From Streptomyces sp. TG1A-60 (GTDB lineage Bacteria; Actinomycetota; Actinomycetes; Streptomycetales; Streptomycetaceae), in the NCBI RefSeq assembly GCF_037201975.1, contig NZ_CP147520.1, positions 7,564,001-7,628,000 of the forward strand: a stretch of 64,000 nt of DNA. Reading direction: 5' to 3'. Under the pieces are notes generated by a model. That model made no database searches. It saw only the letters and a list, made by a program, of their open reading frames with translations, and was not told the DNA's origin. Numbering within the stretch: position 1 is the first letter of the stretch; each line of letters begins with the position of its first letter. Below are positions 1-64,000 of the stretch, piece after piece. The position numbers were made by a program, and so were the translations under genes.

Positions 1-223
1 CGCCTTCATCGGGCTCGCCGCCCCCCACCTCGTCCGCCCGCTGCTCGGCGGCGACCACCGCCTTCTCGTGCCCGGCTGCCTCATCGCGGGACCCCTGCTC
101 CTGCTCACGGCCGACATCCTCGGCCGCCTGGTCATCCGCCCGGCGGAACTGGAGGTCGGCATCGTCACCGCGTTCCTCGGCGCCCCGCTGCTGGCCCTGC
201 TCGCGCGGAAGGCCGCCCGATGA
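1..223 (+). CDS. Iron-siderophore ABC transporter permease, FecCD family (3' end only)
   Basis: Only the last 73 codons are in the window, with the reading frame starting at base 2. The visible part is hydrophobic and carries the FecCD-type motif GLAAPHLVRPLLG near its start, the cytoplasmic segment that contacts the ATPase in the BtuC/FecD family. Its stop overlaps the start of the next permease (ATGA at 220-223), so the two membrane subunits are translationally coupled, as usual for siderophore importers. With the ATPase at 1535 and the lipoprotein at 2444 it forms a complete Fe(III)-siderophore importer. The promoter, and any iron box, lies upstream of the window. Confidence 0.9.
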   Translation, partial: AFIGLAAPHLVRPLLGGDHRLLVPGCLIAGPLLLLTADILGRLVIRPAELEVGIVTAFLGAPLLALLARKAAR

Positions 224-1269
224 CACTGACGTACAAGGCGGTCCCGCGACGGGACACGCGCCGCACGCCCGGCCGTGGCAGGCTTCTCACCTACGGCACG
301 ACCGGCCTCCTCACTCTGACCGTCCTGCTCACGGTATCCGTCTCCACGGGGGAGATGGACCTGCCCGCGTCCGTCGCGCTCCGCGCGCTGGCCGGACTCG
401 GCGACCCGGGCGACGTGCTGGTGGTACGGGAGTTCCGCGCTCCGCGCGCCGTCGCCGCCATCGTGGCCGGTGCCGGCCTGGGCGCGGCAGGCTGCGTCCT
501 GCAACGGCTCTTCCGTAACCCCCTCGCCTCCCCGGACGTGATGGGTGTGACCGGCGGAGCCTCGCTCGGCGCGGTCGCGCTGCTGGCCGCCGGGGCCTCC
601 CAACTGCTCATCCCGCTCGGCGCGCTGGCCGGCGGCATGCTGGCCGCCCTGCTGCTCGGTGTGTTCGCCTGGCGGTCCGGGCTCGCCGTCACCCGGCTCG
701 TCCTCACCGGTCTCGCCGTCCAGGCGGGCCTCGCCGCCGCCGTCAACCTGATGATCGTGCGCTTCCCGGCCGAACTCGCCGGCTCGGCACTCCAGTGGAC
801 GACCGGATCAGTGTACGGCCGCACCTGGACGGAGGTCTGGGGCGCGGGCGCGGCCGTGGTGCTCGCCCTGGCCGCCGCGCTGGTCACCAACCGCCGACTG
901 GCGCTGCTCGACCTGGGCGACGACTCGGCGGGCGCCCTCGGCCTCAACACCTCCGCCGCCCGCCTCCAACTCCTCCTCGTCGCCGTCACGCTGGCCTCGC
1001 TGGCGGCGGCCCTCGCCGGCCCGGTCACCTTCGTCGCCCTCGCCGTACCGCACGTCGTCCGCTTCCTCACCGGCCCGCCCACCGCCGCGACCCTCGCCCT
1101 GGCCGCCCTCACCGGAGCCGTCCTCCTCCTCGCCGCCGACCTGGTCGTCCAGCACCTCCTCCCGATCGAGGGTCTCCCGGTCGGCGCCGCCACCGCCACT
1201 CTCGGCGCCCCCTGGCTGCTGGTGCTGATGTTCCGGCAGAGCAAGCCGGTGCGGGGGAGCGGCACATGA
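220..1269 (+). CDS. Iron-siderophore ABC transporter permease, FecCD family
   Basis: A 349-residue polytopic membrane protein of the length usual for FecC/FecD/BtuC permeases. The family motif RNPLASPDVMGVTGGASLGA lies around residues 100-120 and the ATPase-contact motif GPVTFVALAVPHVVRFLTG near residue 270. It pairs with the preceding permease to form the channel through which the Fe(III)-siderophore is taken up using ATP hydrolysis. The ATG at 220 overlaps the previous stop. The stop at 1267-1269 is overlapped by a short Pro/Arg-rich frame (1266-1538) that precedes the ATPase. Confidence 0.93.
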   Translation: MTLTYKAVPRRDTRRTPGRGRLLTYGTTGLLTLTVLLTVSVSTGEMDLPASVALRALAGLGDPGDVLVVREFRAPRAVAAIVAGAGLGAAGCVLQRLFRNPLASPDVMGVTGGASLGAVALLAAGASQLLIPLGALAGGMLAALLLGVFAWRSGLAVTRLVLTGLAVQAGLAAAVNLMIVRFPAELAGSALQWTTGSVYGRTWTEVWGAGAAVVLALAAALVTNRRLALLDLGDDSAGALGLNTSAARLQLLLVAVTLASLAAALAGPVTFVALAVPHVVRFLTGPPTAATLALAALTGAVLLLAADLVVQHLLPIEGLPVGAATATLGAPWLLVLMFRQSKPVRGSGT

Positions 1270-1538
1270 ACGGACGGGAGAGCGCCGGCGCGCACGGTGG
1301 ACAGGGCGGGGACCTGGCCGCCCGTGACGCCCAGGCACACGAGCCCACCGAGAACACGTCCGCGCCCCGTGGTGAGGGGCGCGCCGCTCCGACGCCGAGT
1401 CCCCGCACCCGGTCGGCGCCGGGCAGCCGTGCGCGGCCGTCGCCGCCGGCCCGCTCCCACCGGGCCCCGACGACAACCCGTTGCCAACCTGCCGCCTCGT
1501 ACCGCCGCCCCACGCTCGCCCCCAGGAGCTTCGCATGA
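1266..1538 (+). CDS. Possible small hypothetical protein bridging permease and ATPase genes
   Basis: A 90-codon open frame whose ATG overlaps the permease stop (ATGA at 1266-1269) and whose stop overlaps the ATPase start (ATGA at 1535-1538). This double coupling is the only strong argument for it. The sequence is rich in Pro, Arg, Ala and Ser, has no recognisable domain, signal peptide or membrane segment, and about 83 per cent G/C at third positions, weaker than its neighbours. It may simply be an open spacer in GC-rich DNA. I do not recognise it. Confidence 0.3.
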   Translation: MNGRESAGAHGGQGGDLAARDAQAHEPTENTSAPRGEGRAAPTPSPRTRSAPGSRARPSPPARSHRAPTTTRCQPAASYRRPTLAPRSFA

Positions 1539-2356
1539 CCACCACCAACCAGCTCTCCACGCAGGGCCTGGACCTGCGCTACGGCGACCGGCTCGTGGTC
1601 GGCGGGCTCGACCTGACGCTGCCCGGCGGCGCCGTCACCGCGATCGTCGGCCCCAACGCCTGCGGCAAGTCGACCCTGTTGAGAGGGCTGAGCCGGCTGC
1701 TCGCACCCACCGCGGGCACGGTCACCCTGGACGGAGCCGACATCCACCGCGTGTCCGCACGCGCGCTGGCCCTGCGGATGGGGCTGCTGCCGCAGCAGCC
1801 GGTCACCCCGGAGGCGATCACCGTCGAGGCCCTCGTACGGCTCGGGCGGTACCCGCACCAGCGGCTGCTGAGCCCCTGGTCGGCCGCCGACCAGCAGGCC
1901 GTGGACGAGGCGCTGGAGCGCACCGGCACGGCGGAGCTGCGGGACCACCCGGTCGACCGGCTCTCCGGCGGACAGCGCCAACGCGCCTGGATCGCCCTGG
2001 CGTTGGCGCAGGACACCGAGCTGCTCCTGCTCGACGAACCGACCACCTTCCTCGACCTGCGGCACCAGCTCGACGTCCTCGACCTGGTCGCCGCCCTGCA
2101 CGCCGAGGCCGGCCGCACCGTGGTGATGGTGCTGCACGACCTCGGACAGGCCGCCCGTTACGCCGACCACATGGTCGTGCTCAAGGGCGGGCGCCTCGCA
2201 GCCACCGGCCCACCTGCCGACGTGCTCGACGCGGACCTGGTCAAATCCGTGTTCGACGTGGACTGCCGGGTCATCCCCGACCCGGAGACCGGGACACCGC
2301 TGGTCGTCCCCAGAGGCAACGCGGCACGGCACACCACCGCGCCCGCGACCTCCTGA
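1535..2356 (+). CDS. Iron-siderophore ABC transporter ATP-binding protein (FecE/FepC type)
   Basis: A 273-residue ATPase. Walker A is GPNACGKST at residues 39-47, the Q-loop is near residue 88, the ABC signature LSGGQRQRAW near 145, Walker B LLLLDEPT near 165 and the H-loop VLHDLGQ near 200. These and the length match FecE/FepC ATPases that power FecCD permeases. I chose the ATG at 1535 because an AGGAG ribosome site sits at 1524-1528 and the core fold starts right after; an upstream frame back to 1481 exists but lacks these signals. It belongs to the importer operon with the permeases and the lipoprotein at 2444. Confidence 0.93.
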   Translation: MTTTNQLSTQGLDLRYGDRLVVGGLDLTLPGGAVTAIVGPNACGKSTLLRGLSRLLAPTAGTVTLDGADIHRVSARALALRMGLLPQQPVTPEAITVEALVRLGRYPHQRLLSPWSAADQQAVDEALERTGTAELRDHPVDRLSGGQRQRAWIALALAQDTELLLLDEPTTFLDLRHQLDVLDLVAALHAEAGRTVVMVLHDLGQAARYADHMVVLKGGRLAATGPPADVLDADLVKSVFDVDCRVIPDPETGTPLVVPRGNAARHTTAPATS

Positions 2357-2443
2357 CCACTCATCCGCCACACCCGGCACATCACTGGAACCCAGGCACA
2401 CCCGGTTCACCCGTACTCCGTACGCCGAGAGAAGGACCACCTC

Positions 2444-3463
2444 ATGATGCTCAAGCGATCCCCCCTGCGCGGATTCGGCCGGCCCGCCGCCGCGCTGCTC
2501 GCCGTCGTGCTCGGCACGGGCGTCCTGGCCGCCTGCGGCAACGACGACTCGGCGAAGGAGAGCGACACCGCCCAGGCCGGCGCCGACGGCGCCGCCTTCC
2601 CGCGTACCCTCAACACCGTGATGGGTGACGTCGAGATCCCGTCCCGGCCGAAGAAGGTCGTCGTCCTCGACACCGGTGAGCTGGACGACGTCACCCTGCT
2701 CGGCATCGACCCGGTCGGCGCCGTCGCCCCGCACTTCAAGACCGAGGGCGGCTTCCCGACGTACCTCGAAGGCGACCTCAAGAACACCGTGGACGTCGGA
2801 CCGCTCCTGGAGCCGAACCTGGAGAAGATCGCCTCCCTCGAGCCCGACCTCATCCTGTCGTCCAAGGTCCGCCACGAGAAGGTCTACGACAAGCTCAGCG
2901 CCATCGCCCCGACCGTGTTCACCGAGACCACCGGTGGTGTGTGGAAGGAGAACCTCAAGGTCCACGCCGAGGCACTCGGCCTGGAGGACGAGGCCGAGGC
3001 CGAGCTGAAGGAGTACGAGACGCGGGCCAAGGCCCTCGGTACGGCCATAGAGAAGAAGGACGGCGCCATGCCGACCGTCTCCGTGGTCCGCTTCGTCGCC
3101 GGCCCGACCCGCCTGTACGCCTCCAACTCCTACAGCGGTGTCGTCCTGAACGACATCGGCTTCCAGCGCCCGAAGTCGCAGATCTCCGACGATCCGGCCG
3201 TGACGATGAAGGACGTCAGCGCCGAGGAGATCGATCAGGCCGACGCCGACCTGGTCTTCGTCACCACCGCCGACACCCCGGACAAGACCCAGCAGAAGCA
3301 GGTCACCTCCAACCCGGTCTGGAGGGACCTGCCCGCCGTCAAGGACGGCAAGGTCTTCGAGGTCCCGGACGAGACCTGGATGTCGGGCATCGGTGTCCAG
3401 GCGGCCGAGGAGATGCTCGCCGACGTGGCGAAGGCCACCGGCGTCGAGCTGCCGAAGCAGTAA
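2444..3463 (+). CDS. Iron-siderophore-binding lipoprotein (FecB/FhuD type)
   Basis: A 339-residue extracytoplasmic binding protein. The N-terminus has a basic start, a hydrophobic core and the lipobox LAAC with Cys31, so it should be a membrane-anchored lipoprotein. A low-complexity linker follows, then the periplasmic-binding-protein fold typical of Fe3+-siderophore binding (for example RPKKVVVLDTGELDDVTLLG). It delivers the ferric siderophore to the FecCD permeases. The ribosome site GAGAAGGA precedes two adjacent ATGs (2444 and 2447), either of which could be used. The siderophore biosynthesis genes begin about 280 bases downstream, suggesting import and synthesis of the same compound. Confidence 0.93.
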   Translation: MMLKRSPLRGFGRPAAALLAVVLGTGVLAACGNDDSAKESDTAQAGADGAAFPRTLNTVMGDVEIPSRPKKVVVLDTGELDDVTLLGIDPVGAVAPHFKTEGGFPTYLEGDLKNTVDVGPLLEPNLEKIASLEPDLILSSKVRHEKVYDKLSAIAPTVFTETTGGVWKENLKVHAEALGLEDEAEAELKEYETRAKALGTAIEKKDGAMPTVSVVRFVAGPTRLYASNSYSGVVLNDIGFQRPKSQISDDPAVTMKDVSAEEIDQADADLVFVTTADTPDKTQQKQVTSNPVWRDLPAVKDGKVFEVPDETWMSGIGVQAAEEMLADVAKATGVELPKQ

Positions 3464-3744
3464 CTCGCGCGGTTCCAGGCCCTGTCCGACGATCCCTGCC
3501 TGCCTCACGACGTCATTCGCTCTCTCGCCGCGCCGGGCGGCGGGACCAAGTACGCCCACGTACGAGGGTCCACGCCAGGCACGGCGGGAGCACGCGCCCA
3601 CGCGGACTTCAGCCGCCGGCGCGACCGGCGCACGGCCGCCCTCCGGGCGACGACGGCAGGGGTCGGACAGGCCCCGGGCGGGCCCACCACGAGACGGTCC
3701 CCCACCGACCCCCCACTCGCCTAGCGGAAGTCGTGCACCACCCC
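3464..3744 (+). other. Intergenic gap between siderophore import and biosynthesis genes
   Basis: About 280 bases with no supported gene. The forward frames that cross it are extensions of the flanking genes. I saw no iron-box palindrome and no convincing terminator hairpin here. The region could carry a promoter for the biosynthesis genes, but no clear -35/-10 pair stands out. Confidence 0.5.
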
Positions 3745-4935
3745 ATGCGTCTGTACCTGCTCGCCCTGAACCCCACCGACTCCGTCACCGAAGGCTTCCT
3801 GCCGGCCGCCGCCCGGCTCGGCCTGGACGTCACCGTCCTCACCGACCAGCCCGACGCCCACCGCGCCGCCTACCCCGAGATCGAGGTCCTCGACTGCGAC
3901 GTACGCGACTTCCGCGCCGTCGTCACCCGGATCTCCACCCGCCACCGCCCGGACGCGGTCTTCACCAACAGCGACCACCTCCAGACCCAGGCCGCGCTGG
4001 CCGCCCAGTACTTCGGGCTCCCCGGCAAGGACTGGCGGGCCACGCTGCGCAGCAAGGACAAGGGCGAGATGCGCCGACATCTGGCCGCCGCCGGAGCGGA
4101 CACCGTCTGGTCCGCCGAGATCACCGGTCCGGCCCACCTCACCGGCCCCCTCGTCGTCGACGCCCCCTACCCCTGCGTCGTCAAGCCCCGCGAGGGCGTC
4201 GCCAGCGAGGACGTCGTACTGGTCGACACCGCCGAGGACCTCGTGGCACGCGGCAAGGAGATCCTGACCCGCCGCCCCGGTGCCCCCCTCGTCGTCGAGG
4301 AGTACCTGCCCGGCGAACTCCTCACCCTGGAGACCCTCGGCGACGGCCGCGTCCGGCACGTCCTCGGCGGTTTCCACACCGAGCTGTCACCGCCGCCGTA
4401 CTTCATCGAGGAACGGCTGCGCTTCGTCCCGGCCCACCCCGAGCCGGTCGTCACGCAGATCCTCGCCCAACTCGACGCGCTGGGCGTCGGATTCGGCGCC
4501 TGCCACACCGAGTTCGTGGTCCACGACGGCAGGGCCCGCATCATCGAGGTCAACTACCGTGCCATCGGCGACCAGTGCGACCTGCTGCTCGCCCAGCTCC
4601 TCGACCTCCCGCTCTTCGAGCACATCCTCCGCACCCACCTCGGAGAACCGCTGCCCGCCGACCTGGAGTTCCGCCGCGACGGCGCGGCCCGCCTGGAGTA
4701 CCCGAGTGCCGAGCGGGCGGGCACACTCGTCGCCGCCCCCGCCGCGAGCGAACTCACCGTCGACGGCGTGCACCTGACCTACCGTCCGCTCCGCGAGGTC
4801 GGCGAACGGCACGAGCTGTACCGGACCAACCGCGACTACCTCGGCGTCCTGCGCGCCACCGGCACCGGCCAGGAAACCGTCGACCGGGTGGCGGCGGACT
4901 TCCTCGCCGCACAGCGCTGGGAGATCCAGCCGTGA
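3745..4935 (+). CDS. ATP-grasp amide ligase of siderophore biosynthesis (PvsA/XssA-like)
   Basis: A 396-residue ATP-grasp protein. The N-terminal part is a Rossmann-like pre-ATP-grasp domain (residues about 1-95), followed by the ATP-binding core with CVVKPREG near residue 150 and VVEEYLPGE near 187, and the metal-binding end RIIEVNYRAIGDQ near 270. ATP-grasp ligases join a carboxylate, through an acyl-phosphate, to an amine. Position and order (ATP-grasp, IucA/IucC, MFS, IucA/IucC, PLP decarboxylase) match PvsA of the vibrioferrin locus, so it probably forms one amide of an NIS siderophore. A GTG at 3733 in the same frame is an alternative start. Its stop overlaps the next gene (GTGA, 4932-4935). 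The substrate is an inference. Confidence 0.85.
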   Translation: MRLYLLALNPTDSVTEGFLPAAARLGLDVTVLTDQPDAHRAAYPEIEVLDCDVRDFRAVVTRISTRHRPDAVFTNSDHLQTQAALAAQYFGLPGKDWRATLRSKDKGEMRRHLAAAGADTVWSAEITGPAHLTGPLVVDAPYPCVVKPREGVASEDVVLVDTAEDLVARGKEILTRRPGAPLVVEEYLPGELLTLETLGDGRVRHVLGGFHTELSPPPYFIEERLRFVPAHPEPVVTQILAQLDALGVGFGACHTEFVVHDGRARIIEVNYRAIGDQCDLLLAQLLDLPLFEHILRTHLGEPLPADLEFRRDGAARLEYPSAERAGTLVAAPAASELTVDGVHLTYRPLREVGERHELYRTNRDYLGVLRATGTGQETVDRVAADFLAAQRWEIQP

Positions 4936-6704
4936 CCGCCGCCGCAGCCGAGACCACCGCCGCCCCGTCCGCACCCGCGGGCGCCACCGAAGCCGAACTG
5001 CTCACCCGCGTGCTCGGCGCCCTCCTCCGCGAGGACGTCGTCGGCCTGCGCACCCGCAGCACACTCGTCCACCGCCCGGACGGCCCCTGGCTCCGCCTGC
5101 CCGTCGACGGCGACGACGCCCTGCTGCTGCCGGTCGCCGAGGACGGATTCCAGCACGCGTACGCCGCCCGGATGCCCCAGCTCGTCCGGGAGCCGGCCGG
5201 CACCCACCTCACGACCTGCGACACCGTCCTCGCCGAACTGCGCGCACTCGCCGAGCCCGTCGACCGCGACGGCTTCGACGCCTTCGCCGAGGAGTGCCGT
5301 CAGACGCTCGCGACGATGCGGCTGCACGAGACGACACGGAAGGAGACGGCCGACGGGCTCACCGAGCTCTACGGCACCGACCTGGCCGACTGGACGGGGC
5401 TGCGCGGCAGCCTCGCGTACGAGACCCTCGCCGCGCGGCTCGACCACCCCGTCTACCCGACCGCGCGCGGTCGCTCGGGCCTGGACGAGGAGCAACTACG
5501 CGGCTTCGCGCCGGAGTTCCACCCGAGTTTCGCGCTGAACTGGCTCGCCCTCCCCCGGGAGTCGGTCACCGTCGCCGGGCAACTCCCGGACGGCTGGCCC
5601 ACCCCCTCCGGGCTCGGTCTCGCGGACCTCGACCACACCCATGTCGCCCTGCCCGTCCATCCGCTGACCGTGGGCGCGCCGCTCGACGCGGCGCTGCGCG
5701 AGGCGGGACTCGCGGGCCGGGCGGTACTCGCCGACCGGGCGTACCTCCCCGTCGTACCCACCCTGTCGATGCGGACGGTCGCCCCGGCCGCCGCGCCCTC
5801 CCTGCACCTCAAACTGCCCCTGGCCACCGCCACGCTGGGCATGCGCAACAAGCGCTCCATCAAGCCCGGCACCCTCGTCGACGGCGCGGCCGGACAGCGG
5901 CTGCTGGCAGCCGTGATCGAGCGGGAACCCCGTTTCAAGGACCGGGTGCTGCACGCCGACGAGACGGTGTACGCGCACGCCGGGCACGAACTCCTCGCCG
6001 TCCTGTGCCGCCGCTACCCGACGGACCTCGACGACCGCGTCGTCGTCCCCATGGCCGCCCTGCTCGCCGAGGCACCCGGCGGGGGACTGGTCGTCGACCA
6101 CCTCGCCGACCGCTTCCACGGCGGTGACACGACCGCCCTGCTGGACGCCGTGCTCACTGTGCTGTTCGACTGGCAGACCACGCTCTTCGGCTACGGGATC
6201 GCCCTGGAGTCGCACCAGCAGAACGTCTCCCTGGTGTTCGGCCCCGAGCCAGGCGAGCTGCGGCTGCTGCTGAAGGACAACGACGGGCCGCGCGTCAACA
6301 GCACCCGGCTGGCCGCCACCCTCGGTGACGGCGGCGGGAACCGGGGCTTCCACGACGCGCGGACCTTCGCCCCGGACGACCGGGCGGTGGCCGACCTGTT
6401 CACCACCATCACCGTCCATCTCTGCGCCGGCGCCTACGCGTTCGGCCTCGCCCGCCACGGCCGCGCACCGCTGCCGGACCTGCTGCGCCTCGTCCGCGAC
6501 CGGCTCACCGAGGCCGTCGACCGGCTCGGCACAGACGCGGCGGCCGTGCTGCGCCGGCGGGTGCTGACCGCGCCCGAACTGCCGGTGAAGGCGATGGTGA
6601 CCGCCGGGACCCTGCTCAGCAAGGAGCGGTCGGGCGCCGCCGACATCAACAAGCACTACACCACGGGGCCCAACTACCTGCTGGTGGACGGTGGTGCGGC
6701 ATGA
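4932..6704 (+). CDS. NRPS-independent siderophore synthetase, IucA/IucC family (PvsB-like)
   Basis: A 590-residue NIS synthetase that adenylates a carboxylate (citrate or a citrate conjugate) and condenses it with an amine or alcohol. Family signs visible are the HP-x-x-RGRSG type segment around residue 180 (YPTARGRSGL), LKLPLATATLGMRNKRSIKPG near 305, ALESHQQN near 425 and KDNDGPR near 445, then the FhuF-like C-terminal domain ending in KAMVTAGTLLSKERSG. Length is usual for the family (580-620). The GTG start overlaps the ATP-grasp stop and its own stop overlaps the exporter start, so all are coupled. The specific substrate cannot be read from sequence alone. Confidence 0.92.
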   Translation: MTAAAAETTAAPSAPAGATEAELLTRVLGALLREDVVGLRTRSTLVHRPDGPWLRLPVDGDDALLLPVAEDGFQHAYAARMPQLVREPAGTHLTTCDTVLAELRALAEPVDRDGFDAFAEECRQTLATMRLHETTRKETADGLTELYGTDLADWTGLRGSLAYETLAARLDHPVYPTARGRSGLDEEQLRGFAPEFHPSFALNWLALPRESVTVAGQLPDGWPTPSGLGLADLDHTHVALPVHPLTVGAPLDAALREAGLAGRAVLADRAYLPVVPTLSMRTVAPAAAPSLHLKLPLATATLGMRNKRSIKPGTLVDGAAGQRLLAAVIEREPRFKDRVLHADETVYAHAGHELLAVLCRRYPTDLDDRVVVPMAALLAEAPGGGLVVDHLADRFHGGDTTALLDAVLTVLFDWQTTLFGYGIALESHQQNVSLVFGPEPGELRLLLKDNDGPRVNSTRLAATLGDGGGNRGFHDARTFAPDDRAVADLFTTITVHLCAGAYAFGLARHGRAPLPDLLRLVRDRLTEAVDRLGTDAAAVLRRRVLTAPELPVKAMVTAGTLLSKERSGAADINKHYTTGPNYLLVDGGAA

Positions 6705-7894
6705 CAGCCGCGGCGCCCCCGATGGCCCGCCCCACGTTCGGCCGCCGCCAGGTGCACGCCGTGGCCGCCTGCTACTTCGTGGCGTCGTTCGCCGCGCTGG
6801 GGCTGCCGCCGTACTTCACCCGGATACTGCCGGAGCTCGGCGACGGGGCAGCCGACTGGGCCGGTGTGCTGTACGTGGTCCCCACCGTGTTCAGCGCGAT
6901 CGCGGCACCCCTGTGGGGTCGGCTCGCCGACCGCTTCGGACGCAAACGGCTGCTGCTGCGCGCCCAGTTGGGCCTCGCCGTCTCCTTCCTGCTCGCCGGC
7001 TGGGCCGACTCGCTCACCGTGTTCACGGTGGCGCTGGTGCTCCAGGGCATCCTCGGCGGGACCTTCGCGGCCTCCAACGGCTACCTGGGCGCCGCCCTGG
7101 AGGGGCCGCGCCTGTCGAGGGCGCTCACCCTCATGCAGGGCAGCGCGCGGGCCGCCCTCGTGTTCGCGCCGATCGTCGTCGGCGCGCTGTCACCCTGGAT
7201 GTCCCCGCACCGCCAGTACGCCCTCCTCGCGCTGCTCCCGCTCGCAGCGGCCCTCCTCCTGGCCGCCCTGCCCGAACCGGGGGAGACCGGCACGACCGAA
7301 CCGGAGGAGCCGGAGAGCACCGACGTCGCCCCCGTGGCCGCGCTGCGCAGGCTCTACGCGCTGGAGTTCGCCTTCGTGTTCTCCACCGTCATCTCCTTCC
7401 CCTACCTGATATCCCTCGTCGAGGAACGCCTTCCGGGCGCCTCCACCGCCCTCTCCGGCCTGCTCTTCGCGCTGCCGCACCTCTGCTACCTGGTCTCGGC
7501 GATGGCGGTGCACCGCGCGCTGCGCACCCGCCCCCGGCACGGCATGGCCGCCGGCTTCGCACTCATCGCCCTCGGCCTGGCCGGCCACGGCGTCGCCGAC
7601 ACCCTGCCCACGCTGGTCGCCGTACGGCTGCTGCTCGGCGCGGGCCTCACCCTCGGCATGGTCGGCCTGTCGGTCCTGGCCGCCGAGTGCGCCCGGGGCC
7701 GCGCCCCCGGCGGGATGTTCGGCTCGCTGGAGTTCTTCTCCAAGGCCGGCGCCGTCGCCGCCGGAATCACCGCCGCCGTGGGCAGCGCCCGGTTCGGCCC
7801 CACCGCGCCGGTGCTGATAGGCGGCGGCATCGCCACCCTCACCGTCCTCGCGACCCTCCTGCCCCCACGCCCGCGTATCCGCTGGAGCCACTGA
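6701..7894 (+). CDS. MFS exporter, likely siderophore efflux (PvsC-like)
   Basis: A 397-residue major facilitator protein with about 12 predicted membrane segments. The family loop motif GRLADRFGRKR occurs between segments 2 and 3 (near residue 80). Its place between the two NIS synthetases, overlapping both by ATGA/TGATG, matches PvsC and SbnD, which export the finished citrate siderophore. Export of the siderophore made here is inferred from context. Confidence 0.9.
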   Translation: MTAAAPPMARPTFGRRQVHAVAACYFVASFAALGLPPYFTRILPELGDGAADWAGVLYVVPTVFSAIAAPLWGRLADRFGRKRLLLRAQLGLAVSFLLAGWADSLTVFTVALVLQGILGGTFAASNGYLGAALEGPRLSRALTLMQGSARAALVFAPIVVGALSPWMSPHRQYALLALLPLAAALLLAALPEPGETGTTEPEEPESTDVAPVAALRRLYALEFAFVFSTVISFPYLISLVEERLPGASTALSGLLFALPHLCYLVSAMAVHRALRTRPRHGMAAGFALIALGLAGHGVADTLPTLVAVRLLLGAGLTLGMVGLSVLAAECARGRAPGGMFGSLEFFSKAGAVAAGITAAVGSARFGPTAPVLIGGGIATLTVLATLLPPRPRIRWSH

Positions 7895-9596
7895 TGCCCC
7901 CGCTCACCGACTCGCTCGGTACCACCCACCTCCCCACCGCCGACGACGCGGTGGCCCACACCCTCCTCAACTGCCTGCTGCGCGAGGTCTCCGGCCCCGA
8001 ACACCAGACCGCCGTCATCGACGGCCACCTGCTGCTGCGCCTGCCCCGCCGAGGCCTGCTGCTCCGTGTGGCCCTGCGCCGCACGTCCCTGCTGGGCGCC
8101 CACCGCTTCACCGGCGCCGTCCAGGAGCAGACCGACGCCGCCTGGAGCGCACTCGACTGGCGCCGTCTCGCCGAGTACACGCACGACGAACTGTCGCTGC
8201 GCACCGGCGTGCGCAACGACGAGTTCCTGCGCCAGATCGACTCCAGCCACCGCACCCTCGCCACCGCGCTCGCCACCCGCGAGTCCGCCGCGCACGGGCT
8301 CCCGGACTACCTCGCCTCCGAGCAGTCCCTGCTGTTCGGGCACCGCTTCCACCCCACGCCCAAGGCCCGCACGGGCGACGCCGACGCCTGGCAGGCCTAC
8401 GCCCCCGAGGCCGGCGCCTCCTTCCTCCTGCGCCACCTCGCCGTCCGCGAGCACCTGATCGCCGAGGAGAGCGCCGAGACGGGCGCCACCGCCGTCCTCG
8501 ACCGGGAGCACGGCGACATCCCCGAGGGCTACCGGCTGCTGCCCGCCCACCCCTGGCAGTACGAGATGCTGCGCGAGCACCGGCTGCTGCGCGAGGCCCT
8601 CGGCCGCGGCGACATCCTCGACCTCGGCCCCGGCGGCCGGGAGTACGCGGCCACCGCCTCCGTGCGCACCCTCTTCGACGGCGACTCCTTCCTGAAGTTC
8701 AGCCTCAACGTCCGCATCACCAACTGCCTGCGCAAGAACGCCAGTTACGAACTCTCCGGCGCCGTCGCCCTCACCCGGCTCCTCGGCCCGGCCCTCGCCG
8801 ACCTTCAGACCCGCTTCCCCGGCAGCGCGATGCTCCGCGAACCCGCCTACCGCAGCCTCGCCGTGCCCGGCCCCGACGGCACCCCCGACCGGGCCCTCCT
8901 CGAAGGCTTCGGCGTGATCGTCCGTGAGGGACTGTCCCGGCGCCTGCTGCCCGGCACCACCCCACTGCTCGCGGCGGCCGTCGCCGACGAGTACCCGACC
9001 AGCGCCGCCCACATCTCCCGCCTCCTGGACGGAGCGGGCCCCGAGGCCGCCCTGGACTGGTGGAAGGCCTACCTCCGTCTCCTGGTCCCGCCCGTGCTCT
9101 CCGCCTACTTCGACCACGGCCTCGTCCTGGAACCCCACCTCCAGAACGTTCTCGTCTGCGTCGACACCGACGGCATGCCCGCCCAGGTCCTCTTCCGCGA
9201 CCTGGAGGGCACCAAGCTCGTCCCCGACCACCACACCGACGCCCTCGCCGCACTTGCCCCCGAGGTCGCCGGCCCGCTGTCGTACGACGCCCAGCGCGGC
9301 TGGGACCGCGTCGTGTACTGCCTGCTCGTCAACCACGTCGCCGAGCTGCTCGCCGCCCTCGCCGACCTGCACCCACAGGCCGAGGCCGGCCTGTGGGCGG
9401 CGGTCCGTGCCACCCTCCGGGCCTACGCCGACGAAGAGGGCTGCCCGCCCCGCCTCGCCGCGCTGCTCGCCGGGGTGCCCCTGCCGGCGAAGACCAATCT
9501 GCTGACCCGCTGGGAACGCAAGGCCGACCGCGAGGCCGGCTACGTCCGCCTGCCCTCCCCCTCGCCGAAGACGTCCTCCGCTGGAGCCCCCGATGA
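7894..9596 (+). CDS. Second NIS siderophore synthetase, IucA/IucC family (PvsD-like), apparent 3' frameshift
   Basis: Reads cleanly as an IucA/IucC synthetase from the ATG at 7894 (overlapping the exporter stop). Motifs are FGHRFHPTPKARTG near residue 150, LPAHPWQYEMLREH near 215, TASVRTLFDGDSFLKFSLN near 255, LEPHLQNVLV near 410 and FRDLEGTKLV near 430. At the C-terminus the frame does not stop: as given it runs on to 10842, antisensing nothing but overlapping the whole next gene. Adding one C to the C5 run at 9557-9561 gives a normal ending, LAEDVLRWSPR then TGA at 9594-9596, which overlaps the decarboxylase ATG just as every other junction in this operon does. I therefore annotate 7894-9596 with a one-base deletion, either a sequencing error or a late mutation that would extend the protein. 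Confidence 0.88.
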
Positions 9597-10801
9597 GCCA
9601 GGAGAGCCCGATGGCCCACCCCACACCCGCCGTATGCGACCGCGTCCTGTCCCTGACGCCCACCGGACTGCCCGCGTACGTCTACGACCTGGCCGCCCTG
9701 CGCGACCACGCCGCCCACGTACGCGCCGCCCTTCCCGAACGCGTCGAGCTGTACTACGCGGCCAAGGCCAACCCCGAGCCGGAGATCCTCGCCGCGCTCG
9801 GCCCGTACGTCGACGGCTACGAGGTGTCCTCCGGCGGGGAACTCGCCCATGTGGCCAAGGCCGTGCCGGGCCGCCCGCTGGCCTTCGGCGGCCCCGGCAA
9901 GACCCCGGACGAGATCCGGACGGCGCTGGAACAGGGCGTCGAGCGCTTCCATGTGGAGAGCGAGCACGACCTGCGCGTGCTCGCGGAGCTGGCACGCCAG
10001 GTGGCGCCCGAGGCCCCGGTGGGTGTGCTGCTCCGCTTCAACCTCGCCGTGGCGGACGGTTCGCTGGCGGGCAGCGCGCTCGCCATGGGCGGGCGCCCCA
10101 CGCCCTTCGGCCTGGACCCCGCACAGGCACCGGAGGCACTCCGCCCCCTCACGGACGGCACCTGCCCGCACCTCGCACTGCTCGGCGTCCACGCCCACCT
10201 GGCGAGCGGACTCGACGCGCCCGAACAGCTCTCCGTCGCCCGCTCGGTCGTGGAGTGGGCGACGGGGCTGGGCGTACCGCTCTCCGAGGTGAACGTCGGC
10301 GGCGGCATGGCCGTGGACTACGCGCGCCCCGAGAGCCGCTTCGACTGGAAGGCGTACGGCGCGGGTCTGGCCCGACTCGCCGACGCCCATCCGGAACTGA
10401 CACTCCGTATCGAACCCGGGCGAGCGCTCACCGCGTACTGCGGCTGGTACGCCACCGAGGTGCTGGACGTCAAGCACAGCCACGGCGAGGAGTTCGCCGT
10501 GGTCCGCGGCGGCACCCACCATCTGCGCACGCCGGCGACCAAGGGGCACGACCAGCCGTGCTCGGTGCTGCCGGTCGAGGAGTGGCCGCACCCGTGGCCG
10601 CGCCCGGCTGCCACGGGGGAGCACGTCAACCTCACCGGACAGCTGTGCACACCGAAGGACCTCCTCGCCCGCGGCGCCCGCACGCCGGGGCTACGGGCCG
10701 GGGACCGGCTGGCCTTCTCCCTCGCGGGCGCGTACGCGTGGAACATCTCGCACCACGACTTCCTGATGCATCCGCGCCCTGGCTTCCATTTCCTCGGCTG
10801 A
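9593..10801 (+). CDS. PLP-dependent decarboxylase, fold type III (PvsE/SbnH-like)
   Basis: A 402-residue alanine-racemase-fold decarboxylase of the diaminopimelate/ornithine decarboxylase group. The PLP lysine is in YYAAKANPEPE (Lys58), the phosphate-binding glycine motif is NVGGGMAVDY near residue 240, and RIEPGRAL near 280 is the other family signature. In vibrioferrin and staphyloferrin B loci the equivalent enzyme (PvsE, SbnH) decarboxylates an amino acid or its citrate conjugate to supply the ethanolamine or diamine unit. It is last in the siderophore operon. The ATG at 9593 fits the ATGA coupling; a second ATG at 9611 is possible. Substrate is inferred from context. Confidence 0.9.
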   Translation: MSQESPMAHPTPAVCDRVLSLTPTGLPAYVYDLAALRDHAAHVRAALPERVELYYAAKANPEPEILAALGPYVDGYEVSSGGELAHVAKAVPGRPLAFGGPGKTPDEIRTALEQGVERFHVESEHDLRVLAELARQVAPEAPVGVLLRFNLAVADGSLAGSALAMGGRPTPFGLDPAQAPEALRPLTDGTCPHLALLGVHAHLASGLDAPEQLSVARSVVEWATGLGVPLSEVNVGGGMAVDYARPESRFDWKAYGAGLARLADAHPELTLRIEPGRALTAYCGWYATEVLDVKHSHGEEFAVVRGGTHHLRTPATKGHDQPCSVLPVEEWPHPWPRPAATGEHVNLTGQLCTPKDLLARGARTPGLRAGDRLAFSLAGAYAWNISHHDFLMHPRPGFHFLG

Positions 10802-10831
10802 ACGGTCCGCAGGCCCTTGACGGAACCCGAA

Positions 10832-10878
10832 CGCCCGCCTGACCCCTCTGCGAGGGTGTGACCGTTGACAGGCGGGCG
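10832..10878 (+). terminator. Possible terminator hairpin after siderophore operon
   Basis: A perfect 10-bp inverted repeat (10832-10841 with 10869-10878) encloses 27 bases that contain a second small CCCT/AGGG pairing. It lies 31 bases after the decarboxylase stop. The right arm overlaps the TTGACA box proposed for pobA, so termination and initiation signals would be interleaved. Confidence 0.4.
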
Positions 10879-10893
10879 GACCGGGCGCAGACT
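10865..10893 (+). promoter_or_regulatory. Candidate promoter of pobA
   Basis: A perfect TTGACA lies at 10865-10870. With a 17-base spacer the -10 hexamer would be CAGACT (10888-10893), a weak match. The predicted start point near 10900 is just before the inverted repeat at 10909-10924. Confidence 0.4.
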
Positions 10894-10908
10894 CATGCGC
10901 GGAAGCTA

Positions 10909-10924
10909 GTGAAATGAAATTCAC
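10909..10924. promoter_or_regulatory. Inverted repeat, candidate operator of pobA
   Basis: The sequence GTGAA-ATGAAA-TTCAC forms a 5-bp inverted repeat with a 6-base spacer, AT-rich against the GC-rich surroundings. It lies between the candidate promoter and the pobA start, the position expected for repressor binding. The regulator is not identifiable here. Confidence 0.45.
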
Positions 10925-10986
10925 CTGACGAACACGATCGGCGCCCGGGTCGGACGCGGCTCGTCCTCAACGACGAGGAGTACTCA

Positions 10987-12177
10987 ATGCACACCACCGT
11001 CGGCATCATCGGCGGCGGCCCGGCCGGGCTTCTGCTGGCCCGTCTGCTGCACAACGCGGGAATCGACAGTGTGGTTCTGGAACGCAGGGACCGCGTCTAC
11101 GTGGAGCAGCGGCAGCGCGCCGGAATCCTGGAGCAGGCGACCGTCGACGTGCTGCGTGCCGCCGGCGCGGGGGCCCGGCTGGACGCCGAGGGGATGCCCC
11201 ACGACGGCATCGAACTGCGCTTCGACGGCCGTTCCCACCGCGTCGACTTCCCCGAGCTGACCGGCGGGCGTCGGGTGTGGGTCTACGCGCAGACCGAGGT
11301 CGTCAAGGACCTCATCGCCCTCCAGCTCGCCGACGGCGGACCGCTGCTGTTCGAGGCCGAGGTGCACGCGGTGGAGGGGGCCGCCACCGACCGCCCGGTG
11401 ATCCGCTACACCCATCAGGGCCGCGAGCAGACCCTGACCTGCGACTACGTGGTCGGCTGCGACGGCTTCCACGGCGTGGCCCGTACGGCCGTCCCCGACG
11501 ACGTACGCACGACGTACGAGCGGACGTACCCCTACTCCTGGCTGGGCATCCTCGCCGATGCCCAGCCCGTCTACGACGAGCTGCTCTACGCCCACTCCGA
11601 GCGCGGGTTCGCGCTGGCCAGCATGCGGTCGCCGTCCGTGAGCCGCCTCTACCTCCAGGTCCCGAACGGCACCGATCCCGCCGACTGGCCGGACGAGCGG
11701 ATCTGGGACGAGCTGGACGCCCGCCTCGCTCTCACCGCGAACCCGGGCTGGCGGCTCAAGCGCGGGCCCGTCACCTCCAAGGCCGTGCTGCCCATGCGCA
11801 GCCATGTCACCGAGCCGATGCGTCACGGTCGGCTCTTCCTGGCCGGTGACGCCGCCCACATCGTGCCGCCGACCGGCGCGAAGGGGCTCAACCTGGCCGC
11901 CACCGACGTCATCGTGCTGGCCCGTGCCTTCGCCCGGCTGACGGAGACGGGCTCCACCGACCTGCTCGACGCCTACTCCGACACCTGCCTGCGCCGGGTG
12001 TGGCGGGCCGAGCACTTCTCCTGGTTCATGACCACGACCCTCCATGCCGACCCGGCCCAGTCCCCGTTCGAGACCAGGCTCCAGCTCTCCCAGCTCGACC
12101 GCGTCGCCACCTCACGGCACGCGGCGGCCGAGCTGGCGGAGAACTACACGGGGTTGTCGCTGGAGAGCGGTTCCTGA
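10987..12177 (+). CDS. pobA: 4-hydroxybenzoate 3-monooxygenase
   Basis: A 396-residue class A flavoprotein monooxygenase, the length of PobA (about 394). The FAD-binding GxGxxG is GIIGGGPAGLLLARLL at the N-terminus, the DG motif is CDGFHGVAR near residue 160 and the GD motif is FLAGDAAHIVPPTGAKGLN near residue 290. It converts 4-hydroxybenzoate to protocatechuate using NAD(P)H and O2. A GAGGAG ribosome site precedes the ATG. It stands alone: no pca ring-cleavage genes are in the window, so protocatechuate must be used elsewhere. It is followed by a strong bidirectional terminator. Confidence 0.93.
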   Translation: MHTTVGIIGGGPAGLLLARLLHNAGIDSVVLERRDRVYVEQRQRAGILEQATVDVLRAAGAGARLDAEGMPHDGIELRFDGRSHRVDFPELTGGRRVWVYAQTEVVKDLIALQLADGGPLLFEAEVHAVEGAATDRPVIRYTHQGREQTLTCDYVVGCDGFHGVARTAVPDDVRTTYERTYPYSWLGILADAQPVYDELLYAHSERGFALASMRSPSVSRLYLQVPNGTDPADWPDERIWDELDARLALTANPGWRLKRGPVTSKAVLPMRSHVTEPMRHGRLFLAGDAAHIVPPTGAKGLNLAATDVIVLARAFARLTETGSTDLLDAYSDTCLRRVWRAEHFSWFMTTTLHADPAQSPFETRLQLSQLDRVATSRHAAAELAENYTGLSLESGS

Positions 12178-12190
12178 CCGAGCGCCGAGC

Positions 12191-12239
12191 GCCGAGGGGC
12201 GCGCCGTCGAACAGTCGGTTCGACGGCGCGCCCCTCGGC
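12191..12239. terminator. Strong bidirectional terminator hairpin between pobA and DUF8129-like gene
   Basis: A perfect 22-bp inverted repeat (12191-12212 with 12218-12239) around a 5-base loop, placed between two convergent genes 14 bases after the pobA stop. It lacks a U-tract, as is common in streptomycetes. Confidence 0.8.
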
Positions 12240-12283
12240 TTCCGGCCGTGCGGGCTGCCTCCAGCCGCGCCGACCGCAGAGTC

Positions 12284-12628
12284 CTACGTCCGGTCGGCCT
12301 TGGGCTTGCCCCGCTGGTCCGGCGTTCCGTGCGGCGGAGGACCCATGGGCTCTGGCGAGGTCGTCGGTGACACCGGGGAGCCGGAACTCCGGTCGTGCTG
12401 CTCGGGCCGCAGCGCGCCCGGGTCCCCGGACGTCGGCTCCGCGCCCGCGTGCAGCTGGTCCAGACGGGCCGCCAGCAGTTGCGTCACCGGGAGACGACCG
12501 GCGTGGGTACGCTCGTACGCCAGCACCTCCTCCACCTCCTCGGCGGTGAGTGCGCGGACGCGACTCTCCAGACTGCCGAGCGGCAGGTGGTCGTAGTCGG
12601 GCAGGGGCAGCGTGTCGCGATCTGTCAT
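12284..12628 (-). CDS. Small conserved actinobacterial protein (DUF8129-like)
   Basis: A 114-residue protein starting MTDRDTLPLPDYDHLPLGSL. The first half matches the short conserved actinobacterial segment with the pattern LPDYDHLPLGSLESRVRALTAEEVEEVLAYERTHA-like spacing, seen in lipid-droplet-associated and similar proteins; it is predicted helical. The second half is Pro/Gly/Ser-rich and probably disordered. No catalytic motif is visible. I chose the ATG at 12628; a GTG at 12637 would add three residues. It lies 24 bases downstream of the DUF6479-like gene on the same strand, so the two are probably cotranscribed. Function unknown. Confidence 0.75.
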   Translation of the reverse strand: MTDRDTLPLPDYDHLPLGSLESRVRALTAEEVEEVLAYERTHAGRLPVTQLLAARLDQLHAGAEPTSGDPGALRPEQHDRSSGSPVSPTTSPEPMGPPPHGTPDQRGKPKADRT

Positions 12629-12652
12629 GGGTCTCACTTCTCGCTGTCGGTG

Positions 12653-13012
12653 TCAGTGGGCGCCGAGGCCGCCGCCGCCGAAGGAACCGCCTCCCTTGCT
12701 CCAGCGCCGCCGCTTCTTCGACTCGCTGGGGCGGGTGCCCATGTTGCCGTGCACCTCGTACGGGGTCAGTCGGTTCTCGCTCTGCGGGATCTCGTCCGGC
12801 TCGCGGTTCACCCGCTCCTCACGGACAGGGCCGCCCTCCGGCATCCTGGGCTGCTCCTCGGGGCGAGGCGGACGTGGCTCACGGGCGCGTACCCGGGCGC
12901 CGAGCCAGAAGGCGCCGATCAGCATGGCCACCACGACGAGACCTGCCAGGAACGGTGCGATACCGCCCAGTACACCTTCTTCTATGGCTATATCCGTCCA
13001 TTCCATGTCCAT
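12653..13012 (-). CDS. DUF6479-like single-pass membrane protein
   Basis: A 119-residue protein with one hydrophobic segment (about residues 18-40, GIAPFLAGLVVVAMLIGAFW) followed by a charged Arg/Pro/Glu-rich cytoplasmic-type tail that ends in a Gly-rich stretch (GGGSFGGGG). This architecture is that of the Streptomyces DUF6479 family. A start three codons later (13006) is also possible. The molecular function is not known. Confidence 0.75.
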   Translation of the reverse strand: MDMEWTDIAIEEGVLGGIAPFLAGLVVVAMLIGAFWLGARVRAREPRPPRPEEQPRMPEGGPVREERVNREPDEIPQSENRLTPYEVHGNMGTRPSESKKRRRWSKGGGSFGGGGLGAH

Positions 13013-13241
13013 AAGGGATGATTACCCCCAATATGTCGAGTGAATCGGTCCGCCCCGCGCGATGCCCGCTTCGAGCGGGGGACGCGTGCTCCGTCTCGCC
13101 GAGCGTGCCGAGCGGGCCGGGAGTGGACGGGTGCCCGGTCCTCCGGCACGGGAAACGGAACCCGGTCGACCGACCGCGGCTCGGATGAGGCCCACTGTGT
13201 TTGGCCGGATGCCCTCCGGCTACCCGCCCGTCGTGACCTCG

Positions 13242-13610
13242 ATGACGACATCCCAACAGGAGCTCATCCGGTTCCTTGAGGACCGTTTCGCATGTGCTCA
13301 GGCGTGCACCGAGTGTGCGCGTGCCTGTGCGCTGCGGGCGAGCCTCGCCGATCCGGACGGGCCCGAAGGCCAGGAACAGATGCGACGCAAGGGCATCATG
13401 TGCGCGGAGGTGTGCGATGCCACCTGCCGGGTTCTGTCCGAGCAGACCCGCCTCGACGAGGCCGGCATCCGCGTCCAGGTGGAGTGGTGCCGCACAGTCT
13501 GCCTGGAGACCGCCCACGTCTTCGACGAGCATCCGGATGCCGAGGACGGCGCCAAGGCCTGCCGAGAGTGCGCCCAGGCCTGCACGGACTTCCTCGCCAC
13601 CCTCCGCTGA
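13242..13610 (+). CDS. Cys-rich four-helix-bundle copper-binding protein (DUF326/Csp-like)
   Basis: A 122-residue protein with regularly spaced cysteines: CAQACTECARAC near the N-terminus, CAEVCDATC near residue 60, CRTVCLE near 85 and CRECAQAC near 110. This Cys pattern is that of the DUF326 four-helix-bundle family related to copper storage proteins, whose cysteines line the bundle core and bind Cu(I). No signal peptide is seen, so it should be cytosolic (Csp3-like). I chose the ATG at 13242; an in-frame GTG at 13233 and an ATG further upstream exist but add non-conserved residues. Confidence 0.85.
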   Translation: MTTSQQELIRFLEDRFACAQACTECARACALRASLADPDGPEGQEQMRRKGIMCAEVCDATCRVLSEQTRLDEAGIRVQVEWCRTVCLETAHVFDEHPDAEDGAKACRECAQACTDFLATLR

Positions 13611-13691
13611 GCCCTGGGTGCAGGCAGGAAGCGGCGGACATCCTCAGAGGGAACGGCCCGGACCGTCCCGCCCCCAAGTGTTCCCAATTAC

Positions 13692-13705
13692 TGGAACACG
13701 TTCTA
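13692..13705. promoter_or_regulatory. KstR-like operator upstream of acyl-CoA dehydrogenase
   Basis: TGGAACACGTTCTA is an exact match to the 14-bp pattern TnnAACnnGTTnnA recognised by the TetR-family regulator KstR, which controls steroid/fatty-acid catabolism in actinobacteria. It lies 44 bases before the GTG of the acyl-CoA dehydrogenase gene. The motif and position are seen; the binding protein is inferred. Confidence 0.6.
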
Positions 13706-13748
13706 GCGTGTGCGCCGTCAGGTCGGCCTTGGGGAGCCTGGAGGCGCC

Positions 13749-14927
13749 GTGCACCTCGAATACACGCCCGAGCAGCAACGGTTGCGCACCGAACTGCGTG
13801 CCTACTTCGCCGAGCTGGTCCCGGCGGGCGCCTACACCCGCCACGCCGACCCGGCGGCGCAGAAGCGCTTCTACCGTGAGACCATCCGTCGCCTCGGCGC
13901 GGACGGCAGGCTCGGCGTGGGCTGGCCGGAGGAGTACGGCGGACGTGGCCTGACCGCCGTCGAGCAGTTCATCTTCTTCGACGAGGCGGCTCAGGCCGGT
14001 GTCCCACTGCCCCTGATGGCGCTCAACACCGTCGGCCCCACGATCATGCAGTTCGGCACCGAGGAGCAGAAGTCGTACTTCCTGCCCCGCATCCTCTCCG
14101 GGGAGATCGACTTCGCGATCGGCTACAGCGAGCCGGACGCCGGCACGGACCTGGCCTCGCTGAAGACGCGTGCGGTGCGGGAGGGCGACGAGTACGTCGT
14201 CAACGGTCAGAAGATCTGGACGACCAACGGCGACACGGCGGACTGGGTGTGGCTCGCCGTCCGCACCGACCCCGACGCCCCGCCCCACAAGGGCATCACC
14301 ATGCTCCTCGTCCCGACCACGGAGCCCGGCTACTCCTGCACCCTCATCAACACCCTTGCCTCGCACGACACCACCGCCAGCTACTACGAGAACATCCGCG
14401 TCCCCGTCTCCCGCCGTGTCGGCGAGGAGAACAAGGGCTGGCGCCTGATAACCAACCAGCTCAACCACGAACGCGTCACCCTCGCCGCACACGGCACCAT
14501 GGCCATCCGTTCCCTGCACAACGTGCAGCGCTGGGCCATGGAGACCAAGCTCGCCGACGGCCGCCGCGTCGTCGACCTGCCCTGGGTGCGCCGCCGCCTC
14601 GCCCAGACCCACACCAGGCTCGACGCGCTCAAGCTGCTCAACTGGCGCATGGTCAGCGCCGTCCAGGAGGGCACCCTCACCCCGCAGGACGCCTCCGCCG
14701 TCAAGGTCTACGGTTCCGAGGCCCGCCGCGACGCCTACGCCTGGCTCATGGAGATCGTCGCCACCGCCGGCGCCCTCAAGGAGGGCTCCGCGGGCGCGGT
14801 CCTGCACGGCGAACTCGAACGCGGCTACCGCTCGGCCGTCATCTTCACCTTCGGCGGCGGCAACAACGAGATCCAGCGCGAGATCATCTCGTGGATCGGC
14901 CTCGGGATGCCGCGGGTTCGGCGCTAG
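13749..14927 (+). CDS. Acyl-CoA dehydrogenase family protein (steroid-type FadE)
   Basis: A 392-residue FAD-dependent acyl-CoA dehydrogenase, normal length. It has the N-terminal helical domain with WPEEYGGRGL near residue 60, the substrate/FAD loop GYSEPDAGTDLASLKTRA near 125, KIWTTNGDTADW near 155, and the C-terminal FGGGNNEIQREIISWIGLGMPR typical of the FadE enzymes of steroid side-chain and ring degradation. It introduces a double bond into an acyl-CoA. The GTG at 13749 was chosen because GGAG precedes it and the family N-terminus HLEYTPEQ begins there. The KstR-like site upstream supports a role in steroid or branched acyl catabolism, though no partner genes are next to it. Confidence 0.9.
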   Translation: MHLEYTPEQQRLRTELRAYFAELVPAGAYTRHADPAAQKRFYRETIRRLGADGRLGVGWPEEYGGRGLTAVEQFIFFDEAAQAGVPLPLMALNTVGPTIMQFGTEEQKSYFLPRILSGEIDFAIGYSEPDAGTDLASLKTRAVREGDEYVVNGQKIWTTNGDTADWVWLAVRTDPDAPPHKGITMLLVPTTEPGYSCTLINTLASHDTTASYYENIRVPVSRRVGEENKGWRLITNQLNHERVTLAAHGTMAIRSLHNVQRWAMETKLADGRRVVDLPWVRRRLAQTHTRLDALKLLNWRMVSAVQEGTLTPQDASAVKVYGSEARRDAYAWLMEIVATAGALKEGSAGAVLHGELERGYRSAVIFTFGGGNNEIQREIISWIGLGMPRVRR

Positions 14928-15049
14928 CCCGATGTGACGAGGATTTACAGTTGGCACAAAAGGGGGATAGTTGGCATCAAGATCACCGCCATCTCTCAGA
15001 GGTGACGGCGCATCACTTCGATGCATCTGGCCCGGGCCGCGTTCGATCG
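14928..15049 (+). other. Spacer with short direct repeat next to transposon relics
   Basis: Follows the dehydrogenase stop. It is less GC-rich and holds a repeated GTTGGCA(C/T) at 14951-14958 and 14970-14977. It may contain an old insertion-sequence end. No gene is seen. Confidence 0.4.
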
Positions 15050-15053
15050 GTCC

Positions 15054-15255
15054 CGGGGGTACGGGACTCCAGGGTTCATGCCGCTGTCTGTGCCGACCGT
15101 CGCGAGGGCCGCGGCCGGGCTACCGGCGCCGCGGGTGACCTTGGTCCGAAGCTTCACGGTGGAGAAGGTCGACCCGATCGGATTCGTCGTCCTGAGATGG
15201 ACCCAGTGCCCGGCGGGGAAGTCGTAGAACGCCAGCAGCTCGTCGACCTCGCCGG
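15054..15255 (-). pseudogene. IS256-family transposase C-terminal relic
   Basis: The minus strand encodes GEVDELLAFYDFPAGHWVHL then RTTNPIGSTFSTVKLRTKVT and RGAGSPAAALA, which is the highly conserved C-terminal part of IS256-family transposases (normally NPIESTF). Only about 60 codons remain; the match fades after AAALA and the catalytic DDE domain is missing, so it cannot be active. Confidence 0.8.
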
Positions 15256-15265
15256 TGCCGGTGGT

Positions 15266-15640
15266 TCAGCGGGTGACCTCGTCGGCCTGCAGCCGGAGAC
15301 CGAGCCAGGGGATCGTCTCGCCCGGCAACAGGTACTCGTCGGTTTTCACGAATCCGCGCTGCTGCGCGAAGCGGAGGCCGTCCGTGTTAGATGCCAGTAC
15401 CACTGTCTCGATGACCTCGGCGCCGAGGTTTCTCGCCTGTGCGAGACCACGCTCATAGAGTTCTGCACCGAGACCCTGGCCACCGTGGTTGGGAAGGACA
15501 CGAGCGATGACGGTCGCCACGGGTGTATCGCTTGTGGGTGGGCGAACCGTCGTGCATCCGATCAGGGTCTCGTCGAGGTAGGCGACCTCCAGCCCGTGCA
15601 CCTGCGGCCGTGTACCTGGAAACGGCCGACCCGACCGGGT
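15266..15640 (-). pseudogene. GNAT acetyltransferase, N-terminally truncated
   Basis: The frame encodes the C-terminal two thirds of a GNAT fold: EVAYLDETLIGCTTV (strand pair), the acetyl-CoA loop NHGGQGLGAELYERGLAQARNLG, and ASNTDGLRFAQQRGFVKTDEY. The first helices expected in a 150-170-residue GNAT are absent, and the only upstream start in frame is a TTG at 15658 in unrelated sequence. It lies between an IS256 relic and a group II intron relic, so it was probably cut by their insertion. The last 120 residues are intact; substrate unknown. Confidence 0.7.
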
Positions 15641-15672
15641 CCCGCCACCCCTGTACAAGGCGGCGGTTCACC

Positions 15673-15798
15673 GGTCGGACGGTCGGCGAGGTGGTGCGTC
15701 TGCTTCTTGAGGCGTGCTACGAGCCGCAGTTCTCGGCCGGGTCGGATGGTGTCCCTTCCGGGCGGGGCTGCCGCAGCCCGCTTCCGGATACCCCCGCC
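15673..15798 (+). pseudogene. Group II intron reverse transcriptase relic (forward part)
   Basis: The plus strand encodes VGEVVRLLLEACYEPQFSAG then SDGVPSGRGC, which corresponds to the conserved reverse-transcriptase segment (A)EVVRLLLEAYYEPQFS-x-x-SHGFRPGRGCH of bacterial group II intron maturases. About 35 codons are recognisable; the rest of the protein is missing. Confidence 0.7.
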
Positions 15799-15871
15799 CG
15801 CAGCATGCTCTGACCAGCCGCAGGTACCGTTCGTCACGGAGGCGTTCGGCCAGGATCGCGAGCACGGGTCG
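15776..15871 (-). pseudogene. Group II intron reverse transcriptase relic (inverted part)
   Basis: The minus strand encodes RPVLAILAERLRDERYLRLV followed by RACCGRGYPEAG. It resembles the next conserved segment of group II intron reverse transcriptases (ILAEKIHDNRFLRLI...AGYLEDW). It abuts the forward fragment at about 15777 in the opposite orientation, implying an inversion inside a decayed intron. Similarity is moderate. Confidence 0.5.
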
Positions 15872-16128
15872 GCAGCGGCACATACCCCTTTGACCTGCTC
15901 TTTTTCTGGGCGGCAAGTCCGCGTGCCATAGGGCGGAACGCACGCTATGAGGTACAGGTCGCATGCTGTGTGATGTCCGGCGCCACGCAACCATGCGTAA
16001 CGGCGCCTCTACGGGGAGTTCAGTGCTATCTGCGGTGCTGCTTCATGGAGAGGGGCGGCTGGAGGGCCCGCTGCGCCCAGGAAGTCTCCAGCCCGGCATC
16101 CACGCAACCGACCTACGAAGAGCCGGTC
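15872..16128 (+). other. Gene-free stretch before symporter operon
   Basis: About 255 bases without a supported gene. The forward frame starting at 15970 is an upstream extension of the DUF485-type gene and has no family support. The region probably contains that operon's promoter, but I cannot place it. Confidence 0.4.
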
Positions 16129-16779
16129 ATGTATCCCCAGAAGAAACGTCCCCAAGACCCCCCGCGACCTCAACGACCCCCTGAGCCCCATGACCCCTTA
16201 CAGGACCCGCTCGTGGCCGTGCTCCTGTACCTGAGCCATCTCAACCACGGACACCTGTACTCCGAGAGCGAGTTGAGCCGGGCGATCAACGACTGCCACC
16301 GGTCGTACGGAAGCGCGGTCGACCTCCACATCTGGTACAGACAGTCGCTGAGCGCCGGGGGGACCGCGAATACGGTGGCCCCTGTCCAGGAACGGCGGGC
16401 ATGGGCTCTGCGGATCGCCGCCGACCTGGCTCACCGTCATCCCCACGACCGCTCCCTGCCCTGGGGTGCGGATGTGACACTGTCCGGCGCCCTCCAGTCG
16501 GCCGGCGCGCAGGTACAGGGTGTGCGCCGCCGCGCGTTCCTCGTCGCCGCCCCCGTCATCGCCCTGTACCTGGTGATCAGCTGTCTGGGGGAGGGGGCCA
16601 AGGAGGTCATGGCCGTGCCGGTGGCAGGCCCGTTGAACGTGGGTCTCCTGCTCGGTCTGGTCCAGCTCTTCGCCGTCGCGGCATGGGTCCAGTGGTACGC
16701 CCGGTACTGCAGAACCTCGATCGACCCGCTCGTCGAGAGCCCGGGCACGCCCGGTGAGGGACTGGAGTACCGCCCATGA
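16129..16779 (+). CDS. DUF485-type membrane protein, symporter accessory
   Basis: A 216-residue protein. The N-terminal 140 residues are soluble and not recognised (LLYLSHLNHGHLYSESELSR and a His/Arg-rich segment). The C-terminal part has two membrane helices (AFLVAAPVIALYLVISCLG and NVGLLLGLVQLFAVAAWVQW) ending in YARYCRTSIDPL, the arrangement of DUF485/YjcH proteins. Such proteins sit directly upstream of ActP-type solute:sodium symporters, as here, where its stop overlaps the symporter start (ATGA, 16776-16779). The start at 16129 follows a GAAGAG ribosome site. The long N-terminal extension is unusual. Confidence 0.75.
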   Translation: MYPQKKRPQDPPRPQRPPEPHDPLQDPLVAVLLYLSHLNHGHLYSESELSRAINDCHRSYGSAVDLHIWYRQSLSAGGTANTVAPVQERRAWALRIAADLAHRHPHDRSLPWGADVTLSGALQSAGAQVQGVRRRAFLVAAPVIALYLVISCLGEGAKEVMAVPVAGPLNVGLLLGLVQLFAVAAWVQWYARYCRTSIDPLVESPGTPGEGLEYRP

Positions 16780-18337
16780 CGAGGGACTACGTCACAGCCG
16801 ATCTGCCGGTCTTCTTCGTCTTCCTCGTCTGCGCCCTGTTCCTCGTGATGTGGGCCGGCCCTCAGCGGGGGACGGTGACCGAGTTCTATGTCAGCGACGG
16901 CCTCCTCAAGCCCGCCCACAACGGCGTCGCCCTGTTCGGGGGCGTCATGTCCGCGGCAGCCCTGCTGGGCAGTCCCGGTCTGATCGCGCTCACCGGCTAC
17001 GACGGCACGCTCTCCGTTCTGGGACCGGCCGTTTCGTGGATCGTCATCCTCCTCCTGGTGGCGGAGCGCTACCACAGCACCACCGAGTTCACCATCGGTG
17101 ACCGCCTCGCGCGTCGTCTGCGGTCCCGTCCGGTGCATCTCGCGGCGGGCGTCGCGACTCTCCTCGTCTGCCTGCTGTACCTGATCGCCCAACTCGTCGG
17201 AGCGAGTGCGCTCACGGTGGGAATCCTGGGCTCGGCCGGGCGGGGCTTGGAAGGGGCCGTATCCGCCGGTCTCGGCGCGCTCATGATCCTCTACATCGTC
17301 CTGGGGGGATGCGAGCGGCCACGCTGGTCCAGACGGTCAAAGCGGTCATGCTGGTGGGCGGCGGTGTCGCGCTGGCGCTGCTGATACTGGCCAGGTTCGA
17401 CTTCGACCCGGGCGCGCTGCTGAGCGCGGCCGCCAAGGGAAGCGGCCACGGCGACGACTTCCTGAGCCCGGGGCTCCGTTTCGGCGGCGGATCGACGAAG
17501 CTGGACTCCCTGAGCGAGCAGATGGCCCTGCTGATCGGAGCCGCCGGTCTGCCGCATCTGCTGATGCGGATCAGTACCGTGCCCACCCCGAGCGGCGCAC
17601 GCCGGTCGGTCCAGTACGCCGCCCTGCTGACGGTCGTGTTCTATCTGGCCGCCGGCGTGCTCGGCTTCGGGGCCGCGGCGCTCGTCGGCGCTCAGGTGAT
17701 CGAGGGGGACAACCCCTCCGGCAACACGGCCGTGCTCCTTCTGGCGGCGAACATCGGTGGTTCGTTCCTGCTCACCCTTGTCGCCTGTCTGGCCTTCGCC
17801 ACCGTCCTGGCCGTCGTGGCGGGCGTCACGCTAGCCGCCGCGACCTCGCTGGCCCACGACATCTACGGCGCCTTCATCACCCGTGGCACGGCGTCCGGAG
17901 AGCGTGAACTGTTCGTCGCGCGCGTGGCGGCCGTGGTGGTCGGTACGACTGCCACGCTGCTGGCCGTGTTCGCGCGCAGCCTCAACGTCTCCTTCCTCAT
18001 CGGACTGGCGTTCGCCGTGGCCGCCTCGGCGATCGTTCCCGCCCTGCTGTACGCCATGTTCTGGAAGAACTTCACCACCCGGGGCGCGACATGGAGCATC
18101 TACGGTGGTCTGCTGATCTCCGTGGCGCTGGTGGTGCTGTCGCCCCAGGTCTCCGGGAGCGCGACCGCGCTGCTGCCCCACCTGGACTTCTCGGTGTTCC
18201 CTCTGTCCAACCCGGGGCTCGTCGCGATCCCGGCCGGATTCCTCCTCGGCTGGCTTGGCTCCGTACTCTCCGGATCAGCCGGGCCGACCGATGCGGCACC
18301 GATGCCGCACCGCGTCGGAAGTGCGCGGCGCCTCTGA
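16776..18337 (+). CDS. Solute:sodium symporter (ActP/SSS family) with apparent frameshift
   Basis: Two overlapping frames make one SSS-family transporter. Frame one (16776 onward) carries the first helices with FYVSDGLLKPAHNGVALFGG and ERYHSTTEFTIGDRL, and is normal up to LMILYIVLGG. Frame two starts at 17309 with MRAATLVQTVKAVMLVGGG and runs to 18337. The two join without gap if one G is added to the G6 run at 17303-17308. The full product would be about 520 residues with 12-13 membrane segments, close to cation/acetate symporters (ActP about 550). The site also fits a -1 slippery heptamer (G GGG GGA in frame), so programmed slippage is formally possible, but an indel is simpler. Likely substrates are short monocarboxylates (inference from the DUF485 partner). 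Confidence 0.82.
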
Positions 18338-18982
18338 AAGTCCGTCGGGTGGCTGTGGTCATGCCTGGAGCGTGACGGGGGAGATCTGCCCTCCGGGCAT
18401 GGCGACGGCCCCGGAATGATCACGTTGCGTGAGCCAGTGCGACAATTCCGAAGCCGACAGCGGCCCGTGTTGTCCATCCAGCCCGACCGATGAGATGTGG
18501 TGGATCATCCAGCCGTGCGAGTGTGACCTGCGAAAAGACGGCGGGGCGCGCAAGTGCGGGGACCGGTTGGCGCTCGACTCGGCCTTTTGTGTGCCGTGCT
18601 GGGACTGCCAGGGGCGGATACTCCCGCGATTTGATGTCCCGGGACGCGGTCCACTGCTGGTTCACCAGGTGGCGCTGGGACGGCACGCGGGACCGCGTCC
18701 ACGATGAGCTCAGCTCCGGGTCCGGATCGGATGCCATTCCGAGCCGTCGGCCGCCGTGATCGACGCCCGGTACGAACGGGCTGACGGCGACCTCAGAGGC
18801 CATGATCAGGGTGGCGGTGATCCGTCTCGTGCTCGTCCGGCTCGCCGCGCGGCCATCGCGGTGGAGCCATCAATCCCACCGCAAGACCACCCGGGACAAG
18901 ACTGTCGAGACCCTCGTCCCGGCGTAGTCACCGGCTACCCGACAGGCCCTGAGCAGGGTCGTGCCCCGCTTACAGTGGTGTC
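18338..18982 (+). other. Region without a supported gene
   Basis: About 645 bases of somewhat lower GC than the flanks. Short frames exist on both strands (for example a Cys-rich 92-codon plus-strand frame at 18429 and minus-strand frames at 18359-18553 and 18420-18803), but none has a recognisable motif, ribosome site or consistent codon bias. It may be decayed coding DNA. Confidence 0.45.
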
Positions 18983-18983
18983 G
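18971..18983 (+). promoter_or_regulatory. Candidate -10 box of a leaderless transcript
   Basis: TACAGT at 18971-18976 lies 6 bases before the GTG at 18983, and no ribosome binding site precedes that GTG. This spacing is what a leaderless mRNA starting at the start codon would show. No good -35 box is seen. Confidence 0.45.
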
Positions 18984-19594
18984 TGTCCTCAGGAAACGCC
19001 GTCGTCGCGCGCAACGTGCGCCTTCTCAGAGAGCAGCGGGGTCTGTCCCTGGCCAGTTTGGCCCGGAAGGCGGGCCTGGCCAAACAGACGTTGTCCAACC
19101 TGGAACAGGGCACCGGCAACCCCACCGTGGACACGTTGTTCTCGATCGCGACGGCGCTGGGGGTGCCGGTTACCAGGCTGGTCGCCGAGCGCGAGCAGGT
19201 GATGACCGTTCAGCGCGGCGTTGACGTCGTCTGGAAGGAGCACGAGGGGTTCGAGACCCGGGCCTTGGACCATGTGTACGGCTCCGGCATCATCGAGAAC
19301 TACTTGGTACGCATCGGCCCTGACCGGGACGGCACGGGGAAGCCCACCGAGCCGCACCCGGTGGGCACGCTGGAGCACCTGTATGTGATCAGTGGCCGGG
19401 TGCGGGTGGGTCCGGCCGACGGCCCGGTGGAGTTGGCCACCGGTGACTTCGTGCGCTACCCGGGCGACCGGCCGCACGTGTACCAGTCGCTGGAGGGGGA
19501 GAGCCTGGTGCACATCGTGGTGAGTGTGCCGCGGGTGCAGCCCGGCACCGGGGGCACGAACACGGCGCGGACCCACGGCGACGGCGCGCACTGA
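18983..19594 (+). CDS. XRE-family regulator with C-terminal cupin domain
   Basis: A 203-residue protein. Residues about 8-65 form a Cro/CI helix-turn-helix (LREQRGLSLASLARKAGLAKQTLSNLEQGTGNPTVDTLFSIA pattern in the usual spacing). Residues about 110-185 form a cupin with HPVGTLEHLYVISGRVRVG and GDFVRYPGDRPHVYQ. HTH-cupin regulators commonly sense amino acids, polyamines or small carboxylates through the cupin. The start is a GTG with no ribosome site, consistent with leaderless expression. It is convergent with the IclR gene (17-base gap). Its target is unknown. Confidence 0.88.
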   Translation: MSSGNAVVARNVRLLREQRGLSLASLARKAGLAKQTLSNLEQGTGNPTVDTLFSIATALGVPVTRLVAEREQVMTVQRGVDVVWKEHEGFETRALDHVYGSGIIENYLVRIGPDRDGTGKPTEPHPVGTLEHLYVISGRVRVGPADGPVELATGDFVRYPGDRPHVYQSLEGESLVHIVVSVPRVQPGTGGTNTARTHGDGAH

Positions 19595-19611
19595 ACCGCG
19601 CGTCCACCGGG

Positions 19612-20484
19612 TCAGGCGGCGGGTGCGCTCCCGGCGCCTGACGGCGCGCGCCGCTGGGCCTTGGCGGCCGTGCTGATCGCCCGCGCCGCCTCGTAGGCCA
19701 CGCGGCGCAGGGCGGGGGCGAAGCGTGCCCGGTCGAAGCGGTGGTCTGCGCCGGCGACGGAGAGGGCCGCGACCGGTCGGCCGGCGGGCCCCATGACCGG
19801 GACGGCGACGCAGGTGAGGCCGAGGGCGGCCTCCTGGCGGTCGTAGGCGATGCCGTCCTGGCGGATGTGCCGCAGTTCGGCGCGGAAGGCGGCCGGGTCG
19901 GTGACCGTGTAGTCGGTGAGCTTCGGCAGCCCCGCCGAGATGGCCGCTTCCGCGGCGTCGTGGTCGAAGGCCAGCAGGGCCTTGCCGACGGCCGTGCAGT
20001 ACGCGGGCAGCCGGGCGCCGATGCGGGAGGGGGAGCGGGTGGCGCGGTGTCCGTGGATCTTGTTGACGTACACGATGTCGGTGTCGTGCAGCACCGCGAG
20101 GTGAACCGTCTCCTGGGTCAGCACGTAAAGGTCGGCGAGATGTGGCAGCAGTCGCTCGCGTAGCAGCAAAGACGTCGGGCCGTAGACCCGGGTGCCGATG
20201 TCGAAGAGCTGGGCGCCCAGCCGGTAGTCGCTGCCGACCCGCTCGACCAGGTCATTGCGCTGGAGGATGCCGAGCAGCCGGAAAGCGGTCGACTTGGTGA
20301 GACCGGTGCGGCGGGCCAGCTCGCTCACGCCGATCTCCCGGTCCTGTTCGGCGAGCGACTTGAGCAGGACGAGTGCTTTGTCGACCGCGGTCCGCTGATC
20401 CGAGGGGGTCCTTTGAGCCGGGGAGCACGCAATGTCGGAGAGCGAGGTGTGGGTGAGTTCGGACGTGGGGGAGTGAACGGACAT
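19612..20484 (-). CDS. IclR-family transcriptional regulator
   Basis: A 290-residue IclR protein. The winged helix is at about residues 33-85 (TAVDKALVLLKSLAEQDREI, VSELARRTGLTKSTAFRLLG) and the ligand-binding domain follows with the family segments RSPSRIGARLPAYCTAVGKA and GIAYDRQEAALGLTCVAVPV. It is divergent from the hcaE gene, with a perfect 14-bp palindrome in the shared upstream region, so it very likely controls the phenylpropionate-type cluster and responds to a pathway aromatic acid (inference). The N-terminal 30 residues are a non-conserved extension; a later start is possible. Confidence 0.9.
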   Translation of the reverse strand: MSVHSPTSELTHTSLSDIACSPAQRTPSDQRTAVDKALVLLKSLAEQDREIGVSELARRTGLTKSTAFRLLGILQRNDLVERVGSDYRLGAQLFDIGTRVYGPTSLLLRERLLPHLADLYVLTQETVHLAVLHDTDIVYVNKIHGHRATRSPSRIGARLPAYCTAVGKALLAFDHDAAEAAISAGLPKLTDYTVTDPAAFRAELRHIRQDGIAYDRQEAALGLTCVAVPVMGPAGRPVAALSVAGADHRFDRARFAPALRRVAYEAARAISTAAKAQRRAPSGAGSAPAA

Positions 20485-20883
20485 GGCGGGCTCCCGGAGC
20501 TATGCGGATGTGACCAACAGAATGGACGCGCGTCCAATGTAGAGGTCCGCTTGCGGGTTGTAAACGTGCGGAGACGGTGCGTCGATCACGGCACGTCGGC
20601 GTGCCACATCACGGCACGTGAGCTGGGCCGGGCCTCCGCACCTGGCGTCTCCTGAGCACATGCACCGACTCGACACCGCAGCGCTGACGCTCCGCTCAGC
20701 AGGCCGTGTGCGTCGGCACCGAGGTGCCGCGCGACCTGGGGAGTTCGGCGTGGTGGTCCCGTGCCCCGGATCCGGACGCCTGGGCTCCGCACCGGTACCT
20801 GCGCTGAGACATGGACCGGCACCTGTCATCGCACCGCCCGGCCGCCTCGACCTCGCCCCGACCTGCGCCGAGGAGGCCCAGCG
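20485..20883. promoter_or_regulatory. Divergent control region of iclR-type regulator and hcaE
   Basis: Four hundred bases between divergent genes with no supported coding frame. It contains the palindrome at 20523-20536 close to the regulator gene. The forward frame from 20761 is an extension of hcaE without family support. Confidence 0.5.
20523..20536. promoter_or_regulatory. Perfect 14-bp palindrome, candidate IclR operator
   Basis: TGGACGCGCGTCCA is a perfect inverted repeat, 39 bases upstream of the IclR start codon in the divergent region. IclR regulators bind palindromes of about this length and often repress themselves. Its identity as an operator is inferred. Confidence 0.55.
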
Positions 20884-22224
20884 ATGACTTCCCCGCCCGT
20901 ACGACCCATGGACCGTCTCGCCGGGGTGCCGCGCCCGTCCGTCGACGTGAGTGCGTACTTCGACCTCGACCACGGGCTGATCGACCGCACGATCTTCAGC
21001 GACCGGGCCCTGTACCAGCAGGAGCTGCGCCGGGTCTTCGCGCCGAGCTGGCTGTTCCTCGCCCATGAGAGCCAGTTCAAGAAGCCCGGCGACTTCTTCA
21101 CCACGTACATGGGGGAGGACCCGGTCATCGTCGCGATGGGCCGGGACCGGAAGCTGCGGGCGTTCCTCAACGCTTGCCGGCACCGCGGGATGCGGGTCTG
21201 CCGGGCTGACGCCGGCGCGACCAAGGCGTTCACGTGCAGCTACCACGGCTGGTCGTACGACACCTCGGGAAATCTCGTCAACGTCCCTAACCAGGGCGAC
21301 TATCCGGACCACTTCGAGCAGGACCGGTGGGGACTGGTCGAGGTCGCGCGGCTCGACTCGTACAAGGGGCTCGTCTTCGCCACCTGGAATCCCGGGGCGC
21401 CGCCGCTCGTCGAGGCGCTGGGCGGCATGACCTGGTACCTCGACGCGATGCTGGACCGCGATCCGGAGGGCACCGAGGTCGTCGGCGGGGTGCACAAGTG
21501 GGTGCTTGAGGGCAACTGGAAGCTGGCGGCCGAGCAGTTCGCCTCCGACTGGTACCACGTCAACATCTCGCACGCCTCCGCGCTGATGGTCATGTCGCCG
21601 GCGGGCAAGGGACCCAAGACGGAGATCGTGCAGACCCCGGGACGGCAGTATGCCGATCCGCTCGGGCACGGGCACGGCTTCCCGACCCACCCCAAGAGCC
21701 GCTTCGACGACCGGATCGTGCACGCCCACTACGACTACGAGGCGCTGCGCGAGAGGCTCGGTGACGCCCGGGTGGAGGGGCCGATGACCACCGGGCACGC
21801 GACCGTCTTCCCCAACTTCTCCTACCTCCCGGTCAACGGCTCCATCCGGGTCTGGCACCCCAAGGGCCCGGACCGGATGGAGGTCTGGGCCTGGACGCTC
21901 GTCGACCGGTCCATGCCGGACGAGGTGAAGGACGCCCAACGGCTCTACAACCTGCGTACGTTCGGGCCCACCGGCATCTTCGAGCAGGACGACGGTGAGA
22001 ACTGGAGCGAGTGCCAGGCCACGGCCCATGGCTTCGTCTCCGGCTCGATGACCCTCAACTACCAGATGGGTCTGGGGCTGGAGGGCGAGGACGGCGTCCA
22101 TCCGGGTACCACCGGCCGCCTCTACACCGACGGCGCCGCCCGCGGCCTGTACGCCCGCTGGCGCGACCTGATGAACACGCCCGCTTGGCATGAGAAGGCC
22201 GAGACGCAGGAGAAGGACACCTGA
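20884..22224 (+). CDS. hcaE: Aromatic-ring-hydroxylating dioxygenase, large (alpha) subunit, HcaE-like
   Basis: A 446-residue Rieske oxygenase alpha subunit. The [2Fe-2S] ligands are CRH (Cys98, His100) and CSYH (Cys118, His121), giving CxH-17-CxxH. The mononuclear iron site lies in QFASDWYHVNISH near residue 225. N-terminal segments such as WLFLAHESQFKKPGDFFTTY and YMGEDPVIV, and the end AARGLYARWRDLM, resemble E. coli HcaE closely, pointing to a 3-phenylpropionate/cinnamate 2,3-dioxygenase. AGGAGG at 20871-20876 precedes the ATG. It is followed by ferredoxin and reductase genes in overlapping frames; the beta subunit is displaced beyond an IS110 element. Precise substrate is inferred from the mhp genes downstream. 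Confidence 0.92.
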   Translation: MTSPPVRPMDRLAGVPRPSVDVSAYFDLDHGLIDRTIFSDRALYQQELRRVFAPSWLFLAHESQFKKPGDFFTTYMGEDPVIVAMGRDRKLRAFLNACRHRGMRVCRADAGATKAFTCSYHGWSYDTSGNLVNVPNQGDYPDHFEQDRWGLVEVARLDSYKGLVFATWNPGAPPLVEALGGMTWYLDAMLDRDPEGTEVVGGVHKWVLEGNWKLAAEQFASDWYHVNISHASALMVMSPAGKGPKTEIVQTPGRQYADPLGHGHGFPTHPKSRFDDRIVHAHYDYEALRERLGDARVEGPMTTGHATVFPNFSYLPVNGSIRVWHPKGPDRMEVWAWTLVDRSMPDEVKDAQRLYNLRTFGPTGIFEQDDGENWSECQATAHGFVSGSMTLNYQMGLGLEGEDGVHPGTTGRLYTDGAARGLYARWRDLMNTPAWHEKAETQEKDT

Positions 22225-22586
22225 TGAGCACGAACACGAGCAGCACCGCCGTGCGCGTCGCCACCGTCGGCGACATCGAGGACGGAGAGGCGCTGAAGGT
22301 GCCCGCCGAGACCAGTGGTCACGGCGACGCCATCGCCGTCTTCCACGACGGCGGTGCCTACTACGCCCTCGACGACACCTGCTCGCACGGCCAGGCGTCC
22401 CTGTCCGAGGGCTGGATCGAGGACGGCAACGTCGAGTGCCCGATGCACAGCGCCCGCTTCTGTCTGAAGTCGGGCGAGCCGCAGTGCATGCCCGCCACCC
22501 TCGCCGTGCGCACCCACCGCGTCGAGGTCCGCGACGACGCCATCTGGCTCCACCTCGGCCGGGCCGGTGAGGAGGCCGCCGAATGA
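22224..22586 (+). CDS. hcaC: Rieske-type ferredoxin of the dioxygenase (HcaC-like)
   Basis: A 120-residue Rieske ferredoxin. The cluster ligands are in CSHGQASLSEG and CPMHSARF (CxH and CxxH). It passes electrons from the FAD reductase to the oxygenase alpha subunit. The start overlaps the hcaE stop (TGATG) and its own stop overlaps the reductase start (ATGA), so the three are coupled. A short N-terminal extension of about ten residues is not conserved. Confidence 0.92.
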   Translation: MSTNTSSTAVRVATVGDIEDGEALKVPAETSGHGDAIAVFHDGGAYYALDDTCSHGQASLSEGWIEDGNVECPMHSARFCLKSGEPQCMPATLAVRTHRVEVRDDAIWLHLGRAGEEAAE

Positions 22587-23809
22587 GCTCCCCGCCGTCC
22601 TCACCCCGGCGGATCGCCGTCGTCGGCGCGGGCCTGGCCGCCGTCTCCACCTGCGACGCACTGCGCGTCCAGGGGTACGACGGGGAACTGGTCCTGTACT
22701 CCGCCGAGCGCGGCTTGCCGTACGACCGGCCGCCGCTCAGCAAGGACGTCCTGCTCGGCAAGGCCCGGCGCGAGGACGTTTTACTGCGGCCCGCACAGTG
22801 GTACGAGGAGCGGCGTGTCCAGTTGCGTGAGGGCGCCCGGGTCTGCGCGATCCGCCCCCAGTCGGGCGGCGTGGAACTGGCCGACGGCACGGTCGCCGCA
22901 GCCGACCGGGTCGTGCTGGCCACGGGAGGCACGCCGCGCCTGCTCCCGGTGCCGGGCGGCGACGACCCGGCGGTCCGTCTGCTACGTACGTGGGAGGACG
23001 CGGAACGCCTCCGGGAACGGCTGCTGCCCGGCACCCGGGTGATCGTCGTCGGCGCCGGACTGATCGGCGCCGAGACCGCCGCCGTCGCCGTGGCCCTGGG
23101 CTGCCGGGTCACCCTCGTCGACCCCGTGCCGGTGCCGCTGGCCGCGGCCGTCGGCGGTGACATCGCGGGCGCGCTGCACCGCAGACACACCGCGGAGGGC
23201 ATCGAGGTGGTCAACGCCGGGGTCGCGAGCGTCGAGCGGAGCCCTGGGGGGCTCCTCGTACGCCTCGCCGGGTACGGCGGCACCCTGGCCGCCGACACGC
23301 TGGTGGCTGGCATCGGCATCCACCCGGCCACCGAAGCGGCCGAGGCTGCCGGGTTGCGCGTCGACAACGGCGTCGTCGTCCACTCCGGGCAGCGCACGTC
23401 CCACCCGAACGTCTTCGCCGTCGGTGACGTGGCCCGCCCGGACGGCCACCGCGTACGGCACGAGCACTGGGAGGCCGCCCAGCGGGACGGCGAGGCCGCC
23501 GCCCTGGGCATCCTGGGCCGTCCGGTGCCGGACGCGGGCGCGCCCTGGTTCTGGTCCGACCGGTACGGCTCGCGCCTGGAGGCGGTCGGCACCATGGCGG
23601 ACGCCGGGCGGCACGTACTGCGCGGCGACCCGGACAGCGGTGCCTTCACCGCCTTCGGCCTGCTCGGCGACCGCCTGGTCGCGGCAGCCGCCATCGACCG
23701 CGCCCGGGACGTCAAGGCCGCCCGGCGTCTCATCGACCGAGGGGTCCCCCTGTCCTCCACGGAACTGACCGACGAGCACACCGACCTACGGGCCCTTCTG
23801 AAGCGATGA
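22583..23809 (+). CDS. hcaD: Ferredoxin reductase of the dioxygenase (HcaD/BphA4-like)
   Basis: A 408-residue FAD/NAD(P)-dependent reductase of the BphA4/HcaD group. The FAD motif is VVGAGLAAVSTCDALR at the N-terminus, YDRPPLSKDVLLG near residue 48 is typical of this group, the NADH motif is VVGAGLIGAETAAVA near 155, and NVFAVGDVA near 272 is the second FAD contact. It oxidises NADH and reduces the Rieske ferredoxin. ATGA coupling to hcaC. The operon is interrupted right after this gene by the IS110 element. Confidence 0.92.
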   Translation: MSSPPSSPRRIAVVGAGLAAVSTCDALRVQGYDGELVLYSAERGLPYDRPPLSKDVLLGKARREDVLLRPAQWYEERRVQLREGARVCAIRPQSGGVELADGTVAAADRVVLATGGTPRLLPVPGGDDPAVRLLRTWEDAERLRERLLPGTRVIVVGAGLIGAETAAVAVALGCRVTLVDPVPVPLAAAVGGDIAGALHRRHTAEGIEVVNAGVASVERSPGGLLVRLAGYGGTLAADTLVAGIGIHPATEAAEAAGLRVDNGVVVHSGQRTSHPNVFAVGDVARPDGHRVRHEHWEAAQRDGEAAALGILGRPVPDAGAPWFWSDRYGSRLEAVGTMADAGRHVLRGDPDSGAFTAFGLLGDRLVAAAAIDRARDVKAARRLIDRGVPLSSTELTDEHTDLRALLKR

Positions 23810-23880
23810 CCCCGGGGGGTGCCCCTATCTGTTTCGTCAACCCCGGTGGGGTCGACTTGTAGGGGGTGATCCTGGTTTTC

Positions 23881-23909
23881 GGGAACGTCCCGCGAAGCGG
23901 GATGTTCCC
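23881..23909. terminator. Hairpin between hcaD and IS110 transposase gene
   Basis: A 13-bp inverted repeat with one G-T pair (23881-23893 with 23897-23909) around a GAA loop. It could terminate transcription from hcaD or belong to the 3' end of the IS110 element; no U-tract follows. Confidence 0.5.
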
Positions 23910-24013
23910 GGCGGATCGGGTGGCTGATGGGCAGCCCGGTGGCCGGCAGGGCGGGAGTGGCCGTGCCGGTGCGCGGGCGTGATGGGGCCTGGAGGGCAGG
24001 GGCGGTGGAGTCG

Positions 24014-25237
24014 TCAGGCGGCAAGGTCGACGTTGCCCGGGGTGCGTGTTTCGTAGAGGGCCCCGGTGCGGATCATCGCGTGGATGACGTTCACGCGCTG
24101 GCGGGCCAGGCGGAGGATCGCCTGGGTGTGGGTCTTGCCGCGTGCGCGTTGACGGTCGTAGTAGATCCGGGAGGACGGGTCGGCTTTGCAGCCGATCGCG
24201 GCGAACGCGGCCTGGAACAGGGCGCGTTTGAGGAGCCGGTTGCCGCGTTGGGGTGCGTGCTCGCCGCGGATGGAGGTGCCCGAGGACTTCGTGGCGGGCG
24301 CGAGCCCGGCGTAGGAGGCGAGGTGCCCGGCGGTGGGGAAGCCGGTGCCGTCACCGATCGCGACGATCACGGCCGCTGTGGTCCTGACGCCCAGGCCGGG
24401 CAGGGAGGTCAGGAGGTGGAAAAGAGGGAGGGCCTCCAGCAGGGCGGCGATCTCCTGCTCGGCCTGGCGGCGCTGGCTGTGGGCGGCGGCGAGCTGGGCG
24501 GCGAGTCCCGGCACGATCAGCGCGGATGCCTCGGTGCCCGGAACGACCAGGGTCTGCTCGGCGAGTGCGTCGAAGATCTCTGCGGTCAGGTGGTGGGCCT
24601 TGCGCGAACCGTGCACCTTGAGCAGGGCCTCGCAGCGGGCCCGGCCCAGTTTCCTCAGTCTCGCCGGGGAGCCGTGTCGCTGAAGGAGGGCCTGGATGTA
24701 GGGGTAGGCCAGGCGGGGGCCGAGGACACGTTCGAGGGAGGGGTGGATCTGGGAGAGCAGGCCGCGCAGCCGGTTGGTGGTGCGGTTGACCTCGCCGGCC
24801 AGGTCGTTGTCGTAGCCGGTGAGCATGGTCAGCTCGGCCAGCACCTCGTCGTCGCGGTCCACCGCCCGCAGGGTGTGCGGCATGGTGCGGGCGGTCTCAG
24901 CGATCACGTAAGCGTCGCGGGCGTCGGTCTTGGCCTCGCCCGGGTGCAGATCGGCGGCCCGCCGCATCGACAAGCCGGGCAGGTAGGCCACCCGGCAGCC
25001 CGCCGCGCGGGCCACCGTCAGCGGCAGCGCACCGATGTTGGCGACCTGGTCCACGATCACCAGGACAGTGCCGAACTTCGCCACCAGCCTGGTGAACAGC
25101 TCCAGCAGTTTCGGCTCGGTGTTGGGCAGCCGCTTGTCGTGCACGGTTCTGCCGTCCCCCGTCCGGCCGTGGGCATGGTGGAACTCCTTGCCCAGGTCCA
25201 GGCCGAGGAAGAGATCTATCGCGGTCGTGTCGACCAT
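24014..25237 (-). mobile_element. IS110-family transposase (DEDD recombinase), apparently intact
   Basis: A protein of about 407 residues in one open frame. The N-terminal DEDD domain has FLGLDLGKEFHHAH (first Asp), VDQVANIGA and DARDAYVIAE (later acidic residues). The C-terminal Transposase_20 domain has LTSLPGLGVRTTAAVIVAIG, FPTAGHLASYAGLAPATKSSG and RGNRLLKRALFQAAF with its catalytic Ser region. I chose the ATG at 25237 (MVDTTAIDLFLGLD). IS110 elements lack terminal repeats, so ends cannot be placed exactly. It lies in the opposite direction to the hca genes and separates hcaD from the beta-subunit gene. IS110 recombinases use a bridge RNA encoded in a flanking non-coding region. Confidence 0.92.
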
Positions 25238-25810
25238 GTGCGCGTGCCCCTCGCCACTCGTCTCCTCAGACTCCCGGCCGTCCCTGCGGCACCACACGCC
25301 GGCAACCACGTTACGCAGACATGCCGCCCGTGAAGCGGCCCGGCATTGCGCCGGACCAGGCGGTCGTCAGGCCCCTCATCAGCGGTCAAGCGGTGCCCCG
25401 AAGCCCGGCGGCAACACCCCCCAGGTCATCCGCACGACAGGGGGCACACAGCCATACCGGGCCCGGGGGCCAGGCGCCCCATTGCGGGGCCACGAAAAAG
25501 GTAACGGGGCACCCTCCTGGCGTCCCCTCACCGAGGGCTGCCCGCCGGGCCCGGACGACCGAGCCGGAGTTTGCCAGGTGGGCTTCGGCGCCTCTGCCGG
25601 GGGTTGGCCGACTGGCTTCGGGCGACGTGCTGCGGCTCGTCTGTCGGGCCCCGGCCGACGCGCTGTGGTATGGCCGTTGGGCCTCGGTGTCTGCGCAGGG
25701 TTTGTCGGATCACCCCGTGGCCGTGCCGCCCCACGGCACACGCGCTCCCCGTGTCCCGTACTCCGCGCTGGAATGCCTGCAAGCAGCGAGGCCCGCAGGA
25801 GGAACCACCG
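25238..25810. other. Non-coding stretch upstream of IS110 gene; candidate bridge-RNA region
   Basis: About 570 bases with no supported gene; long antisense frames here have no motif. The part nearest the transposase (about 25238-25520, read on the minus strand) is where the IS110 group carries the bridge RNA between its left end and the recombinase gene. Self-complementary GGGGCC/GGCCCC-type segments occur near 25462-25493, so structured RNA is plausible. The promoter for hcaF may lie in the right part. Only the position supports the RNA call. Confidence 0.35.
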
Positions 25811-26377
25811 ATGAGTGTGCACGCACCGGAGCCGGCGGTCGCCGGGACGGAGACGGTGTCCGATCCCGATATCCGGCTGCATTTCGAAGTGCAGCGGTTG
25901 TACGCCCGTGAGGCGCAGTTGCTCGACCGGCACCGCTACGCGGACTGGCTGGAGCTGTTCGCGGAGGATCTGCACTACTGGGCGCCGGTGCGCACCAACC
26001 GGCTGCGGCGGCAGCAGGCGCTGGCCGACGGGGCGCCCGGTGAGGTGGCGATCTTCGACGAGACCAAGGCGAGTCTGGCCTGGCGGATCCGCCGCTTCGA
26101 CTCGGGCATGGCCTGGGCCGAGGACCCGCCGTCCAGGTCCCGGCACCTGATCACCAACGTCATGGTCTGGGCCGCCGAGGAGCCGGGGGAGTACGTCGCC
26201 GAGTCGGCCTTCCTCTGCTACCGCAACCGCCTGGAACGAGAGGTCGACCTCTATGCCGGTGGCCGTACCGACCTGCTGCGCCGCGACCCGGACGACGGGC
26301 GGCTGCTGATCGCCCGCCGCACGATCCTGCTCGACCAGAACGTCCTGCTCGCCAAGAACATCAGCACTTTCCTCTGA
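25811..26377 (+). CDS. hcaF: Aromatic-ring-hydroxylating dioxygenase, small (beta) subunit, HcaF-like
   Basis: A 188-residue beta subunit of the SnoaL/NTF2-like fold, the usual length. Typical segments are FEVQRLYAREAQLLDRHRYADWLELF near residue 25-50, WAPVRTNR near 60, HLITNVMV near 118 and the C-terminus ARRTILLDQNVLLAKNISTFL pattern. It is structural, forming the alpha3beta3 oxygenase with HcaE. AGGAGG precedes the ATG. In related loci it directly follows alpha; here about 3.6 kb including IS110 lies between. Confidence 0.92.
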   Translation: MSVHAPEPAVAGTETVSDPDIRLHFEVQRLYAREAQLLDRHRYADWLELFAEDLHYWAPVRTNRLRRQQALADGAPGEVAIFDETKASLAWRIRRFDSGMAWAEDPPSRSRHLITNVMVWAAEEPGEYVAESAFLCYRNRLEREVDLYAGGRTDLLRRDPDDGRLLIARRTILLDQNVLLAKNISTFL

Positions 26378-26431
26378 CCGGACGGCCGAATGAACCAACG
26401 GCCGAACGAACGAACGACCGGGAGACCTCTC

Positions 26432-27298
26432 GTGACCACAGACCAGACCGAAGAGCCGAAGCTCGTCGAGCACACCGTGCGGACCACGCTCGGGCCCGTC
26501 GCGGTCGGCGAGACCGGCGAAGGACCGGCGCTGGTGATGCTGCACGGCGGCGGCCCCGGTGCGAGCGCGATCGCCAACTACCACCAGAACCTGCCCGCCC
26601 TCGCCCCCCACTTCCGCGTGGTCCTGCCCGACCAGCCGGGCTTCGGCGGCAGCTACCGGCCCACCAAGGCGGACCTGGACGCCCGCAGCATCACCGAGAT
26701 CACCGTCGACGCGCTGCTGCAGACCCTGGACGCCCTCGACATCGACCGCTTCCACCTGCTCGGCAACAGCCTCGGCGGCGCCGCCGCCATCGCCACCGCG
26801 CTCGAAGTCCCGGAGCGGGTCGAGAAGCTGGTGCTGATGGCACCCGGCGGCGGCTGGCTGCCCTTCGGGCCCACTCCGACCGAGGGGCAGAAGGCCATGT
26901 TCCGTTACTACAACGGCGAGGGGCCGACGCCGAAGAAGATGCGGGACTTCATCGGCGTGATGACCGCGGAGCCCAAGCGCTGGGCGGACACCGTCCAGGC
27001 CCGCTACGAGGCCTCGCTCGACGAGTCCCACATCGCCTTCTACCACGCCTACAACGCGGCCTTCGCCAAACGGCACGGCATGGACCCGCTCTGGCAGCGC
27101 GTCCACCGGATCAAGGCGTCCACCCTCCTGCTCTGGGGCCGGGACGACCGCACCATCACCCTGGACGGCGCACAGCTCATGCTCAAGCAGATCCGTGACG
27201 TCCAGCTGCATGTGTTCGGAGGCTGCGGCCACTGGGTACAGCTGGAGCGGCAGGCCGAGTTCGAGCGCCTGGTCACCGACTTCCTCAAGGAGGCATGA
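26432..27298 (+). CDS. mhpC: Meta-cleavage product hydrolase (MhpC-like)
   Basis: A 288-residue alpha/beta hydrolase. HGGGPGASA near residue 38 supplies the oxyanion hole, the nucleophile elbow is GNSLGG (Ser113), the acid lies in LLWGRDDRT and the His in GCGHWVQLE near the C-terminus. MhpC/BphD enzymes hydrolyse the C-C bond of the ring-fission product, here giving 2-hydroxypenta-2,4-dienoate and succinate or fumarate. I prefer the GTG at 26432 with GGGAG upstream; an ATG at 26390 adds 14 low-complexity residues. Its stop overlaps the next start. Confidence 0.92.
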   Translation: MTTDQTEEPKLVEHTVRTTLGPVAVGETGEGPALVMLHGGGPGASAIANYHQNLPALAPHFRVVLPDQPGFGGSYRPTKADLDARSITEITVDALLQTLDALDIDRFHLLGNSLGGAAAIATALEVPERVEKLVLMAPGGGWLPFGPTPTEGQKAMFRYYNGEGPTPKKMRDFIGVMTAEPKRWADTVQARYEASLDESHIAFYHAYNAAFAKRHGMDPLWQRVHRIKASTLLLWGRDDRTITLDGAQLMLKQIRDVQLHVFGGCGHWVQLERQAEFERLVTDFLKEA

Positions 27299-28158
27299 CC
27301 ATGGGCAGGGGTTGGCTGGAGAACGAGGTCGCGCTGATCACCGGCGGGGGCTCCGGCATCGGCCGCGCCGTCGCCCTGCGCTACCTCGCCGAGGGCGCGC
27401 GCGTCGCGGTCCTCGGCCGTACGGTCGCGCAGCTGGAGGAGGTGGTGAGCGCCGCTGGCGAGCTGGGCGACCGGGTGCTGCCCCTCACCGGCGACGTACG
27501 AAGCCCGGACGATCTGCACCGGGCGGTGGAGACCACCGTCGAACGGTTCGGCAAGCTCGACATCCTCGTCCCGAACGCCGGAATCTGGGACTACCACCGC
27601 AGTGTGACCCGGCTGTCGGGCAAGGAACTGGCCGAGGCCTTCGACGAGATCTTCGCGATCAACGTCAAGGGGTACGTGCTGGCCGTGGAGGCCGCCTGGC
27701 GAGAGCTGGTCGCCACACGCGGCAGCATCGTGATGACCCTGTCGAACGCCTCCCTCCACACCGACGGCGGCGGCTCCCTCTACACCGCCAGCAAGCACGC
27801 CTGCCTCGGCCTGCTGCGCCAGTTCGCCTTCGAACTGGCGCCCAGGGTCCGCGTCAACGGCGTCGCCGTCGGCGGCATGCGTACCCAGTTGCGCGGCCCC
27901 GAGAGCCTCGGCCTGCACCACCGTACGCTCGCCGCGTCCTTCGCCAGGAACGAGGAGGCCCAGGCCCTCTCCGGCGAGAAACCGCCGCGGCTGATCCCGT
28001 TGTACGACTCCAGCGTTGAACCGGAGGACTTCACCGGACCGTACGTACTGCTGGCCTCCCGCACCGACAGCGGCACCGTCACCGGTGCCGTGATCCCCGC
28101 CGACGGCGGCATCGCCGTACGCGGTTTCCGCGCACCTGCCGGCGGCGCGGGCCTCTGA
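27295..28158 (+). CDS. hcaB: cis-dihydrodiol dehydrogenase, SDR family (HcaB-like)
   Basis: A 287-residue short-chain dehydrogenase. The NAD motif is TGGGSGIGRAVALRYL near residue 14, PNAGIWDY near residue 95 is characteristic of BphB/HcaB dihydrodiol dehydrogenases, and the catalytic residues are Ser near 146 and YTASK near 163. It oxidises the cis-dihydrodiol made by the dioxygenase to the 2,3-dihydroxy compound. The ATG at 27295 overlaps the hydrolase stop; a second ATG two codons later is possible. Confidence 0.92.
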   Translation: MTMGRGWLENEVALITGGGSGIGRAVALRYLAEGARVAVLGRTVAQLEEVVSAAGELGDRVLPLTGDVRSPDDLHRAVETTVERFGKLDILVPNAGIWDYHRSVTRLSGKELAEAFDEIFAINVKGYVLAVEAAWRELVATRGSIVMTLSNASLHTDGGGSLYTASKHACLGLLRQFAFELAPRVRVNGVAVGGMRTQLRGPESLGLHHRTLAASFARNEEAQALSGEKPPRLIPLYDSSVEPEDFTGPYVLLASRTDSGTVTGAVIPADGGIAVRGFRAPAGGAGL

Positions 28159-28207
28159 CCCACACCCACGAGTGCCTCCCCCGACAGCCCTTGAAGGAGC
28201 CGCCGTC

Positions 28208-29794
28208 ATGGCCGCCGTCGACATCAGTCCCGCCGCTGCGCTGCACCGCAGAGCTCTGCATCCCACGGCAACCGCCGTCGTCTACGAGGGCCGCGAGATC
28301 TCCGCGGCGGAACTCAGCGGCACGGTGGGGGAGTTCGCCGCCGGGCTGTCCGAGCACGGGCTGCGCCGGGGGGACCGGATCGCCTACCTCGGCTTCAACA
28401 GCGTGACCTTCCTGGAGGCGCTGTTCGCCGCGGCCCGTCTCGGCGCGGTCTTCGTCCCCCTCAACTTCCGCCTCGCGGCCGACGAGGTCCGCCACATCCT
28501 GAACGACTGCGGCGCCCACACCGTCGTCGTCGAGGAGGGCCACCGCGAGCTGGCGGAGTCGATCCTGGCCGACGTACCCGCCCGCTGCCGTCTGCTGGTC
28601 GACACCGACCCCGCGTGCCCCGCGACGGACGTGCCCGCGTCCGCCTGGACGCCGCTGTCCGCGCTGCGCGGCCCGCAACGCCCCGTACGGGAACCCGTCG
28701 CGCTGTACGACGACGACCTCGCGGCCCTGATGTACACCTCCGGTACCACCGGCCGGCCCAAAGGTGTCATGCTCACCCACGGCAACCTCTGGTGGAACGC
28801 GGTCAACGTCGACGCCGTCGTGGACACCCGCGCCGACGACGTGAACCTGGCCCTCGCCCCGCTGTTCCACATCGGCGGGCTCAACGCCCTCACCCTGCGC
28901 ACCCTGGTGCGCGGCGGCACCGTGGTGCTGCGCCGGGCCTTCGATCCGGCCCAGTGCCTTCAGGACCTCGTCGACCACCGCGTAAACACCTTCTTCGCGG
29001 TCCCCGCCATGTACGCGGCCCTCGCCCGGGTGCCCGGCTTCGCGGACGCCGACCTCGGTGCCCTGCGGTCCGCGATCGTCGCGGGAGCTCCCGTACCGCC
29101 ACAGCTGATCAGGGACTACGGCGAGGCGGGCCTGCTGCTCCAGCAGGCCTGGGGGCTGACCGAGACGGCCCCGTTCGCCACCTATCTGCCGGCCCGGCTG
29201 ACCCTGGAGAAGACCGGATCGGCCGGCGTCGCGATGCCGTACACCGAGATCCGGTTGACGCACCCGGGCACCGGGGCCGGGATCGACGGACCGGACACCC
29301 AGGGCGAGATCTGCGTACGCGGCCCCAACGTGACCTCCGGTTACTGGGACAACCCGGACGCCACCCGGGCCGCCTTCGACGACATGGGCTGGTTCCACAC
29401 CGGGGACATCGCCTACCGGGACAAGGACGGCTTCTACTACATCGTGGACCGCCTCAAGGAGATGATCATCAGCGGCGGCGAGAACGTGTACCCCGCCGAG
29501 GTGGAGCGCGTCCTCGTGGAGTTTCCCGGAATCCTGGAGGCCGCCGTCATCGGCGTACCGGACGCCAAGTGGGGCGAGACCGTCCTGGCCGTCCTGAGCT
29601 GCGCGTCCGGTACGGAGCCCACGGTGGAGGAGGTACGGGCGTTCGCGGACCGGTATCTGGCCCGCTACAAGCTCCCCACCGACGTCGTGGTCATCGACCG
29701 GCTGCCCCGCAACGCCAGCGGCAAACTGGACAAGATCGAGCTGCGCCGGTGGGTGACGGCGCGGCGGAGTGCGCCGAGCACGCCCACGGCCTGA
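28208..29794 (+). CDS. Acyl-CoA synthetase (ANL superfamily)
   Basis: A 528-residue AMP-forming ligase with all ANL motifs: MYTSGTTGRPKGVMLTHGN near residue 178, LQQAWGLTETAPFATYL near 308, HTGDIAYRDKDGFYYIVDRL near 398, MIISGGENVYPAEVE and the C-terminal PRNASGKLDK that carries the catalytic Lys. It activates a carboxylic acid to the acyl-AMP and then the CoA ester. The hca/mhp route of E. coli has no such enzyme, so here it may activate a phenylpropenoid side chain or a product acid. GAAGGAG precedes the ATG at 28208. Substrate not determinable. Confidence 0.9.
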   Translation: MAAVDISPAAALHRRALHPTATAVVYEGREISAAELSGTVGEFAAGLSEHGLRRGDRIAYLGFNSVTFLEALFAAARLGAVFVPLNFRLAADEVRHILNDCGAHTVVVEEGHRELAESILADVPARCRLLVDTDPACPATDVPASAWTPLSALRGPQRPVREPVALYDDDLAALMYTSGTTGRPKGVMLTHGNLWWNAVNVDAVVDTRADDVNLALAPLFHIGGLNALTLRTLVRGGTVVLRRAFDPAQCLQDLVDHRVNTFFAVPAMYAALARVPGFADADLGALRSAIVAGAPVPPQLIRDYGEAGLLLQQAWGLTETAPFATYLPARLTLEKTGSAGVAMPYTEIRLTHPGTGAGIDGPDTQGEICVRGPNVTSGYWDNPDATRAAFDDMGWFHTGDIAYRDKDGFYYIVDRLKEMIISGGENVYPAEVERVLVEFPGILEAAVIGVPDAKWGETVLAVLSCASGTEPTVEEVRAFADRYLARYKLPTDVVVIDRLPRNASGKLDKIELRRWVTARRSAPSTPTA

Positions 29795-29818
29795 CCCACC
29801 ATCCAGGGAGCACGAGTC

Positions 29819-30352
29819 GTGGCCACACTTCCCCACACCGCACCGGAGACCGCCCTCGGGGGTGGCTGGTCCCTGCGGCCGCTCGACGGACCGCTCGGCG
29901 CTTCTCGGTCGGCCGCGCGCGGCTACGCGGCCTCGTACGGTGACGGTGACGGGGGTGGACCGGAGGAGTTCCTCGTCCGGGTCCAGCGAGTCCGGCACCA
30001 CCCGTTGCGGGCCTGTTATCCCTTCGGCGCGCACGACCTCGTCGTATGGCTCGGCGACGACGGCGACGACACCGGTGCCGACTGCGACGACCGTGCGGCG
30101 CGCGTGCCTGAGGAGGCCGCCTCGGGCCTGTTGCGCGTGCTCGCCCCCGCGCTCTTCGCCGCCGACGCGCGCTGCCGCCGCGTCATCGCCGCGCCGGACG
30201 AACACGACGTCCACGCCCAGCGAATCCTGGCGGCCGGGGGCTTCCGCAGGATCACCGAGGCGGACCTGCCCGACTGCTCCGTCGTCCTGTTCGCCGTCGA
30301 ACCGCCGGACATCGCCGAGCTGTCCACCGCCCTGGACGACATGCCCCACTGA
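29819..30352 (+). CDS. Probable GNAT-like acetyltransferase, function unknown
   Basis: A 177-residue protein starting at a GTG with AGGGAG upstream. The C-terminal part (CRRVIAAPDEHDVHAQRILA, then AGGFRRITEADLPD) matches the end of a GNAT domain, where an Asn/Asp-rich strand and GF motif follow the acetyl-CoA region. The usual Q/RxxGxG loop is not obvious, so activity is uncertain. It follows the CoA ligase by 24 bases and is followed by a hairpin that may end this part of the operon. Confidence 0.6.
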   Translation: MATLPHTAPETALGGGWSLRPLDGPLGASRSAARGYAASYGDGDGGGPEEFLVRVQRVRHHPLRACYPFGAHDLVVWLGDDGDDTGADCDDRAARVPEEAASGLLRVLAPALFAADARCRRVIAAPDEHDVHAQRILAAGGFRRITEADLPDCSVVLFAVEPPDIAELSTALDDMPH

Positions 30353-30386
30353 AAGGGGCGACCGAGCGGGCTCACTTGCGCCGTCG

Positions 30387-30426
30387 GCCGCGCCGGGGGT
30401 CGGGACGATCCCGACCGCGGCGCGGC
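30387..30426. terminator. Possible terminator between GNAT-like gene and dehydrogenase gene
   Basis: A near-perfect inverted repeat with one bulge (30387-30405 with 30409-30426) and a 3-base loop, 35 bases after the GNAT-like stop. It would separate the upper pathway genes from the following dehydrogenase and mhp genes. Confidence 0.55.
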
Positions 30427-30530
30427 TGTGGCGTGCTCGCGTACGTATCGCTGGTGGGTACGCGGAACCCCGTGCTGCTCAGCGGCACACGGGCTAGGGC
30501 AGGTAGGCCGGTCGGAGCGACCGTGGCCGC

Positions 30531-31532
30531 GTGCTTGCTGCAACCGCCATTTCCCAGAGCGCCGCCGACCCGCTGTCGGGGCTGGTGCTGCGCGATGTCC
30601 CCGAACCCGCCCCTCGCCCGGGGTGGTCACGCGTCCGCGTGATGGCCTCCTCGCTGAACATGCATGACGTGTGGACGCTGAGGGGAGTGGGGCATCCCCC
30701 CGACCGGCTGCCGATCACCCTCGGGTGCGACGCGGCCGGCTACGACGAGGACGGCAACGAGGTCATCGTCCATCCGGTGATCGGCGACCCGGACGCGGGC
30801 CGGGGCGACGAGACGCTGGACCCCAACCGCGCGCTGCTGTCCGAGCGGCACGACGGGGCGTTCGCGGAGTATCTGACCGTTCCCGCCCGCAATCTGGTCC
30901 CGAAGCCGGACTGGCTCTCCTTCGACGAGGCCGCCTGTCTGCCGGTCGCCTGGACCACGGCCTACCGCATGCTGTTCACCCAGGCCGGGATCACCGCCGG
31001 CGATCGGGTGCTCGTGCAGGGCGCGGGCGGCGGTGTCGCCTCCGCGGCCATCGGGCTCGCGGTGGCCGCGGGTGCCGTCGTCTACGCCACGAGTCGGAGC
31101 GCGGACAAGCGCGCCGAGGCCGTGTCCTGGGGCGCCCGCGCCGCCGTGGCCCCCGGCGAGCGGCTGCCCGAACGGGTGGACGTGGTGATCGAGACGGTCG
31201 GTGAAGCGACCTGGTCGCACTCGCTGAAGTCGCTGCGCCCCGGCGGCACGGTCGTCATCGCCGGCGCGACGAGCGGGATGAACCCGCCTGCCGACCTCGG
31301 GCGGATCTTCTACCTCCAGCAGCGCGTCCTCGGCTCCACCGGCTGCACCCGCGTCGAACTGGTCGCGATGCTGCGGCTGATGGAAGCCACCGGTGTCCGG
31401 CCGGTCATCGACCGGACACTTCCGCTCGCCGAGATCCACAAGGGCTTCCAGCTCATGATCGACGGCGGTCTCACCGGAAAGCTCGTCGTCAACCCGCCGT
31501 GCCCGGCCCGCCCCCGCACTTCCCAGCAGTAA
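30531..31532 (+). CDS. Zinc-type alcohol dehydrogenase / quinone oxidoreductase (MDR family)
   Basis: A 333-residue medium-chain dehydrogenase/reductase. It has the GroES-like N-terminal half (SLNMHDVWTLRGVG, LGCDAAGYDEDG) and the nucleotide-binding half with VQGAGGGVASAAIGLAVAAG near residue 160. The usual structural-zinc cysteines are absent, so it is closer to zinc-independent oxidoreductases. The only usable start is a GTG at 30531 with a poor ribosome site. It precedes mhpB by 9 bases. Its substrate is unknown; it may reduce or oxidise a side-chain carbonyl or alcohol of the aromatic substrate. Confidence 0.85.
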   Translation: MLAATAISQSAADPLSGLVLRDVPEPAPRPGWSRVRVMASSLNMHDVWTLRGVGHPPDRLPITLGCDAAGYDEDGNEVIVHPVIGDPDAGRGDETLDPNRALLSERHDGAFAEYLTVPARNLVPKPDWLSFDEAACLPVAWTTAYRMLFTQAGITAGDRVLVQGAGGGVASAAIGLAVAAGAVVYATSRSADKRAEAVSWGARAAVAPGERLPERVDVVIETVGEATWSHSLKSLRPGGTVVIAGATSGMNPPADLGRIFYLQQRVLGSTGCTRVELVAMLRLMEATGVRPVIDRTLPLAEIHKGFQLMIDGGLTGKLVVNPPCPARPRTSQQ

Positions 31533-31541
31533 GGAACCGCC

Positions 31542-32480
31542 ATGACCGCAGCAGCCGTCGGGCTGTCCCACTCGCCCCTCATCGGCAAGAACGACCCGGA
31601 CCCCGAGGTCCTGGCCAGGGTCGACCAGGCCGTCGAGGGCGCCCGGGAGTTCATCCGCGCGTACGACCCGGAGCTGGTCGTCCTCTACGCGCCCGACCAC
31701 TACAACGGCTTCTTCTACAAGGAGATGCCGCCCTTCTGCCTGGCCACCGAGGCCCACGCGGTGGGCGACTTCGGCACGTCGGCGGGCCGGCTGTCGGTCG
31801 ACACCGCCGCCGCGAAGGCGCTGGCCCGGGGCGTGCTCGACCGGGGCGTCGATCTGACCGTCTCGGCCCGGATGACCGTCGACCACGGCTTCGCGCAGCC
31901 CCTGGAGGTGCTCTTCGGCGGGATCGACCGGGTGCCCGTGGTGCCGGTGTTCGTCAACGGCGTGGCCACTCCGCTCGGCCCGGTCGCTCGGGTCCGGGCG
32001 CTCGGCACTGCGATCGGGCGGGCCGCGACCGAACTCAACCGGAGGGTGCTGTTCCTGGCCTCCGGCGGCCTCTCCCACGACCCGCCCGTGCCGGTCCTGG
32101 ACGGGGCACCCCCCAGGGTCGCCGACGCCCTCATCGAGGGCCGCCCGCCCACCCCCGAGCAGCGCGCCAAGGGCGAGCAGCGGGTCGTCCAGGCGGGCCG
32201 CGACTACGCCGCCGGCTCGACCGCGATGATCCCGATCAACCCTGCCTGGGACAACCGGCTCCTCGACCGCCTCGAAAACGGCGAGCTGGCGGAGTTCGAC
32301 ACCTGGACCGCCGAGGCCATGGCGAAGGAGGGCGGCAACTCCGCCCACGAGGTCCGCGCCTGGATCGCCGCCTTCGCCTCCCTCGCCGCCACCGGCCCGT
32401 ACGACCTGACGTCCCGCTTCTACGAGGCCATCCCCGCCTGGATCGCCGGTTTCGCCGTAGCCACGGCGAGGGGGCGGTGA
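31542..32480 (+). CDS. mhpB: 2,3-dihydroxyphenylpropionate/2,3-dihydroxycinnamate 1,2-dioxygenase
   Basis: A 312-residue class III extradiol dioxygenase closely resembling E. coli MhpB. Matching segments are GLSHSPLIGKNDPDPEVL at the N-terminus, VVLYAPDHYNGFFYKEMPPF near residue 48, MTVDHGFAQPLEVLFGG near 110 and FLASGGLSHDPPVP near 175; the His residues in these are the metal ligands and acid/base. It opens the catechol ring between C1 and C2. AAGGA precedes the ATG at 31542. This gene fixes the pathway identity more firmly than any other in the cluster. Confidence 0.94.
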   Translation: MTAAAVGLSHSPLIGKNDPDPEVLARVDQAVEGAREFIRAYDPELVVLYAPDHYNGFFYKEMPPFCLATEAHAVGDFGTSAGRLSVDTAAAKALARGVLDRGVDLTVSARMTVDHGFAQPLEVLFGGIDRVPVVPVFVNGVATPLGPVARVRALGTAIGRAATELNRRVLFLASGGLSHDPPVPVLDGAPPRVADALIEGRPPTPEQRAKGEQRVVQAGRDYAAGSTAMIPINPAWDNRLLDRLENGELAEFDTWTAEAMAKEGGNSAHEVRAWIAAFASLAATGPYDLTSRFYEAIPAWIAGFAVATARGR

Positions 32481-32635
32481 CCGGTATGGCGAGGGACAGG
32501 TACGAGGCGCCGCGGGCCGCCGCCCGTTTTGCGGGGGCGGTGGACGACGGCCGTCCCGTCGCTCCGGTCCGGGATCCGTTGGGCGCGTGGGGCGTCGTCG
32601 GCGTCTGCGCCGTGGCGTTGGCGAAGGGGTGGTGA
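32478..32635 (+). repeat. Diverged 155-bp tandem duplication of the mhpB-mhpD junction
   Basis: The sequence around the mhpB stop and mhpD start occurs twice, offset by 155 bases. The first copy has an ATG at 32486 and reads MARDRYEAPRAAARFAGAVD then [13 protein letters not shown]; the true mhpD at 32641 reads [20 protein letters not shown]. The end of the first copy (CAVALAKGW, stop 32633-32635) mirrors the end of MhpB (FAVATARGR, stop 32478-32480). The first copy is a 49-codon dead end. The copies have diverged, so the event is not recent. Confidence 0.85.
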
Positions 32636-32640
32636 CCGGT

Positions 32641-33462
32641 ATGGCTACCGACATGGACGCGGTGGCGCGAGCCGCCGCGCGGCTGGCGGGTGCGATGGAC
32701 GACGGGCGTCCTGTCGCCCCGGTTCGCGATCTGCTGGGTGAGCAGGACATCGCTGCCGCCTATGCCGTGCAGCAGGAGCTGACGCGGCGCAGGCTGGCCG
32801 GCGGCGCGGTCGTCGTCGGGCGAAAGATCGGGCTCACCTCTCCGGCTGTGCAGAAGCAACTCGGTGTCGACCAGCCAGACTTCGGGGTGCTGTTCGCCGA
32901 CATGGACGTCTCGGCCGAGCCGGAGGTCCCCTCGGAGCGGCTGCTCCAGCCGAAGGCCGAGGCTGAGATCGCCTTCGTACTGGGAGAGGACATGGTCGAC
33001 GGAGACCTCGACGCCGCTCGGGTCCGGGGCGCCGTGGAGTACGCCGTCGCGGCCCTCGAGATCGTCGACAGCCGTATCGCCGCCTGGGACATCCGCCTCA
33101 CCGACACCATCGCGGACAACGCCTCCAGCGGCCTGTTCGTGCTGGCCGAACACCGGGTCACGCTCGACGCGTTCGAGCCGCGCGAGACCATCATGCGAAT
33201 GTACGCGGAGGACGAGCTGGTCTCGGAGGGCGACGGCGCCGCCTGCCTGGGCGACCCGTTGAACGCGCTCGCCTGGCTGGCCCGTACGGCCCAGGCGTAC
33301 GGCGAGCCGCTGCGGGCCGGACAGGTCGTCCTGTCGGGGGCCCTGGGCCCGATGGTCCCGGCGCCGTCCGGCACCCGGATCCGGGCCGAGATCGGGCCGC
33401 TGGGCACGGTCACCGCCACGTTCTCCGAGAAGTCCGACAAGCACAAGGAGGAGGGGGCGTGA
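32641..33462 (+). CDS. mhpD: 2-keto-4-pentenoate hydratase
   Basis: A 273-residue hydratase (E. coli MhpD 269). Typical segments are [20 protein letters not shown] near residue 60, [15 protein letters not shown] near 105 and [19 protein letters not shown] near 145; the acidic residues here bind the divalent metal. It adds water to 2-hydroxypenta-2,4-dienoate to give 4-hydroxy-2-oxovalerate. I use the ATG at 32641, preceded by GGGGTGGTGA; frames starting further upstream lie in the duplicated segment. The stop overlaps the mhpF start (GTGA). Confidence 0.93.
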
Positions 33463-34409
33463 AGACAACTAAGGTCGCCATCATCGGGTCCGGCAACATC
33501 GGCACCGACCTGATGATCAAGGTCCTGCGCCTGTCGGACACGCTGGAGATGGGCGCCATGGTCGGCATCGATCCGGCCTCCGACGGGCTCGCCCGCGCCG
33601 CCCGGCTGAATGTGCCCACCACCCACGAGGGCGTCGACGGCCTGATCGCGCTGCCCGGCTTCGACGACATCGACATCGTCTTCGACGCCACCTCGGCCAA
33701 GGCCCACCTCGCCAACGCCGCCCGGCTGGCGCCGTACGGCAAGCGGCTCATCGACCTCACCCCCGCCGCGATCGGTCCGTTCGTCGTGCCGCCGGTCAAC
33801 GGGGACACCCAGTTGGACGCCGAGAACGTGAACATGGTGACGTGCGGCGGCCAGGCCACCATCCCCGTGGTCGCGGCGATCTCCGCGGTGACGCCGGTCC
33901 ACTACGCGGAGATCGTGGCCTCCATCGCCTCAAAGTCGGCGGGGCCGGGCACCCGCGCCAACATCGACGAGTTCACCGAGACCACGTCCCACGCGATCGA
34001 GTCCGTCGGCGGCGCCTCCCGGGGTAAGGCGATCATCGTCCTCAACCCGGCGGAACCACCGCTCATCATGCGGGACACGGTGTTCTGCCTCATCGGGGAG
34101 GCCGATCACGACGCCCTACGCGCGTCGGTCGCGGCCATGGTCGAGCGGGTCACCCAGTACGTTCCAGGCTACCGCCTCAAGCAGGAGGTGCAGTTCACCC
34201 CGGTGGACGGCGCCGAACCGGTGCACACACTGGTACCGCCGGGCGCCGGGCCGGTGACCACCCGGGTGTCGGTGTTCCTCGAAGTCGAGGGCGCCGCCCA
34301 CTACCTGCCCGCCTACGCCGGAAACCTCGACATCATGACGTCCGCCGCCCTGCGGGTCGCCGAGTCGATTGCCCGGCGCGACGCCGTTCCCGCGGAGGCT
34401 CGCCCATGA
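33459..34409 (+). CDS. mhpF: Acetaldehyde dehydrogenase (acetylating)
   Basis: A 316-residue enzyme of the MhpF/BphJ/DmpF family. The NAD-binding motif is [12 protein letters not shown] at residues 8-19 and the catalytic Cys129 is in [12 protein letters not shown]. It converts acetaldehyde to acetyl-CoA, receiving it by channelling from the aldolase. The GTG start overlaps mhpD and the stop overlaps mhpE (ATGA), consistent with the tight aldolase-dehydrogenase complex. Confidence 0.94.
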
Positions 34410-35428
34410 CGCGCAAGCTGTACATCCAGGACGTCACCCTGCGGGACGGCATGCACGCCATCCGGCACCGCATCGAGCCCGACGACGTGGGGCGGATCGT
34501 CGCAGCGCTCGACGCCGCCGGGGTCGACGCGATCGAGGTCGCCCACGGCGACGGCCTGGCAGGCGGCTCGCTCAACTACGGGCCGGGCAGCCACACCGAC
34601 TGGGAGTGGATCGAGGCGGCGGCCGAGCACCTCACCGACGCCGTCCTCACCACCCTCCTCCTCCCCGGCATCGGCACCATCGCCGAACTGGAACGCGCCC
34701 ACGCCCTCGGCATCCGCTCGGTGCGCGTCGCCACCCACTGCACCGAGGCCGACATCTCCGCGCAGCACATCGCCAAGGCCCGTGGCCTCGGCATGGACGT
34801 CGCCGGGTTCCTGATGATGAGTCACATGGCTCCCGCCGCCGAACTCGCTGCCCAGGCAAGACTGATGGAGTCGTACGGGGCGCACTGTGTGTACGTCACC
34901 GACTCCGGCGGTCGGCTCACCATGAACGGCGTACGCGAACGGGTCCGCGCCTACCGCGACGCGCTGGACCCGGCCACCGAGATCGGCATCCACGCACACG
35001 AGAACCTCTCCCTCTCGGTCGCCAACAGTGTGGTCGCCGTGGAAGAGGGCGTCACCCGGGTCGACGCGTCCCTCGCCGGCCAGGGCGCCGGCGCCGGAAA
35101 CTGCCCGATCGAGGCGTTCGTCGCGGTCGCGAACCTCCAGGACTGGAAGCACGGCTGCGACCTGTTCGCCCTCCAGGACGCCGCCGACGACCTGGTACGA
35201 CCGCTGCGGGACCGCCCGGTCCAGGTCGACCGGGAGACGCTCACCCTCGGTTACGCGGGCGCGTACTCCTCGTTCCTGCGCCACGCCGAGGCCGCCGCCA
35301 CCCGCTACGGGGTCGACGCCCGCGCGCTGCTCCTGGAGGTGGGCCGCCGGGGGCTCGTCGGCGGACAGGAGGACATGATCGTCGACATCGCGCTCGACCT
35401 GGCGTCGACCGGGGAAGGGGCCCGCTGA
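34406..35428 (+). CDS. mhpE: 4-hydroxy-2-oxovalerate aldolase
   Basis: A 340-residue class II pyruvate aldolase of the HMG-CoA lyase-like TIM-barrel family. [12 protein letters not shown] near residue 10 holds the metal-binding Asp, [15 protein letters not shown] near 195 the two His ligands, and [20 protein letters not shown] near 220 the C-terminal conserved turn. It splits 4-hydroxy-2-oxovalerate into pyruvate and acetaldehyde. It ends the mhpB-D-F-E operon and is followed by a hairpin. Confidence 0.94.
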
Positions 35429-35451
35429 CGTCCCCGTCCCGGCGCCTCACC

Positions 35452-35486
35452 CATTTCACCCATCTCCGAGAGAGGTGGGTGAAATG
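35452..35486. terminator. Hairpin after mhpE
   Basis: A 15-bp inverted repeat with one G-T pair (35452-35466 with 35472-35486) and a 5-base loop, 24 bases after the mhpE stop. It is less GC-rich than other terminators in this window, so it might instead be an operator for the transporter gene. Confidence 0.55.
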
Positions 35487-35667
35487 CCAGGGTGAACATG
35501 CATATTGCAGGAGCTCGAACGCGTGTATCGCAGACGGTCGACTGCCGTTCCGCAGGGCGGCACAGGCGTGCGCCAGCAGGTCACCGGCCTCCTACAGTCC
35601 ACGGCACCAGTCCCCACTGTGGCTCGGATCACTTCATGACCTGGGCCTGTCGGAGGTGAACCGCTCC

Positions 35668-37011
35668 ATGTCCGAGACCAGCAGCGACGCAGCAGCAGTC
35701 GGTACCGCCACACAGCCCGCCCCACCGCCCGCGGCCAAGGAGAACGTCTCGCGCGTTGCCGTCGCCAGCCTCGTCGGCACCACGATCGAGTACTACGACT
35801 TCGCCGTGTACGGCACGGCAGCCGCGCTCGTCCTGGGCCCGGCCTTCTTCCCGTCCGGCAGCGCCACGGTCTCGACCCTTGCGGCCTTCCTCACCTTCGC
35901 CGCCGCGTTCCTCGCCCGCCCCATCGGCGTCGTCCTGTTCGGGACGATCGGCGACCGGCTCGGCCGCAAGCGTGCCCTGGTGACCTCCCTGGTGCTGATG
36001 GGCATCGCCACGGTCGGTGTCGGCCTGCTGCCGACGTACGAGACCGTGGGCGTCCTCGCCCCGGTGCTCCTGGTAGCCCTCCGGCTGCTGCAAGGCGTGA
36101 GCATGGGCGGCGAGTGGGGCGGCGCGGTGCTGCTGGCCGCCGAGCACGCTCCGCCGGGGCGGCGGGCGGTGTACGCGTCCATTCCCCAGATCGGCGCGCT
36201 GCTGGGTTTCCTGTTGTCGAGCGCCGTGATCCTGCCGACGATCGCCGTCGCCGGCCGGGACGGTTTCGCCGACGGGGCATGGCGGGTGCCGTTCCTGCTG
36301 AGCACGCTGCTCATCGTCGTCGGGTTCTGGGTGCGTGCCCGGGTCAGCGAGTCACCGGTGTTCAGCAGCCAGTCCCCGGCCGACCGCCCCGCCGCTCCCC
36401 GGTTCCCGCTGGGCGCCCTGGTCAAGGAGTACCCGGGACAGCTGCTGCTCGGCATCGGCGCGGCGGCCGGCGGCTCGGCCGTCTACTACCTGACGATCGT
36501 CTACAGCCTGTCGTACGGGCCGAAGGCGCTCGGCATCGCGCAGAACACGATGCTGGCCGCGACGAGCGTCGCCGCCGGCGTCACGGCCGCCGCGGTGATA
36601 CCGGTCGCCCGGCTGGCCGACCGGGTGGGACGACGGCCGGTGATCATAGCCGGGGCGATCGGGTGCGCGGTGTGGGCGCTGCCCATGTTCGGCTCCCTGC
36701 AGACCGGCAACGGGCTGGTCATCACCGGGGCGTTCACCGTGGGACTGGTGCTGTTCATTCTGATGTTCGCGCCGATCGCGGCCTTCCTGCCGGAGCTGTT
36801 CCCGGCCCGGCTGCGCTACACGGGAGCCTCGGCGACCTTCATCCTGGCCAACACTCTCGGCGGCGGGTTCGCCCCGCTGGTCGCGACCTGGCTGAACTCC
36901 CAGTGGAAGTCGCCGCTCGTCCTCGGTGTCTACGCGGGCGGGCTGTGCCTGGTCAGTCTGCTGTGCGTGCTGGCGCTGCCGGAGACGCGTGACCGCGACT
37001 TCGCGGCCTGA
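35668..37011 (+). CDS. MHS-family MFS transporter, likely aromatic acid uptake
   Basis: A 447-residue 12-helix transporter of the metabolite:H+ symporter group. The group signatures are TTIEYYDFAVYGTAAALVLG near residue 35, RPIGVVLFGTIGDRLGRKRA near 85 and LLQGVSMGGEWGGAVLLAAE near 145. It follows the mhp operon by 240 bases with GGAGGTGA at 35652-35659, and probably imports the aromatic acid degraded by the cluster (inference). A very strong terminator follows. Confidence 0.9.
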   Translation: MSETSSDAAAVGTATQPAPPPAAKENVSRVAVASLVGTTIEYYDFAVYGTAAALVLGPAFFPSGSATVSTLAAFLTFAAAFLARPIGVVLFGTIGDRLGRKRALVTSLVLMGIATVGVGLLPTYETVGVLAPVLLVALRLLQGVSMGGEWGGAVLLAAEHAPPGRRAVYASIPQIGALLGFLLSSAVILPTIAVAGRDGFADGAWRVPFLLSTLLIVVGFWVRARVSESPVFSSQSPADRPAAPRFPLGALVKEYPGQLLLGIGAAAGGSAVYYLTIVYSLSYGPKALGIAQNTMLAATSVAAGVTAAAVIPVARLADRVGRRPVIIAGAIGCAVWALPMFGSLQTGNGLVITGAFTVGLVLFILMFAPIAAFLPELFPARLRYTGASATFILANTLGGGFAPLVATWLNSQWKSPLVLGVYAGGLCLVSLLCVLALPETRDRDFAA

Positions 37012-37021
37012 CGCGCCACCG

Positions 37022-37075
37022 TCGCGCGACTGAGCGCGGTGGCCCCGAACGGGGCCACCGCGCTCAGTCGCGCGA
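37022..37075. terminator. Strong terminator hairpin after MHS transporter
   Basis: A perfect 25-bp inverted repeat (37022-37046 with 37051-37075) with a GAAC loop, 10 bases after the transporter stop. It forms the right boundary of the phenylpropionate cluster and directly precedes the IS66 relic. Confidence 0.85.
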
Positions 37076-37082
37076 GTCGCAC

Positions 37083-37555
37083 GCACCGGCAGAGGTGCGC
37101 CTGGTGCTCGGTGATCTTTACCGTGGACAGGGGGATGTCGCGGACCTGACGCCGCTCGAAGCCGACGCTGTCGCCCTGCTCCAGTGTGTTTCCGCAGCCG
37201 GTACAGGCCGCTTGGACATGATCTTCGGTGGCGTCGGGCTTCTCTGTCATGGCCAGACCCGACCCGCCGGTGCCGGGCTGGCGGCCTCGCTTGCGTCCGC
37301 TCTGGGGCTTCGGCTTCTTCTCCGGCCTCCCGAAGGCGTCCGAGGAGGGCGGCATCGAGGAGTTGCCCGAGTTCCGGCAAGACGCCGCTCCAGCTCCGCC
37401 ACCCGAGCGGTCAACCGTTCGTTGGCCACCGCGAGTGCCGCTGCCCGCGCCGCTGCCGCCTCAGCCCGCGCCTCTGCGGCCGCCACCTGCCGCTGGAGCA
37501 GCCCGATCAGAGTGAGTAGATCCTCACGCGACGCAGACTCCAGAGCGGACGACAT
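37083..37555 (-). pseudogene. IS66-family transposase N-terminal relic, frameshifted
   Basis: The minus strand starts MSSALESASREDLLTLIGLL, then an Ala/Arg coiled-coil and LERRL, the N-terminus of IS66 TnpC. A second frame continues NSGNSSMPPSSDAFGRPEKK, then RKRGRQPG and the zinc-finger-like CTGCGNTLEQGD ... CRC, the known next part. The frames join if one base is added near 37375-37381. The match ends at 37083, just before the terminator, so the catalytic part is gone. Confidence 0.8.
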
Positions 37556-37785
37556 GACCACGGATCCTGCCGAACCCATCCCGCACCCGTCACATCGTCA
37601 GGGGGCGGACGCACGACCGACCCTCTGAATGCTTACGTTTCGCATGCGTCTTCGTATCCGTCGGGATTGGCCCCCTCGTTACGGCCCGTACATGGCTCTG
37701 TTGCTCCATTCCCGCCTTCATTACCTTCATGGAAAGCGGAACTTCGAAGCCGGAGTTAGCCGCCCGGATGAGGAGGGCAACCGTC
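37556..37785. other. Gene-free stretch before p-aminobenzoate cluster
   Basis: About 230 bases, clearly less GC-rich (37620-37740) than the surroundings, with no supported gene. It probably holds the promoter of the pabC-like gene, whose AGGAGG ribosome site is at 37771-37776. Confidence 0.45.
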
Positions 37786-38580
37786 ATGCGTTCTGAAATC
37801 GGCAGCCAGTCCTTTCTCGTATGGAGTTCCAGCGGTGGTTTCACCGCCGAGGGGAATGACCAGGGAATGGTCATAGCCGATTCCTGGCTGGTTCAAGACG
37901 GCCGGATTAGGGGTTACGAAATACACTGGGACCGGTTCTCGAACGCCGTCGGCTCCCATGGCGTCGACCGTGCCGAGATCGCGGAGTTCCGCGCCGCGGT
38001 CACCGCGGAACTGCCGCGGACCGGAGCCTGGTTCCCCCGGGTCGAACTGCTTGCCGGCCCGTCGCCCAGGCTCGCGCTGCGGCTGCGCCCCGCCCCCCAA
38101 CTCCAGGACACCGCCCGGGTCTGGGTCTCGGACTGCGTAGACCCGCGCACCCGTCCCATGTACAAGGGCCCCGACTTCGCCGCCCAGGGCAGGCTCCGCA
38201 AGCAGGCCAGGCTGCACGGCGCCGACGAGGCGATCCTGCTCGACGAGGACGGCCACGCGGTCGAGGGAGCCTTCAGCAGCCTGCTGTGGTGGGACGGCGG
38301 CGACCTGTGCACCGCGCCGGACGACGGCCGGATCCTGCCCGGCGTCACCCGGAGGCTGCTGCTCGACCGAGCCGCCCGCCTCGGGGTGACGGTGCGGCAC
38401 ACGCGGGTCAGCCCCGCCCGCCTCGCGCGGTGTGAGGTGTGGATCACCAGTGCCCTGCACGGCATCCGGGTCGTGACGGGCTGGGAGCCGGGCGGCGAAC
38501 CGGCGCCGCCCGCCCCCTTCGCCGGCGGCCTGTGGCAGGCCCACCTGGACTCGCTCCTGGCGCCGCTGCCCGCGAGGTGA
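37786..38580 (+). CDS. pabC: Class IV aminotransferase fold, probable aminodeoxychorismate lyase
   Basis: A 264-residue fold-type IV PLP protein. The PLP Lys is in MYKGPDF (Lys127), and DEAILLDEDGHAVEGAFSSL near residue 155-172 is the family motif (usual EGATSNLF). Branched-chain aminotransferases are longer; this size fits PabC. Together with the PabAB gene at 47747 it would convert aminodeoxychorismate to p-aminobenzoate and pyruvate. The ATG at 37786 has AGGAGG 10 bases upstream; an ATG at 37729 is less likely. The N-terminus is less GC-rich than the rest, perhaps from transfer or the start of a new transcription unit. D-amino-acid transaminase is an alternative. Confidence 0.8.
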   Translation: MRSEIGSQSFLVWSSSGGFTAEGNDQGMVIADSWLVQDGRIRGYEIHWDRFSNAVGSHGVDRAEIAEFRAAVTAELPRTGAWFPRVELLAGPSPRLALRLRPAPQLQDTARVWVSDCVDPRTRPMYKGPDFAAQGRLRKQARLHGADEAILLDEDGHAVEGAFSSLLWWDGGDLCTAPDDGRILPGVTRRLLLDRAARLGVTVRHTRVSPARLARCEVWITSALHGIRVVTGWEPGGEPAPPAPFAGGLWQAHLDSLLAPLPAR

Positions 38581-38686
38581 GAACCCCCGTGGAGCCGCGG
38601 GGTCCCCCGGCTCGACGCTTCCGCTCCCAGTTCACCGACGAACCGCGCGCCCCCACCAGTTCAGCACAGAGTCAAGGAGAGTCGAG

Positions 38687-40486
38687 ATGAAGATCCGATC
38701 CCTGCAGCGGCATCTGACGTCCGTCCGCCGAATGAAACTGGGCCCTTCGCACCGCGGCCTGCGCGCGCGGCTGGAGCTGGTGTCCGAGCGCTCCCTCGGT
38801 GTGGGGACCTTCCTCTGGCACACCCTCGACCGGGCGGCCGACCTGGACGCCCCGCTGCTTTACCACCTGCCGCGCGGAGGTGGCGAGAAGGACCTCCGTG
38901 CCTACTCCCTGGCGGATCTGCGGGACGCGACCGAGCATTACGCGCGCTGGTTCCACGCCGCCGGAGTGGGACGTGGTGACCGGGTCGGCATCTACAGCGG
39001 CGACGGCATCGCCAACTTCGTCCACTTCATGGCCCTGAACAGCATCGGCGCCATTCCCGCCCCGGTGAATCCGAACATGGCGCCCCAGACCGCGGCGCGC
39101 TATCTGAAGCGACTGGAGCCGCGTGGGGTCGTCGCCGACGCCGACCGGCTGGAGGCCCTGCTGGAGGCCGCCGACAGCCCGGAGGGGTTCGGCTTCACGG
39201 TCGCGCAGGAGGAAGTGGACTCGGCGGGCCGCATGGGCCCGCTGCCCGTCGGCTATCCGTACATGCACGGTGACCACGACCCGGTGCTGATCGCGCACTC
39301 CTCGGGCACCACGGGCATGCCCAAGGCGCCGATCCTCGGTCACCGCCAGTTCTTCGCGGGCAAACGCCCCCGCATCCTCACGATGCCCTCCGGCGTCGAC
39401 GACAAGAACCTGCTGGTGTTCCCGCCGTCCCACGGCTCCGGCCTCAGTTACATGATGATGGCCACCCTGACCGGGGTGCCCACCCTGGTGATGGAGGAAC
39501 AGCGGGGACCGGCGGTGGCCGAGGTCATGCGCTGGTGGAAGCCGACGGTGGTCATCGCCTTCCCCGTCACCTTCGGCGAGTTGGCGGCGCTGGGCGTGGA
39601 GCCGTCGGCTGCCTCACGGGTGACCACCTGGCTCAGCACGGCCGACGCCTCGCACGAGGCCCACGTCCGTGAGCTGGTACGGCTGGGCAGGCATCGCGCG
39701 GGCGGCAAGTGGCGGCAGGGCTCGCGGTACATCGACGGACTCGCCTCGACCGAGGTGGGCATGGCCGTGTTCCAGAACATCCACGGCCCGGACACCGACG
39801 CCTACAAGCGGTGCGTGGGCTACCCGGAGCCCATCGTCGAAGAAGCCACCGTCTACGACGAGCACGGCAAACGGCTGGGCCCGAACGAGATCGGGTTCAT
39901 CGCGGTCAAGACCCCGACCGAGACGCTGGGCTACTGGAACGACCCCGATCTGACGCACCGTTCGAAGCACGACGGCTTCTGGCTCACCGGTGACATCGGG
40001 TACTACGACGAGCAGGGGCGCTTCTACCAGTACGACCGTGCCACCGACGTCATCCACACCGCCCGCGGGCCCGTCTACAGCCTGCCCACGGAAGAGATCC
40101 TCCTGAAGGCCTGCCGCCAGGCCGTGGACTGTGTCGTGGCCGCCGCCATCAGCCCCGCCGACGAGGAGCTGTCCGAACCGGTCGCCGTGGTCCGGCTGGC
40201 CGAGCGCTGCGAACTGACCTCGCGGGAAGTGCTGACGCAGCTCAACGGGGCGCTGCGCAAGGCCGGCATGCACGAGGTCTCCGCGGTCGTGCTGGTCAAG
40301 GGCGAGAACGACATCCCGCTCGGCGTGACCGGCAAGGTGCTCAAGCGCGAGGTGCGCACGACCTACGAGAAGGTGCTCCTCTCCGACGACGACCACGGGC
40401 TCGACATCGCCCGCACCCGTTCGGCGCGCACCGCGCCGAGCAGCCTGGGACCGACCTCCCGGCGCCGACAGGCCAAGTCCGCCTGA
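38687..40486 (+). CDS. Acyl-CoA synthetase / acyl-AMP ligase (ANL superfamily)
   Basis: A 599-residue ANL enzyme. Motifs are HSSGTTGMPKAPILGHRQF near residue 205, DGLASTEVGMAVFQN near 350, WLTGDIGYYDEQGRFYQYDR near 430 and the C-terminal PLGVTGKVLKREVR with the catalytic Lys. The segment DVIHTARGPVYSLPTEE replaces the usual KSGGENV. It activates a carboxylate as AMP ester, then as thioester or similar. Beginning basic residues (MKIRSLQRHLTSVRRM) are not conserved. AAGGAGA precedes the ATG. A GC-rich hairpin follows. An aromatic acid such as p-aminobenzoate is a reasonable substrate from context only. Confidence 0.88.
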   Translation: MKIRSLQRHLTSVRRMKLGPSHRGLRARLELVSERSLGVGTFLWHTLDRAADLDAPLLYHLPRGGGEKDLRAYSLADLRDATEHYARWFHAAGVGRGDRVGIYSGDGIANFVHFMALNSIGAIPAPVNPNMAPQTAARYLKRLEPRGVVADADRLEALLEAADSPEGFGFTVAQEEVDSAGRMGPLPVGYPYMHGDHDPVLIAHSSGTTGMPKAPILGHRQFFAGKRPRILTMPSGVDDKNLLVFPPSHGSGLSYMMMATLTGVPTLVMEEQRGPAVAEVMRWWKPTVVIAFPVTFGELAALGVEPSAASRVTTWLSTADASHEAHVRELVRLGRHRAGGKWRQGSRYIDGLASTEVGMAVFQNIHGPDTDAYKRCVGYPEPIVEEATVYDEHGKRLGPNEIGFIAVKTPTETLGYWNDPDLTHRSKHDGFWLTGDIGYYDEQGRFYQYDRATDVIHTARGPVYSLPTEEILLKACRQAVDCVVAAAISPADEELSEPVAVVRLAERCELTSREVLTQLNGALRKAGMHEVSAVVLVKGENDIPLGVTGKVLKREVRTTYEKVLLSDDDHGLDIARTRSARTAPSSLGPTSRRRQAKSA

Positions 40487-40500
40487 CCGTCCCGCCGCCT

Positions 40501-40541
40501 CCGCGGACGTCCCGGCGCACACCCGTCCGGGACGTCCGCGG
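40501..40541. terminator. Hairpin after acyl ligase gene
   Basis: A perfect 15-bp inverted repeat (40501-40515 with 40527-40541) with an 11-base loop, 14 bases after the ligase stop. It may cause partial termination between the ligase and DsbA-like genes. Confidence 0.6.
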
Positions 40542-40593
40542 GGCGGGGGCGGGACCGGGTGGGTACCAGCACGTGAGAAGGAGCTCCTGACAC

Positions 40594-41283
40594 ATGATCA
40601 GCGTTCTGCCGGGCACCGTGGCGGTCTACGCGGACCTCGCCTGCCCCTGGGCGCACGTCGCCGTCCAGCGGCTGTGGCGCATCCGCGCCGAGCTGGACCT
40701 GGCCGAGGCCGTACGGTTCGACCACCGCGCCGTCCTGCTGGAGGTGGTCAACCGGGGCACACTGCCCAAGCCGATCATCGACGCCGAGATCCCGGTCGCG
40801 GCGGAGATGGAGCCCGACGCGGGGTGGCGGCCCTGGGCGGAGCCCGACTGGCGCTGGCCGGTGAGCAGGCTGCTCGCGGCGGAGGCGGTGCAGGCGGCCA
40901 AGGAACAGGGTCTGGCGGCGAGCGAAGCCCTCGACCGGGCGCTGCGCAGGGCGTTCTTCGCCGACAGTGCCTGCATCACGATGCGTCATGTGGTGCTCGA
41001 CGTCGCCGGGTCGGTGCCCGAGGTGGACGCCGGGGCCCTGGGCGAAGCGCTGGACGCCGGTCGCGCGCGTACCGCCACACTCGCCCACGTCGCCGACTTC
41101 GCCCCCGGCGGCGCGACCACGAGCCCGCACCTCTTCACTCCGGACGGCGGCTCCTGGCCCAACCCCGGGGTCGACTATCACTGGGCGGGCCCACCCGGCG
41201 ACAGTGCCGTCGCCCTGAAGTCCGACGACCCCTCGATCTACCGCCAGATCCTGACGAGAGCGGCGGAACCCGCCCAAGGATGA
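40594..41283 (+). CDS. DsbA-family (FrnE-like) thioredoxin-fold protein
   Basis: A 229-residue thioredoxin-fold protein. Near the N-terminus it has VYADLACPWAHVAVQRL, the place of the FrnE/HCCA-isomerase CPWC motif, but the second Cys is Ala, so only one Cys remains. TSPHLFTPDGG near residue 178 is the cis-Pro loop. FrnE relatives include DsbA-like oxidoreductases and glutathione-dependent 2-hydroxychromene-2-carboxylate isomerases; single-Cys members favour a thiol-dependent isomerase or transferase role over disulfide exchange. No signal peptide. GAAGGAG precedes the ATG. Confidence 0.8.
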   Translation: MISVLPGTVAVYADLACPWAHVAVQRLWRIRAELDLAEAVRFDHRAVLLEVVNRGTLPKPIIDAEIPVAAEMEPDAGWRPWAEPDWRWPVSRLLAAEAVQAAKEQGLAASEALDRALRRAFFADSACITMRHVVLDVAGSVPEVDAGALGEALDAGRARTATLAHVADFAPGGATTSPHLFTPDGGSWPNPGVDYHWAGPPGDSAVALKSDDPSIYRQILTRAAEPAQG

Positions 41284-41595
41284 GCGCGGTCACGACACCG
41301 CCACGGCTGCGGCTCGACGCGGTCGGCCGGCGGGCGTCGTGCACGGGGGCGCCGACCGGCCGGCGTCACGTACGGGCGGCGTCGGCCGGCGCCGCACCGG
41401 GCCGGTGCGAAATCGCTCCGCTTGCTCTGCCGCCGGTGTGTTCCGCCACCCGGCTCGATGCGTCGCCCGGCTCGCTCCACTGCCCCAAGTCCCTCCCTCG
41501 CCCAGCCCGTTTCGTCGTTCTGGTCCGCCCGTCCTTCTCTCGTGCGCCGCTCTCTCTCGCGGCGTGGCATGTCCGATTGCTTCAGGAGGTTGTTG
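41284..41595. other. Spacer before narK
   Basis: About 310 bases with no convincing gene; short frames lack motifs and ribosome sites. The end is pyrimidine-rich (CTCTCTCTC near 41550) before AGGAGGT at 41584. A narK promoter may lie here. Confidence 0.45.
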
Positions 41596-42972
41596 ATGAG
41601 CGCCGTGGTGAAGAGCGGCTCGCGCGGAATTCGGTACTGGGATCCGGAGGACGAGAAGTTCTGGCGGCGTACGGGGCGGCGGGTCGCGATGCGGAATCTG
41701 GCGTTCTCGATCCTCGCCGAGCACGTCGGGTTCTCCGTCTGGAGCCTGTGGTCCGTGCTGGTGCTGTTCCTGGGGCCGGAGTACGGGCTGTCCCCGGCGG
41801 ACAAGTTCCTGCTCGTCTCCACGCCGACGCTGGTCGGAGCCGTACTGCGGATTCCGTACACGCTTGCGGTGGGATGGTTCGGCGGACGTACCTGGACCGT
41901 CCTCAGCGCGGCTGTGCTGCTGGTACCCACACTGCTGGCTGCGGTGTACCTGCACCCCGGCACCTCGCTGGGCACGCTGCTGCTGGTGTCCGCCGTGGCC
42001 GGTCTCGGTGGCGGCAACTTCGCCTCGTCCATGGCGAACATCAACGCCTTCTTCCCGCAGCGCCACAAGGGCTGGGCGCTCGGCCTGAACGCGGGCGGCG
42101 GCAATCTGGGCGTCGCCGTGACACAGTTGGCCGCCCTCGCGGTGCTGGGCACGGTGGGCGCGGCCGAACCCCGGCTGCTGCTGGGGGTCTTCGTCCCGGC
42201 GATCGTCGTCGCCGCTGTGTGCGCCGCGCTCTTCATGGACGACCTGCCCGACAACCGCAACGACACCGACGCCCTCGGGGACGTCCTGCGGGACGCCCAC
42301 TGCTGGGTGATGTCCCTGCTCTACCTCGGCACGTTCGGTTCGTTCATCGGCTACTGCTTCGCGTTCGGCCTGGTGCTGCAGACGCAGTTCGACCGTACGC
42401 CGCTCCAGGCCGCGTCGTTCACGTTCCTCGGGCCGCTGCTCGGCTCGCTGACCAGGCCGGGCGGCGGCTGGCTGGCCGACCGGATCGGCGGTGCCAGGGT
42501 CACCTTCGCCGTGTTCGTGGCGCTGATGCTCTGCACCGGAGTCGCCGTCGTGGCGTCGCGCACGGACTCGCTCGGTCTGTTCGTCGCCGACTTCATCGTG
42601 CTCCTCGCACTGGCCGGGGCGGGCAACGGATCGACGTACAAGATGATCCCGGCGATCTTCCGGGCGAAGGCGCTCCAGGGCGGTGGAGGCGACGAGGGCG
42701 GCGCGAGCACGCAGGCCCGACTGTCGCGGGCCCGACGGCTGTCGGGCGCGCTCATCGGGGTCACCGGCGCCCTCGGCGCGCTCGGAGGTGTCCTCATCAA
42801 CCTGGCGTTCCGCGCGTCCTTCGCCGGCTGGGGCAGCGGGATCCCGGCGTTCACCGGATTCCTGGTCTTCTACGCCGCCTGCGCCGTGGTCACCTGGGCG
42901 GTCTACCTCCGGCGCCGCCCCCGCCCACGGACCGCCCACGATTCCCGTCCCGACGTCGTCCTCTCGGTCTGA
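41596..42972 (+). CDS. narK: Nitrate/nitrite transporter, NarK family
   Basis: A 458-residue MFS protein with 12 predicted helices. The nitrate signature is present twice in form: GGGNFASSMANINAFFPQRH KGWALGLNAGGGNLG near residue 135-170, and ALAGAGNGSTYKMIPAIF near 345, which are the diagnostic glycine-rich motifs of NarK/NasA transporters. It moves nitrate in or exchanges nitrate and nitrite. AGGAGGT at 41584-41590 precedes the ATG. A loop of about 25 residues rich in Gly/Ser/Arg before helix 11 is longer than usual. Its place inside a p-aminobenzoate-type cluster, with a nitrate reductase downstream, is unusual. Confidence 0.92.
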   Translation: MSAVVKSGSRGIRYWDPEDEKFWRRTGRRVAMRNLAFSILAEHVGFSVWSLWSVLVLFLGPEYGLSPADKFLLVSTPTLVGAVLRIPYTLAVGWFGGRTWTVLSAAVLLVPTLLAAVYLHPGTSLGTLLLVSAVAGLGGGNFASSMANINAFFPQRHKGWALGLNAGGGNLGVAVTQLAALAVLGTVGAAEPRLLLGVFVPAIVVAAVCAALFMDDLPDNRNDTDALGDVLRDAHCWVMSLLYLGTFGSFIGYCFAFGLVLQTQFDRTPLQAASFTFLGPLLGSLTRPGGGWLADRIGGARVTFAVFVALMLCTGVAVVASRTDSLGLFVADFIVLLALAGAGNGSTYKMIPAIFRAKALQGGGGDEGGASTQARLSRARRLSGALIGVTGALGALGGVLINLAFRASFAGWGSGIPAFTGFLVFYAACAVVTWAVYLRRRPRPRTAHDSRPDVVLSV

Positions 42973-43017
42973 ACCCCGGTCCGTGCTCCGGTCCGCACCC
43001 GGTTTGAAGGAGAAAAC

Positions 43018-44112
43018 ATGGCAGTCGCCTCCGACCCCGTCCTCACCTTTCCCCTGGACCAGGTCCCCGATCCGGAGGAGTTCATCCAGGCCGCCATGCG
43101 GTGGCACTTCAGCCCCGAGACGGGCTCGCCGTACTGGCTCCGGAGGGCGCGGACCCTGGACTTCGACCCGCGTCGGGACGTCCGCACCTTCGACGACCTC
43201 CAACTGTTCCCCAACATCGTCAACGAACTGCGCGACGTGCCCGCCCGGGACCTCGTCCCCCGGGGTTACGGCTCGTCGACCGAGGTGATCGGCGTCTACG
43301 AGAGCGGCGGCACGACCGGCGCCCCCAAGCGGGTCGCCTACCTCGCCGACTGGATGGACCGGTACGTGACCTGGTCCACCCGGCGGATGGACGAACGCGG
43401 TCACCCCCACGGCGCCCACTGGCTGGCCATGATCCCCAGCGGCCCCCATCTGTGGGGTGAGGTCGTGGCCCGGCAGGCGCGGCGACGGGGCGGCTTCACC
43501 TCCACCATCGACCTCGATCCGCGCTGGGTGAAGAAATGCATCGCCGAGGGGCGCGGCGACGAGGCCGGCCGCTATGTCGAGCACCTCCTGGCGCAGGGCG
43601 AGTTCCTGCTGGAGACCCAGGACATCGGCGTACTGGTCATCACGCCCCCGCTGCTGGAGCGGCTCGCGCAGCACGAACACCTCGTCAAGCTGGTGAACGA
43701 GAAGGTCCAGGTCATCATCTGGAGCGGGGCCCACATGGACGCCGACAGCCGGCACCTGTTCCGGACCGAGGTCTTCCCCGACGTCCAGCTGTTCGGGAAC
43801 TACGGCAGCACCATGATCCTCTGCGGGGCCGTCGAGCGCGCCGGCAGCGAGGACGAGTGCGTCTTCGATCCCTTCGCGCCCCACATCTCATTCTCGGTCG
43901 TCGACCCCGAGACGGGGCAGCCGGTTCCCTACGGCGCACGTGGCCAAGTCGTCATGAACCACATCAGCCGCAGCGCCCTGCTCCCCAACAACCTGGAACG
44001 CGACGTCGCCACCCGGATCCGCCCCGGGGCCGGCCAACTCGGCGACTCGGTGGCCGATGTCAGCCCCGTCCAGACCTTCGACGACGAGGTCGTCATCGAA
44101 GGGGTCTACTGA
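43018..44112 (+). CDS. Short adenylating protein, LuxE/phenylacetate-CoA-ligase-like
   Basis: A 364-residue ANL-type N-terminal domain only. VYESGGTTGAPKRVAYLADW near residue 95 is the AMP-binding P-loop equivalent, FGNYGSTMILCGAVE near 260 replaces the usual YGxTE motif, and the C-terminal swivelling domain of full ligases is missing. The length and gene position directly before a LuxC-type reductase match LuxE acyl-protein synthetase, which activates a carboxylate and passes it to the reductase. Stop and next start overlap (TGATG). Assignment rests on this pairing; phenazine- or coumarate-related PaaK-like ligases are alternatives. Confidence 0.75.
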   Translation: MAVASDPVLTFPLDQVPDPEEFIQAAMRWHFSPETGSPYWLRRARTLDFDPRRDVRTFDDLQLFPNIVNELRDVPARDLVPRGYGSSTEVIGVYESGGTTGAPKRVAYLADWMDRYVTWSTRRMDERGHPHGAHWLAMIPSGPHLWGEVVARQARRRGGFTSTIDLDPRWVKKCIAEGRGDEAGRYVEHLLAQGEFLLETQDIGVLVITPPLLERLAQHEHLVKLVNEKVQVIIWSGAHMDADSRHLFRTEVFPDVQLFGNYGSTMILCGAVERAGSEDECVFDPFAPHISFSVVDPETGQPVPYGARGQVVMNHISRSALLPNNLERDVATRIRPGAGQLGDSVADVSPVQTFDDEVVIEGVY

Positions 44113-45521
44113 TGGGCGGCCTGACGGGCGGACCGATGGACGCACCGGCGGGCTGTCCGATCCAGCTCGACGCCCTCGGCCCACGCGGTGCCTTCCGGGC
44201 GCGGAACCGGCTGACCGTGGCCGATGTCACCGGGCGGCCGGTCGCCGAACTCAGTCAGGTCCCACGGCTGTTCGTCCAGCGCGGCCTGTCCGCGCTGCGC
44301 GCCGCCCGCCCGGCGGGCTCCGGTGAACTGGCCGAGGTCATCGCCCGAGCGGGGTACGCGTTCGCGAACGGCACGGTGGGCGGCCTGTCGGCCCCGGACT
44401 ACCAGCGCCTCGTGAGCCGGGTCTCCGGTGTGCCGGTCGCGGTGGTGAGGTCCGCCACCGCCCGGATCGAGCGCGCGGCGGCCGAGGTGGACCGCACCGT
44501 GCGATGCGCCCGCCCCACAGCGACGGTCGACCACTGGCGGGACCCGCTGACTCGGGGCGGCGGCGCGGTCTGGGCCCGGCGAGGTGACGTCTTCGCTGTG
44601 CACGCCGCCGGCAACCACCCCGGCGTGCACAGCCTGTGGCTCGAAGCGCTGGCGCTGGGGTACCGGGTCGCGGTACGGCCCTCCGGTCGGGAGCCCTTCA
44701 CCCCGCACCGGCTGGTGACGGCGTTGCGCGAGGCGGGGATCGGCGACGACCGGCTCCTGCTGCTGCCCACCGACCACCAGGTGGCCGACGACGTCGTCCG
44801 GGGCGCCGACCGGTCCCTCGTGTACGGCGGCGACGCGGTGGTGGAGAAGTACCGGGCGCATCCGAGCGTACTGACTCAGGGCCCCGGGCGGTCCAAGATC
44901 CTGCTGGCGGACGTGGACACGGGCCTGTCGTCCGCGCTCGACACGATGGTCGCCTCGATCCGGGACGAGGGCGGAGTCGCCTGCGTCAACGCCACCGCCG
45001 TCTTCGTGGCCGGCGACCCGGCGCCGGTTGCCGAGGCCATCGCCGAGCGGCTGGCCGGGCTGCCCAGCCTGCCGCCGGAGCACGACAAGGCGGTCCTCCC
45101 CGTCCAGCCAACCGCCGACGCGCGCAGGCTGGAGAAGTACCTGCTCGGCCACGCGGACGGCGCGACCCTGCGGCTGGGCGGCGACGGGATCGTCGACGAA
45201 CTGGGCGACGGCAGCGCCGTACTGCGCCCCGCCGTGATCCAGTTGGACCGGCCGGACGCGCCGCAGCTCGGCACCGAACTCCCCTTCCCCTGTGTCTGGG
45301 TGGCCCCCTGGTCACCGGAGGACGGCGTGGGACCGCTGCGGAACACCCTGGTGCTCACCGTGATCGGCCGGGACGAACAGCTCGTCGAGCGGCTGGTCGA
45401 CGAACCGAGCATCAGCAACGTCCATGTCGGTGACCACCCCACGCACTGGATGGCGCCGGGCGTCCCGCACGACGGCTATCTCGCGGAGTTCCTCATGCGC
45501 TCCAAGGCGGTCATCAGGTGA
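44112..45521 (+). CDS. Acyl reductase, LuxC / aldehyde dehydrogenase superfamily
   Basis: A 469-residue member of the LuxC group. The N-terminal 120 residues are LuxC-specific; the cofactor half has FAVHAAGNHPGVHSLWLEAL near residue 160 and RPSGREPFTPHRL near 190, and the catalytic Cys lies in DEGGVACVNATAVFV near 295. LuxC reduces an activated acyl group (acyl-CoA or acyl-enzyme) with NADPH to the aldehyde. Paired with the adenylating protein just upstream it should convert a carboxylic acid, plausibly an aminobenzoate-type acid, to an aldehyde. Coupled on both sides (TGATG, GTGA). Confidence 0.82.
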   Translation: MGGLTGGPMDAPAGCPIQLDALGPRGAFRARNRLTVADVTGRPVAELSQVPRLFVQRGLSALRAARPAGSGELAEVIARAGYAFANGTVGGLSAPDYQRLVSRVSGVPVAVVRSATARIERAAAEVDRTVRCARPTATVDHWRDPLTRGGGAVWARRGDVFAVHAAGNHPGVHSLWLEALALGYRVAVRPSGREPFTPHRLVTALREAGIGDDRLLLLPTDHQVADDVVRGADRSLVYGGDAVVEKYRAHPSVLTQGPGRSKILLADVDTGLSSALDTMVASIRDEGGVACVNATAVFVAGDPAPVAEAIAERLAGLPSLPPEHDKAVLPVQPTADARRLEKYLLGHADGATLRLGGDGIVDELGDGSAVLRPAVIQLDRPDAPQLGTELPFPCVWVAPWSPEDGVGPLRNTLVLTVIGRDEQLVERLVDEPSISNVHVGDHPTHWMAPGVPHDGYLAEFLMRSKAVIR

Positions 45522-46168
45522 ACTCGAACGCACACACGGACGTCACGCGTCTGCTGCACGTCGCCGCCTCGCCCATGGGCGAGCGCTCACAGTCCAGGGC
45601 CATCGCCGAGACCCTCGTCGCCGCCTACCGCCATACCCGTCCCGGCGCGACGACCGACGTCCTCGACCTCTGGCGGGATCGGCTTCCCGATTTCGGAGCG
45701 GCGGCGGTCGAGGCCAAGCGGGCGGAGGCGTCCGGGGGACGGGCCGAGGGGGAGGGCGCCGGGGCCTGGGAGGCGGTCCGGCGCACCTTCGAGCACTTCG
45801 ACAGCTACGACAGATATGTGTTCAGTGTCCCCATGTGGAATTTCGGAATTCCCTATGTCCTCAAGCACTTCATCGACGTGGTGAGCCAGGCCGGAATGCT
45901 TTTCTCCTTCGACCGGGACTCGGGCTACACCGGTCTGCTCAAGGGAAAGAAAGCGGTGGTCATTTACACCAGCTCGATCTACAAGCCGGGTCTGCCGCCC
46001 GCGTTCGGTGACGACCACCAGATGCCGGCTTTCGACGGCTGGTTGCGGTGGGCAGGGGTCACCGACATTTCCACGATCCAGTTGAGATCGCATCAGATCA
46101 CCGAGGACGCCGATCTCCTGCGCCGCAACGCACATGCCCGGGCACAGGAGCTCGGCAAGAAATTCTGA
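45518..46168 (+). CDS. FMN-dependent NADH:quinone/azo reductase (AzoR family)
   Basis: A 216-residue flavodoxin-like protein. The FMN phosphate loop is HVAASPMGERSQSRAIAETL near residue 14-33, and SVPMWNFGIPYVLKHFIDVV near 103-122 is the AzoR signature; YTSSIYKPG near 150 is the third FMN contact. AzoR enzymes reduce quinones, nitro and azo compounds by two-electron steps. In this cluster it could act on a nitroso, azo or quinone-imine intermediate (speculative). The GTG overlaps the LuxC-like stop. Confidence 0.9.
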   Translation: MNSNAHTDVTRLLHVAASPMGERSQSRAIAETLVAAYRHTRPGATTDVLDLWRDRLPDFGAAAVEAKRAEASGGRAEGEGAGAWEAVRRTFEHFDSYDRYVFSVPMWNFGIPYVLKHFIDVVSQAGMLFSFDRDSGYTGLLKGKKAVVIYTSSIYKPGLPPAFGDDHQMPAFDGWLRWAGVTDISTIQLRSHQITEDADLLRRNAHARAQELGKKF

Positions 46169-46251
46169 GCCGCAGGTACACCTCGCACCTCTCCCTGTTT
46201 CGCTTCTTCCACGACGCCACGCCGTTCCCGATCCGCAACAGGAGCACCCGC

Positions 46252-47673
46252 ATGCCCGTTCCGCCTCTGCTCGAACCGGTCGGCCCGGCCGACCACGCCC
46301 CCGACACCCAGGAAAGTGAGGAGTTCGAGGCAGGTCTCAGTACGCCGTCCTGGCACCCGCCGGCCTGGCGAGGACTGCCGATACGCCAGCAGCCGCAGTG
46401 GCCGGATCCCGACGAGGTGGCCGCCGTCACCGACCGTCTCGCCCTGCTGCCGGCCCTCACCACGCCCAGCGACGTCCGCAGCGTTCTCGCGGCCCTGGCC
46501 CGGGTGCAGAACCGGGAGGCGTTCGTGCTCCAGGCCGGCGACTGCGCCGAGCCGCTCGGCCCGGCGGCCGTCACCGGTGCCCGGGACAAGCACCGGGTGC
46601 TGGGCGCCGTGGCGGAACGCGTCAGCACACGCCTGGACCTGCCCGTGGTCACCGTCGGCCGACTGGCAGGGCAGTTCGCCAAGCCCCGCTCCGCGGCCGT
46701 CGAGGAGGTGGCCGGTCGACAGCTGCCGGTGTTCCGGGGGCTCACGGTCAACGGGACGGAGCCGCACGAGGACGACCGCAGGCCCGACCCGTACCGGATG
46801 CTGTCCGGCTACTACACGGCGAGGAACGTCCTGCATGAACTTGCCACCCTCGCGCATGAGACGGCGAGTTCGTTCGCCCCGCAGGCCTGGGATCCCGTGG
46901 CCGCCCGTGAGGTGCTGTGGAACCGGCGCGAGGAAGCCGCCCCCGACGGCTCACTGCGCTCACTCGTCCAGGGATACGGGCAGACCCGCTGGACCGAAGA
47001 CGGGGGCTGGCGCCACACCGGGCTGTGGACCAGCCACGAGGCGCTGCTCCTGGACTACGAGAGCCCGCTGATCCGCCAGGATCCCGTCACCGGTGAATGG
47101 TATCTGCTGTCCACGCACCTGCCGTGGATCGGCGACCGCACCCGGCACATCGGCGACGCCCATGTGGAGTTCCTGGCGGGCATCGCCAATCCGGTCGCCG
47201 TCAAGATCGGCCCCGGCGCGGAGCCTGCCGAGATCGTGCGCCTGTGCGGGCGGCTCGATCCGTACCGCAGGCCGGGCCGGCTCACCCTGATCTGCCGGTT
47301 CGGCGCCCGCGAGCTGCGCGGACGGCTCCCGGCTGTCGTCACCGCCGTACGCCGGGCGGGCCACCCCGTGGTCTGGATGTCGGACCCCATGCACGGCAAC
47401 ACCACGGTGACCGGCACCGGCGTCAAGACCCGCCACCTCAAGGACATGCTGGACGAGGTCACGGACTTCTTCGACGTCCTGCGCGGCATCGGCGAGTGGC
47501 CCGGCGGGGTGCATCTGGAGGCTGCCGCCGCCGATGTGACCGAGTGCGTGGGCGGTACCCGGGTGACCTGCGAATCCGATCTGGGCGACGCCTACGAGTC
47601 GTTGTGCGACCCCCGGCTCAACAACGAGCAGCTCATGGCCATGGCGGACATGGTCGCCAAGCTCGCCGTGTGA
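46252..47673 (+). CDS. 3-deoxy-D-arabino-heptulosonate 7-phosphate synthase, class II
   Basis: A 473-residue class II (plant-type) DAHP synthase. Motifs are FVLQAGDCAEPLGP near residue 90, GRLAGQFAKPRS near 138, LLDYESPLIR near 265, and WMSDPMHGNTTVT with GGVHLEAA near 380-420, supplying the metal and phosphoenolpyruvate ligands. It condenses PEP and erythrose 4-phosphate, the first shikimate step. A dedicated copy inside a biosynthetic cluster usually raises chorismate supply, here for the PabAB enzyme next to it. GGAG at 46241-46244 precedes the ATG; the upstream frame to 46048 is not conserved. Confidence 0.93.
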   Translation: MPVPPLLEPVGPADHAPDTQESEEFEAGLSTPSWHPPAWRGLPIRQQPQWPDPDEVAAVTDRLALLPALTTPSDVRSVLAALARVQNREAFVLQAGDCAEPLGPAAVTGARDKHRVLGAVAERVSTRLDLPVVTVGRLAGQFAKPRSAAVEEVAGRQLPVFRGLTVNGTEPHEDDRRPDPYRMLSGYYTARNVLHELATLAHETASSFAPQAWDPVAAREVLWNRREEAAPDGSLRSLVQGYGQTRWTEDGGWRHTGLWTSHEALLLDYESPLIRQDPVTGEWYLLSTHLPWIGDRTRHIGDAHVEFLAGIANPVAVKIGPGAEPAEIVRLCGRLDPYRRPGRLTLICRFGARELRGRLPAVVTAVRRAGHPVVWMSDPMHGNTTVTGTGVKTRHLKDMLDEVTDFFDVLRGIGEWPGGVHLEAAAADVTECVGGTRVTCESDLGDAYESLCDPRLNNEQLMAMADMVAKLAV

Positions 47674-47746
47674 CCCGCACCTCGAGACAACCCCGGCAGC
47701 CGAGCCCTCGGTGAGGGCCGCGTCGTGCCATTCCAAGGAGGTCGCC

Positions 47747-49930
47747 ATGCGAACCCTGCTCGTCGACAACTACGACTCGTACACCTACAACCTCTTCCAG
47801 CTGATCGCGCAGGTGAACGGGGTCGAGCCCGTGGTCCTGCACAACGACTCACCGGACTGCGCGAAGCTCGACCTGAACGGCTTCGACAACGTGGTGATCT
47901 CTCCCGGGCCGGGCGATCCCACCCGGCCGAAGGACTTCGGCGCCTGCGCGCCGATCGTCGAATCCGCCCGCCTGCCCGTGCTCGGCGTGTGTCTGGGCCA
48001 CCAGGGCATCGCCGCCGGGTCGGGCGCGGAGATCGTACGGGCGCCCGCGGCCAGGCACGGGCACCTCACCGCCGTGCGCCACGACGGTCGGGAGCTCTTC
48101 CACGGCCTTCCGCAGGACTTCACCGCCGTGCGCTACCACTCGCTGTGCGTGCGGGAGCCGCTGCCACCGGAGCTGGAGGCGACCGCGTGGGCGGAGGACG
48201 GAGTGCTGATGGGCCTTCGGCACCGTACGCGCCCGCTGTGGGGCGTGCAGTTCCACCCCGAGTCCGTCGCCACGGAGTTCGGGTACGAGCTGCTCGGCAA
48301 CTTCCGCGACCTCACGGAGCGGTTCCACCAGGAGCGCGGTTCCTCGCGCCGCCGGGCGCCGGTCCGCTCCGGGGCCCACCTGTTACCCGCGGAGACCGGC
48401 TCGCAGCCCGTACCCCGGCCCGTCGAGCCACGCCCCTACCGCCTGCACTCCCGGATCATGGAGTCCGCCGTCGAGACCGAGGCCGCCTTCACCCGGCTCT
48501 TCGCCGACTCCTCGCACGCCTTCTGGCTCGACAGCTCCCTGATCGACCCGCGGCTGTCCCGCTTCTCCTTCCTCGGCGACGCGTCCGGTCCGCTCTCCGA
48601 AATCGTCCGCTACCGCGTCGGCGACGGCGCCGTCGAGGTCACGGCGGCGGGCGGGGAGACCCAACGGGTCGACGGCAACGTCTTCGACTACCTGCAGACA
48701 GCGCTGCGGGCCCGCCGCGTCGAGAACCCCGCCCTGCCCGTCGACTTCTCCTGCGGCTACGTCGGCTACTTCGGCTACGAGCTGAAGGCCGACTGTGGTG
48801 GCACCGCGAAGCACACCTCGCCCACCCCGGACGCGATCTGGATCTTCGCCGACAGGCTGATTGCGGTCGACCACCAGCAGGGCGCCACCTATCTGCTGGC
48901 CCTCAGCGACGGCAGCCCGCGCTCCGACCGCGACGCGACGGTGTGGCTGGAGAAGACCGCCGCCGTGCTCGCCGCGCTGCCCCGCCCCCGGCCGACCCCC
49001 GTACCCGACCAGCAGGCCGTCGACAACACGCTGCTGGAAACGGCGCTCGTGCGCGACCGCGCCCAGTACCTCGCCGACATAGACGCCTGCAAACAGGAAT
49101 TGCTCGCCGGGGAGAGCTACGAGATCTGCCTGACCAACGCCGTCCAGGCCGCCCGCCCCGCCGACGGGCTGCGCTTCTACCAGGCCCTCAGGCGCTCCAA
49201 CCCCGCCCCGTACGCCGCCTATCTGCGCCTGGACGGGATGGAGATCGCCTGCTCCTCCCCGGAGCGGTTCCTGCGCATCACCCGCGACGGCATGGTCGAG
49301 ACCAAGCCCATCAAGGGCACCGCCCGGCGCGGCGCGGACGAGGCGGAGGACGCGAGGTTGCGCCGGGAACTGACAACGAGCGCCAAGGTCCGGGCGGAGA
49401 ACCTCATGATCGTCGACCTGCTCCGCAACGATCTCGGCCGTGTGTGCGAGGTCGGCAGCGTCACCGTTCCCCGGCTGATGCGCACGGAGACCTACGCCAC
49501 CGTGCACCAGCTCGTGTCCACCATCCGCGGCCGGCTCCGCGCCGAGGTGGACGCCCTGGACTGCGTACGTGCCTGCTTCCCCGGCGGCTCGATGACGGGT
49601 GCGCCGAAACTGCGGACGCTGGACATCATCGACTCCCTGGAGACCCGGGCACGCGGCGTCTACTCGGGTGCCATCGGCTTCCTCTCCTGCAACGGCACGG
49701 CCGATCTGAACATCGTCATCCGGACCGCCGTACTGGCGGAGGAGGGTCTGCACGCCGGCGCCGGTGGCGCCATCGTGCTCGACTCCGATCTCGTCGAGGA
49801 GTACGAGGAGATGCTGCTGAAAGCGGCCACACCGCTGCGGGTGCTGCTCGCGGGCACGTCCGGCCAGGACGCCGCGCCCACGACCGACCGCGTGGTACCG
49901 AAGCGGGCTGCGGAGAGCGGGCTCCGATGA
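47747..49930 (+). CDS. pabAB: Aminodeoxychorismate synthase, fused PabA-PabB
   Basis: A 727-residue fusion. Residues 1-200 are a class I glutamine amidotransferase with Cys82 in GVCLGHQG and His/Glu in GVQFHPESVATE. After a linker, residues about 235-715 are the chorismate-using domain. PIKGTARRG near residue 522 is decisive: the Lys forms the PabB intermediate, whereas TrpE and PhzE have PIAGT. FPGGSMTGAPK and IVIRTAVL are further motifs. Product is 4-amino-4-deoxychorismate, which the pabC-like enzyme would cleave to p-aminobenzoate. AAGGAG precedes the ATG. The stop overlaps the nitrate reductase start (ATGA, 49927-49930). Confidence 0.94.
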   Translation: MRTLLVDNYDSYTYNLFQLIAQVNGVEPVVLHNDSPDCAKLDLNGFDNVVISPGPGDPTRPKDFGACAPIVESARLPVLGVCLGHQGIAAGSGAEIVRAPAARHGHLTAVRHDGRELFHGLPQDFTAVRYHSLCVREPLPPELEATAWAEDGVLMGLRHRTRPLWGVQFHPESVATEFGYELLGNFRDLTERFHQERGSSRRRAPVRSGAHLLPAETGSQPVPRPVEPRPYRLHSRIMESAVETEAAFTRLFADSSHAFWLDSSLIDPRLSRFSFLGDASGPLSEIVRYRVGDGAVEVTAAGGETQRVDGNVFDYLQTALRARRVENPALPVDFSCGYVGYFGYELKADCGGTAKHTSPTPDAIWIFADRLIAVDHQQGATYLLALSDGSPRSDRDATVWLEKTAAVLAALPRPRPTPVPDQQAVDNTLLETALVRDRAQYLADIDACKQELLAGESYEICLTNAVQAARPADGLRFYQALRRSNPAPYAAYLRLDGMEIACSSPERFLRITRDGMVETKPIKGTARRGADEAEDARLRRELTTSAKVRAENLMIVDLLRNDLGRVCEVGSVTVPRLMRTETYATVHQLVSTIRGRLRAEVDALDCVRACFPGGSMTGAPKLRTLDIIDSLETRARGVYSGAIGFLSCNGTADLNIVIRTAVLAEEGLHAGAGGAIVLDSDLVEEYEEMLLKAATPLRVLLAGTSGQDAAPTTDRVVPKRAAESGLR

Positions 49931-52077
49931 GCGAGCCGGCCGGCGACGTCCGTACGCACTGCCCGTACTGCGCCCTGCAGTGCGGGATGGCGCTGCGGCC
50001 CGACCAGGGCGGGGCGGCGCCTCTCGCGGTCGTCGGGTGGCCGGAGTTCCCGGTCAGCCAGGGGGCGCTGTGCGGCAAGGGGCAGAACGCCATCGACCTG
50101 CTGGGCCCGGTGGCCCGGCTCGGTACACCGCTGGTCCGCGACGGTCGGGGCGCGGCGCTGCGGCCCGCCACCTGGGACGAGGCGCTTCAGCGTGTGGTCT
50201 CGGGCATCCGGTCGGCGCAGACCGCGTACGGCCGGGACGCCGTCGGGGTGTTCGGCGGTGGCGGGCTGACCAATGAGAAGGCGTATCTGCTGGGCAAGTT
50301 CGCCCGGGTCGCGCTCCGTACGTCGGCGATCGACTACAACGGCCGTTTCTGCATGTCGTCGGCGGCGGCCGCCGTCAACCGGGCCTTCGGCCTCGACCGG
50401 GGGCTGCCGTTCCCGCTCGCCGACGTCGCCGGGACCGACTGCGTCCTGCTGGTCGGAAGCAACCCGGCCGACACGATGCCGCCCGCCCTGCGCTACCTCA
50501 CCCGACTGGCCGACCGCGGTGGGCGGTTGATCGTGGTGGACCCGCGCCGCACCCGCACCGCCGCGCGGGCCGACCTGCACGTGCGCCCCGTGCCCGGCAC
50601 CGACCTGGCCCTGGCCCTCGGCATGCTGCACATCGCCCTCGCCGAGGGCCATGTCGACGAGGACTTCGTCGCCGCCCGGACCACGGGATTCGAGGCCGTG
50701 CGCGCCACCGCGATGGAGTACTGGCCCGCCCGGGTCGAGGGGCTGACCGGTGTGCCCGCCCATCAGATACGCGAAGCCGTACGGATGTTCGCCCAGGCGC
50801 CCACCGGAATGGTGCTCACGGCCCGAGGCAGCGAACAGCACAGCAAGGGCACCGACACCGTGCACGGCTGGATCAACCTCTGTCTGGCCCTGGGGAAGGC
50901 GGGCCGGCCGTACAGCGGATACGGCTGCCTGACCGGTCAGGGCAACGGGCAGGGCGGACGCGAGCACGGGCAGAAGGCCGACCAGCTGCCCGGCTACCGC
51001 AGCCTGACCGACCCGGCGGCGCGGGAACACATCGCCCGCCTCTGGGGCGTCACCCCCGGGGAACTGCCCGGCCCCGGCACCTCGGCCTACGAGATGCTCG
51101 ACACCGCGGGCACGCCCGACGGCGTCCGGGCCATGCTGGTTCTCGGCTCCAACCCGGTCGTGTCGGCGCCGCACGCGGACCACGTGGAGCGGCGGCTGCG
51201 AGCGCTGGACCTGCTGGTGGTCGTGGACGTCGTACGGTCCGAGACGGCCGAACTCGCCGATGTCGTCCTGCCGTCGGCCCAGTGGGCGGAGGAGACCGGC
51301 ACCCTGACCAATCTGGAGGGCAGGGTGATCCTGCGCCGCAAGGCCGTCGAGCCGCCCGCCCAGGTGCGCACCGATCTGGAGATCCTGTCCGCCCTCGCGG
51401 CCCGGCTGGGCCGTACCGAGGGCTTCCCAGCCGATCCGCGCCTGGTCTTCGACGAGCTGCGGGCCGCGTCGGCCGGCGGCCGGGCCGACTACGCGGGGAT
51501 CAGCTACGAACGGATCAGCGAGGAGAACGGGGTGTTCTGGCCGTGCCCGGCGGACGGACACCCCGGGACGCCCCGACTGTTCCTGGAGTCCTTCGCGACG
51601 CCCGACGGCCGGGCCCGCATGGTGCCGGTCCACCACCGACCGGCGGCCGAGACCACCGACGAGCGGTATCCGCTGTACCTGGTCACCGGGCGGGTGCTGG
51701 CCCAGTACCAGAGCGGCGCGCAGACCCGTCGGGTGGCCGCGTCACGGGCCGCCGCGCCGGAGCCGTACGTCGAGATCCACCCCTCCACGGCCGGTCGCCT
51801 CGGCGTGGTGGACGGCGAGCCGGTGACGGTGACCAGCAGGCGGGGGACGGCTGTCGCCCCGGCCAGGCTGAGCACGGACATCCGCCCGGACGTGGTGTTC
51901 ATGCCCTTCCACTGGTTCGGGCCGGGACGGGCCAACACGGTCACCAACCCCGCGCTCGACCCGGTCTCGCGCATGCCCGAGTTCAAGGTGTGCGCCGTAC
52001 GCGTGGCACCGGTGGCCGCGCTCCGTTCCCGCCCGCCGGGGCGGCCGTGTGCGGCGACCGCCGTACAAGCCCTGTGA
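49927..52077 (+). CDS. Assimilatory-type nitrate reductase catalytic subunit (NasA/NasC-like)
   Basis: A 716-residue molybdopterin oxidoreductase. The N-terminal [4Fe-4S] ligands are CPYCALQC (Cys12, 15, 19) and Cys49 in GALCGKGQ. The molybdopterin domains follow: GGGGLTNEKAYLLGKFARVA near residue 110, YNGRFCMSSAAAAVNRAFG near 138, GYGCLTGQGNGQGGREHGQK near 338, and the C-terminal cap with NTVTNPALDPVSRMPEFK. Cytoplasmic, with no Tat signal, like NasC/NarB. It reduces nitrate to nitrite. The ATG overlaps the pabAB stop, so nitrate reduction and p-aminobenzoate synthesis are translationally linked. The last 25 residues are non-conserved. Confidence 0.9.
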   Translation: MSEPAGDVRTHCPYCALQCGMALRPDQGGAAPLAVVGWPEFPVSQGALCGKGQNAIDLLGPVARLGTPLVRDGRGAALRPATWDEALQRVVSGIRSAQTAYGRDAVGVFGGGGLTNEKAYLLGKFARVALRTSAIDYNGRFCMSSAAAAVNRAFGLDRGLPFPLADVAGTDCVLLVGSNPADTMPPALRYLTRLADRGGRLIVVDPRRTRTAARADLHVRPVPGTDLALALGMLHIALAEGHVDEDFVAARTTGFEAVRATAMEYWPARVEGLTGVPAHQIREAVRMFAQAPTGMVLTARGSEQHSKGTDTVHGWINLCLALGKAGRPYSGYGCLTGQGNGQGGREHGQKADQLPGYRSLTDPAAREHIARLWGVTPGELPGPGTSAYEMLDTAGTPDGVRAMLVLGSNPVVSAPHADHVERRLRALDLLVVVDVVRSETAELADVVLPSAQWAEETGTLTNLEGRVILRRKAVEPPAQVRTDLEILSALAARLGRTEGFPADPRLVFDELRAASAGGRADYAGISYERISEENGVFWPCPADGHPGTPRLFLESFATPDGRARMVPVHHRPAAETTDERYPLYLVTGRVLAQYQSGAQTRRVAASRAAAPEPYVEIHPSTAGRLGVVDGEPVTVTSRRGTAVAPARLSTDIRPDVVFMPFHWFGPGRANTVTNPALDPVSRMPEFKVCAVRVAPVAALRSRPPGRPCAATAVQAL

Positions 52078-52104
52078 TCGGTCGATCGGTCCCTGGAGGT
52101 ACCC

Positions 52105-53586
52105 GTGGGAAGAGAAGACGGCGCCGCGCGCCGCGTTCTCGTGGTCGGCTGCGGTATGGCGGGAGCGCGTTTCGTCCGCCGGCTGACGGCCTTGAATCCC
52201 GACGTCCGGATCGTCGTCTTCGACGGCGAACACCGCCCCGCCTACAACCGCCCGCTCCTGACCGGCGTCCTGGCCGGTCACCACCGCCCTGAGGACATCG
52301 CCCTGCCGCTGCCGCCCGGCATCGACCTGCGGGCCGGCGTCCGCGTCGTCGCCGTGCGCCGGGCCACCCGCACGGTCATCGACTCCACCGGCACCGAGCA
52401 CGCCTACGACGCACTGGTCCTGGCGACCGGCAGCCGCGCCCACCACCCCTGGCCACAGACACACCCGGCCTCGGGCGAACACCACCTCCACACCCTCGCC
52501 GACTGCCGACACCTGACCGCCGACTGTGCCGACGCCCGCACCCCCGCGGTCATCGGCGGCGGTCTCCTGGGCGTGGAAACCGCCCTCGCCCTCGCCGCCC
52601 GCACCCTCCCGGTGACCCTCATCCACCGGGGCCCCCACCTGCTCCACCGCCACCTGGACACGAGGGCCGGAGCCCTGCTCCGCAGCGTCCTGGCGGACGC
52701 GGGCATCACGGCAAGGACGGGAACGCCCGCGTTGGGCCTGGTCGACGGTCACGGGGGCGGGGCCCGGGCGGCAGCGGCTCGGGCCGGAGGCCCGCGGGAT
52801 GCCGGGGTGTCCGCGCCGGGTTCGGCAGGTGGTTCGCGAAGCGAGGCACCTGCGGCAGCGGCTCATGCCGTTTCATCCGCAGGCCCTGGGGCGGCCCCGG
52901 ACGGGCCAACCGGGTTGCCCGGGCGTGCTGATGAGTCTGCGTCGGGTTTGGCCGGAGGGCCCGGGGACGCTGAGGTGCCGGGGTCTGCCGGGCGTCACGA
53001 GGGCCGTGGGGTGCTGCTCGGAGACGGGGACGTGGTCGGCGCCGATCTTGTCGTGGTCGCGTGCGGTACGAGGCCGCGGGTCGGGCTCGCGCGGGCGGCG
53101 GGGCTCCTGGTGAAGGCGGGAGTAGTGGTCGATGACACGTTGGCCAGTGTCGGCGATCCGGAGGTGTACGCCATCGGGGACTGTGCGGAGCATCGCGGGG
53201 TCGTGCACGACACGGCCGTGTCGGCCTGGCAGCAGGCCGAGGTGCTCGCGGCAAGGCTGTCCGGGCACGATCGGCACGCGCGGTTCACGGAGGCCCGCAC
53301 GCTCACCCGGCTCATCGCGGGGGAGGTCGACCTGGCGGTGTTCGGCGAGGCCACCACCGGTGTCGGGAGTGGCGTCCGGGGCGGGGCCAGGACCGATGTG
53401 CTCTCTGTCTCGGACGACCGGCGGCGCGTCTACAAAAAGATCGTCACCCGTGACGACCGCGTGGTGGGCGGCATCCTGCTCGGCGACCTGTCCACCGTCG
53501 ACACGGTGCGCCGGGCCTACGAGGCGACCGAACCGCTGCCACCGGACCGCCTCCACCTGGTCTCGGCACTCGGAGGGGACGGATGA
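52105..53586 (+). CDS. FAD/NAD(P)-dependent oxidoreductase with Gly/Ala-rich insert
   Basis: A 493-residue pyridine nucleotide-disulfide-type flavoprotein, related to the N-terminal half of NirB/NasB. The FAD motif is VVGCGMAGARFVRRL at residues 12-26, YNRPLLTGVLAG near 48, VIGGGLLGVETALALA near 149 (NAD), and VYAIGDCAEHRG near 350. Residues about 213-300 are a Gly/Ala/Ser/Pro-rich stretch inserted in the NAD domain, not part of the family. It probably carries electrons from NAD(P)H to the nitrate reductase. GGAGGT precedes the GTG at 52105. It overlaps the following flavoprotein gene (ATGA). Confidence 0.85.
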   Translation: MGREDGAARRVLVVGCGMAGARFVRRLTALNPDVRIVVFDGEHRPAYNRPLLTGVLAGHHRPEDIALPLPPGIDLRAGVRVVAVRRATRTVIDSTGTEHAYDALVLATGSRAHHPWPQTHPASGEHHLHTLADCRHLTADCADARTPAVIGGGLLGVETALALAARTLPVTLIHRGPHLLHRHLDTRAGALLRSVLADAGITARTGTPALGLVDGHGGGARAAAARAGGPRDAGVSAPGSAGGSRSEAPAAAAHAVSSAGPGAAPDGPTGLPGRADESASGLAGGPGDAEVPGSAGRHEGRGVLLGDGDVVGADLVVVACGTRPRVGLARAAGLLVKAGVVVDDTLASVGDPEVYAIGDCAEHRGVVHDTAVSAWQQAEVLAARLSGHDRHARFTEARTLTRLIAGEVDLAVFGEATTGVGSGVRGGARTDVLSVSDDRRRVYKKIVTRDDRVVGGILLGDLSTVDTVRRAYEATEPLPPDRLHLVSALGGDG

Positions 53587-55115
53587 GCGGCCGCCTGGTC
53601 CTGGTCGGCTACGGAATGGTCGGCCACGCCCTGCTGACGGCCTTGGACGCCCGGGGCGCGCTGCGGGACTGGCAGGTCACGGTGGTCGCCGAGGAGGACG
53701 TACCGCCCTACGACCGCATCCACCTGTCCCGGTACTTCCAGGAGTCCGAGCCGGAGGGCCGGCTGTTCCGACGGACCGGACCGGCGGGCCTGCTCCTCGG
53801 CGAGCCCGGCTTCGGCGACCGTACGGGCATCCGGGCCCGCCTCGGGGACCCGGCCGTTGCGGTCGACCGTCGGCGCCGCCGGGTGACCACGGCCGCCGGC
53901 CGCGTCATCGACTACGACGTCCTGGCCCTCGCCACCGGCGCGCGCTCCTTCGTCCCGCCCGTACCCGGAGCCGACGCCACCGGCTGCTTCGCCTACCGGA
54001 CGGCCCAGGACGTACGGGCCATCCGGGCGCACTGCGAAGCGGGCGGTGCGGGCGGTGCGGGCGCGGGCGTGGGCGCGGTGATCGGCGGCGGGCTGCTGGG
54101 CCTGGAGGCTGCGGGCGCGCTACGGGCCCTCGGGCTGACGATCCATGTCGTCGAATTCTCCCCCTGGCTGATGCCACGTCAGCTGGATGAGTACGGAGGC
54201 TGGACGCTGCGCCGCCACATCGAGGACCTGGACATCGTCGTACACACGGGCACCCGCCTCACCGCCGTCGAGACCGACGCGCGCCACCGGGCCACCGGCG
54301 TGCGGCTCCAGCCGCCCGACGGCGCGCAGCCCGTCCACGTCGGCGCCGACGTGGTCGTGTTCGCAGCGGGGGTACGCCCCCGCGACGAACTCGCCCGGTC
54401 CTGCGGGATCGCCGTGGGGGAGCGGGGCGGCATCGTCGTCGACGAGACCTGCCGCACGGAGGACGAGCACGTCTACGCGATCGGGGACTGCGCACTCACC
54501 CCCGACGGACGCACGCACGGACTGCTGGCCCCGGGCAACGCCATGGCCCAGGTGGTCGCCGACCGACTGGCCGGCGGCACGGAGACCTTCACCGGCTGGG
54601 ACACAGCGACCCGGCTGAAGCTGCTCGGCGTGGTGGTCGCCTGCTTCGGCGACCAGCCGGAGGCGGCGCCTGGCGCATTCGAGGCGACCCACCTCGACAC
54701 CCGGGCCGGGGTGTACCGCAGCCTGCGCGTCTCGGGCGAGGGGGGGCTGCTCGGCGGGATGTTCGTGGGGGACACGTCCGGCTACGCGGCGCTGCGCCCC
54801 CTCGTGAGCAGCGGTCGGCCGCTGCCCGCCCCCGTCGAGGAGCTCGTCGTGCCCGGACCGCTGCCGGGGCGGACGACGGCCGTCGGACCACTGCCGGACG
54901 AGACGACGATCTGCCACTGCCACAACGTCCCGGCGGGCACGGTCCGCTCCGCCGTCCGGGGCGGCTGCGCCGACCTGGCGGCGGTACGGCACCGCACCCG
55001 CGCCGGCAGCGGGTGCGGTAGCTGCGCGGAGACCGTGGCCGCACTGCTCGACGAAGGGCTCTCCGCCCCCGGCATCGGCACGGCCGCGACAACGGTGACA
55101 GGGAGCCCCGTATGA
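53583..55115 (+). CDS. NirB/NasB-like flavoprotein with C-terminal BFD-type [2Fe-2S] domain
   Basis: A 510-residue protein. Residues about 1-400 are an FAD/NAD(P)H oxidoreductase like the front of NirB (LVGYGMVGHALL, PPYDRIHLSRYF, VIGGGLLGLEAAGALRALG, VYAIGDCALTPDGR). Residues about 437-490 are a bacterioferritin-associated-ferredoxin-like domain with CHCHN and GSGCGSC cysteines. The sirohaem half of true NirB is absent, so it cannot reduce nitrite by itself; it resembles NasB, the electron-transfer partner of assimilatory nitrate reductase. ATGA overlap with the preceding flavoprotein and with a short frame at 55112. Confidence 0.87.
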   Translation: MSGRLVLVGYGMVGHALLTALDARGALRDWQVTVVAEEDVPPYDRIHLSRYFQESEPEGRLFRRTGPAGLLLGEPGFGDRTGIRARLGDPAVAVDRRRRRVTTAAGRVIDYDVLALATGARSFVPPVPGADATGCFAYRTAQDVRAIRAHCEAGGAGGAGAGVGAVIGGGLLGLEAAGALRALGLTIHVVEFSPWLMPRQLDEYGGWTLRRHIEDLDIVVHTGTRLTAVETDARHRATGVRLQPPDGAQPVHVGADVVVFAAGVRPRDELARSCGIAVGERGGIVVDETCRTEDEHVYAIGDCALTPDGRTHGLLAPGNAMAQVVADRLAGGTETFTGWDTATRLKLLGVVVACFGDQPEAAPGAFEATHLDTRAGVYRSLRVSGEGGLLGGMFVGDTSGYAALRPLVSSGRPLPAPVEELVVPGPLPGRTTAVGPLPDETTICHCHNVPAGTVRSAVRGGCADLAAVRHRTRAGSGCGSCAETVAALLDEGLSAPGIGTAATTVTGSPV

Positions 55116-55492
55116 CTACCGTGCAGGCGCTGTCCGCGGCCCTGTCCACCGGCGCCCCCGACCCTGGACCAGGTCCGTGGCCTCTCTTCGATCGTCATGG
55201 TTCCCGCATCGGTGTCGCCCCGGACCAGCGTGGGCGTGCCGGAGGGGCCCGCCGCCCCGCGGTCCCTCGCCGCCGCAGCCCTGCGGCTCGGGGTCGACCC
55301 ACACCGCCGGCGGCGCAGGTGCCGACGGGATGGGAGAGGCTGTTCAGCACGGGCCGGGCGAGCCGCAGGATGGCGCGCATCGGCATGGCAGGGTCATGGG
55401 ACGGTCATTCCGCCGCGCGGGTGGACTGCTCGAACGCGGCAGCGATCCGGCGCACACCGAGGACCGCCTGCTCGGGTGGGGTGGCGCCATAG
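55112..55492 (+). CDS. Uncertain small ORF after flavoprotein gene, possibly truncated
   Basis: The ATG overlaps the flavoprotein stop (ATGA) and AGGGAG lies 8 bases upstream, so translation initiation is plausible. The first dozen residues (MTTVQALSAALSTGAP) look ordinary, but the rest is Arg/Pro-rich, changes character within about 20 codons and overlaps the 3' end of the convergent MocR gene. It may be the start of a gene whose remainder was lost or frameshifted. Not recognised. Confidence 0.3.
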   Translation: MTTVQALSAALSTGAPDPGPGPWPLFDRHGSRIGVAPDQRGRAGGARRPAVPRRRSPAARGRPTPPAAQVPTGWERLFSTGRASRRMARIGMAGSWDGHSAARVDCSNAAAIRRTPRTACSGGVAP

Positions 55493-56938
55493 CCGAGGAC
55501 AAGCGCCGGAACGGGGCTCGTGCCGATGGAGTGGTAGGAGGCGAGCGGGTAGATGACGGCCCCCGAACGGCCGCTGAGCCGGGCCAGCCGGTGCTCGTCC
55601 GTACCCGGCGGGAACCTGGCGACCAGATGCGTGCCGGCCGTCGCAGGCATGATCCGCACCAGGCTGCCGAACTGGTCGTACAGCGCGTGGACGCAGGCCT
55701 CCCGCCGCTCCTGGTAGGCCTGGCGCATCCGGCGGATGTGGCGGGCGAAGTGATGGTCCGCCATGAAGTCGCGCACGACCGCCTGTTCGAGCACCGGTGG
55801 CGCCCCGTACGCGAAGTGCTGGGCGGCGGCGACGACGTCGACGAGATCGGGCGGGACCACGGCGTAGGCGAGCCGCAGCGCGGGGAACAGCACCTTGTTC
55901 AGGGTGCCCAGGTAGATGACCCGGTCCGAGGTGTCCATCTGCTGGAGCGGCGGGAACGGACTGCCCAAGGAGAACTCCCCGTCGTAGTCGTCCTCGATGA
56001 CCCAGCCGTCCGACCGCGCAGCCCAGTCGAGCAGTCGGCCGCGCCTGAAATCCGTCATACGGCAGCCCGTCGGGAACTGGTTGTTGGGGGTCACGAGAGC
56101 CATGCGTGCCGAGGGGTAACGGTTCTCGCCCGAGGAGATGCACAACCCCTCGTGATCGACGTCCACCGGGCATGGGACGACACCGGCGGCCACGAGCGCG
56201 GCCCGGGCACCGGGAAACCCCGGGTTCTCGACCAGCACCTGCTCCCCGGGCTCCAGCAGGACGCGGGCCAGCAGATGAGTCATGGTCCGCGTACTGCTCG
56301 TGATCACCACCTGTTCCGCCGTGCAGGACACCCCGCGCGCCAGGCCCAGATAGGTGGCCAGCTCCTTGCGTAAGGGCCAGTAGCCGAGCGCGTCCTGAGC
56401 GTGCATCAGGGAGTTCGGCAGCCGGGCGGCACGGCGCGAGACGACGCGGGACCAGAGTTTGGCCGGGAAGAGGTCCAGTGCCGGCACGCCGAGGACGAAG
56501 GGCTGCGCGGCGGCGGTCTGCGAGGCCGGGTACCGTCCGTCGAACGTGCGTGTGGCCTGGAGCATCAGCCGTGCGGTCCCGGAAATCCGGGACGTCCGCC
56601 CCGGCTCCTCGGGCGGAGTCGTTGGCCGGCGCACCCTCGGCGTCCCCCCGTTCCCCCGTCCCTCACCGTTGTGGACGGCCACATGGGTGCCCGACCCCAC
56701 CTGTCCGGTGGCGAACCGTTCGGTGACGAGTCGTTCGTAGGCGACCAGCACGGTGTTCCTGGAAACCTGGAGTTCCCGGGCGAGCGTCCGGGTGGCGGGC
56801 AGCCGTACACCGGGTCGGAGTTGCCCGCTGCAGATCGAGTCCCTGAGCCTTTCGTAGAAGCTGCTGGTAGAGAGGCTCGGGCAGGTTGCGGTCAAGGGCG
56901 AATCCGCCTGGCGGCAGCGCTGTGGACTCTCTCGGCAC
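55405..56938 (-). CDS. MocR/PdxR-family regulator (GntR helix-turn-helix plus aminotransferase), frameshifted N-terminus
   Basis: About 510 residues. The wHTH has ERLRDSICSGQLRPGVRLPA then RTLARELQVSRNTVLVAYER; after a linker the fold-type I aminotransferase domain holds PGFPGARAALVAAG, DDYDGEF and the PLP Lys in YLGTLNKVLFPALRLAY. The expected first residues, PPGGFALDRNLPEPLYQQL, are in another frame and join YERLRDS if one base is removed at 56857-56860, so the start is probably the GTG at 56938 with a one-base insertion. Such regulators bind PLP or an amino-compound adduct. It is convergent with the nitrate/aminobenzoate operon and may regulate it or a neighbour. Confidence 0.8.
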
Positions 56939-57227
56939 GGCCCGTGCACCTCCTGGATCGCGTGGGAAGGGCTGGTGGCGCTGTACCTGGTCGGGACCAC
57001 CATCTGGAGCGGCGGGTTCCACGCCAGGAGACGTGAGCACGGACGGAGCGTGCCAGTTACCGTTCCGGAGTGCGGGACACGTGAGCCGGGGCCGCGTGAG
57101 AAAGCGTCGATGGCAGGCCTGAAGAGCCGTGCCGGCTCGGCCCTTCGGCGCATGGCGTGTGAGAGGACGAGGCGGGAGGTGGCGTTGAGTTCGCGGTAGG
57201 GGTCTCGACTGCGCGGGGGCTGGGGGA
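56939..57227. other. Gap between MocR gene and IS3 relic
   Basis: About 290 bases without a supported gene. It should include the MocR promoter. The junction with the IS3 fragment is near 57228-57240. Confidence 0.45.
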
Positions 57228-58150
57228 GTGAACCGCAACGCCCACCACAAACGCCGGCAGGCACCCTCGGCCCGCACCGTCCGCGACACCGAGCTGAAGA
57301 TCCTGATTCAGGAGGCATACGACGCCAACTACCGTGTCTACGGCGCGAGGAACATCTGGCGGCACCCGAACCGCCAGGGCCAGACCGTGGCCCGCTGCAC
57401 CGTCGAACGTCTCATGCGCGAGCTGGGGATCACCGGCGCAGTCCGCGGCAGGAAGGTGATCACCACAATCCCTGACCCCACCGCGCCACGGGCACCGGAC
57501 CTGGTCGACCGCGACCTCGTCGCCGCGGCCCCCAATCGGTGCTGGGTCGCCGATTTCACTCACGTCGCCACGTTCTCGGGCGTCGTCTACGTCGCCTTCG
57601 TCGTGGACCCTTCTCCCGCCGGATCGTTGGCTGGTCCGCCTCGGCCGCGAAGCAGACCCGGCTCGTCCCGGACGCCCTGGACATGGGACTGTGGCAACGC
57701 GACCGTGACCAACGCCCGCCCCTGCCGGGGGAGTTGGTCCACCACTCGGACGCGGGCTCGCAATATACGTCCTTTGCGCCGGCCGAGCACTTGGAGAAGG
57801 CCGGCATCGCCGCCTCGATCGGATCGGTCGGCGACGCGTATGACAACGCGCTGATGGAGTCCACGATCGGCCTCCTCGAAACCGAGGTGATCAAGCCGCA
57901 GAGGCCCTGGCGATCCCTCGCCCAGGTCGAGCTGGCCACTGCCGAATGGGCCGACTGGTACAACCACACCCGGCTCCACGAGATCGGCACCCGCTTCTGG
58001 CCCGACCGCGCGACCGCCCGCGCCGGCATCTTCGACTTCATCGAGGCCTTCTACAACAGACGCCGCCTGCGCAAGCACGTCCGCTGGGGCTACCTCACAC
58101 CCCACGAGACACGCCTGCGCTACCAGCAGGACCAGGCCCTCGCGGCGTAA
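57228..58150 (+). pseudogene. IS3-family transposase OrfB, truncated and frameshifted
   Basis: The first frame carries DTELKILIQEAYDANYRVYG, the HTH_21-type segment, then the integrase core with the first Asp in CWVADFTHVATFSG. The second frame continues FSRRIVGWSAS, HSDAGSQYTS (second Asp) and GDAYDNALMESTIGLLETEV (Glu). The frames join if one base is added at 57609-57610, between GAC and TTC. The OrfA gene and the first residues of OrfB are missing upstream. It is therefore inactive as given. An IS4-family element lies just to the right. Confidence 0.88.
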
Positions 58151-58177
58151 CGACGACGTGTCCAAGATCACGGGGAG

Positions 58178-58187
58178 ACTTCACTGC
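58178..58187 (+). repeat. Left 10-bp target duplication of IS4-family element
   Basis: ACTTCACTGC immediately precedes the left inverted repeat and is repeated at 59723-59732 immediately after the right one, marking target-site duplication on insertion. Confidence 0.88.
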
Positions 58188-59722
58188 CAACGCCGTTGCG
58201 TTTATGTCCGTGAGCGGTTCGCAAGTCCGTGCTCGAAGAACGTGATGGCGGTTCGGATGGTGTAGTTCTGGCTGGTCGTGGGCTGTTGTCCGGCGTTCGG
58301 TCCGTACTTGCTGGTGGGGTTCTTGCGGGTGCGGGCCTTGACGCGGTGCTGGTGGCGGGCGGGGTGCAGGGCGTCGAGGACGGTCCGGCCGATGGTGCCG
58401 AGGAGTTCGGCGGGTCCCGCCGGGGGCAGGATTCCGGTCGCGGTGGTGACGGTGTCGGCAGCGGTGGTCTGCAGGACGGTGAAGCTGATGCGGTCCATGT
58501 CCAGGCCGGGCCGGGTGCAGGCGGTGTCGGCGGCGGCGCGGATCAGGGCCTGGTAGGTGGTGAGCAGGGCGTAGACCTCCTGGTCGAGGCCGGTCAGGCT
58601 GCGGGAGCGCAGGACGCGGCCATCCAGCATGGTCGCCTTGATCGAGAAGTACGTCGTCTCCGACTGCCACCGCTCGTGGTAGAGATCCACGAGTCCGGCG
58701 GCCGGGTGGGCGGCCGGGTCGAGGAGGCTGGTGAGCAGGCGCCACTGCTCGGTGCGGACGGTGCCGTCGGCCAGCGTGACGGTCACGGATGCCTCGATGA
58801 CGCGGACGGTCAGCAGGACGGGCAGGACGCCGTAGCCGATCCGGGCCAGGTAGGAGCCGTCGCCCAGGCGCCGGAAGGGGGTGGGTATCCGGCGGGCGGA
58901 GGAGCGCACCAGGAACTGGGCGCCGGTGGCCTGGACGTCCCGGGCGAACTCGGCTCCATCGAAGCCGGCATCGGCCAGCAGGAGCATCGTGCGGTCCAGC
59001 ACACTCAACAGGCGGCCTGCGTAGGTGAGTTCGCCGTCACTCTCGGGACCGAACGCGGCGGCCAACACGGCACGGGTGCCACACTCGACCAGGACCACGA
59101 GTCGCAGCAGCGGGTAGCCGAACTCCACGCTCTCGCCCGCTCGCTTGGGATAGCGCCAGGTGAGCGCCTCCTCATCGGGCACGTGCAGCAGGGTGCCGTC
59201 CACGGCCACGGTCCGCAGCCCTCGATAGAACGAACCGGCCTGCCCGATGTGGGCGACGGGCCCGGCGATGATCTCGAACAGCCGTCGCAGCGGTGCTGCT
59301 CCTATTCGCCGTCGGGCCCTGGACAGCGAGGAGACCGCCGGACGCACCAACGGCAGTCCCTCCAGCCCTGCCGTCAGCTTGCCCCACACGCCCCGATAGG
59401 AGCAGTCCTCGAACAGGGCCAGCGCGAGGACGAAGTAGACCACAACCCGGGACGGCAGCAGTCGCAGCCGTTTCTCACGTGACCTGGTCTCCTCGATCAC
59501 CGTGTCCACCAGTACGAAGTCCACGATCTGGGTCAACTCGCCCAAGTGACCGGGCGCGTACACACCCCCGGCCGCCTCGACCGTGCGCGTGATGACAGAC
59601 TTCTCCTGCAACGGGACTCCCGATGATCTTCTTGCTCGACACAAGCTGATCTATCAGGACGTCCCGTTGCGTCATTCACCAGGGCTTGACCTGCGACTCA
59701 AGACTCAAACGCAACGGCGTTG
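58188..59722 (-). mobile_element. Complete IS4-family insertion sequence, 1535 bp
   Basis: Bounded by perfect 16-bp inverted repeats, CAACGCCGTTGCGTTT at 58188-58203 and its complement at 59707-59722, and flanked by 10-bp direct repeats. It contains one transposase gene on the minus strand filling nearly all its length. The intact ends, target duplication and open frame suggest a recent, potentially active insertion. Confidence 0.9.
58202..59644 (-). CDS. IS4-family transposase
   Basis: Up to 480 residues. The N-terminal IS4 domain has GVYAPGHLGELTQIVDFVLV and RLRLLPSRVVVYFVLALALF. The DDE catalytic core has VAVDGT (first Asp), LLADAGFDG (second Asp) and the family YREK signature in LYHERWQSETTYFSIK (Tyr, Arg, Glu, Lys spaced as usual). 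The exact start is unclear: the frame opens at a TTG at 59644 and other candidates are non-ATG codons near an AGGAG. The stop is at the left inverted repeat. Confidence 0.92.
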   Translation of the reverse strand: MCRARRSSGVPLQEKSVITRTVEAAGGVYAPGHLGELTQIVDFVLVDTVIEETRSREKRLRLLPSRVVVYFVLALALFEDCSYRGVWGKLTAGLEGLPLVRPAVSSLSRARRRIGAAPLRRLFEIIAGPVAHIGQAGSFYRGLRTVAVDGTLLHVPDEEALTWRYPKRAGESVEFGYPLLRLVVLVECGTRAVLAAAFGPESDGELTYAGRLLSVLDRTMLLLADAGFDGAEFARDVQATGAQFLVRSSARRIPTPFRRLGDGSYLARIGYGVLPVLLTVRVIEASVTVTLADGTVRTEQWRLLTSLLDPAAHPAAGLVDLYHERWQSETTYFSIKATMLDGRVLRSRSLTGLDQEVYALLTTYQALIRAAADTACTRPGLDMDRISFTVLQTTAADTVTTATGILPPAGPAELLGTIGRTVLDALHPARHQHRVKARTRKNPTSKYGPNAGQQPTTSQNYTIRTAITFFEHGLANRSRT

Positions 59723-59990
59723 ACTTCACTGCCGCCGTACGCCCATGAGTTGTACGGCAGACCGGGCCCCGCACCGGCCGTGGTCACCCGCCGCCTGCGC
59801 CGCACCGGCACCCTCCTGTGCTGTGTTCCCGCACGTCTGCGCTGGCAGCTCCCGCCCAAACACATCCTCCGCGCCATGTCACGCCTCGGCCCCGGCTCCC
59901 GCCCGGCACCGTGCAGAGTCATGAGATAGGCCGCCATACTGGACAGGCCAGGGGAGAGCGGGTCCGTACGGACGGGGGCGATCGTCGGCG
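59723..59990. other. Right target duplication and possible transposase tail
   Basis: 59723-59732 is the right ACTTCACTGC copy. After it, a plus-strand frame (RRLRRTGTLLCCVPARLRW near 59786-59840) loosely resembles the Arg-rich C-terminal tail of some transposases, possibly the target into which IS4 jumped. Evidence is weak. The last 60 bases lead into the kinase gene. Confidence 0.4.
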
Positions 59991-62318
59991 ATGGCGGACA
60001 CCAGGCTGATCCAGGGCCGGTACCGGCTGCTCGATATGATCGGGCGCGGCGGGATGGGTGAGGTATGGCGGGCGAGGGACGAGTCGCTGGGCCGACAGGT
60101 CGCGGTCAAGTGCCTCAAGTCCGTCACCACCCAGCCCGACCAGTCCTCCACCCGGGTCCTGCGGGAACGCTTCCGGCGCGAGGCGCGCGTGGTGGGCGCC
60201 CTCCAGCACCGTGGCGTGACCGTCGTCCACGACTTCGGCGAGTTCGACGGAGTGCTCTTCCTCGTCATGGAACTGCTGGAGGGCCGCAACCTCAGCCAGC
60301 TCCTGGAGGACAACAAACACCATCCGCTGCCTGTCGCCGACGTCGTCGAGGTGGCCCACCAGGTGGCCGCCGCTCTCGCCTATACCCATCAACAGGGCGT
60401 CGTGCACCGGGACTTGAAGCCCGCGAACATCATGCGGCTCACCGACGGCACGGTGAAGATCTGCGACTTCGGCATTGCCCGCCTCGGCCGGGACGCCACC
60501 TTCACCTCCCGTCTCACCGGCACCGGCATCGCGATGGGCACCCCGCACTACATGTCGCCGGAACAGATCAGCGGCGACCAGGTCGACCAGCGCAGCGACC
60601 TGTACTCCTTCGGCTGTGTGCTCTACGAGATCGCCACCGGGGTGCCGCCGTTCGACCTCGACGACGCCTGGGCGGTCCTCATGGGCCACCGCGAGACCGC
60701 CCCGCGACCCCCGCGCAGCCACCGTGGCGATGTCCCCGCATACCTCGACCGGATCATCCTGGACCTGCTGGCCAAGGAGCCCGGGGAACGCCCGCACGAC
60801 GCCCGTGAGTTGGGCCGCCGCATCGGAGAGGGCCGTACGGCGGGTGTCTCGACGCCCGTCGTGACCCCCGCCAGGATGCCCGCGGTCACCCCGGCGCCGG
60901 CCGTGCCCCCCGCCAGGATGCCCGTCCCGGTGCCCACGATCATGTCGCCCCCAGCGGGGCCCAGCGCCCGCCTCCACCCCGGACCGCCCGCGTCGCGCGA
61001 GCGCCGGCTGCCCTCCTGGACGCGTGGCATGACCACCGGTCACAAGGCCACCGGCGCCGGCCCGGGCCTCTCCCCGCCGGACGCCTCCGCCGGGCTCACC
61101 GGAGAGTGGACCGCCCGCCCGGCGACCGGCCGCGCCGAGCACCCCGTAGGCAGTGCACGGCCCACCCCCTCACCGGAGTCGCTCACCACCCTGGCCGGTC
61201 GGCACAACGCAGGCCTGAGCCTGGGGCGTCTCGGCCGCTGGACGGAGGCCGGCGAGGTGCACCGCGCGGTCGCCGTCGAACGCGCGCACGTCCTCGGCCC
61301 CGACCACCCCGACACCCTGTCCAGCCGCTACGAGGTCGGGTTCACCCTCAGCCGCACCGCCCGCCCCGCCGACGCTCTGCGCGAGTTCGCCCACGTCGCC
61401 CGCGCCCGCGCGCACGTCCTCGGCCCCGACCACCCCGACACCCTCACCGCCCGGCAGGAAATGGCCTACGTCCTGGGCCAGTTGGGCCGCCACTTCGAAG
61501 CCCACCAGGCGTACCTGTCCGTCCTCGCCGCCCGTGAACACCGCGTGGGGCCCGACCACCCGGACACCCTGCGCTGCCGCCACAACCTGGCCTTCAACCT
61601 CAGCAGGCTGGGCCGCCTGGAGGACTCGTACCGCATGGCGGGCGAGGTCGCCGCCGCTCGCACCCGCGTGCTGGGCGCCAACCATCCCGACACCCTCGTC
61701 ACCCGGTGCGAAGTCGCCCACGCACTCGGCCAGCTGGGTCGCTGGACCGAGGCACTGCAGACCTACCGGGAGGTGGCCGAGTCCCGCGCACAGGCCCTCG
61801 GCCCGGACCACCCCGACACCCTCGCGGCCCGCCACGAGGTCGGCATCAGCCTCGGTCGGCTCGGCCGCGGCACCGAAGCCCTGACCCTCTTCAGCAACCT
61901 GGCCGACGACCGTGCCCGTGTGCACGGACCCGCCCACAGCGAGACGTTGCGCGCCCGCCACGGCCTCTGCGTCAACCTCGGCCGCCTCGGCCGCTGGGAG
62001 GAGGCTCTCGCCGAGTCACGCGACGTGTGCGCCCAGCGCGAGCGCGTCCTCGGCCCGGACCACCCCGACACCCTCGTCAGCCGCCGCGAGGTCGCCGTCG
62101 GCCTCGGCTGGCTCGGCCGCTGGACCGACGCCCTCACCGAGTACCGGAGCGTCGCCGACGCCCGCGAACGGGTTCTCGGCGCAGACCACCCCGACGCCCT
62201 CGCCAGCCGCAACGACGAGGCCCACTGCCTGGAGCAGCTCGGCCGCGGCCAGGAGGCGGTGGAGCTGTACCGGAGAGTGGCTGCGTTACGGCACCGGCGG
62301 CCGACCGGGGGGCACTGA
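59991..62318 (+). CDS. Soluble Ser/Thr protein kinase with C-terminal TPR array
   Basis: A 775-residue protein. Residues about 10-275 are a Hanks-type kinase: GRGGMGEVW glycine loop, Lys40 in VAVK, HRDLKPANIM (catalytic Asp), CDFGIARLG, and GTPHYMSPEQ activation segment. Residues about 280-400 are a Pro/Ala-rich linker. Residues about 400-765 are a tandem of TPR-like units of 42 residues, each with LGPDHPDTL and LGRLGRW cores. There is no transmembrane helix and no PASTA domain, unlike PknB. The TPR part should bind partner proteins, perhaps kinase substrates. The ATG at 59991 starts directly before the kinase fold. No obvious partner gene is next to it. Confidence 0.93.
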   Translation: MADTRLIQGRYRLLDMIGRGGMGEVWRARDESLGRQVAVKCLKSVTTQPDQSSTRVLRERFRREARVVGALQHRGVTVVHDFGEFDGVLFLVMELLEGRNLSQLLEDNKHHPLPVADVVEVAHQVAAALAYTHQQGVVHRDLKPANIMRLTDGTVKICDFGIARLGRDATFTSRLTGTGIAMGTPHYMSPEQISGDQVDQRSDLYSFGCVLYEIATGVPPFDLDDAWAVLMGHRETAPRPPRSHRGDVPAYLDRIILDLLAKEPGERPHDARELGRRIGEGRTAGVSTPVVTPARMPAVTPAPAVPPARMPVPVPTIMSPPAGPSARLHPGPPASRERRLPSWTRGMTTGHKATGAGPGLSPPDASAGLTGEWTARPATGRAEHPVGSARPTPSPESLTTLAGRHNAGLSLGRLGRWTEAGEVHRAVAVERAHVLGPDHPDTLSSRYEVGFTLSRTARPADALREFAHVARARAHVLGPDHPDTLTARQEMAYVLGQLGRHFEAHQAYLSVLAAREHRVGPDHPDTLRCRHNLAFNLSRLGRLEDSYRMAGEVAAARTRVLGANHPDTLVTRCEVAHALGQLGRWTEALQTYREVAESRAQALGPDHPDTLAARHEVGISLGRLGRGTEALTLFSNLADDRARVHGPAHSETLRARHGLCVNLGRLGRWEEALAESRDVCAQRERVLGPDHPDTLVSRREVAVGLGWLGRWTDALTEYRSVADARERVLGADHPDALASRNDEAHCLEQLGRGQEAVELYRRVAALRHRRPTGGH
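61230..62280 (+). repeat. 126-bp tandem coding repeats (TPR units)
   Basis: The phrase coding GPDHPDTL recurs with exact 126-base spacing (for example at 61296 and 61422), about eight times. Each unit encodes one 42-residue TPR. The repeats are similar at DNA level, so unit number may vary between strains. Confidence 0.85.
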
Positions 62319-62413
62319 CCTCCACCCCGCCGGTCCGGCGGCGGACGCTCAGGCGCTGATCCACCTGGCACACAGCCCTGGCCGACCTCGATCATCGCGT
62401 GTTACGAAGAGCC

Positions 62414-64000
62414 ATGCCCGCCACCCCCGCACCCGCAGCCCAGCCCGGACGCCCGGCCGGACCCCGGCCGCACGACTCCTACGACGCCGTGATCGTCGGC
62501 GGTGGCCACAACGGCCTGGTCGCCGCCGCCTACCTCGCCCGCGCCGGGCGCTCCGTGCTCGTGCTGGAACGGCTGGACCACACCGGCGGCGCCGCCGTGT
62601 CCACCCGGCCGTTCGCCGGCGTCGACGCCCGGCTGTCCCGCTACTCGTACCTGGTCAGCCTGCTGCCCCGGAAGATCGTGCGGGACCTCGACCTCGACTT
62701 CCGGGTCCGTGGTCGCACGATCTCCTCGTACACCCCCGTCGAACGCGACGGACAGCCCACCGGCCTGCTCGTCGGCGGCGGCGAGCGCCGCACCCGCGAG
62801 GCGTTCGCGCGCCTGACCGGTTCGGGCCGCGAGTACGAGGCCTGGCAGCGGTTCTACGGGATGACGGGCCGGGTCGCCGAGCGGGTGTTCCCGACGCTCA
62901 CCGAGCCCCTGCCCACCCGGGACGGACTGCGCCGACGGATCGACGACGAGGAGGCATGGCGGACGCTCTTCGAGGAGCCGATCGGTACGGCCGTCGAGTC
63001 CACGTTCGGCGACGACCTCGTCCGCGGTGTCGTCCTCACCGACGCCCTCATCGGCACCTTCGCGGACGCCCACGACCCCTCCCTCCGCCAGAACCGTTGC
63101 TTCCTCTACCACGTGATCGGCGGCGGCACGGGCTCCTGGGACGTGCCCGTAGGTGGCATGGGCGCGCTCACGGACGCCCTGGCCACGGCCGCGCGCGAGG
63201 CCGGTGCGGTGATCGCCGCGGGCCACGAGGCACGGCGGATCGCGACGGACGGACGGTCCGCCGAGATCACCTACCGGACGGCCGACACGGAGGGCACCGT
63301 CGCCGCCCGGCACGTACTGGTCAACGCCTCACCCCGGGAACTGGCCGCCCTGACCGGCGACGAACCGCCCGCCCCCGCCGAGGGTGCCCAACTGAAGGTG
63401 AACATGCTGCTCAGGCGGCTGCCGAGGCTCCGCGACGAGGCCGTCGACCCGCGCGAGGCGTTCGCCGGGACCTTCCACATCGCCGAGGGGTACGGCCAAC
63501 TGGCGACCGCCTACGCACAGGCCGCCTCCGGCACGCTGCCCGAGGCACCGCCCTGCGAGGTCTACTGCCACTCTCTCACCGACCCGACCATCCTCGGCCC
63601 GGAGCTGGTCGAGGAGGGCTACCAGACGCTCACCCTGTTCGGTCTGCACACGCCCGCGCGGCTCTTCGAGGCCCACAACGACGCCGTACGGGAGGAGCTG
63701 CTGAAGTCGACCCTCGCCCAGCTGGACGCCCACCTCGCCGAGCCCCTCGCCGACTGCCTGGCCACCGACGCCGACGGCCGCCCCTGCATCGAGGCCAGAG
63801 GCCCCCTCGACCTCGAACGCGACCTGGGCCTGCCTGGCGGCAACATCTTCCACCGCGACCTCGCCTGGCCCCACACCCAGGAAGGGACCGGCCGCTGGGG
63901 CGTCGAGACCCGCCACCCCAACGTCCTGCTGTGCGGCGCGGGCGCGGTGCGTGGCGGCGGGGTCAGCGGGGTGCCGGGACACAACGCGGCGATGGCGGTC
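62414..64000 (+). CDS. Phytoene-desaturase-like FAD oxidoreductase (3' end outside window)
   Basis: At least 529 residues, still open at the window edge. The FAD motif is VIVGGGHNGLVAAAYLARAG near residue 27, followed by VLERLDHTGGAAVS. Later segments (VGGMGALTDALATAAREAGA near 240; GNIFHRDLAWPHT and VLLCGAGAVRGGGVSGVPGH near the end) are those of the CrtI-like/PYROXD2-like group. The final glycine-rich FAD contact is seen, so only about ten to thirty residues should be missing. These enzymes oxidise lipidic or amine substrates; no carotenoid genes are nearby, so a carotenoid role is not supported. Confidence 0.85.
   Translation, partial: MPATPAPAAQPGRPAGPRPHDSYDAVIVGGGHNGLVAAAYLARAGRSVLVLERLDHTGGAAVSTRPFAGVDARLSRYSYLVSLLPRKIVRDLDLDFRVRGRTISSYTPVERDGQPTGLLVGGGERRTREAFARLTGSGREYEAWQRFYGMTGRVAERVFPTLTEPLPTRDGLRRRIDDEEAWRTLFEEPIGTAVESTFGDDLVRGVVLTDALIGTFADAHDPSLRQNRCFLYHVIGGGTGSWDVPVGGMGALTDALATAAREAGAVIAAGHEARRIATDGRSAEITYRTADTEGTVAARHVLVNASPRELAALTGDEPPAPAEGAQLKVNMLLRRLPRLRDEAVDPREAFAGTFHIAEGYGQLATAYAQAASGTLPEAPPCEVYCHSLTDPTILGPELVEEGYQTLTLFGLHTPARLFEAHNDAVREELLKSTLAQLDAHLAEPLADCLATDADGRPCIEARGPLDLERDLGLPGGNIFHRDLAWPHTQEGTGRWGVETRHPNVLLCGAGAVRGGGVSGVPGHNAAMAV

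Follow-up and report, generated by a model that had tools for sequence, protein, structure and literature searches.

A conserved Streptomyces gene cluster combining predicted p-aminobenzoate synthesis, a diazotase-family enzyme and an embedded nitrate reductase

Gene content of the cluster

The window analyzed here is a 64,000-nucleotide stretch of the Streptomyces sp. TG1A-60 genome (contig NZ_CP147520.1, positions 7,564,001 to 7,628,000), in whose coordinates positions 37786-55115 contain twelve genes, all of them open frames on the + strand. Domain and family profiles recovered every gene named in a first-pass annotation of this DNA, including the AzoR flavoprotein placed inside the gene set, and the features are as follows:

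37786..38580, + strand: PabC-like class IV aminotransferase/lyase (aminodeoxychorismate lyase type); PF01063, 103.9 bits
38687..40486, + strand: diazotase-family (ANL) enzyme, putatively ATP-dependent and nitrite-activating; profile, fold and tree
40594..41283, + strand: DsbA-like thioredoxin-fold protein with a single-Cys CPWA motif; PF01323, 23.0 bits (cut-off 25.6)
41422..42972, + strand: NarK-family nitrate/nitrite transporter; TIGR00886, 295.1 bits (cut-off 311.7)
43018..44112, + strand: LuxE-like acyl-adenylating enzyme; PF00501, 35.4 bits; adjoins LuxC
44112..45521, + strand: LuxC-like acyl reductase (ALDH fold); PF00171, 39 bits
45518..46168, + strand: AzoR-type FMN-dependent NADH azoreductase/quinone reductase homolog; PF02525, 127.1 bits
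46252..47673, + strand: class II DAHP synthase, start estimated; PF01474, 487.6 bits
47747..49930, + strand: fused aminodeoxychorismate synthase PabAB; TIGR00553, 356.2 bits (cut-off 328.4)
49927..52077, + strand: NasC-type assimilatory nitrate reductase; NF047855, 821.1 bits (cut-off 1100)
52105..53586, + strand: NirB-N-terminal-like FAD/NAD flavoprotein Fp1; TIGR02374, 230.7 bits
53583..55115, + strand: NirB-N-terminal-like flavoprotein Fp2 with a BFD [2Fe-2S] domain; TIGR02374, 419.2 bits; PF04324
55405..56860 (about), - strand: MocR/GabR-type regulator, start estimated; GntR and aminotransferase domains

The DsbA-like gene was absent from the first-pass annotation, and the regulator sits just outside the range that it had covered. 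The LuxC start overlaps the LuxE stop (TGATG), while the ATGA overlap previously claimed between pabAB and the nitrate reductase gene is real.

Gene content supports the earlier proposal of dedicated p-aminobenzoate (PABA) synthesis by the DAHP synthase, PabAB and the PabC-like protein. PabAB, a fusion of GATase and chorismate-binding domains, passes the aminodeoxychorismate synthase score and reached 430 bits against the 442.55-bit cut-off of TIGR01823. The PabC-like protein fell under every NCBIfam PabC cut-off (best lyase model 48.2 versus 273), and its sequence establishes only the class IV fold. As in LuxC/LuxE-type carboxylate reductases, an acyl-adenylating enzyme adjoins an ALDH-fold reductase with a conserved cysteine, Cys291, which lies in an ACVN motif invariant in five of five LuxC orthologs; no relative of this LuxC was found among viral contigs. 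The AzoR-type protein scored 74.4 bits against NF010075 (cut-off 188) and has azoreductases as PDB matches. Fold matches of the DsbA-like protein were FrnE, kappa GST and HCCA isomerase, and sequence and fold searches gave no specific function for it.

The protein encoded at 38687-40486 had been called a CoA ligase, a reading that family score, structure and tree rule out: by these measures it is a diazotase-family enzyme. Its overall structure is closer to CmaA6 and Tri17, its best structural matches in that order, than to CoA ligases, and it joined the AvaA6/CmaA6/Tri17 type, apart from CoA-ligase-type rows, with a support of 98 in a quick tree that used SH-aLRT only, carried long-branch warnings and leaves the branching order inside the diazotase group unsettled. 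The nearest curated family is AvaA6, although a score of 369.8 bits against the curated 975 of the AvaA6 equivalog (3-aminoavenalumate diazotase, NF058622) means that it is not filed as AvaA6. The exact diazotase motif pattern was present in 12 of 16 proteins and missing from P0004, P0005, P0008 and P0010, which are Micromonosporaceae-side or related and belong to the query's own diazotase clade; D350, G351, L352, E356 and G358 were invariant in a 31-row diazotase alignment. Of the carboxylate activation and reduction proposed earlier, the LuxE/LuxC pair stands by gene content and the CoA ligase does not, and the LuxE-like protein could activate the carboxylate in its place.

The proposal that NarK and the nitrate reductase with its flavoproteins supply nitrite is likewise supported by gene content. 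NasC has the domains for molybdopterin, Fe4S4 and dinucleotide binding (PF00384, PF04879, PF01568), and the true start of NarK is probably near 41560, as alignments to its orthologs in G248, G139 and G296 begin at residues 44-50. The Fp2 match covers positions 1-468 of the 794 in the TIGR02374 profile, Fp1 lacks the siroheme part, and no siroheme part of NirB was found in the window. There is no nitrite reductase beside the cluster NasC; NirB (5676309-5678723) and a housekeeping NasC (near 5.68 Mb) lie away from the cluster.

Conservation and exchange of the nitrite module

All twelve genes recur in the same order in other Streptomyces (G108, G296, G248 and S. dysideae), in agreement with the earlier view that they form one operon rather than chance neighbours. 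Eleven genes, from the diazotase to Fp2, are present in G139, whose contig begins just upstream of the diazotase gene, and S. torulosus has those from PabC to PabAB, where its contig stops. The PabAB/NasC overlap was kept in all five genomes compared (TG1A-60, G108, G296, G248 and G139). This junction persists across species at protein identities down to 59-80%, and in a tree the six NasC sequences from such clusters branch together, separately from the housekeeping copies; both results argue against a recent rearrangement having joined the nar/nas and pab genes. The gene set is thus inherited as one conserved block. Between about 26.4 and 37.0 kb lie genes that resemble a 3-carboxyethylcatechol-type meta-cleavage set (MhpB model 504.5 versus a cut-off of 291) with a transporter; G108, G296 and G248 keep them as neighbours of the cluster, while S. 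dysideae has MhpE and the transporter there and S. torulosus the transporter only. We set these genes aside, although they may take part in the pathway.

Sister loci assigned to Micromonosporaceae, a name that rests on one member (L097) at the centre of the group searched, carry a different nitrite module. Five loci with long flanks (G1123, G1253, G1256, G1200 and G1393) share AzoR, LuxE, LuxC, DAHP synthase, PabAB, PabC, diazotase and the MocR-type regulator with the Streptomyces cluster, but have CreE directly after PabAB (5/5) and CreD next (4/5), the enzymes of the aspartate-nitrosuccinate route to nitrite, in the slot held in Streptomyces by the nitrate reductase. No match to NasC, NarK or the flavoproteins was found in these five loci at E<=1e-3, and at the same threshold none to CreE or CreD in the window or the nitrate-type loci. 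G1393 has CreE, and CreD was not found genome-wide at E<=1e-60. CreE was assigned from its position beside CreD and from the sole PDB match of the candidate, 8cp2 (436 bits), which we take to be FzmM. Two loci were left out of the five-locus count: G1358 (44%) and G1352, whose contig of only 24.7 kb carries PabC and the diazotase; the pairing of these two genes was seen in 6/6 Micromonosporaceae loci. Of the loci of 12 more distant diazotase relatives, six had both CreE and CreD within the stretch examined. The regulator was conserved in 4/4 further nitrate-type genomes and all five CreE-type loci, and for this reason we count it as the 13th gene of the set.

The two types differ in other respects. 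LuxE and LuxC of nitrate-type and CreE-type loci are only 37-42% identical and were not sisters in a tree, where the LuxC sample was picked by likeness to the cluster LuxC and cannot date its recruitment. The DsbA-like protein had no match in the CreE-type loci, and the one locus scanned for other genes (G1256, ten genes) has a sulfotransferase, sulfate-activation genes, an arylamine N-acetyltransferase and an ABC transporter. The papers cited here contain no description of these sister loci. This exchange of nitrite modules is the strongest of the evidence presented here.

A proposed pathway and its alternatives

The cluster is probably best explained as a nitrate-fed arylamine-diazotisation pathway. 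Gene content, conservation, family placement and the exchange of nitrite modules are observed, whereas we infer the individual reactions, whether carboxylate reduction comes before or after diazotisation, and what the product is. DAHP synthase would raise the supply of chorismate, from which PabAB and PabC would make PABA, and LuxE (with ATP) and LuxC (with NADPH) would then reduce its carboxylate to the aldehyde, most simply 4-aminobenzaldehyde. Nitrate imported by NarK would be reduced by NasC with Fp1 and Fp2 to nitrite, which could accumulate because the cluster has no nitrite reductase. The ANL diazotase would activate nitrite with ATP and transfer it to the aryl amine, giving an aryl diazonium that AzoR and the DsbA-like protein might process or contain, with the MocR-type regulator presumably controlling the gene set. 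The earlier suggestion that nitrite meets an aromatic amine is strengthened, as far as diazotisation goes, by the diazotase-family enzyme and by CreE/CreD replacing the nitrate reductase in related loci. Weighing against the pathway are the score far below the AvaA6 cut-off, the position of the cluster diazotase outside the clade of characterised enzymes included in the tree, the four clade members without the exact motif, the CreD-like genes at other sites of nitrate-type genomes, the CreD missing from G1393, and the differences between the two cluster types in LuxE, LuxC and the DsbA-like protein. The product may be an azo, triazene or N-nitroso compound, a hydrazine, a free diazonium or a denitrified compound. 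Agaricus mushrooms make PABA-derived hydrazine and diazonium compounds. A tentative fuller reading, possible but well short of probable, is that nitrite from the embedded nitrate reductase diazotises a PABA-derived amine to give 4-formyl- or 4-(hydroxymethyl)-benzenediazonium or its reduced hydrazine, a bacterial counterpart of the Agaricus compounds, with the aspartate route serving in other genera.

Were the diazonium only transient and replaced by hydride, the outcome would be a deamination whose product has no N-N bond, which we consider rather unlikely. Hydride replacement does occur in avenalumic and p-coumaric acid biosynthesis, and in the pathway of AvaA6, the nearest curated family here, AvaA7 removes the diazo group (PMC10777205); AzoR, a reductase, could serve in this role. 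However, Pfam and NCBIfam scans of the cluster found no AvaA7 family gene, and the genome's own AvaA7 lies in a separate ava cluster. It is very improbable that the ANL enzyme couples nitrite not with a primary aryl amine but with a hydrazine, a hydrazone or a different nitrogen, forming a triazene or azide: Tri17 is among its best structural matches and is described as promiscuous (PMC11705231), but we recognised no gene for hydrazine formation among the twelve, and with a primary aryl amine provided by the cluster, diazotisation is the simplest reaction.

In a third alternative, CreE/CreD encoded outside the cluster, or nitrite already present in the medium, would feed the pathway, the nitrate reductase being a second assimilation set placed in the operon by chance. 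Each of the five nitrate-type genomes examined does have a CreD-like gene away from the cluster, making aspartate-derived nitrite in trans possible for these clusters. This alternative is quite improbable given the translational overlap kept in 5/5 genomes, the cluster-specific NasC clade, the lack of a nitrite reductase next to NasC, and its occupation of the slot that CreE/CreD hold in the other cluster type. The nitrate-fed diazotisation pathway would link natural-product chemistry to the supply of inorganic nitrogen. It points to compounds derived from PABA that bear diazonium, azo or hydrazine groups, whose reactivity may have kept them from being noticed.

Comparison with known systems

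The grixazone carboxylic acid reductase GriC/GriD likewise consists of two proteins, resembles LuxC/LuxE and acts on an aminobenzoate carboxylate, that of 3-amino-4-hydroxybenzoate; LuxE/LuxC are likened to it here by description, not by sequence. The ava and cma clusters for avenalumic and p-coumaric acid (AvaA6, CmaA6) also pair an ATP-dependent diazotase-family enzyme with an aminobenzoate-derived amine and have nitrite as the reagent. They use 3-amino-4-hydroxybenzoate, a type II PKS, AvaA7 and, where present, CreE/CreD-type nitrite supply, unlike the cluster here with its PABA, LuxE/LuxC and nitrate reductase. In the spinamycin spi cluster (SpiA7), an aniline that lacks a stabilising hydroxyl is diazotised, as we propose here, but the product is an aryl polyene and the nitrite enzyme a fused SpiED; the likeness rests on description, not on the SpiA7 sequence. 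Triacsin Tri17, our second-best structural match, is similarly ATP and nitrite dependent, but acts on a hydrazone with nitrite from aspartate.

According to Kawai et al. (PMC10777205), 72 of 134 ava-related clusters lack avaE and avaD and their nitrite source is open, and the same debate exists for alanosine. The operon would be a directly testable case of nitrite from an embedded nitrate reductase, a pathway of which we found no description in the open-access literature searched, and with its sister loci offers a natural swap experiment, in which much the same pathway is found with either nitrite source. Nitrate/nitrite reductases have likewise been proposed to supply nitrite for alanosine clusters, where they are described as non-dedicated, whereas the nitrate reductase here sits in the operon.

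Gene content and conservation of the cluster

The window occupies positions 7,564,001-7,628,000 of a 7.83-Mb, single-contig genome and is high-GC. Profile searches assigned the twelve open reading frames at 37786-55115, all on the plus strand, in order to a PabC-like protein, an AMP-binding diazotase-family enzyme, a DsbA-like protein, NarK, LuxE-like and LuxC-like proteins, an AzoR-type protein, a class II DAHP synthase (DAHPS), PabAB, a NasC-type nitrate reductase and two NirB-N-terminal-like flavoproteins (Fp1, Fp2), with overlaps at LuxE/LuxC, LuxC/AzoR, PabAB/NasC and Fp1/Fp2. Directly upstream (26390-37011) lie 3-carboxyethylcatechol-type meta-cleavage catabolic genes and a metabolite/H+ symporter, neighbours in several species, and transposase genes, IS110-type and other, occur on both flanks (24014-25309 and 57228-59644).

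Among 392 genomes of the genus, our own included, four others carry close diazotase orthologs (80-97% identity). The complete set was found in the same order in G108, G296 and G248, while G139 (59-80% identity) retains 11 genes, all that its contig contains. A LuxC scan of one genome per species recovered the set at five of the best 80 of 135 relatives, with 12/12 genes in S. caniscabiei, S. dysideae and S. scabiei and interruption by contig ends in S. torulosus and S. ossamyceticus. Counting S. caniscabiei, S. scabiei and S. ossamyceticus (G248, G296 and G139) once, the nitrate-type set occurs in 7 genomes; samples of 394 class and 394 family genomes yielded no further close diazotase orthologs. 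The first-pass annotation had called these genes one operon rather than chance neighbours, and this is upheld by the gene order kept across genomes, by the PabAB/NasC ATGA overlap, retained in 5/5 genomes compared, and by the NasC tree, in which the cluster proteins (n=6) form a single clade (100/99, SH-aLRT) separate from housekeeping NasC (n=4).

Sister loci encoding CreE and CreD

In the family of Dactylosporangium, diazotase orthologs (61-65% identity) were present in 6 of 354 genomes, each with PabC directly upstream. Long-flank comparison of five of these loci (G1393, G1123, G1253, G1256 and G1200) showed stretches of about 14-33 kb that contain the diazotase (62-66% identity to the window protein) together with AzoR (40-50%), LuxE (40-42%), LuxC (37-38%), DAHPS (48-52%), PabAB (64-65%) and PabC (52-56%). 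DAHPS-PabAB is followed by CreE in all five and then by CreD in four. At E<=1e-3, NasC, NarK, Fp1, Fp2 and the DsbA-like protein had no match in these loci, and neither the window nor the nitrate-type loci matched CreE/CreD; CreE-CreD therefore occupies the slot held in Streptomyces by NasC-Fp1-Fp2. CreD of G1123 was identified by its top PDB match, 5xny (CreD; 422 bits, next 232), and CreE by position and its sole PDB match, 8cp2, which we take to be FzmM.

A MocR-type regulator (55405 to about 56860, minus strand) is kept in G108, G296, G248 and G139 (93-64%) and in all five CreE-type loci (48-51%). PabAB of both cluster types forms one clade against two other PabAB (98, SH-aLRT). Since LuxC of the two types is widely separated in the tree, the carboxylate reductase may have been exchanged too. 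The G1256 locus encodes a DsbA-like protein (6683-7306; Rv2466c mycothiol-dependent nitroreductase family, 233.5 bits), perhaps the counterpart of the window's DsbA-like gene.

Nitrite supply and proposed pathway

Judged from gene content, the core of the cluster quite probably makes p-aminobenzoate (PABA), reduces a carboxylate and diazotises with nitrite that derives from nitrate. DAHPS, PabAB and PabC would make PABA, whose carboxylate would be reduced and whose amine would be diazotised; we infer the step order, the AzoR and DsbA-like roles and the product. Profile searches did not find the siroheme part of NirB in the cluster, and a dedicated nitrate reductase without a nitrite reductase there fits nitrite as a reagent. 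The genome's NirB (5676309-5678723) and housekeeping NasC (5688813-5690885; 68% identical to cluster NasC) lie elsewhere. Counting against an exclusively nitrate-derived supply, a CreD-like gene occurs outside the cluster in each of the five nitrate-type genomes examined (in ours at 3605801-3607150), although some, at 51%, may be a catabolic relative. Likewise, NasC elsewhere in four of five CreE-type genomes counts against an exclusive nitrite source; CreD is absent from the G1393 genome at E<=1e-60.

Related gene sets and known systems

In S. katrae and Streptomyces sp. TBY4, CreE, CreD, NarK, NasC and a flavoprotein adjoin near LuxE-LuxC (loci L099, 14084-21375, and L090), and in G108 a distance of about 2 kb separates NasC from CreD at each end of the chromosome (C1:97844-103288; copy near 11.22 Mb); nitrate reductase may therefore have been recruited into nitrite-using clusters more than once. 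L080 (S. lincolnensis L4), with LuxE-LuxC, MaoC-like dehydratases, KS/CLF-like, ketoreductase, PabC (44%) and PabAB (57%) genes and without a diazotase, resembles a reducing type II PKS primed with PABA. One stretch of G107 (L053) holds PabAB (52%), a CoA ligase, an amine oxidase, a diazotase relative (41%) and a type I PKS, and P0055 (994 residues) fuses an amine-oxidase domain to a diazotase-like AMP-binding domain. L105, L112 and L148 bring together DAHPS, LuxE-LuxC and CreE/CreD, L148 additionally with DhbA-like, anthranilate/ADIC-synthase-like, arylamine acetyltransferase-like, 3-hydroxybenzoate hydroxylase-like and ANL genes. Our genome also has a true ava-type cluster (C1 6374001-6393900), with AvaA6 and AvaA7 above cut-offs, adjoining GAPDH, PGK, TIM and glucose-6-phosphate isomerase genes; no CreE/CreD was seen within that stretch.

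CreE/CreD-fed diazotase clusters are well documented (PMC11705231, PMC10777205), and SpiA7 offers a precedent for diazotising an aniline without a hydroxyl (PMC11705231). The avaE and avaD genes are missing from about half of the ava-related clusters, an absence for which three possibilities were offered, one being an alternative nitrite route (PMC10777205); for alanosine, the literature considers nitrate and nitrite reductases that are not dedicated to the pathway. Our open-access search turned up no published pathway in which a nitrate reductase is built into the cluster.
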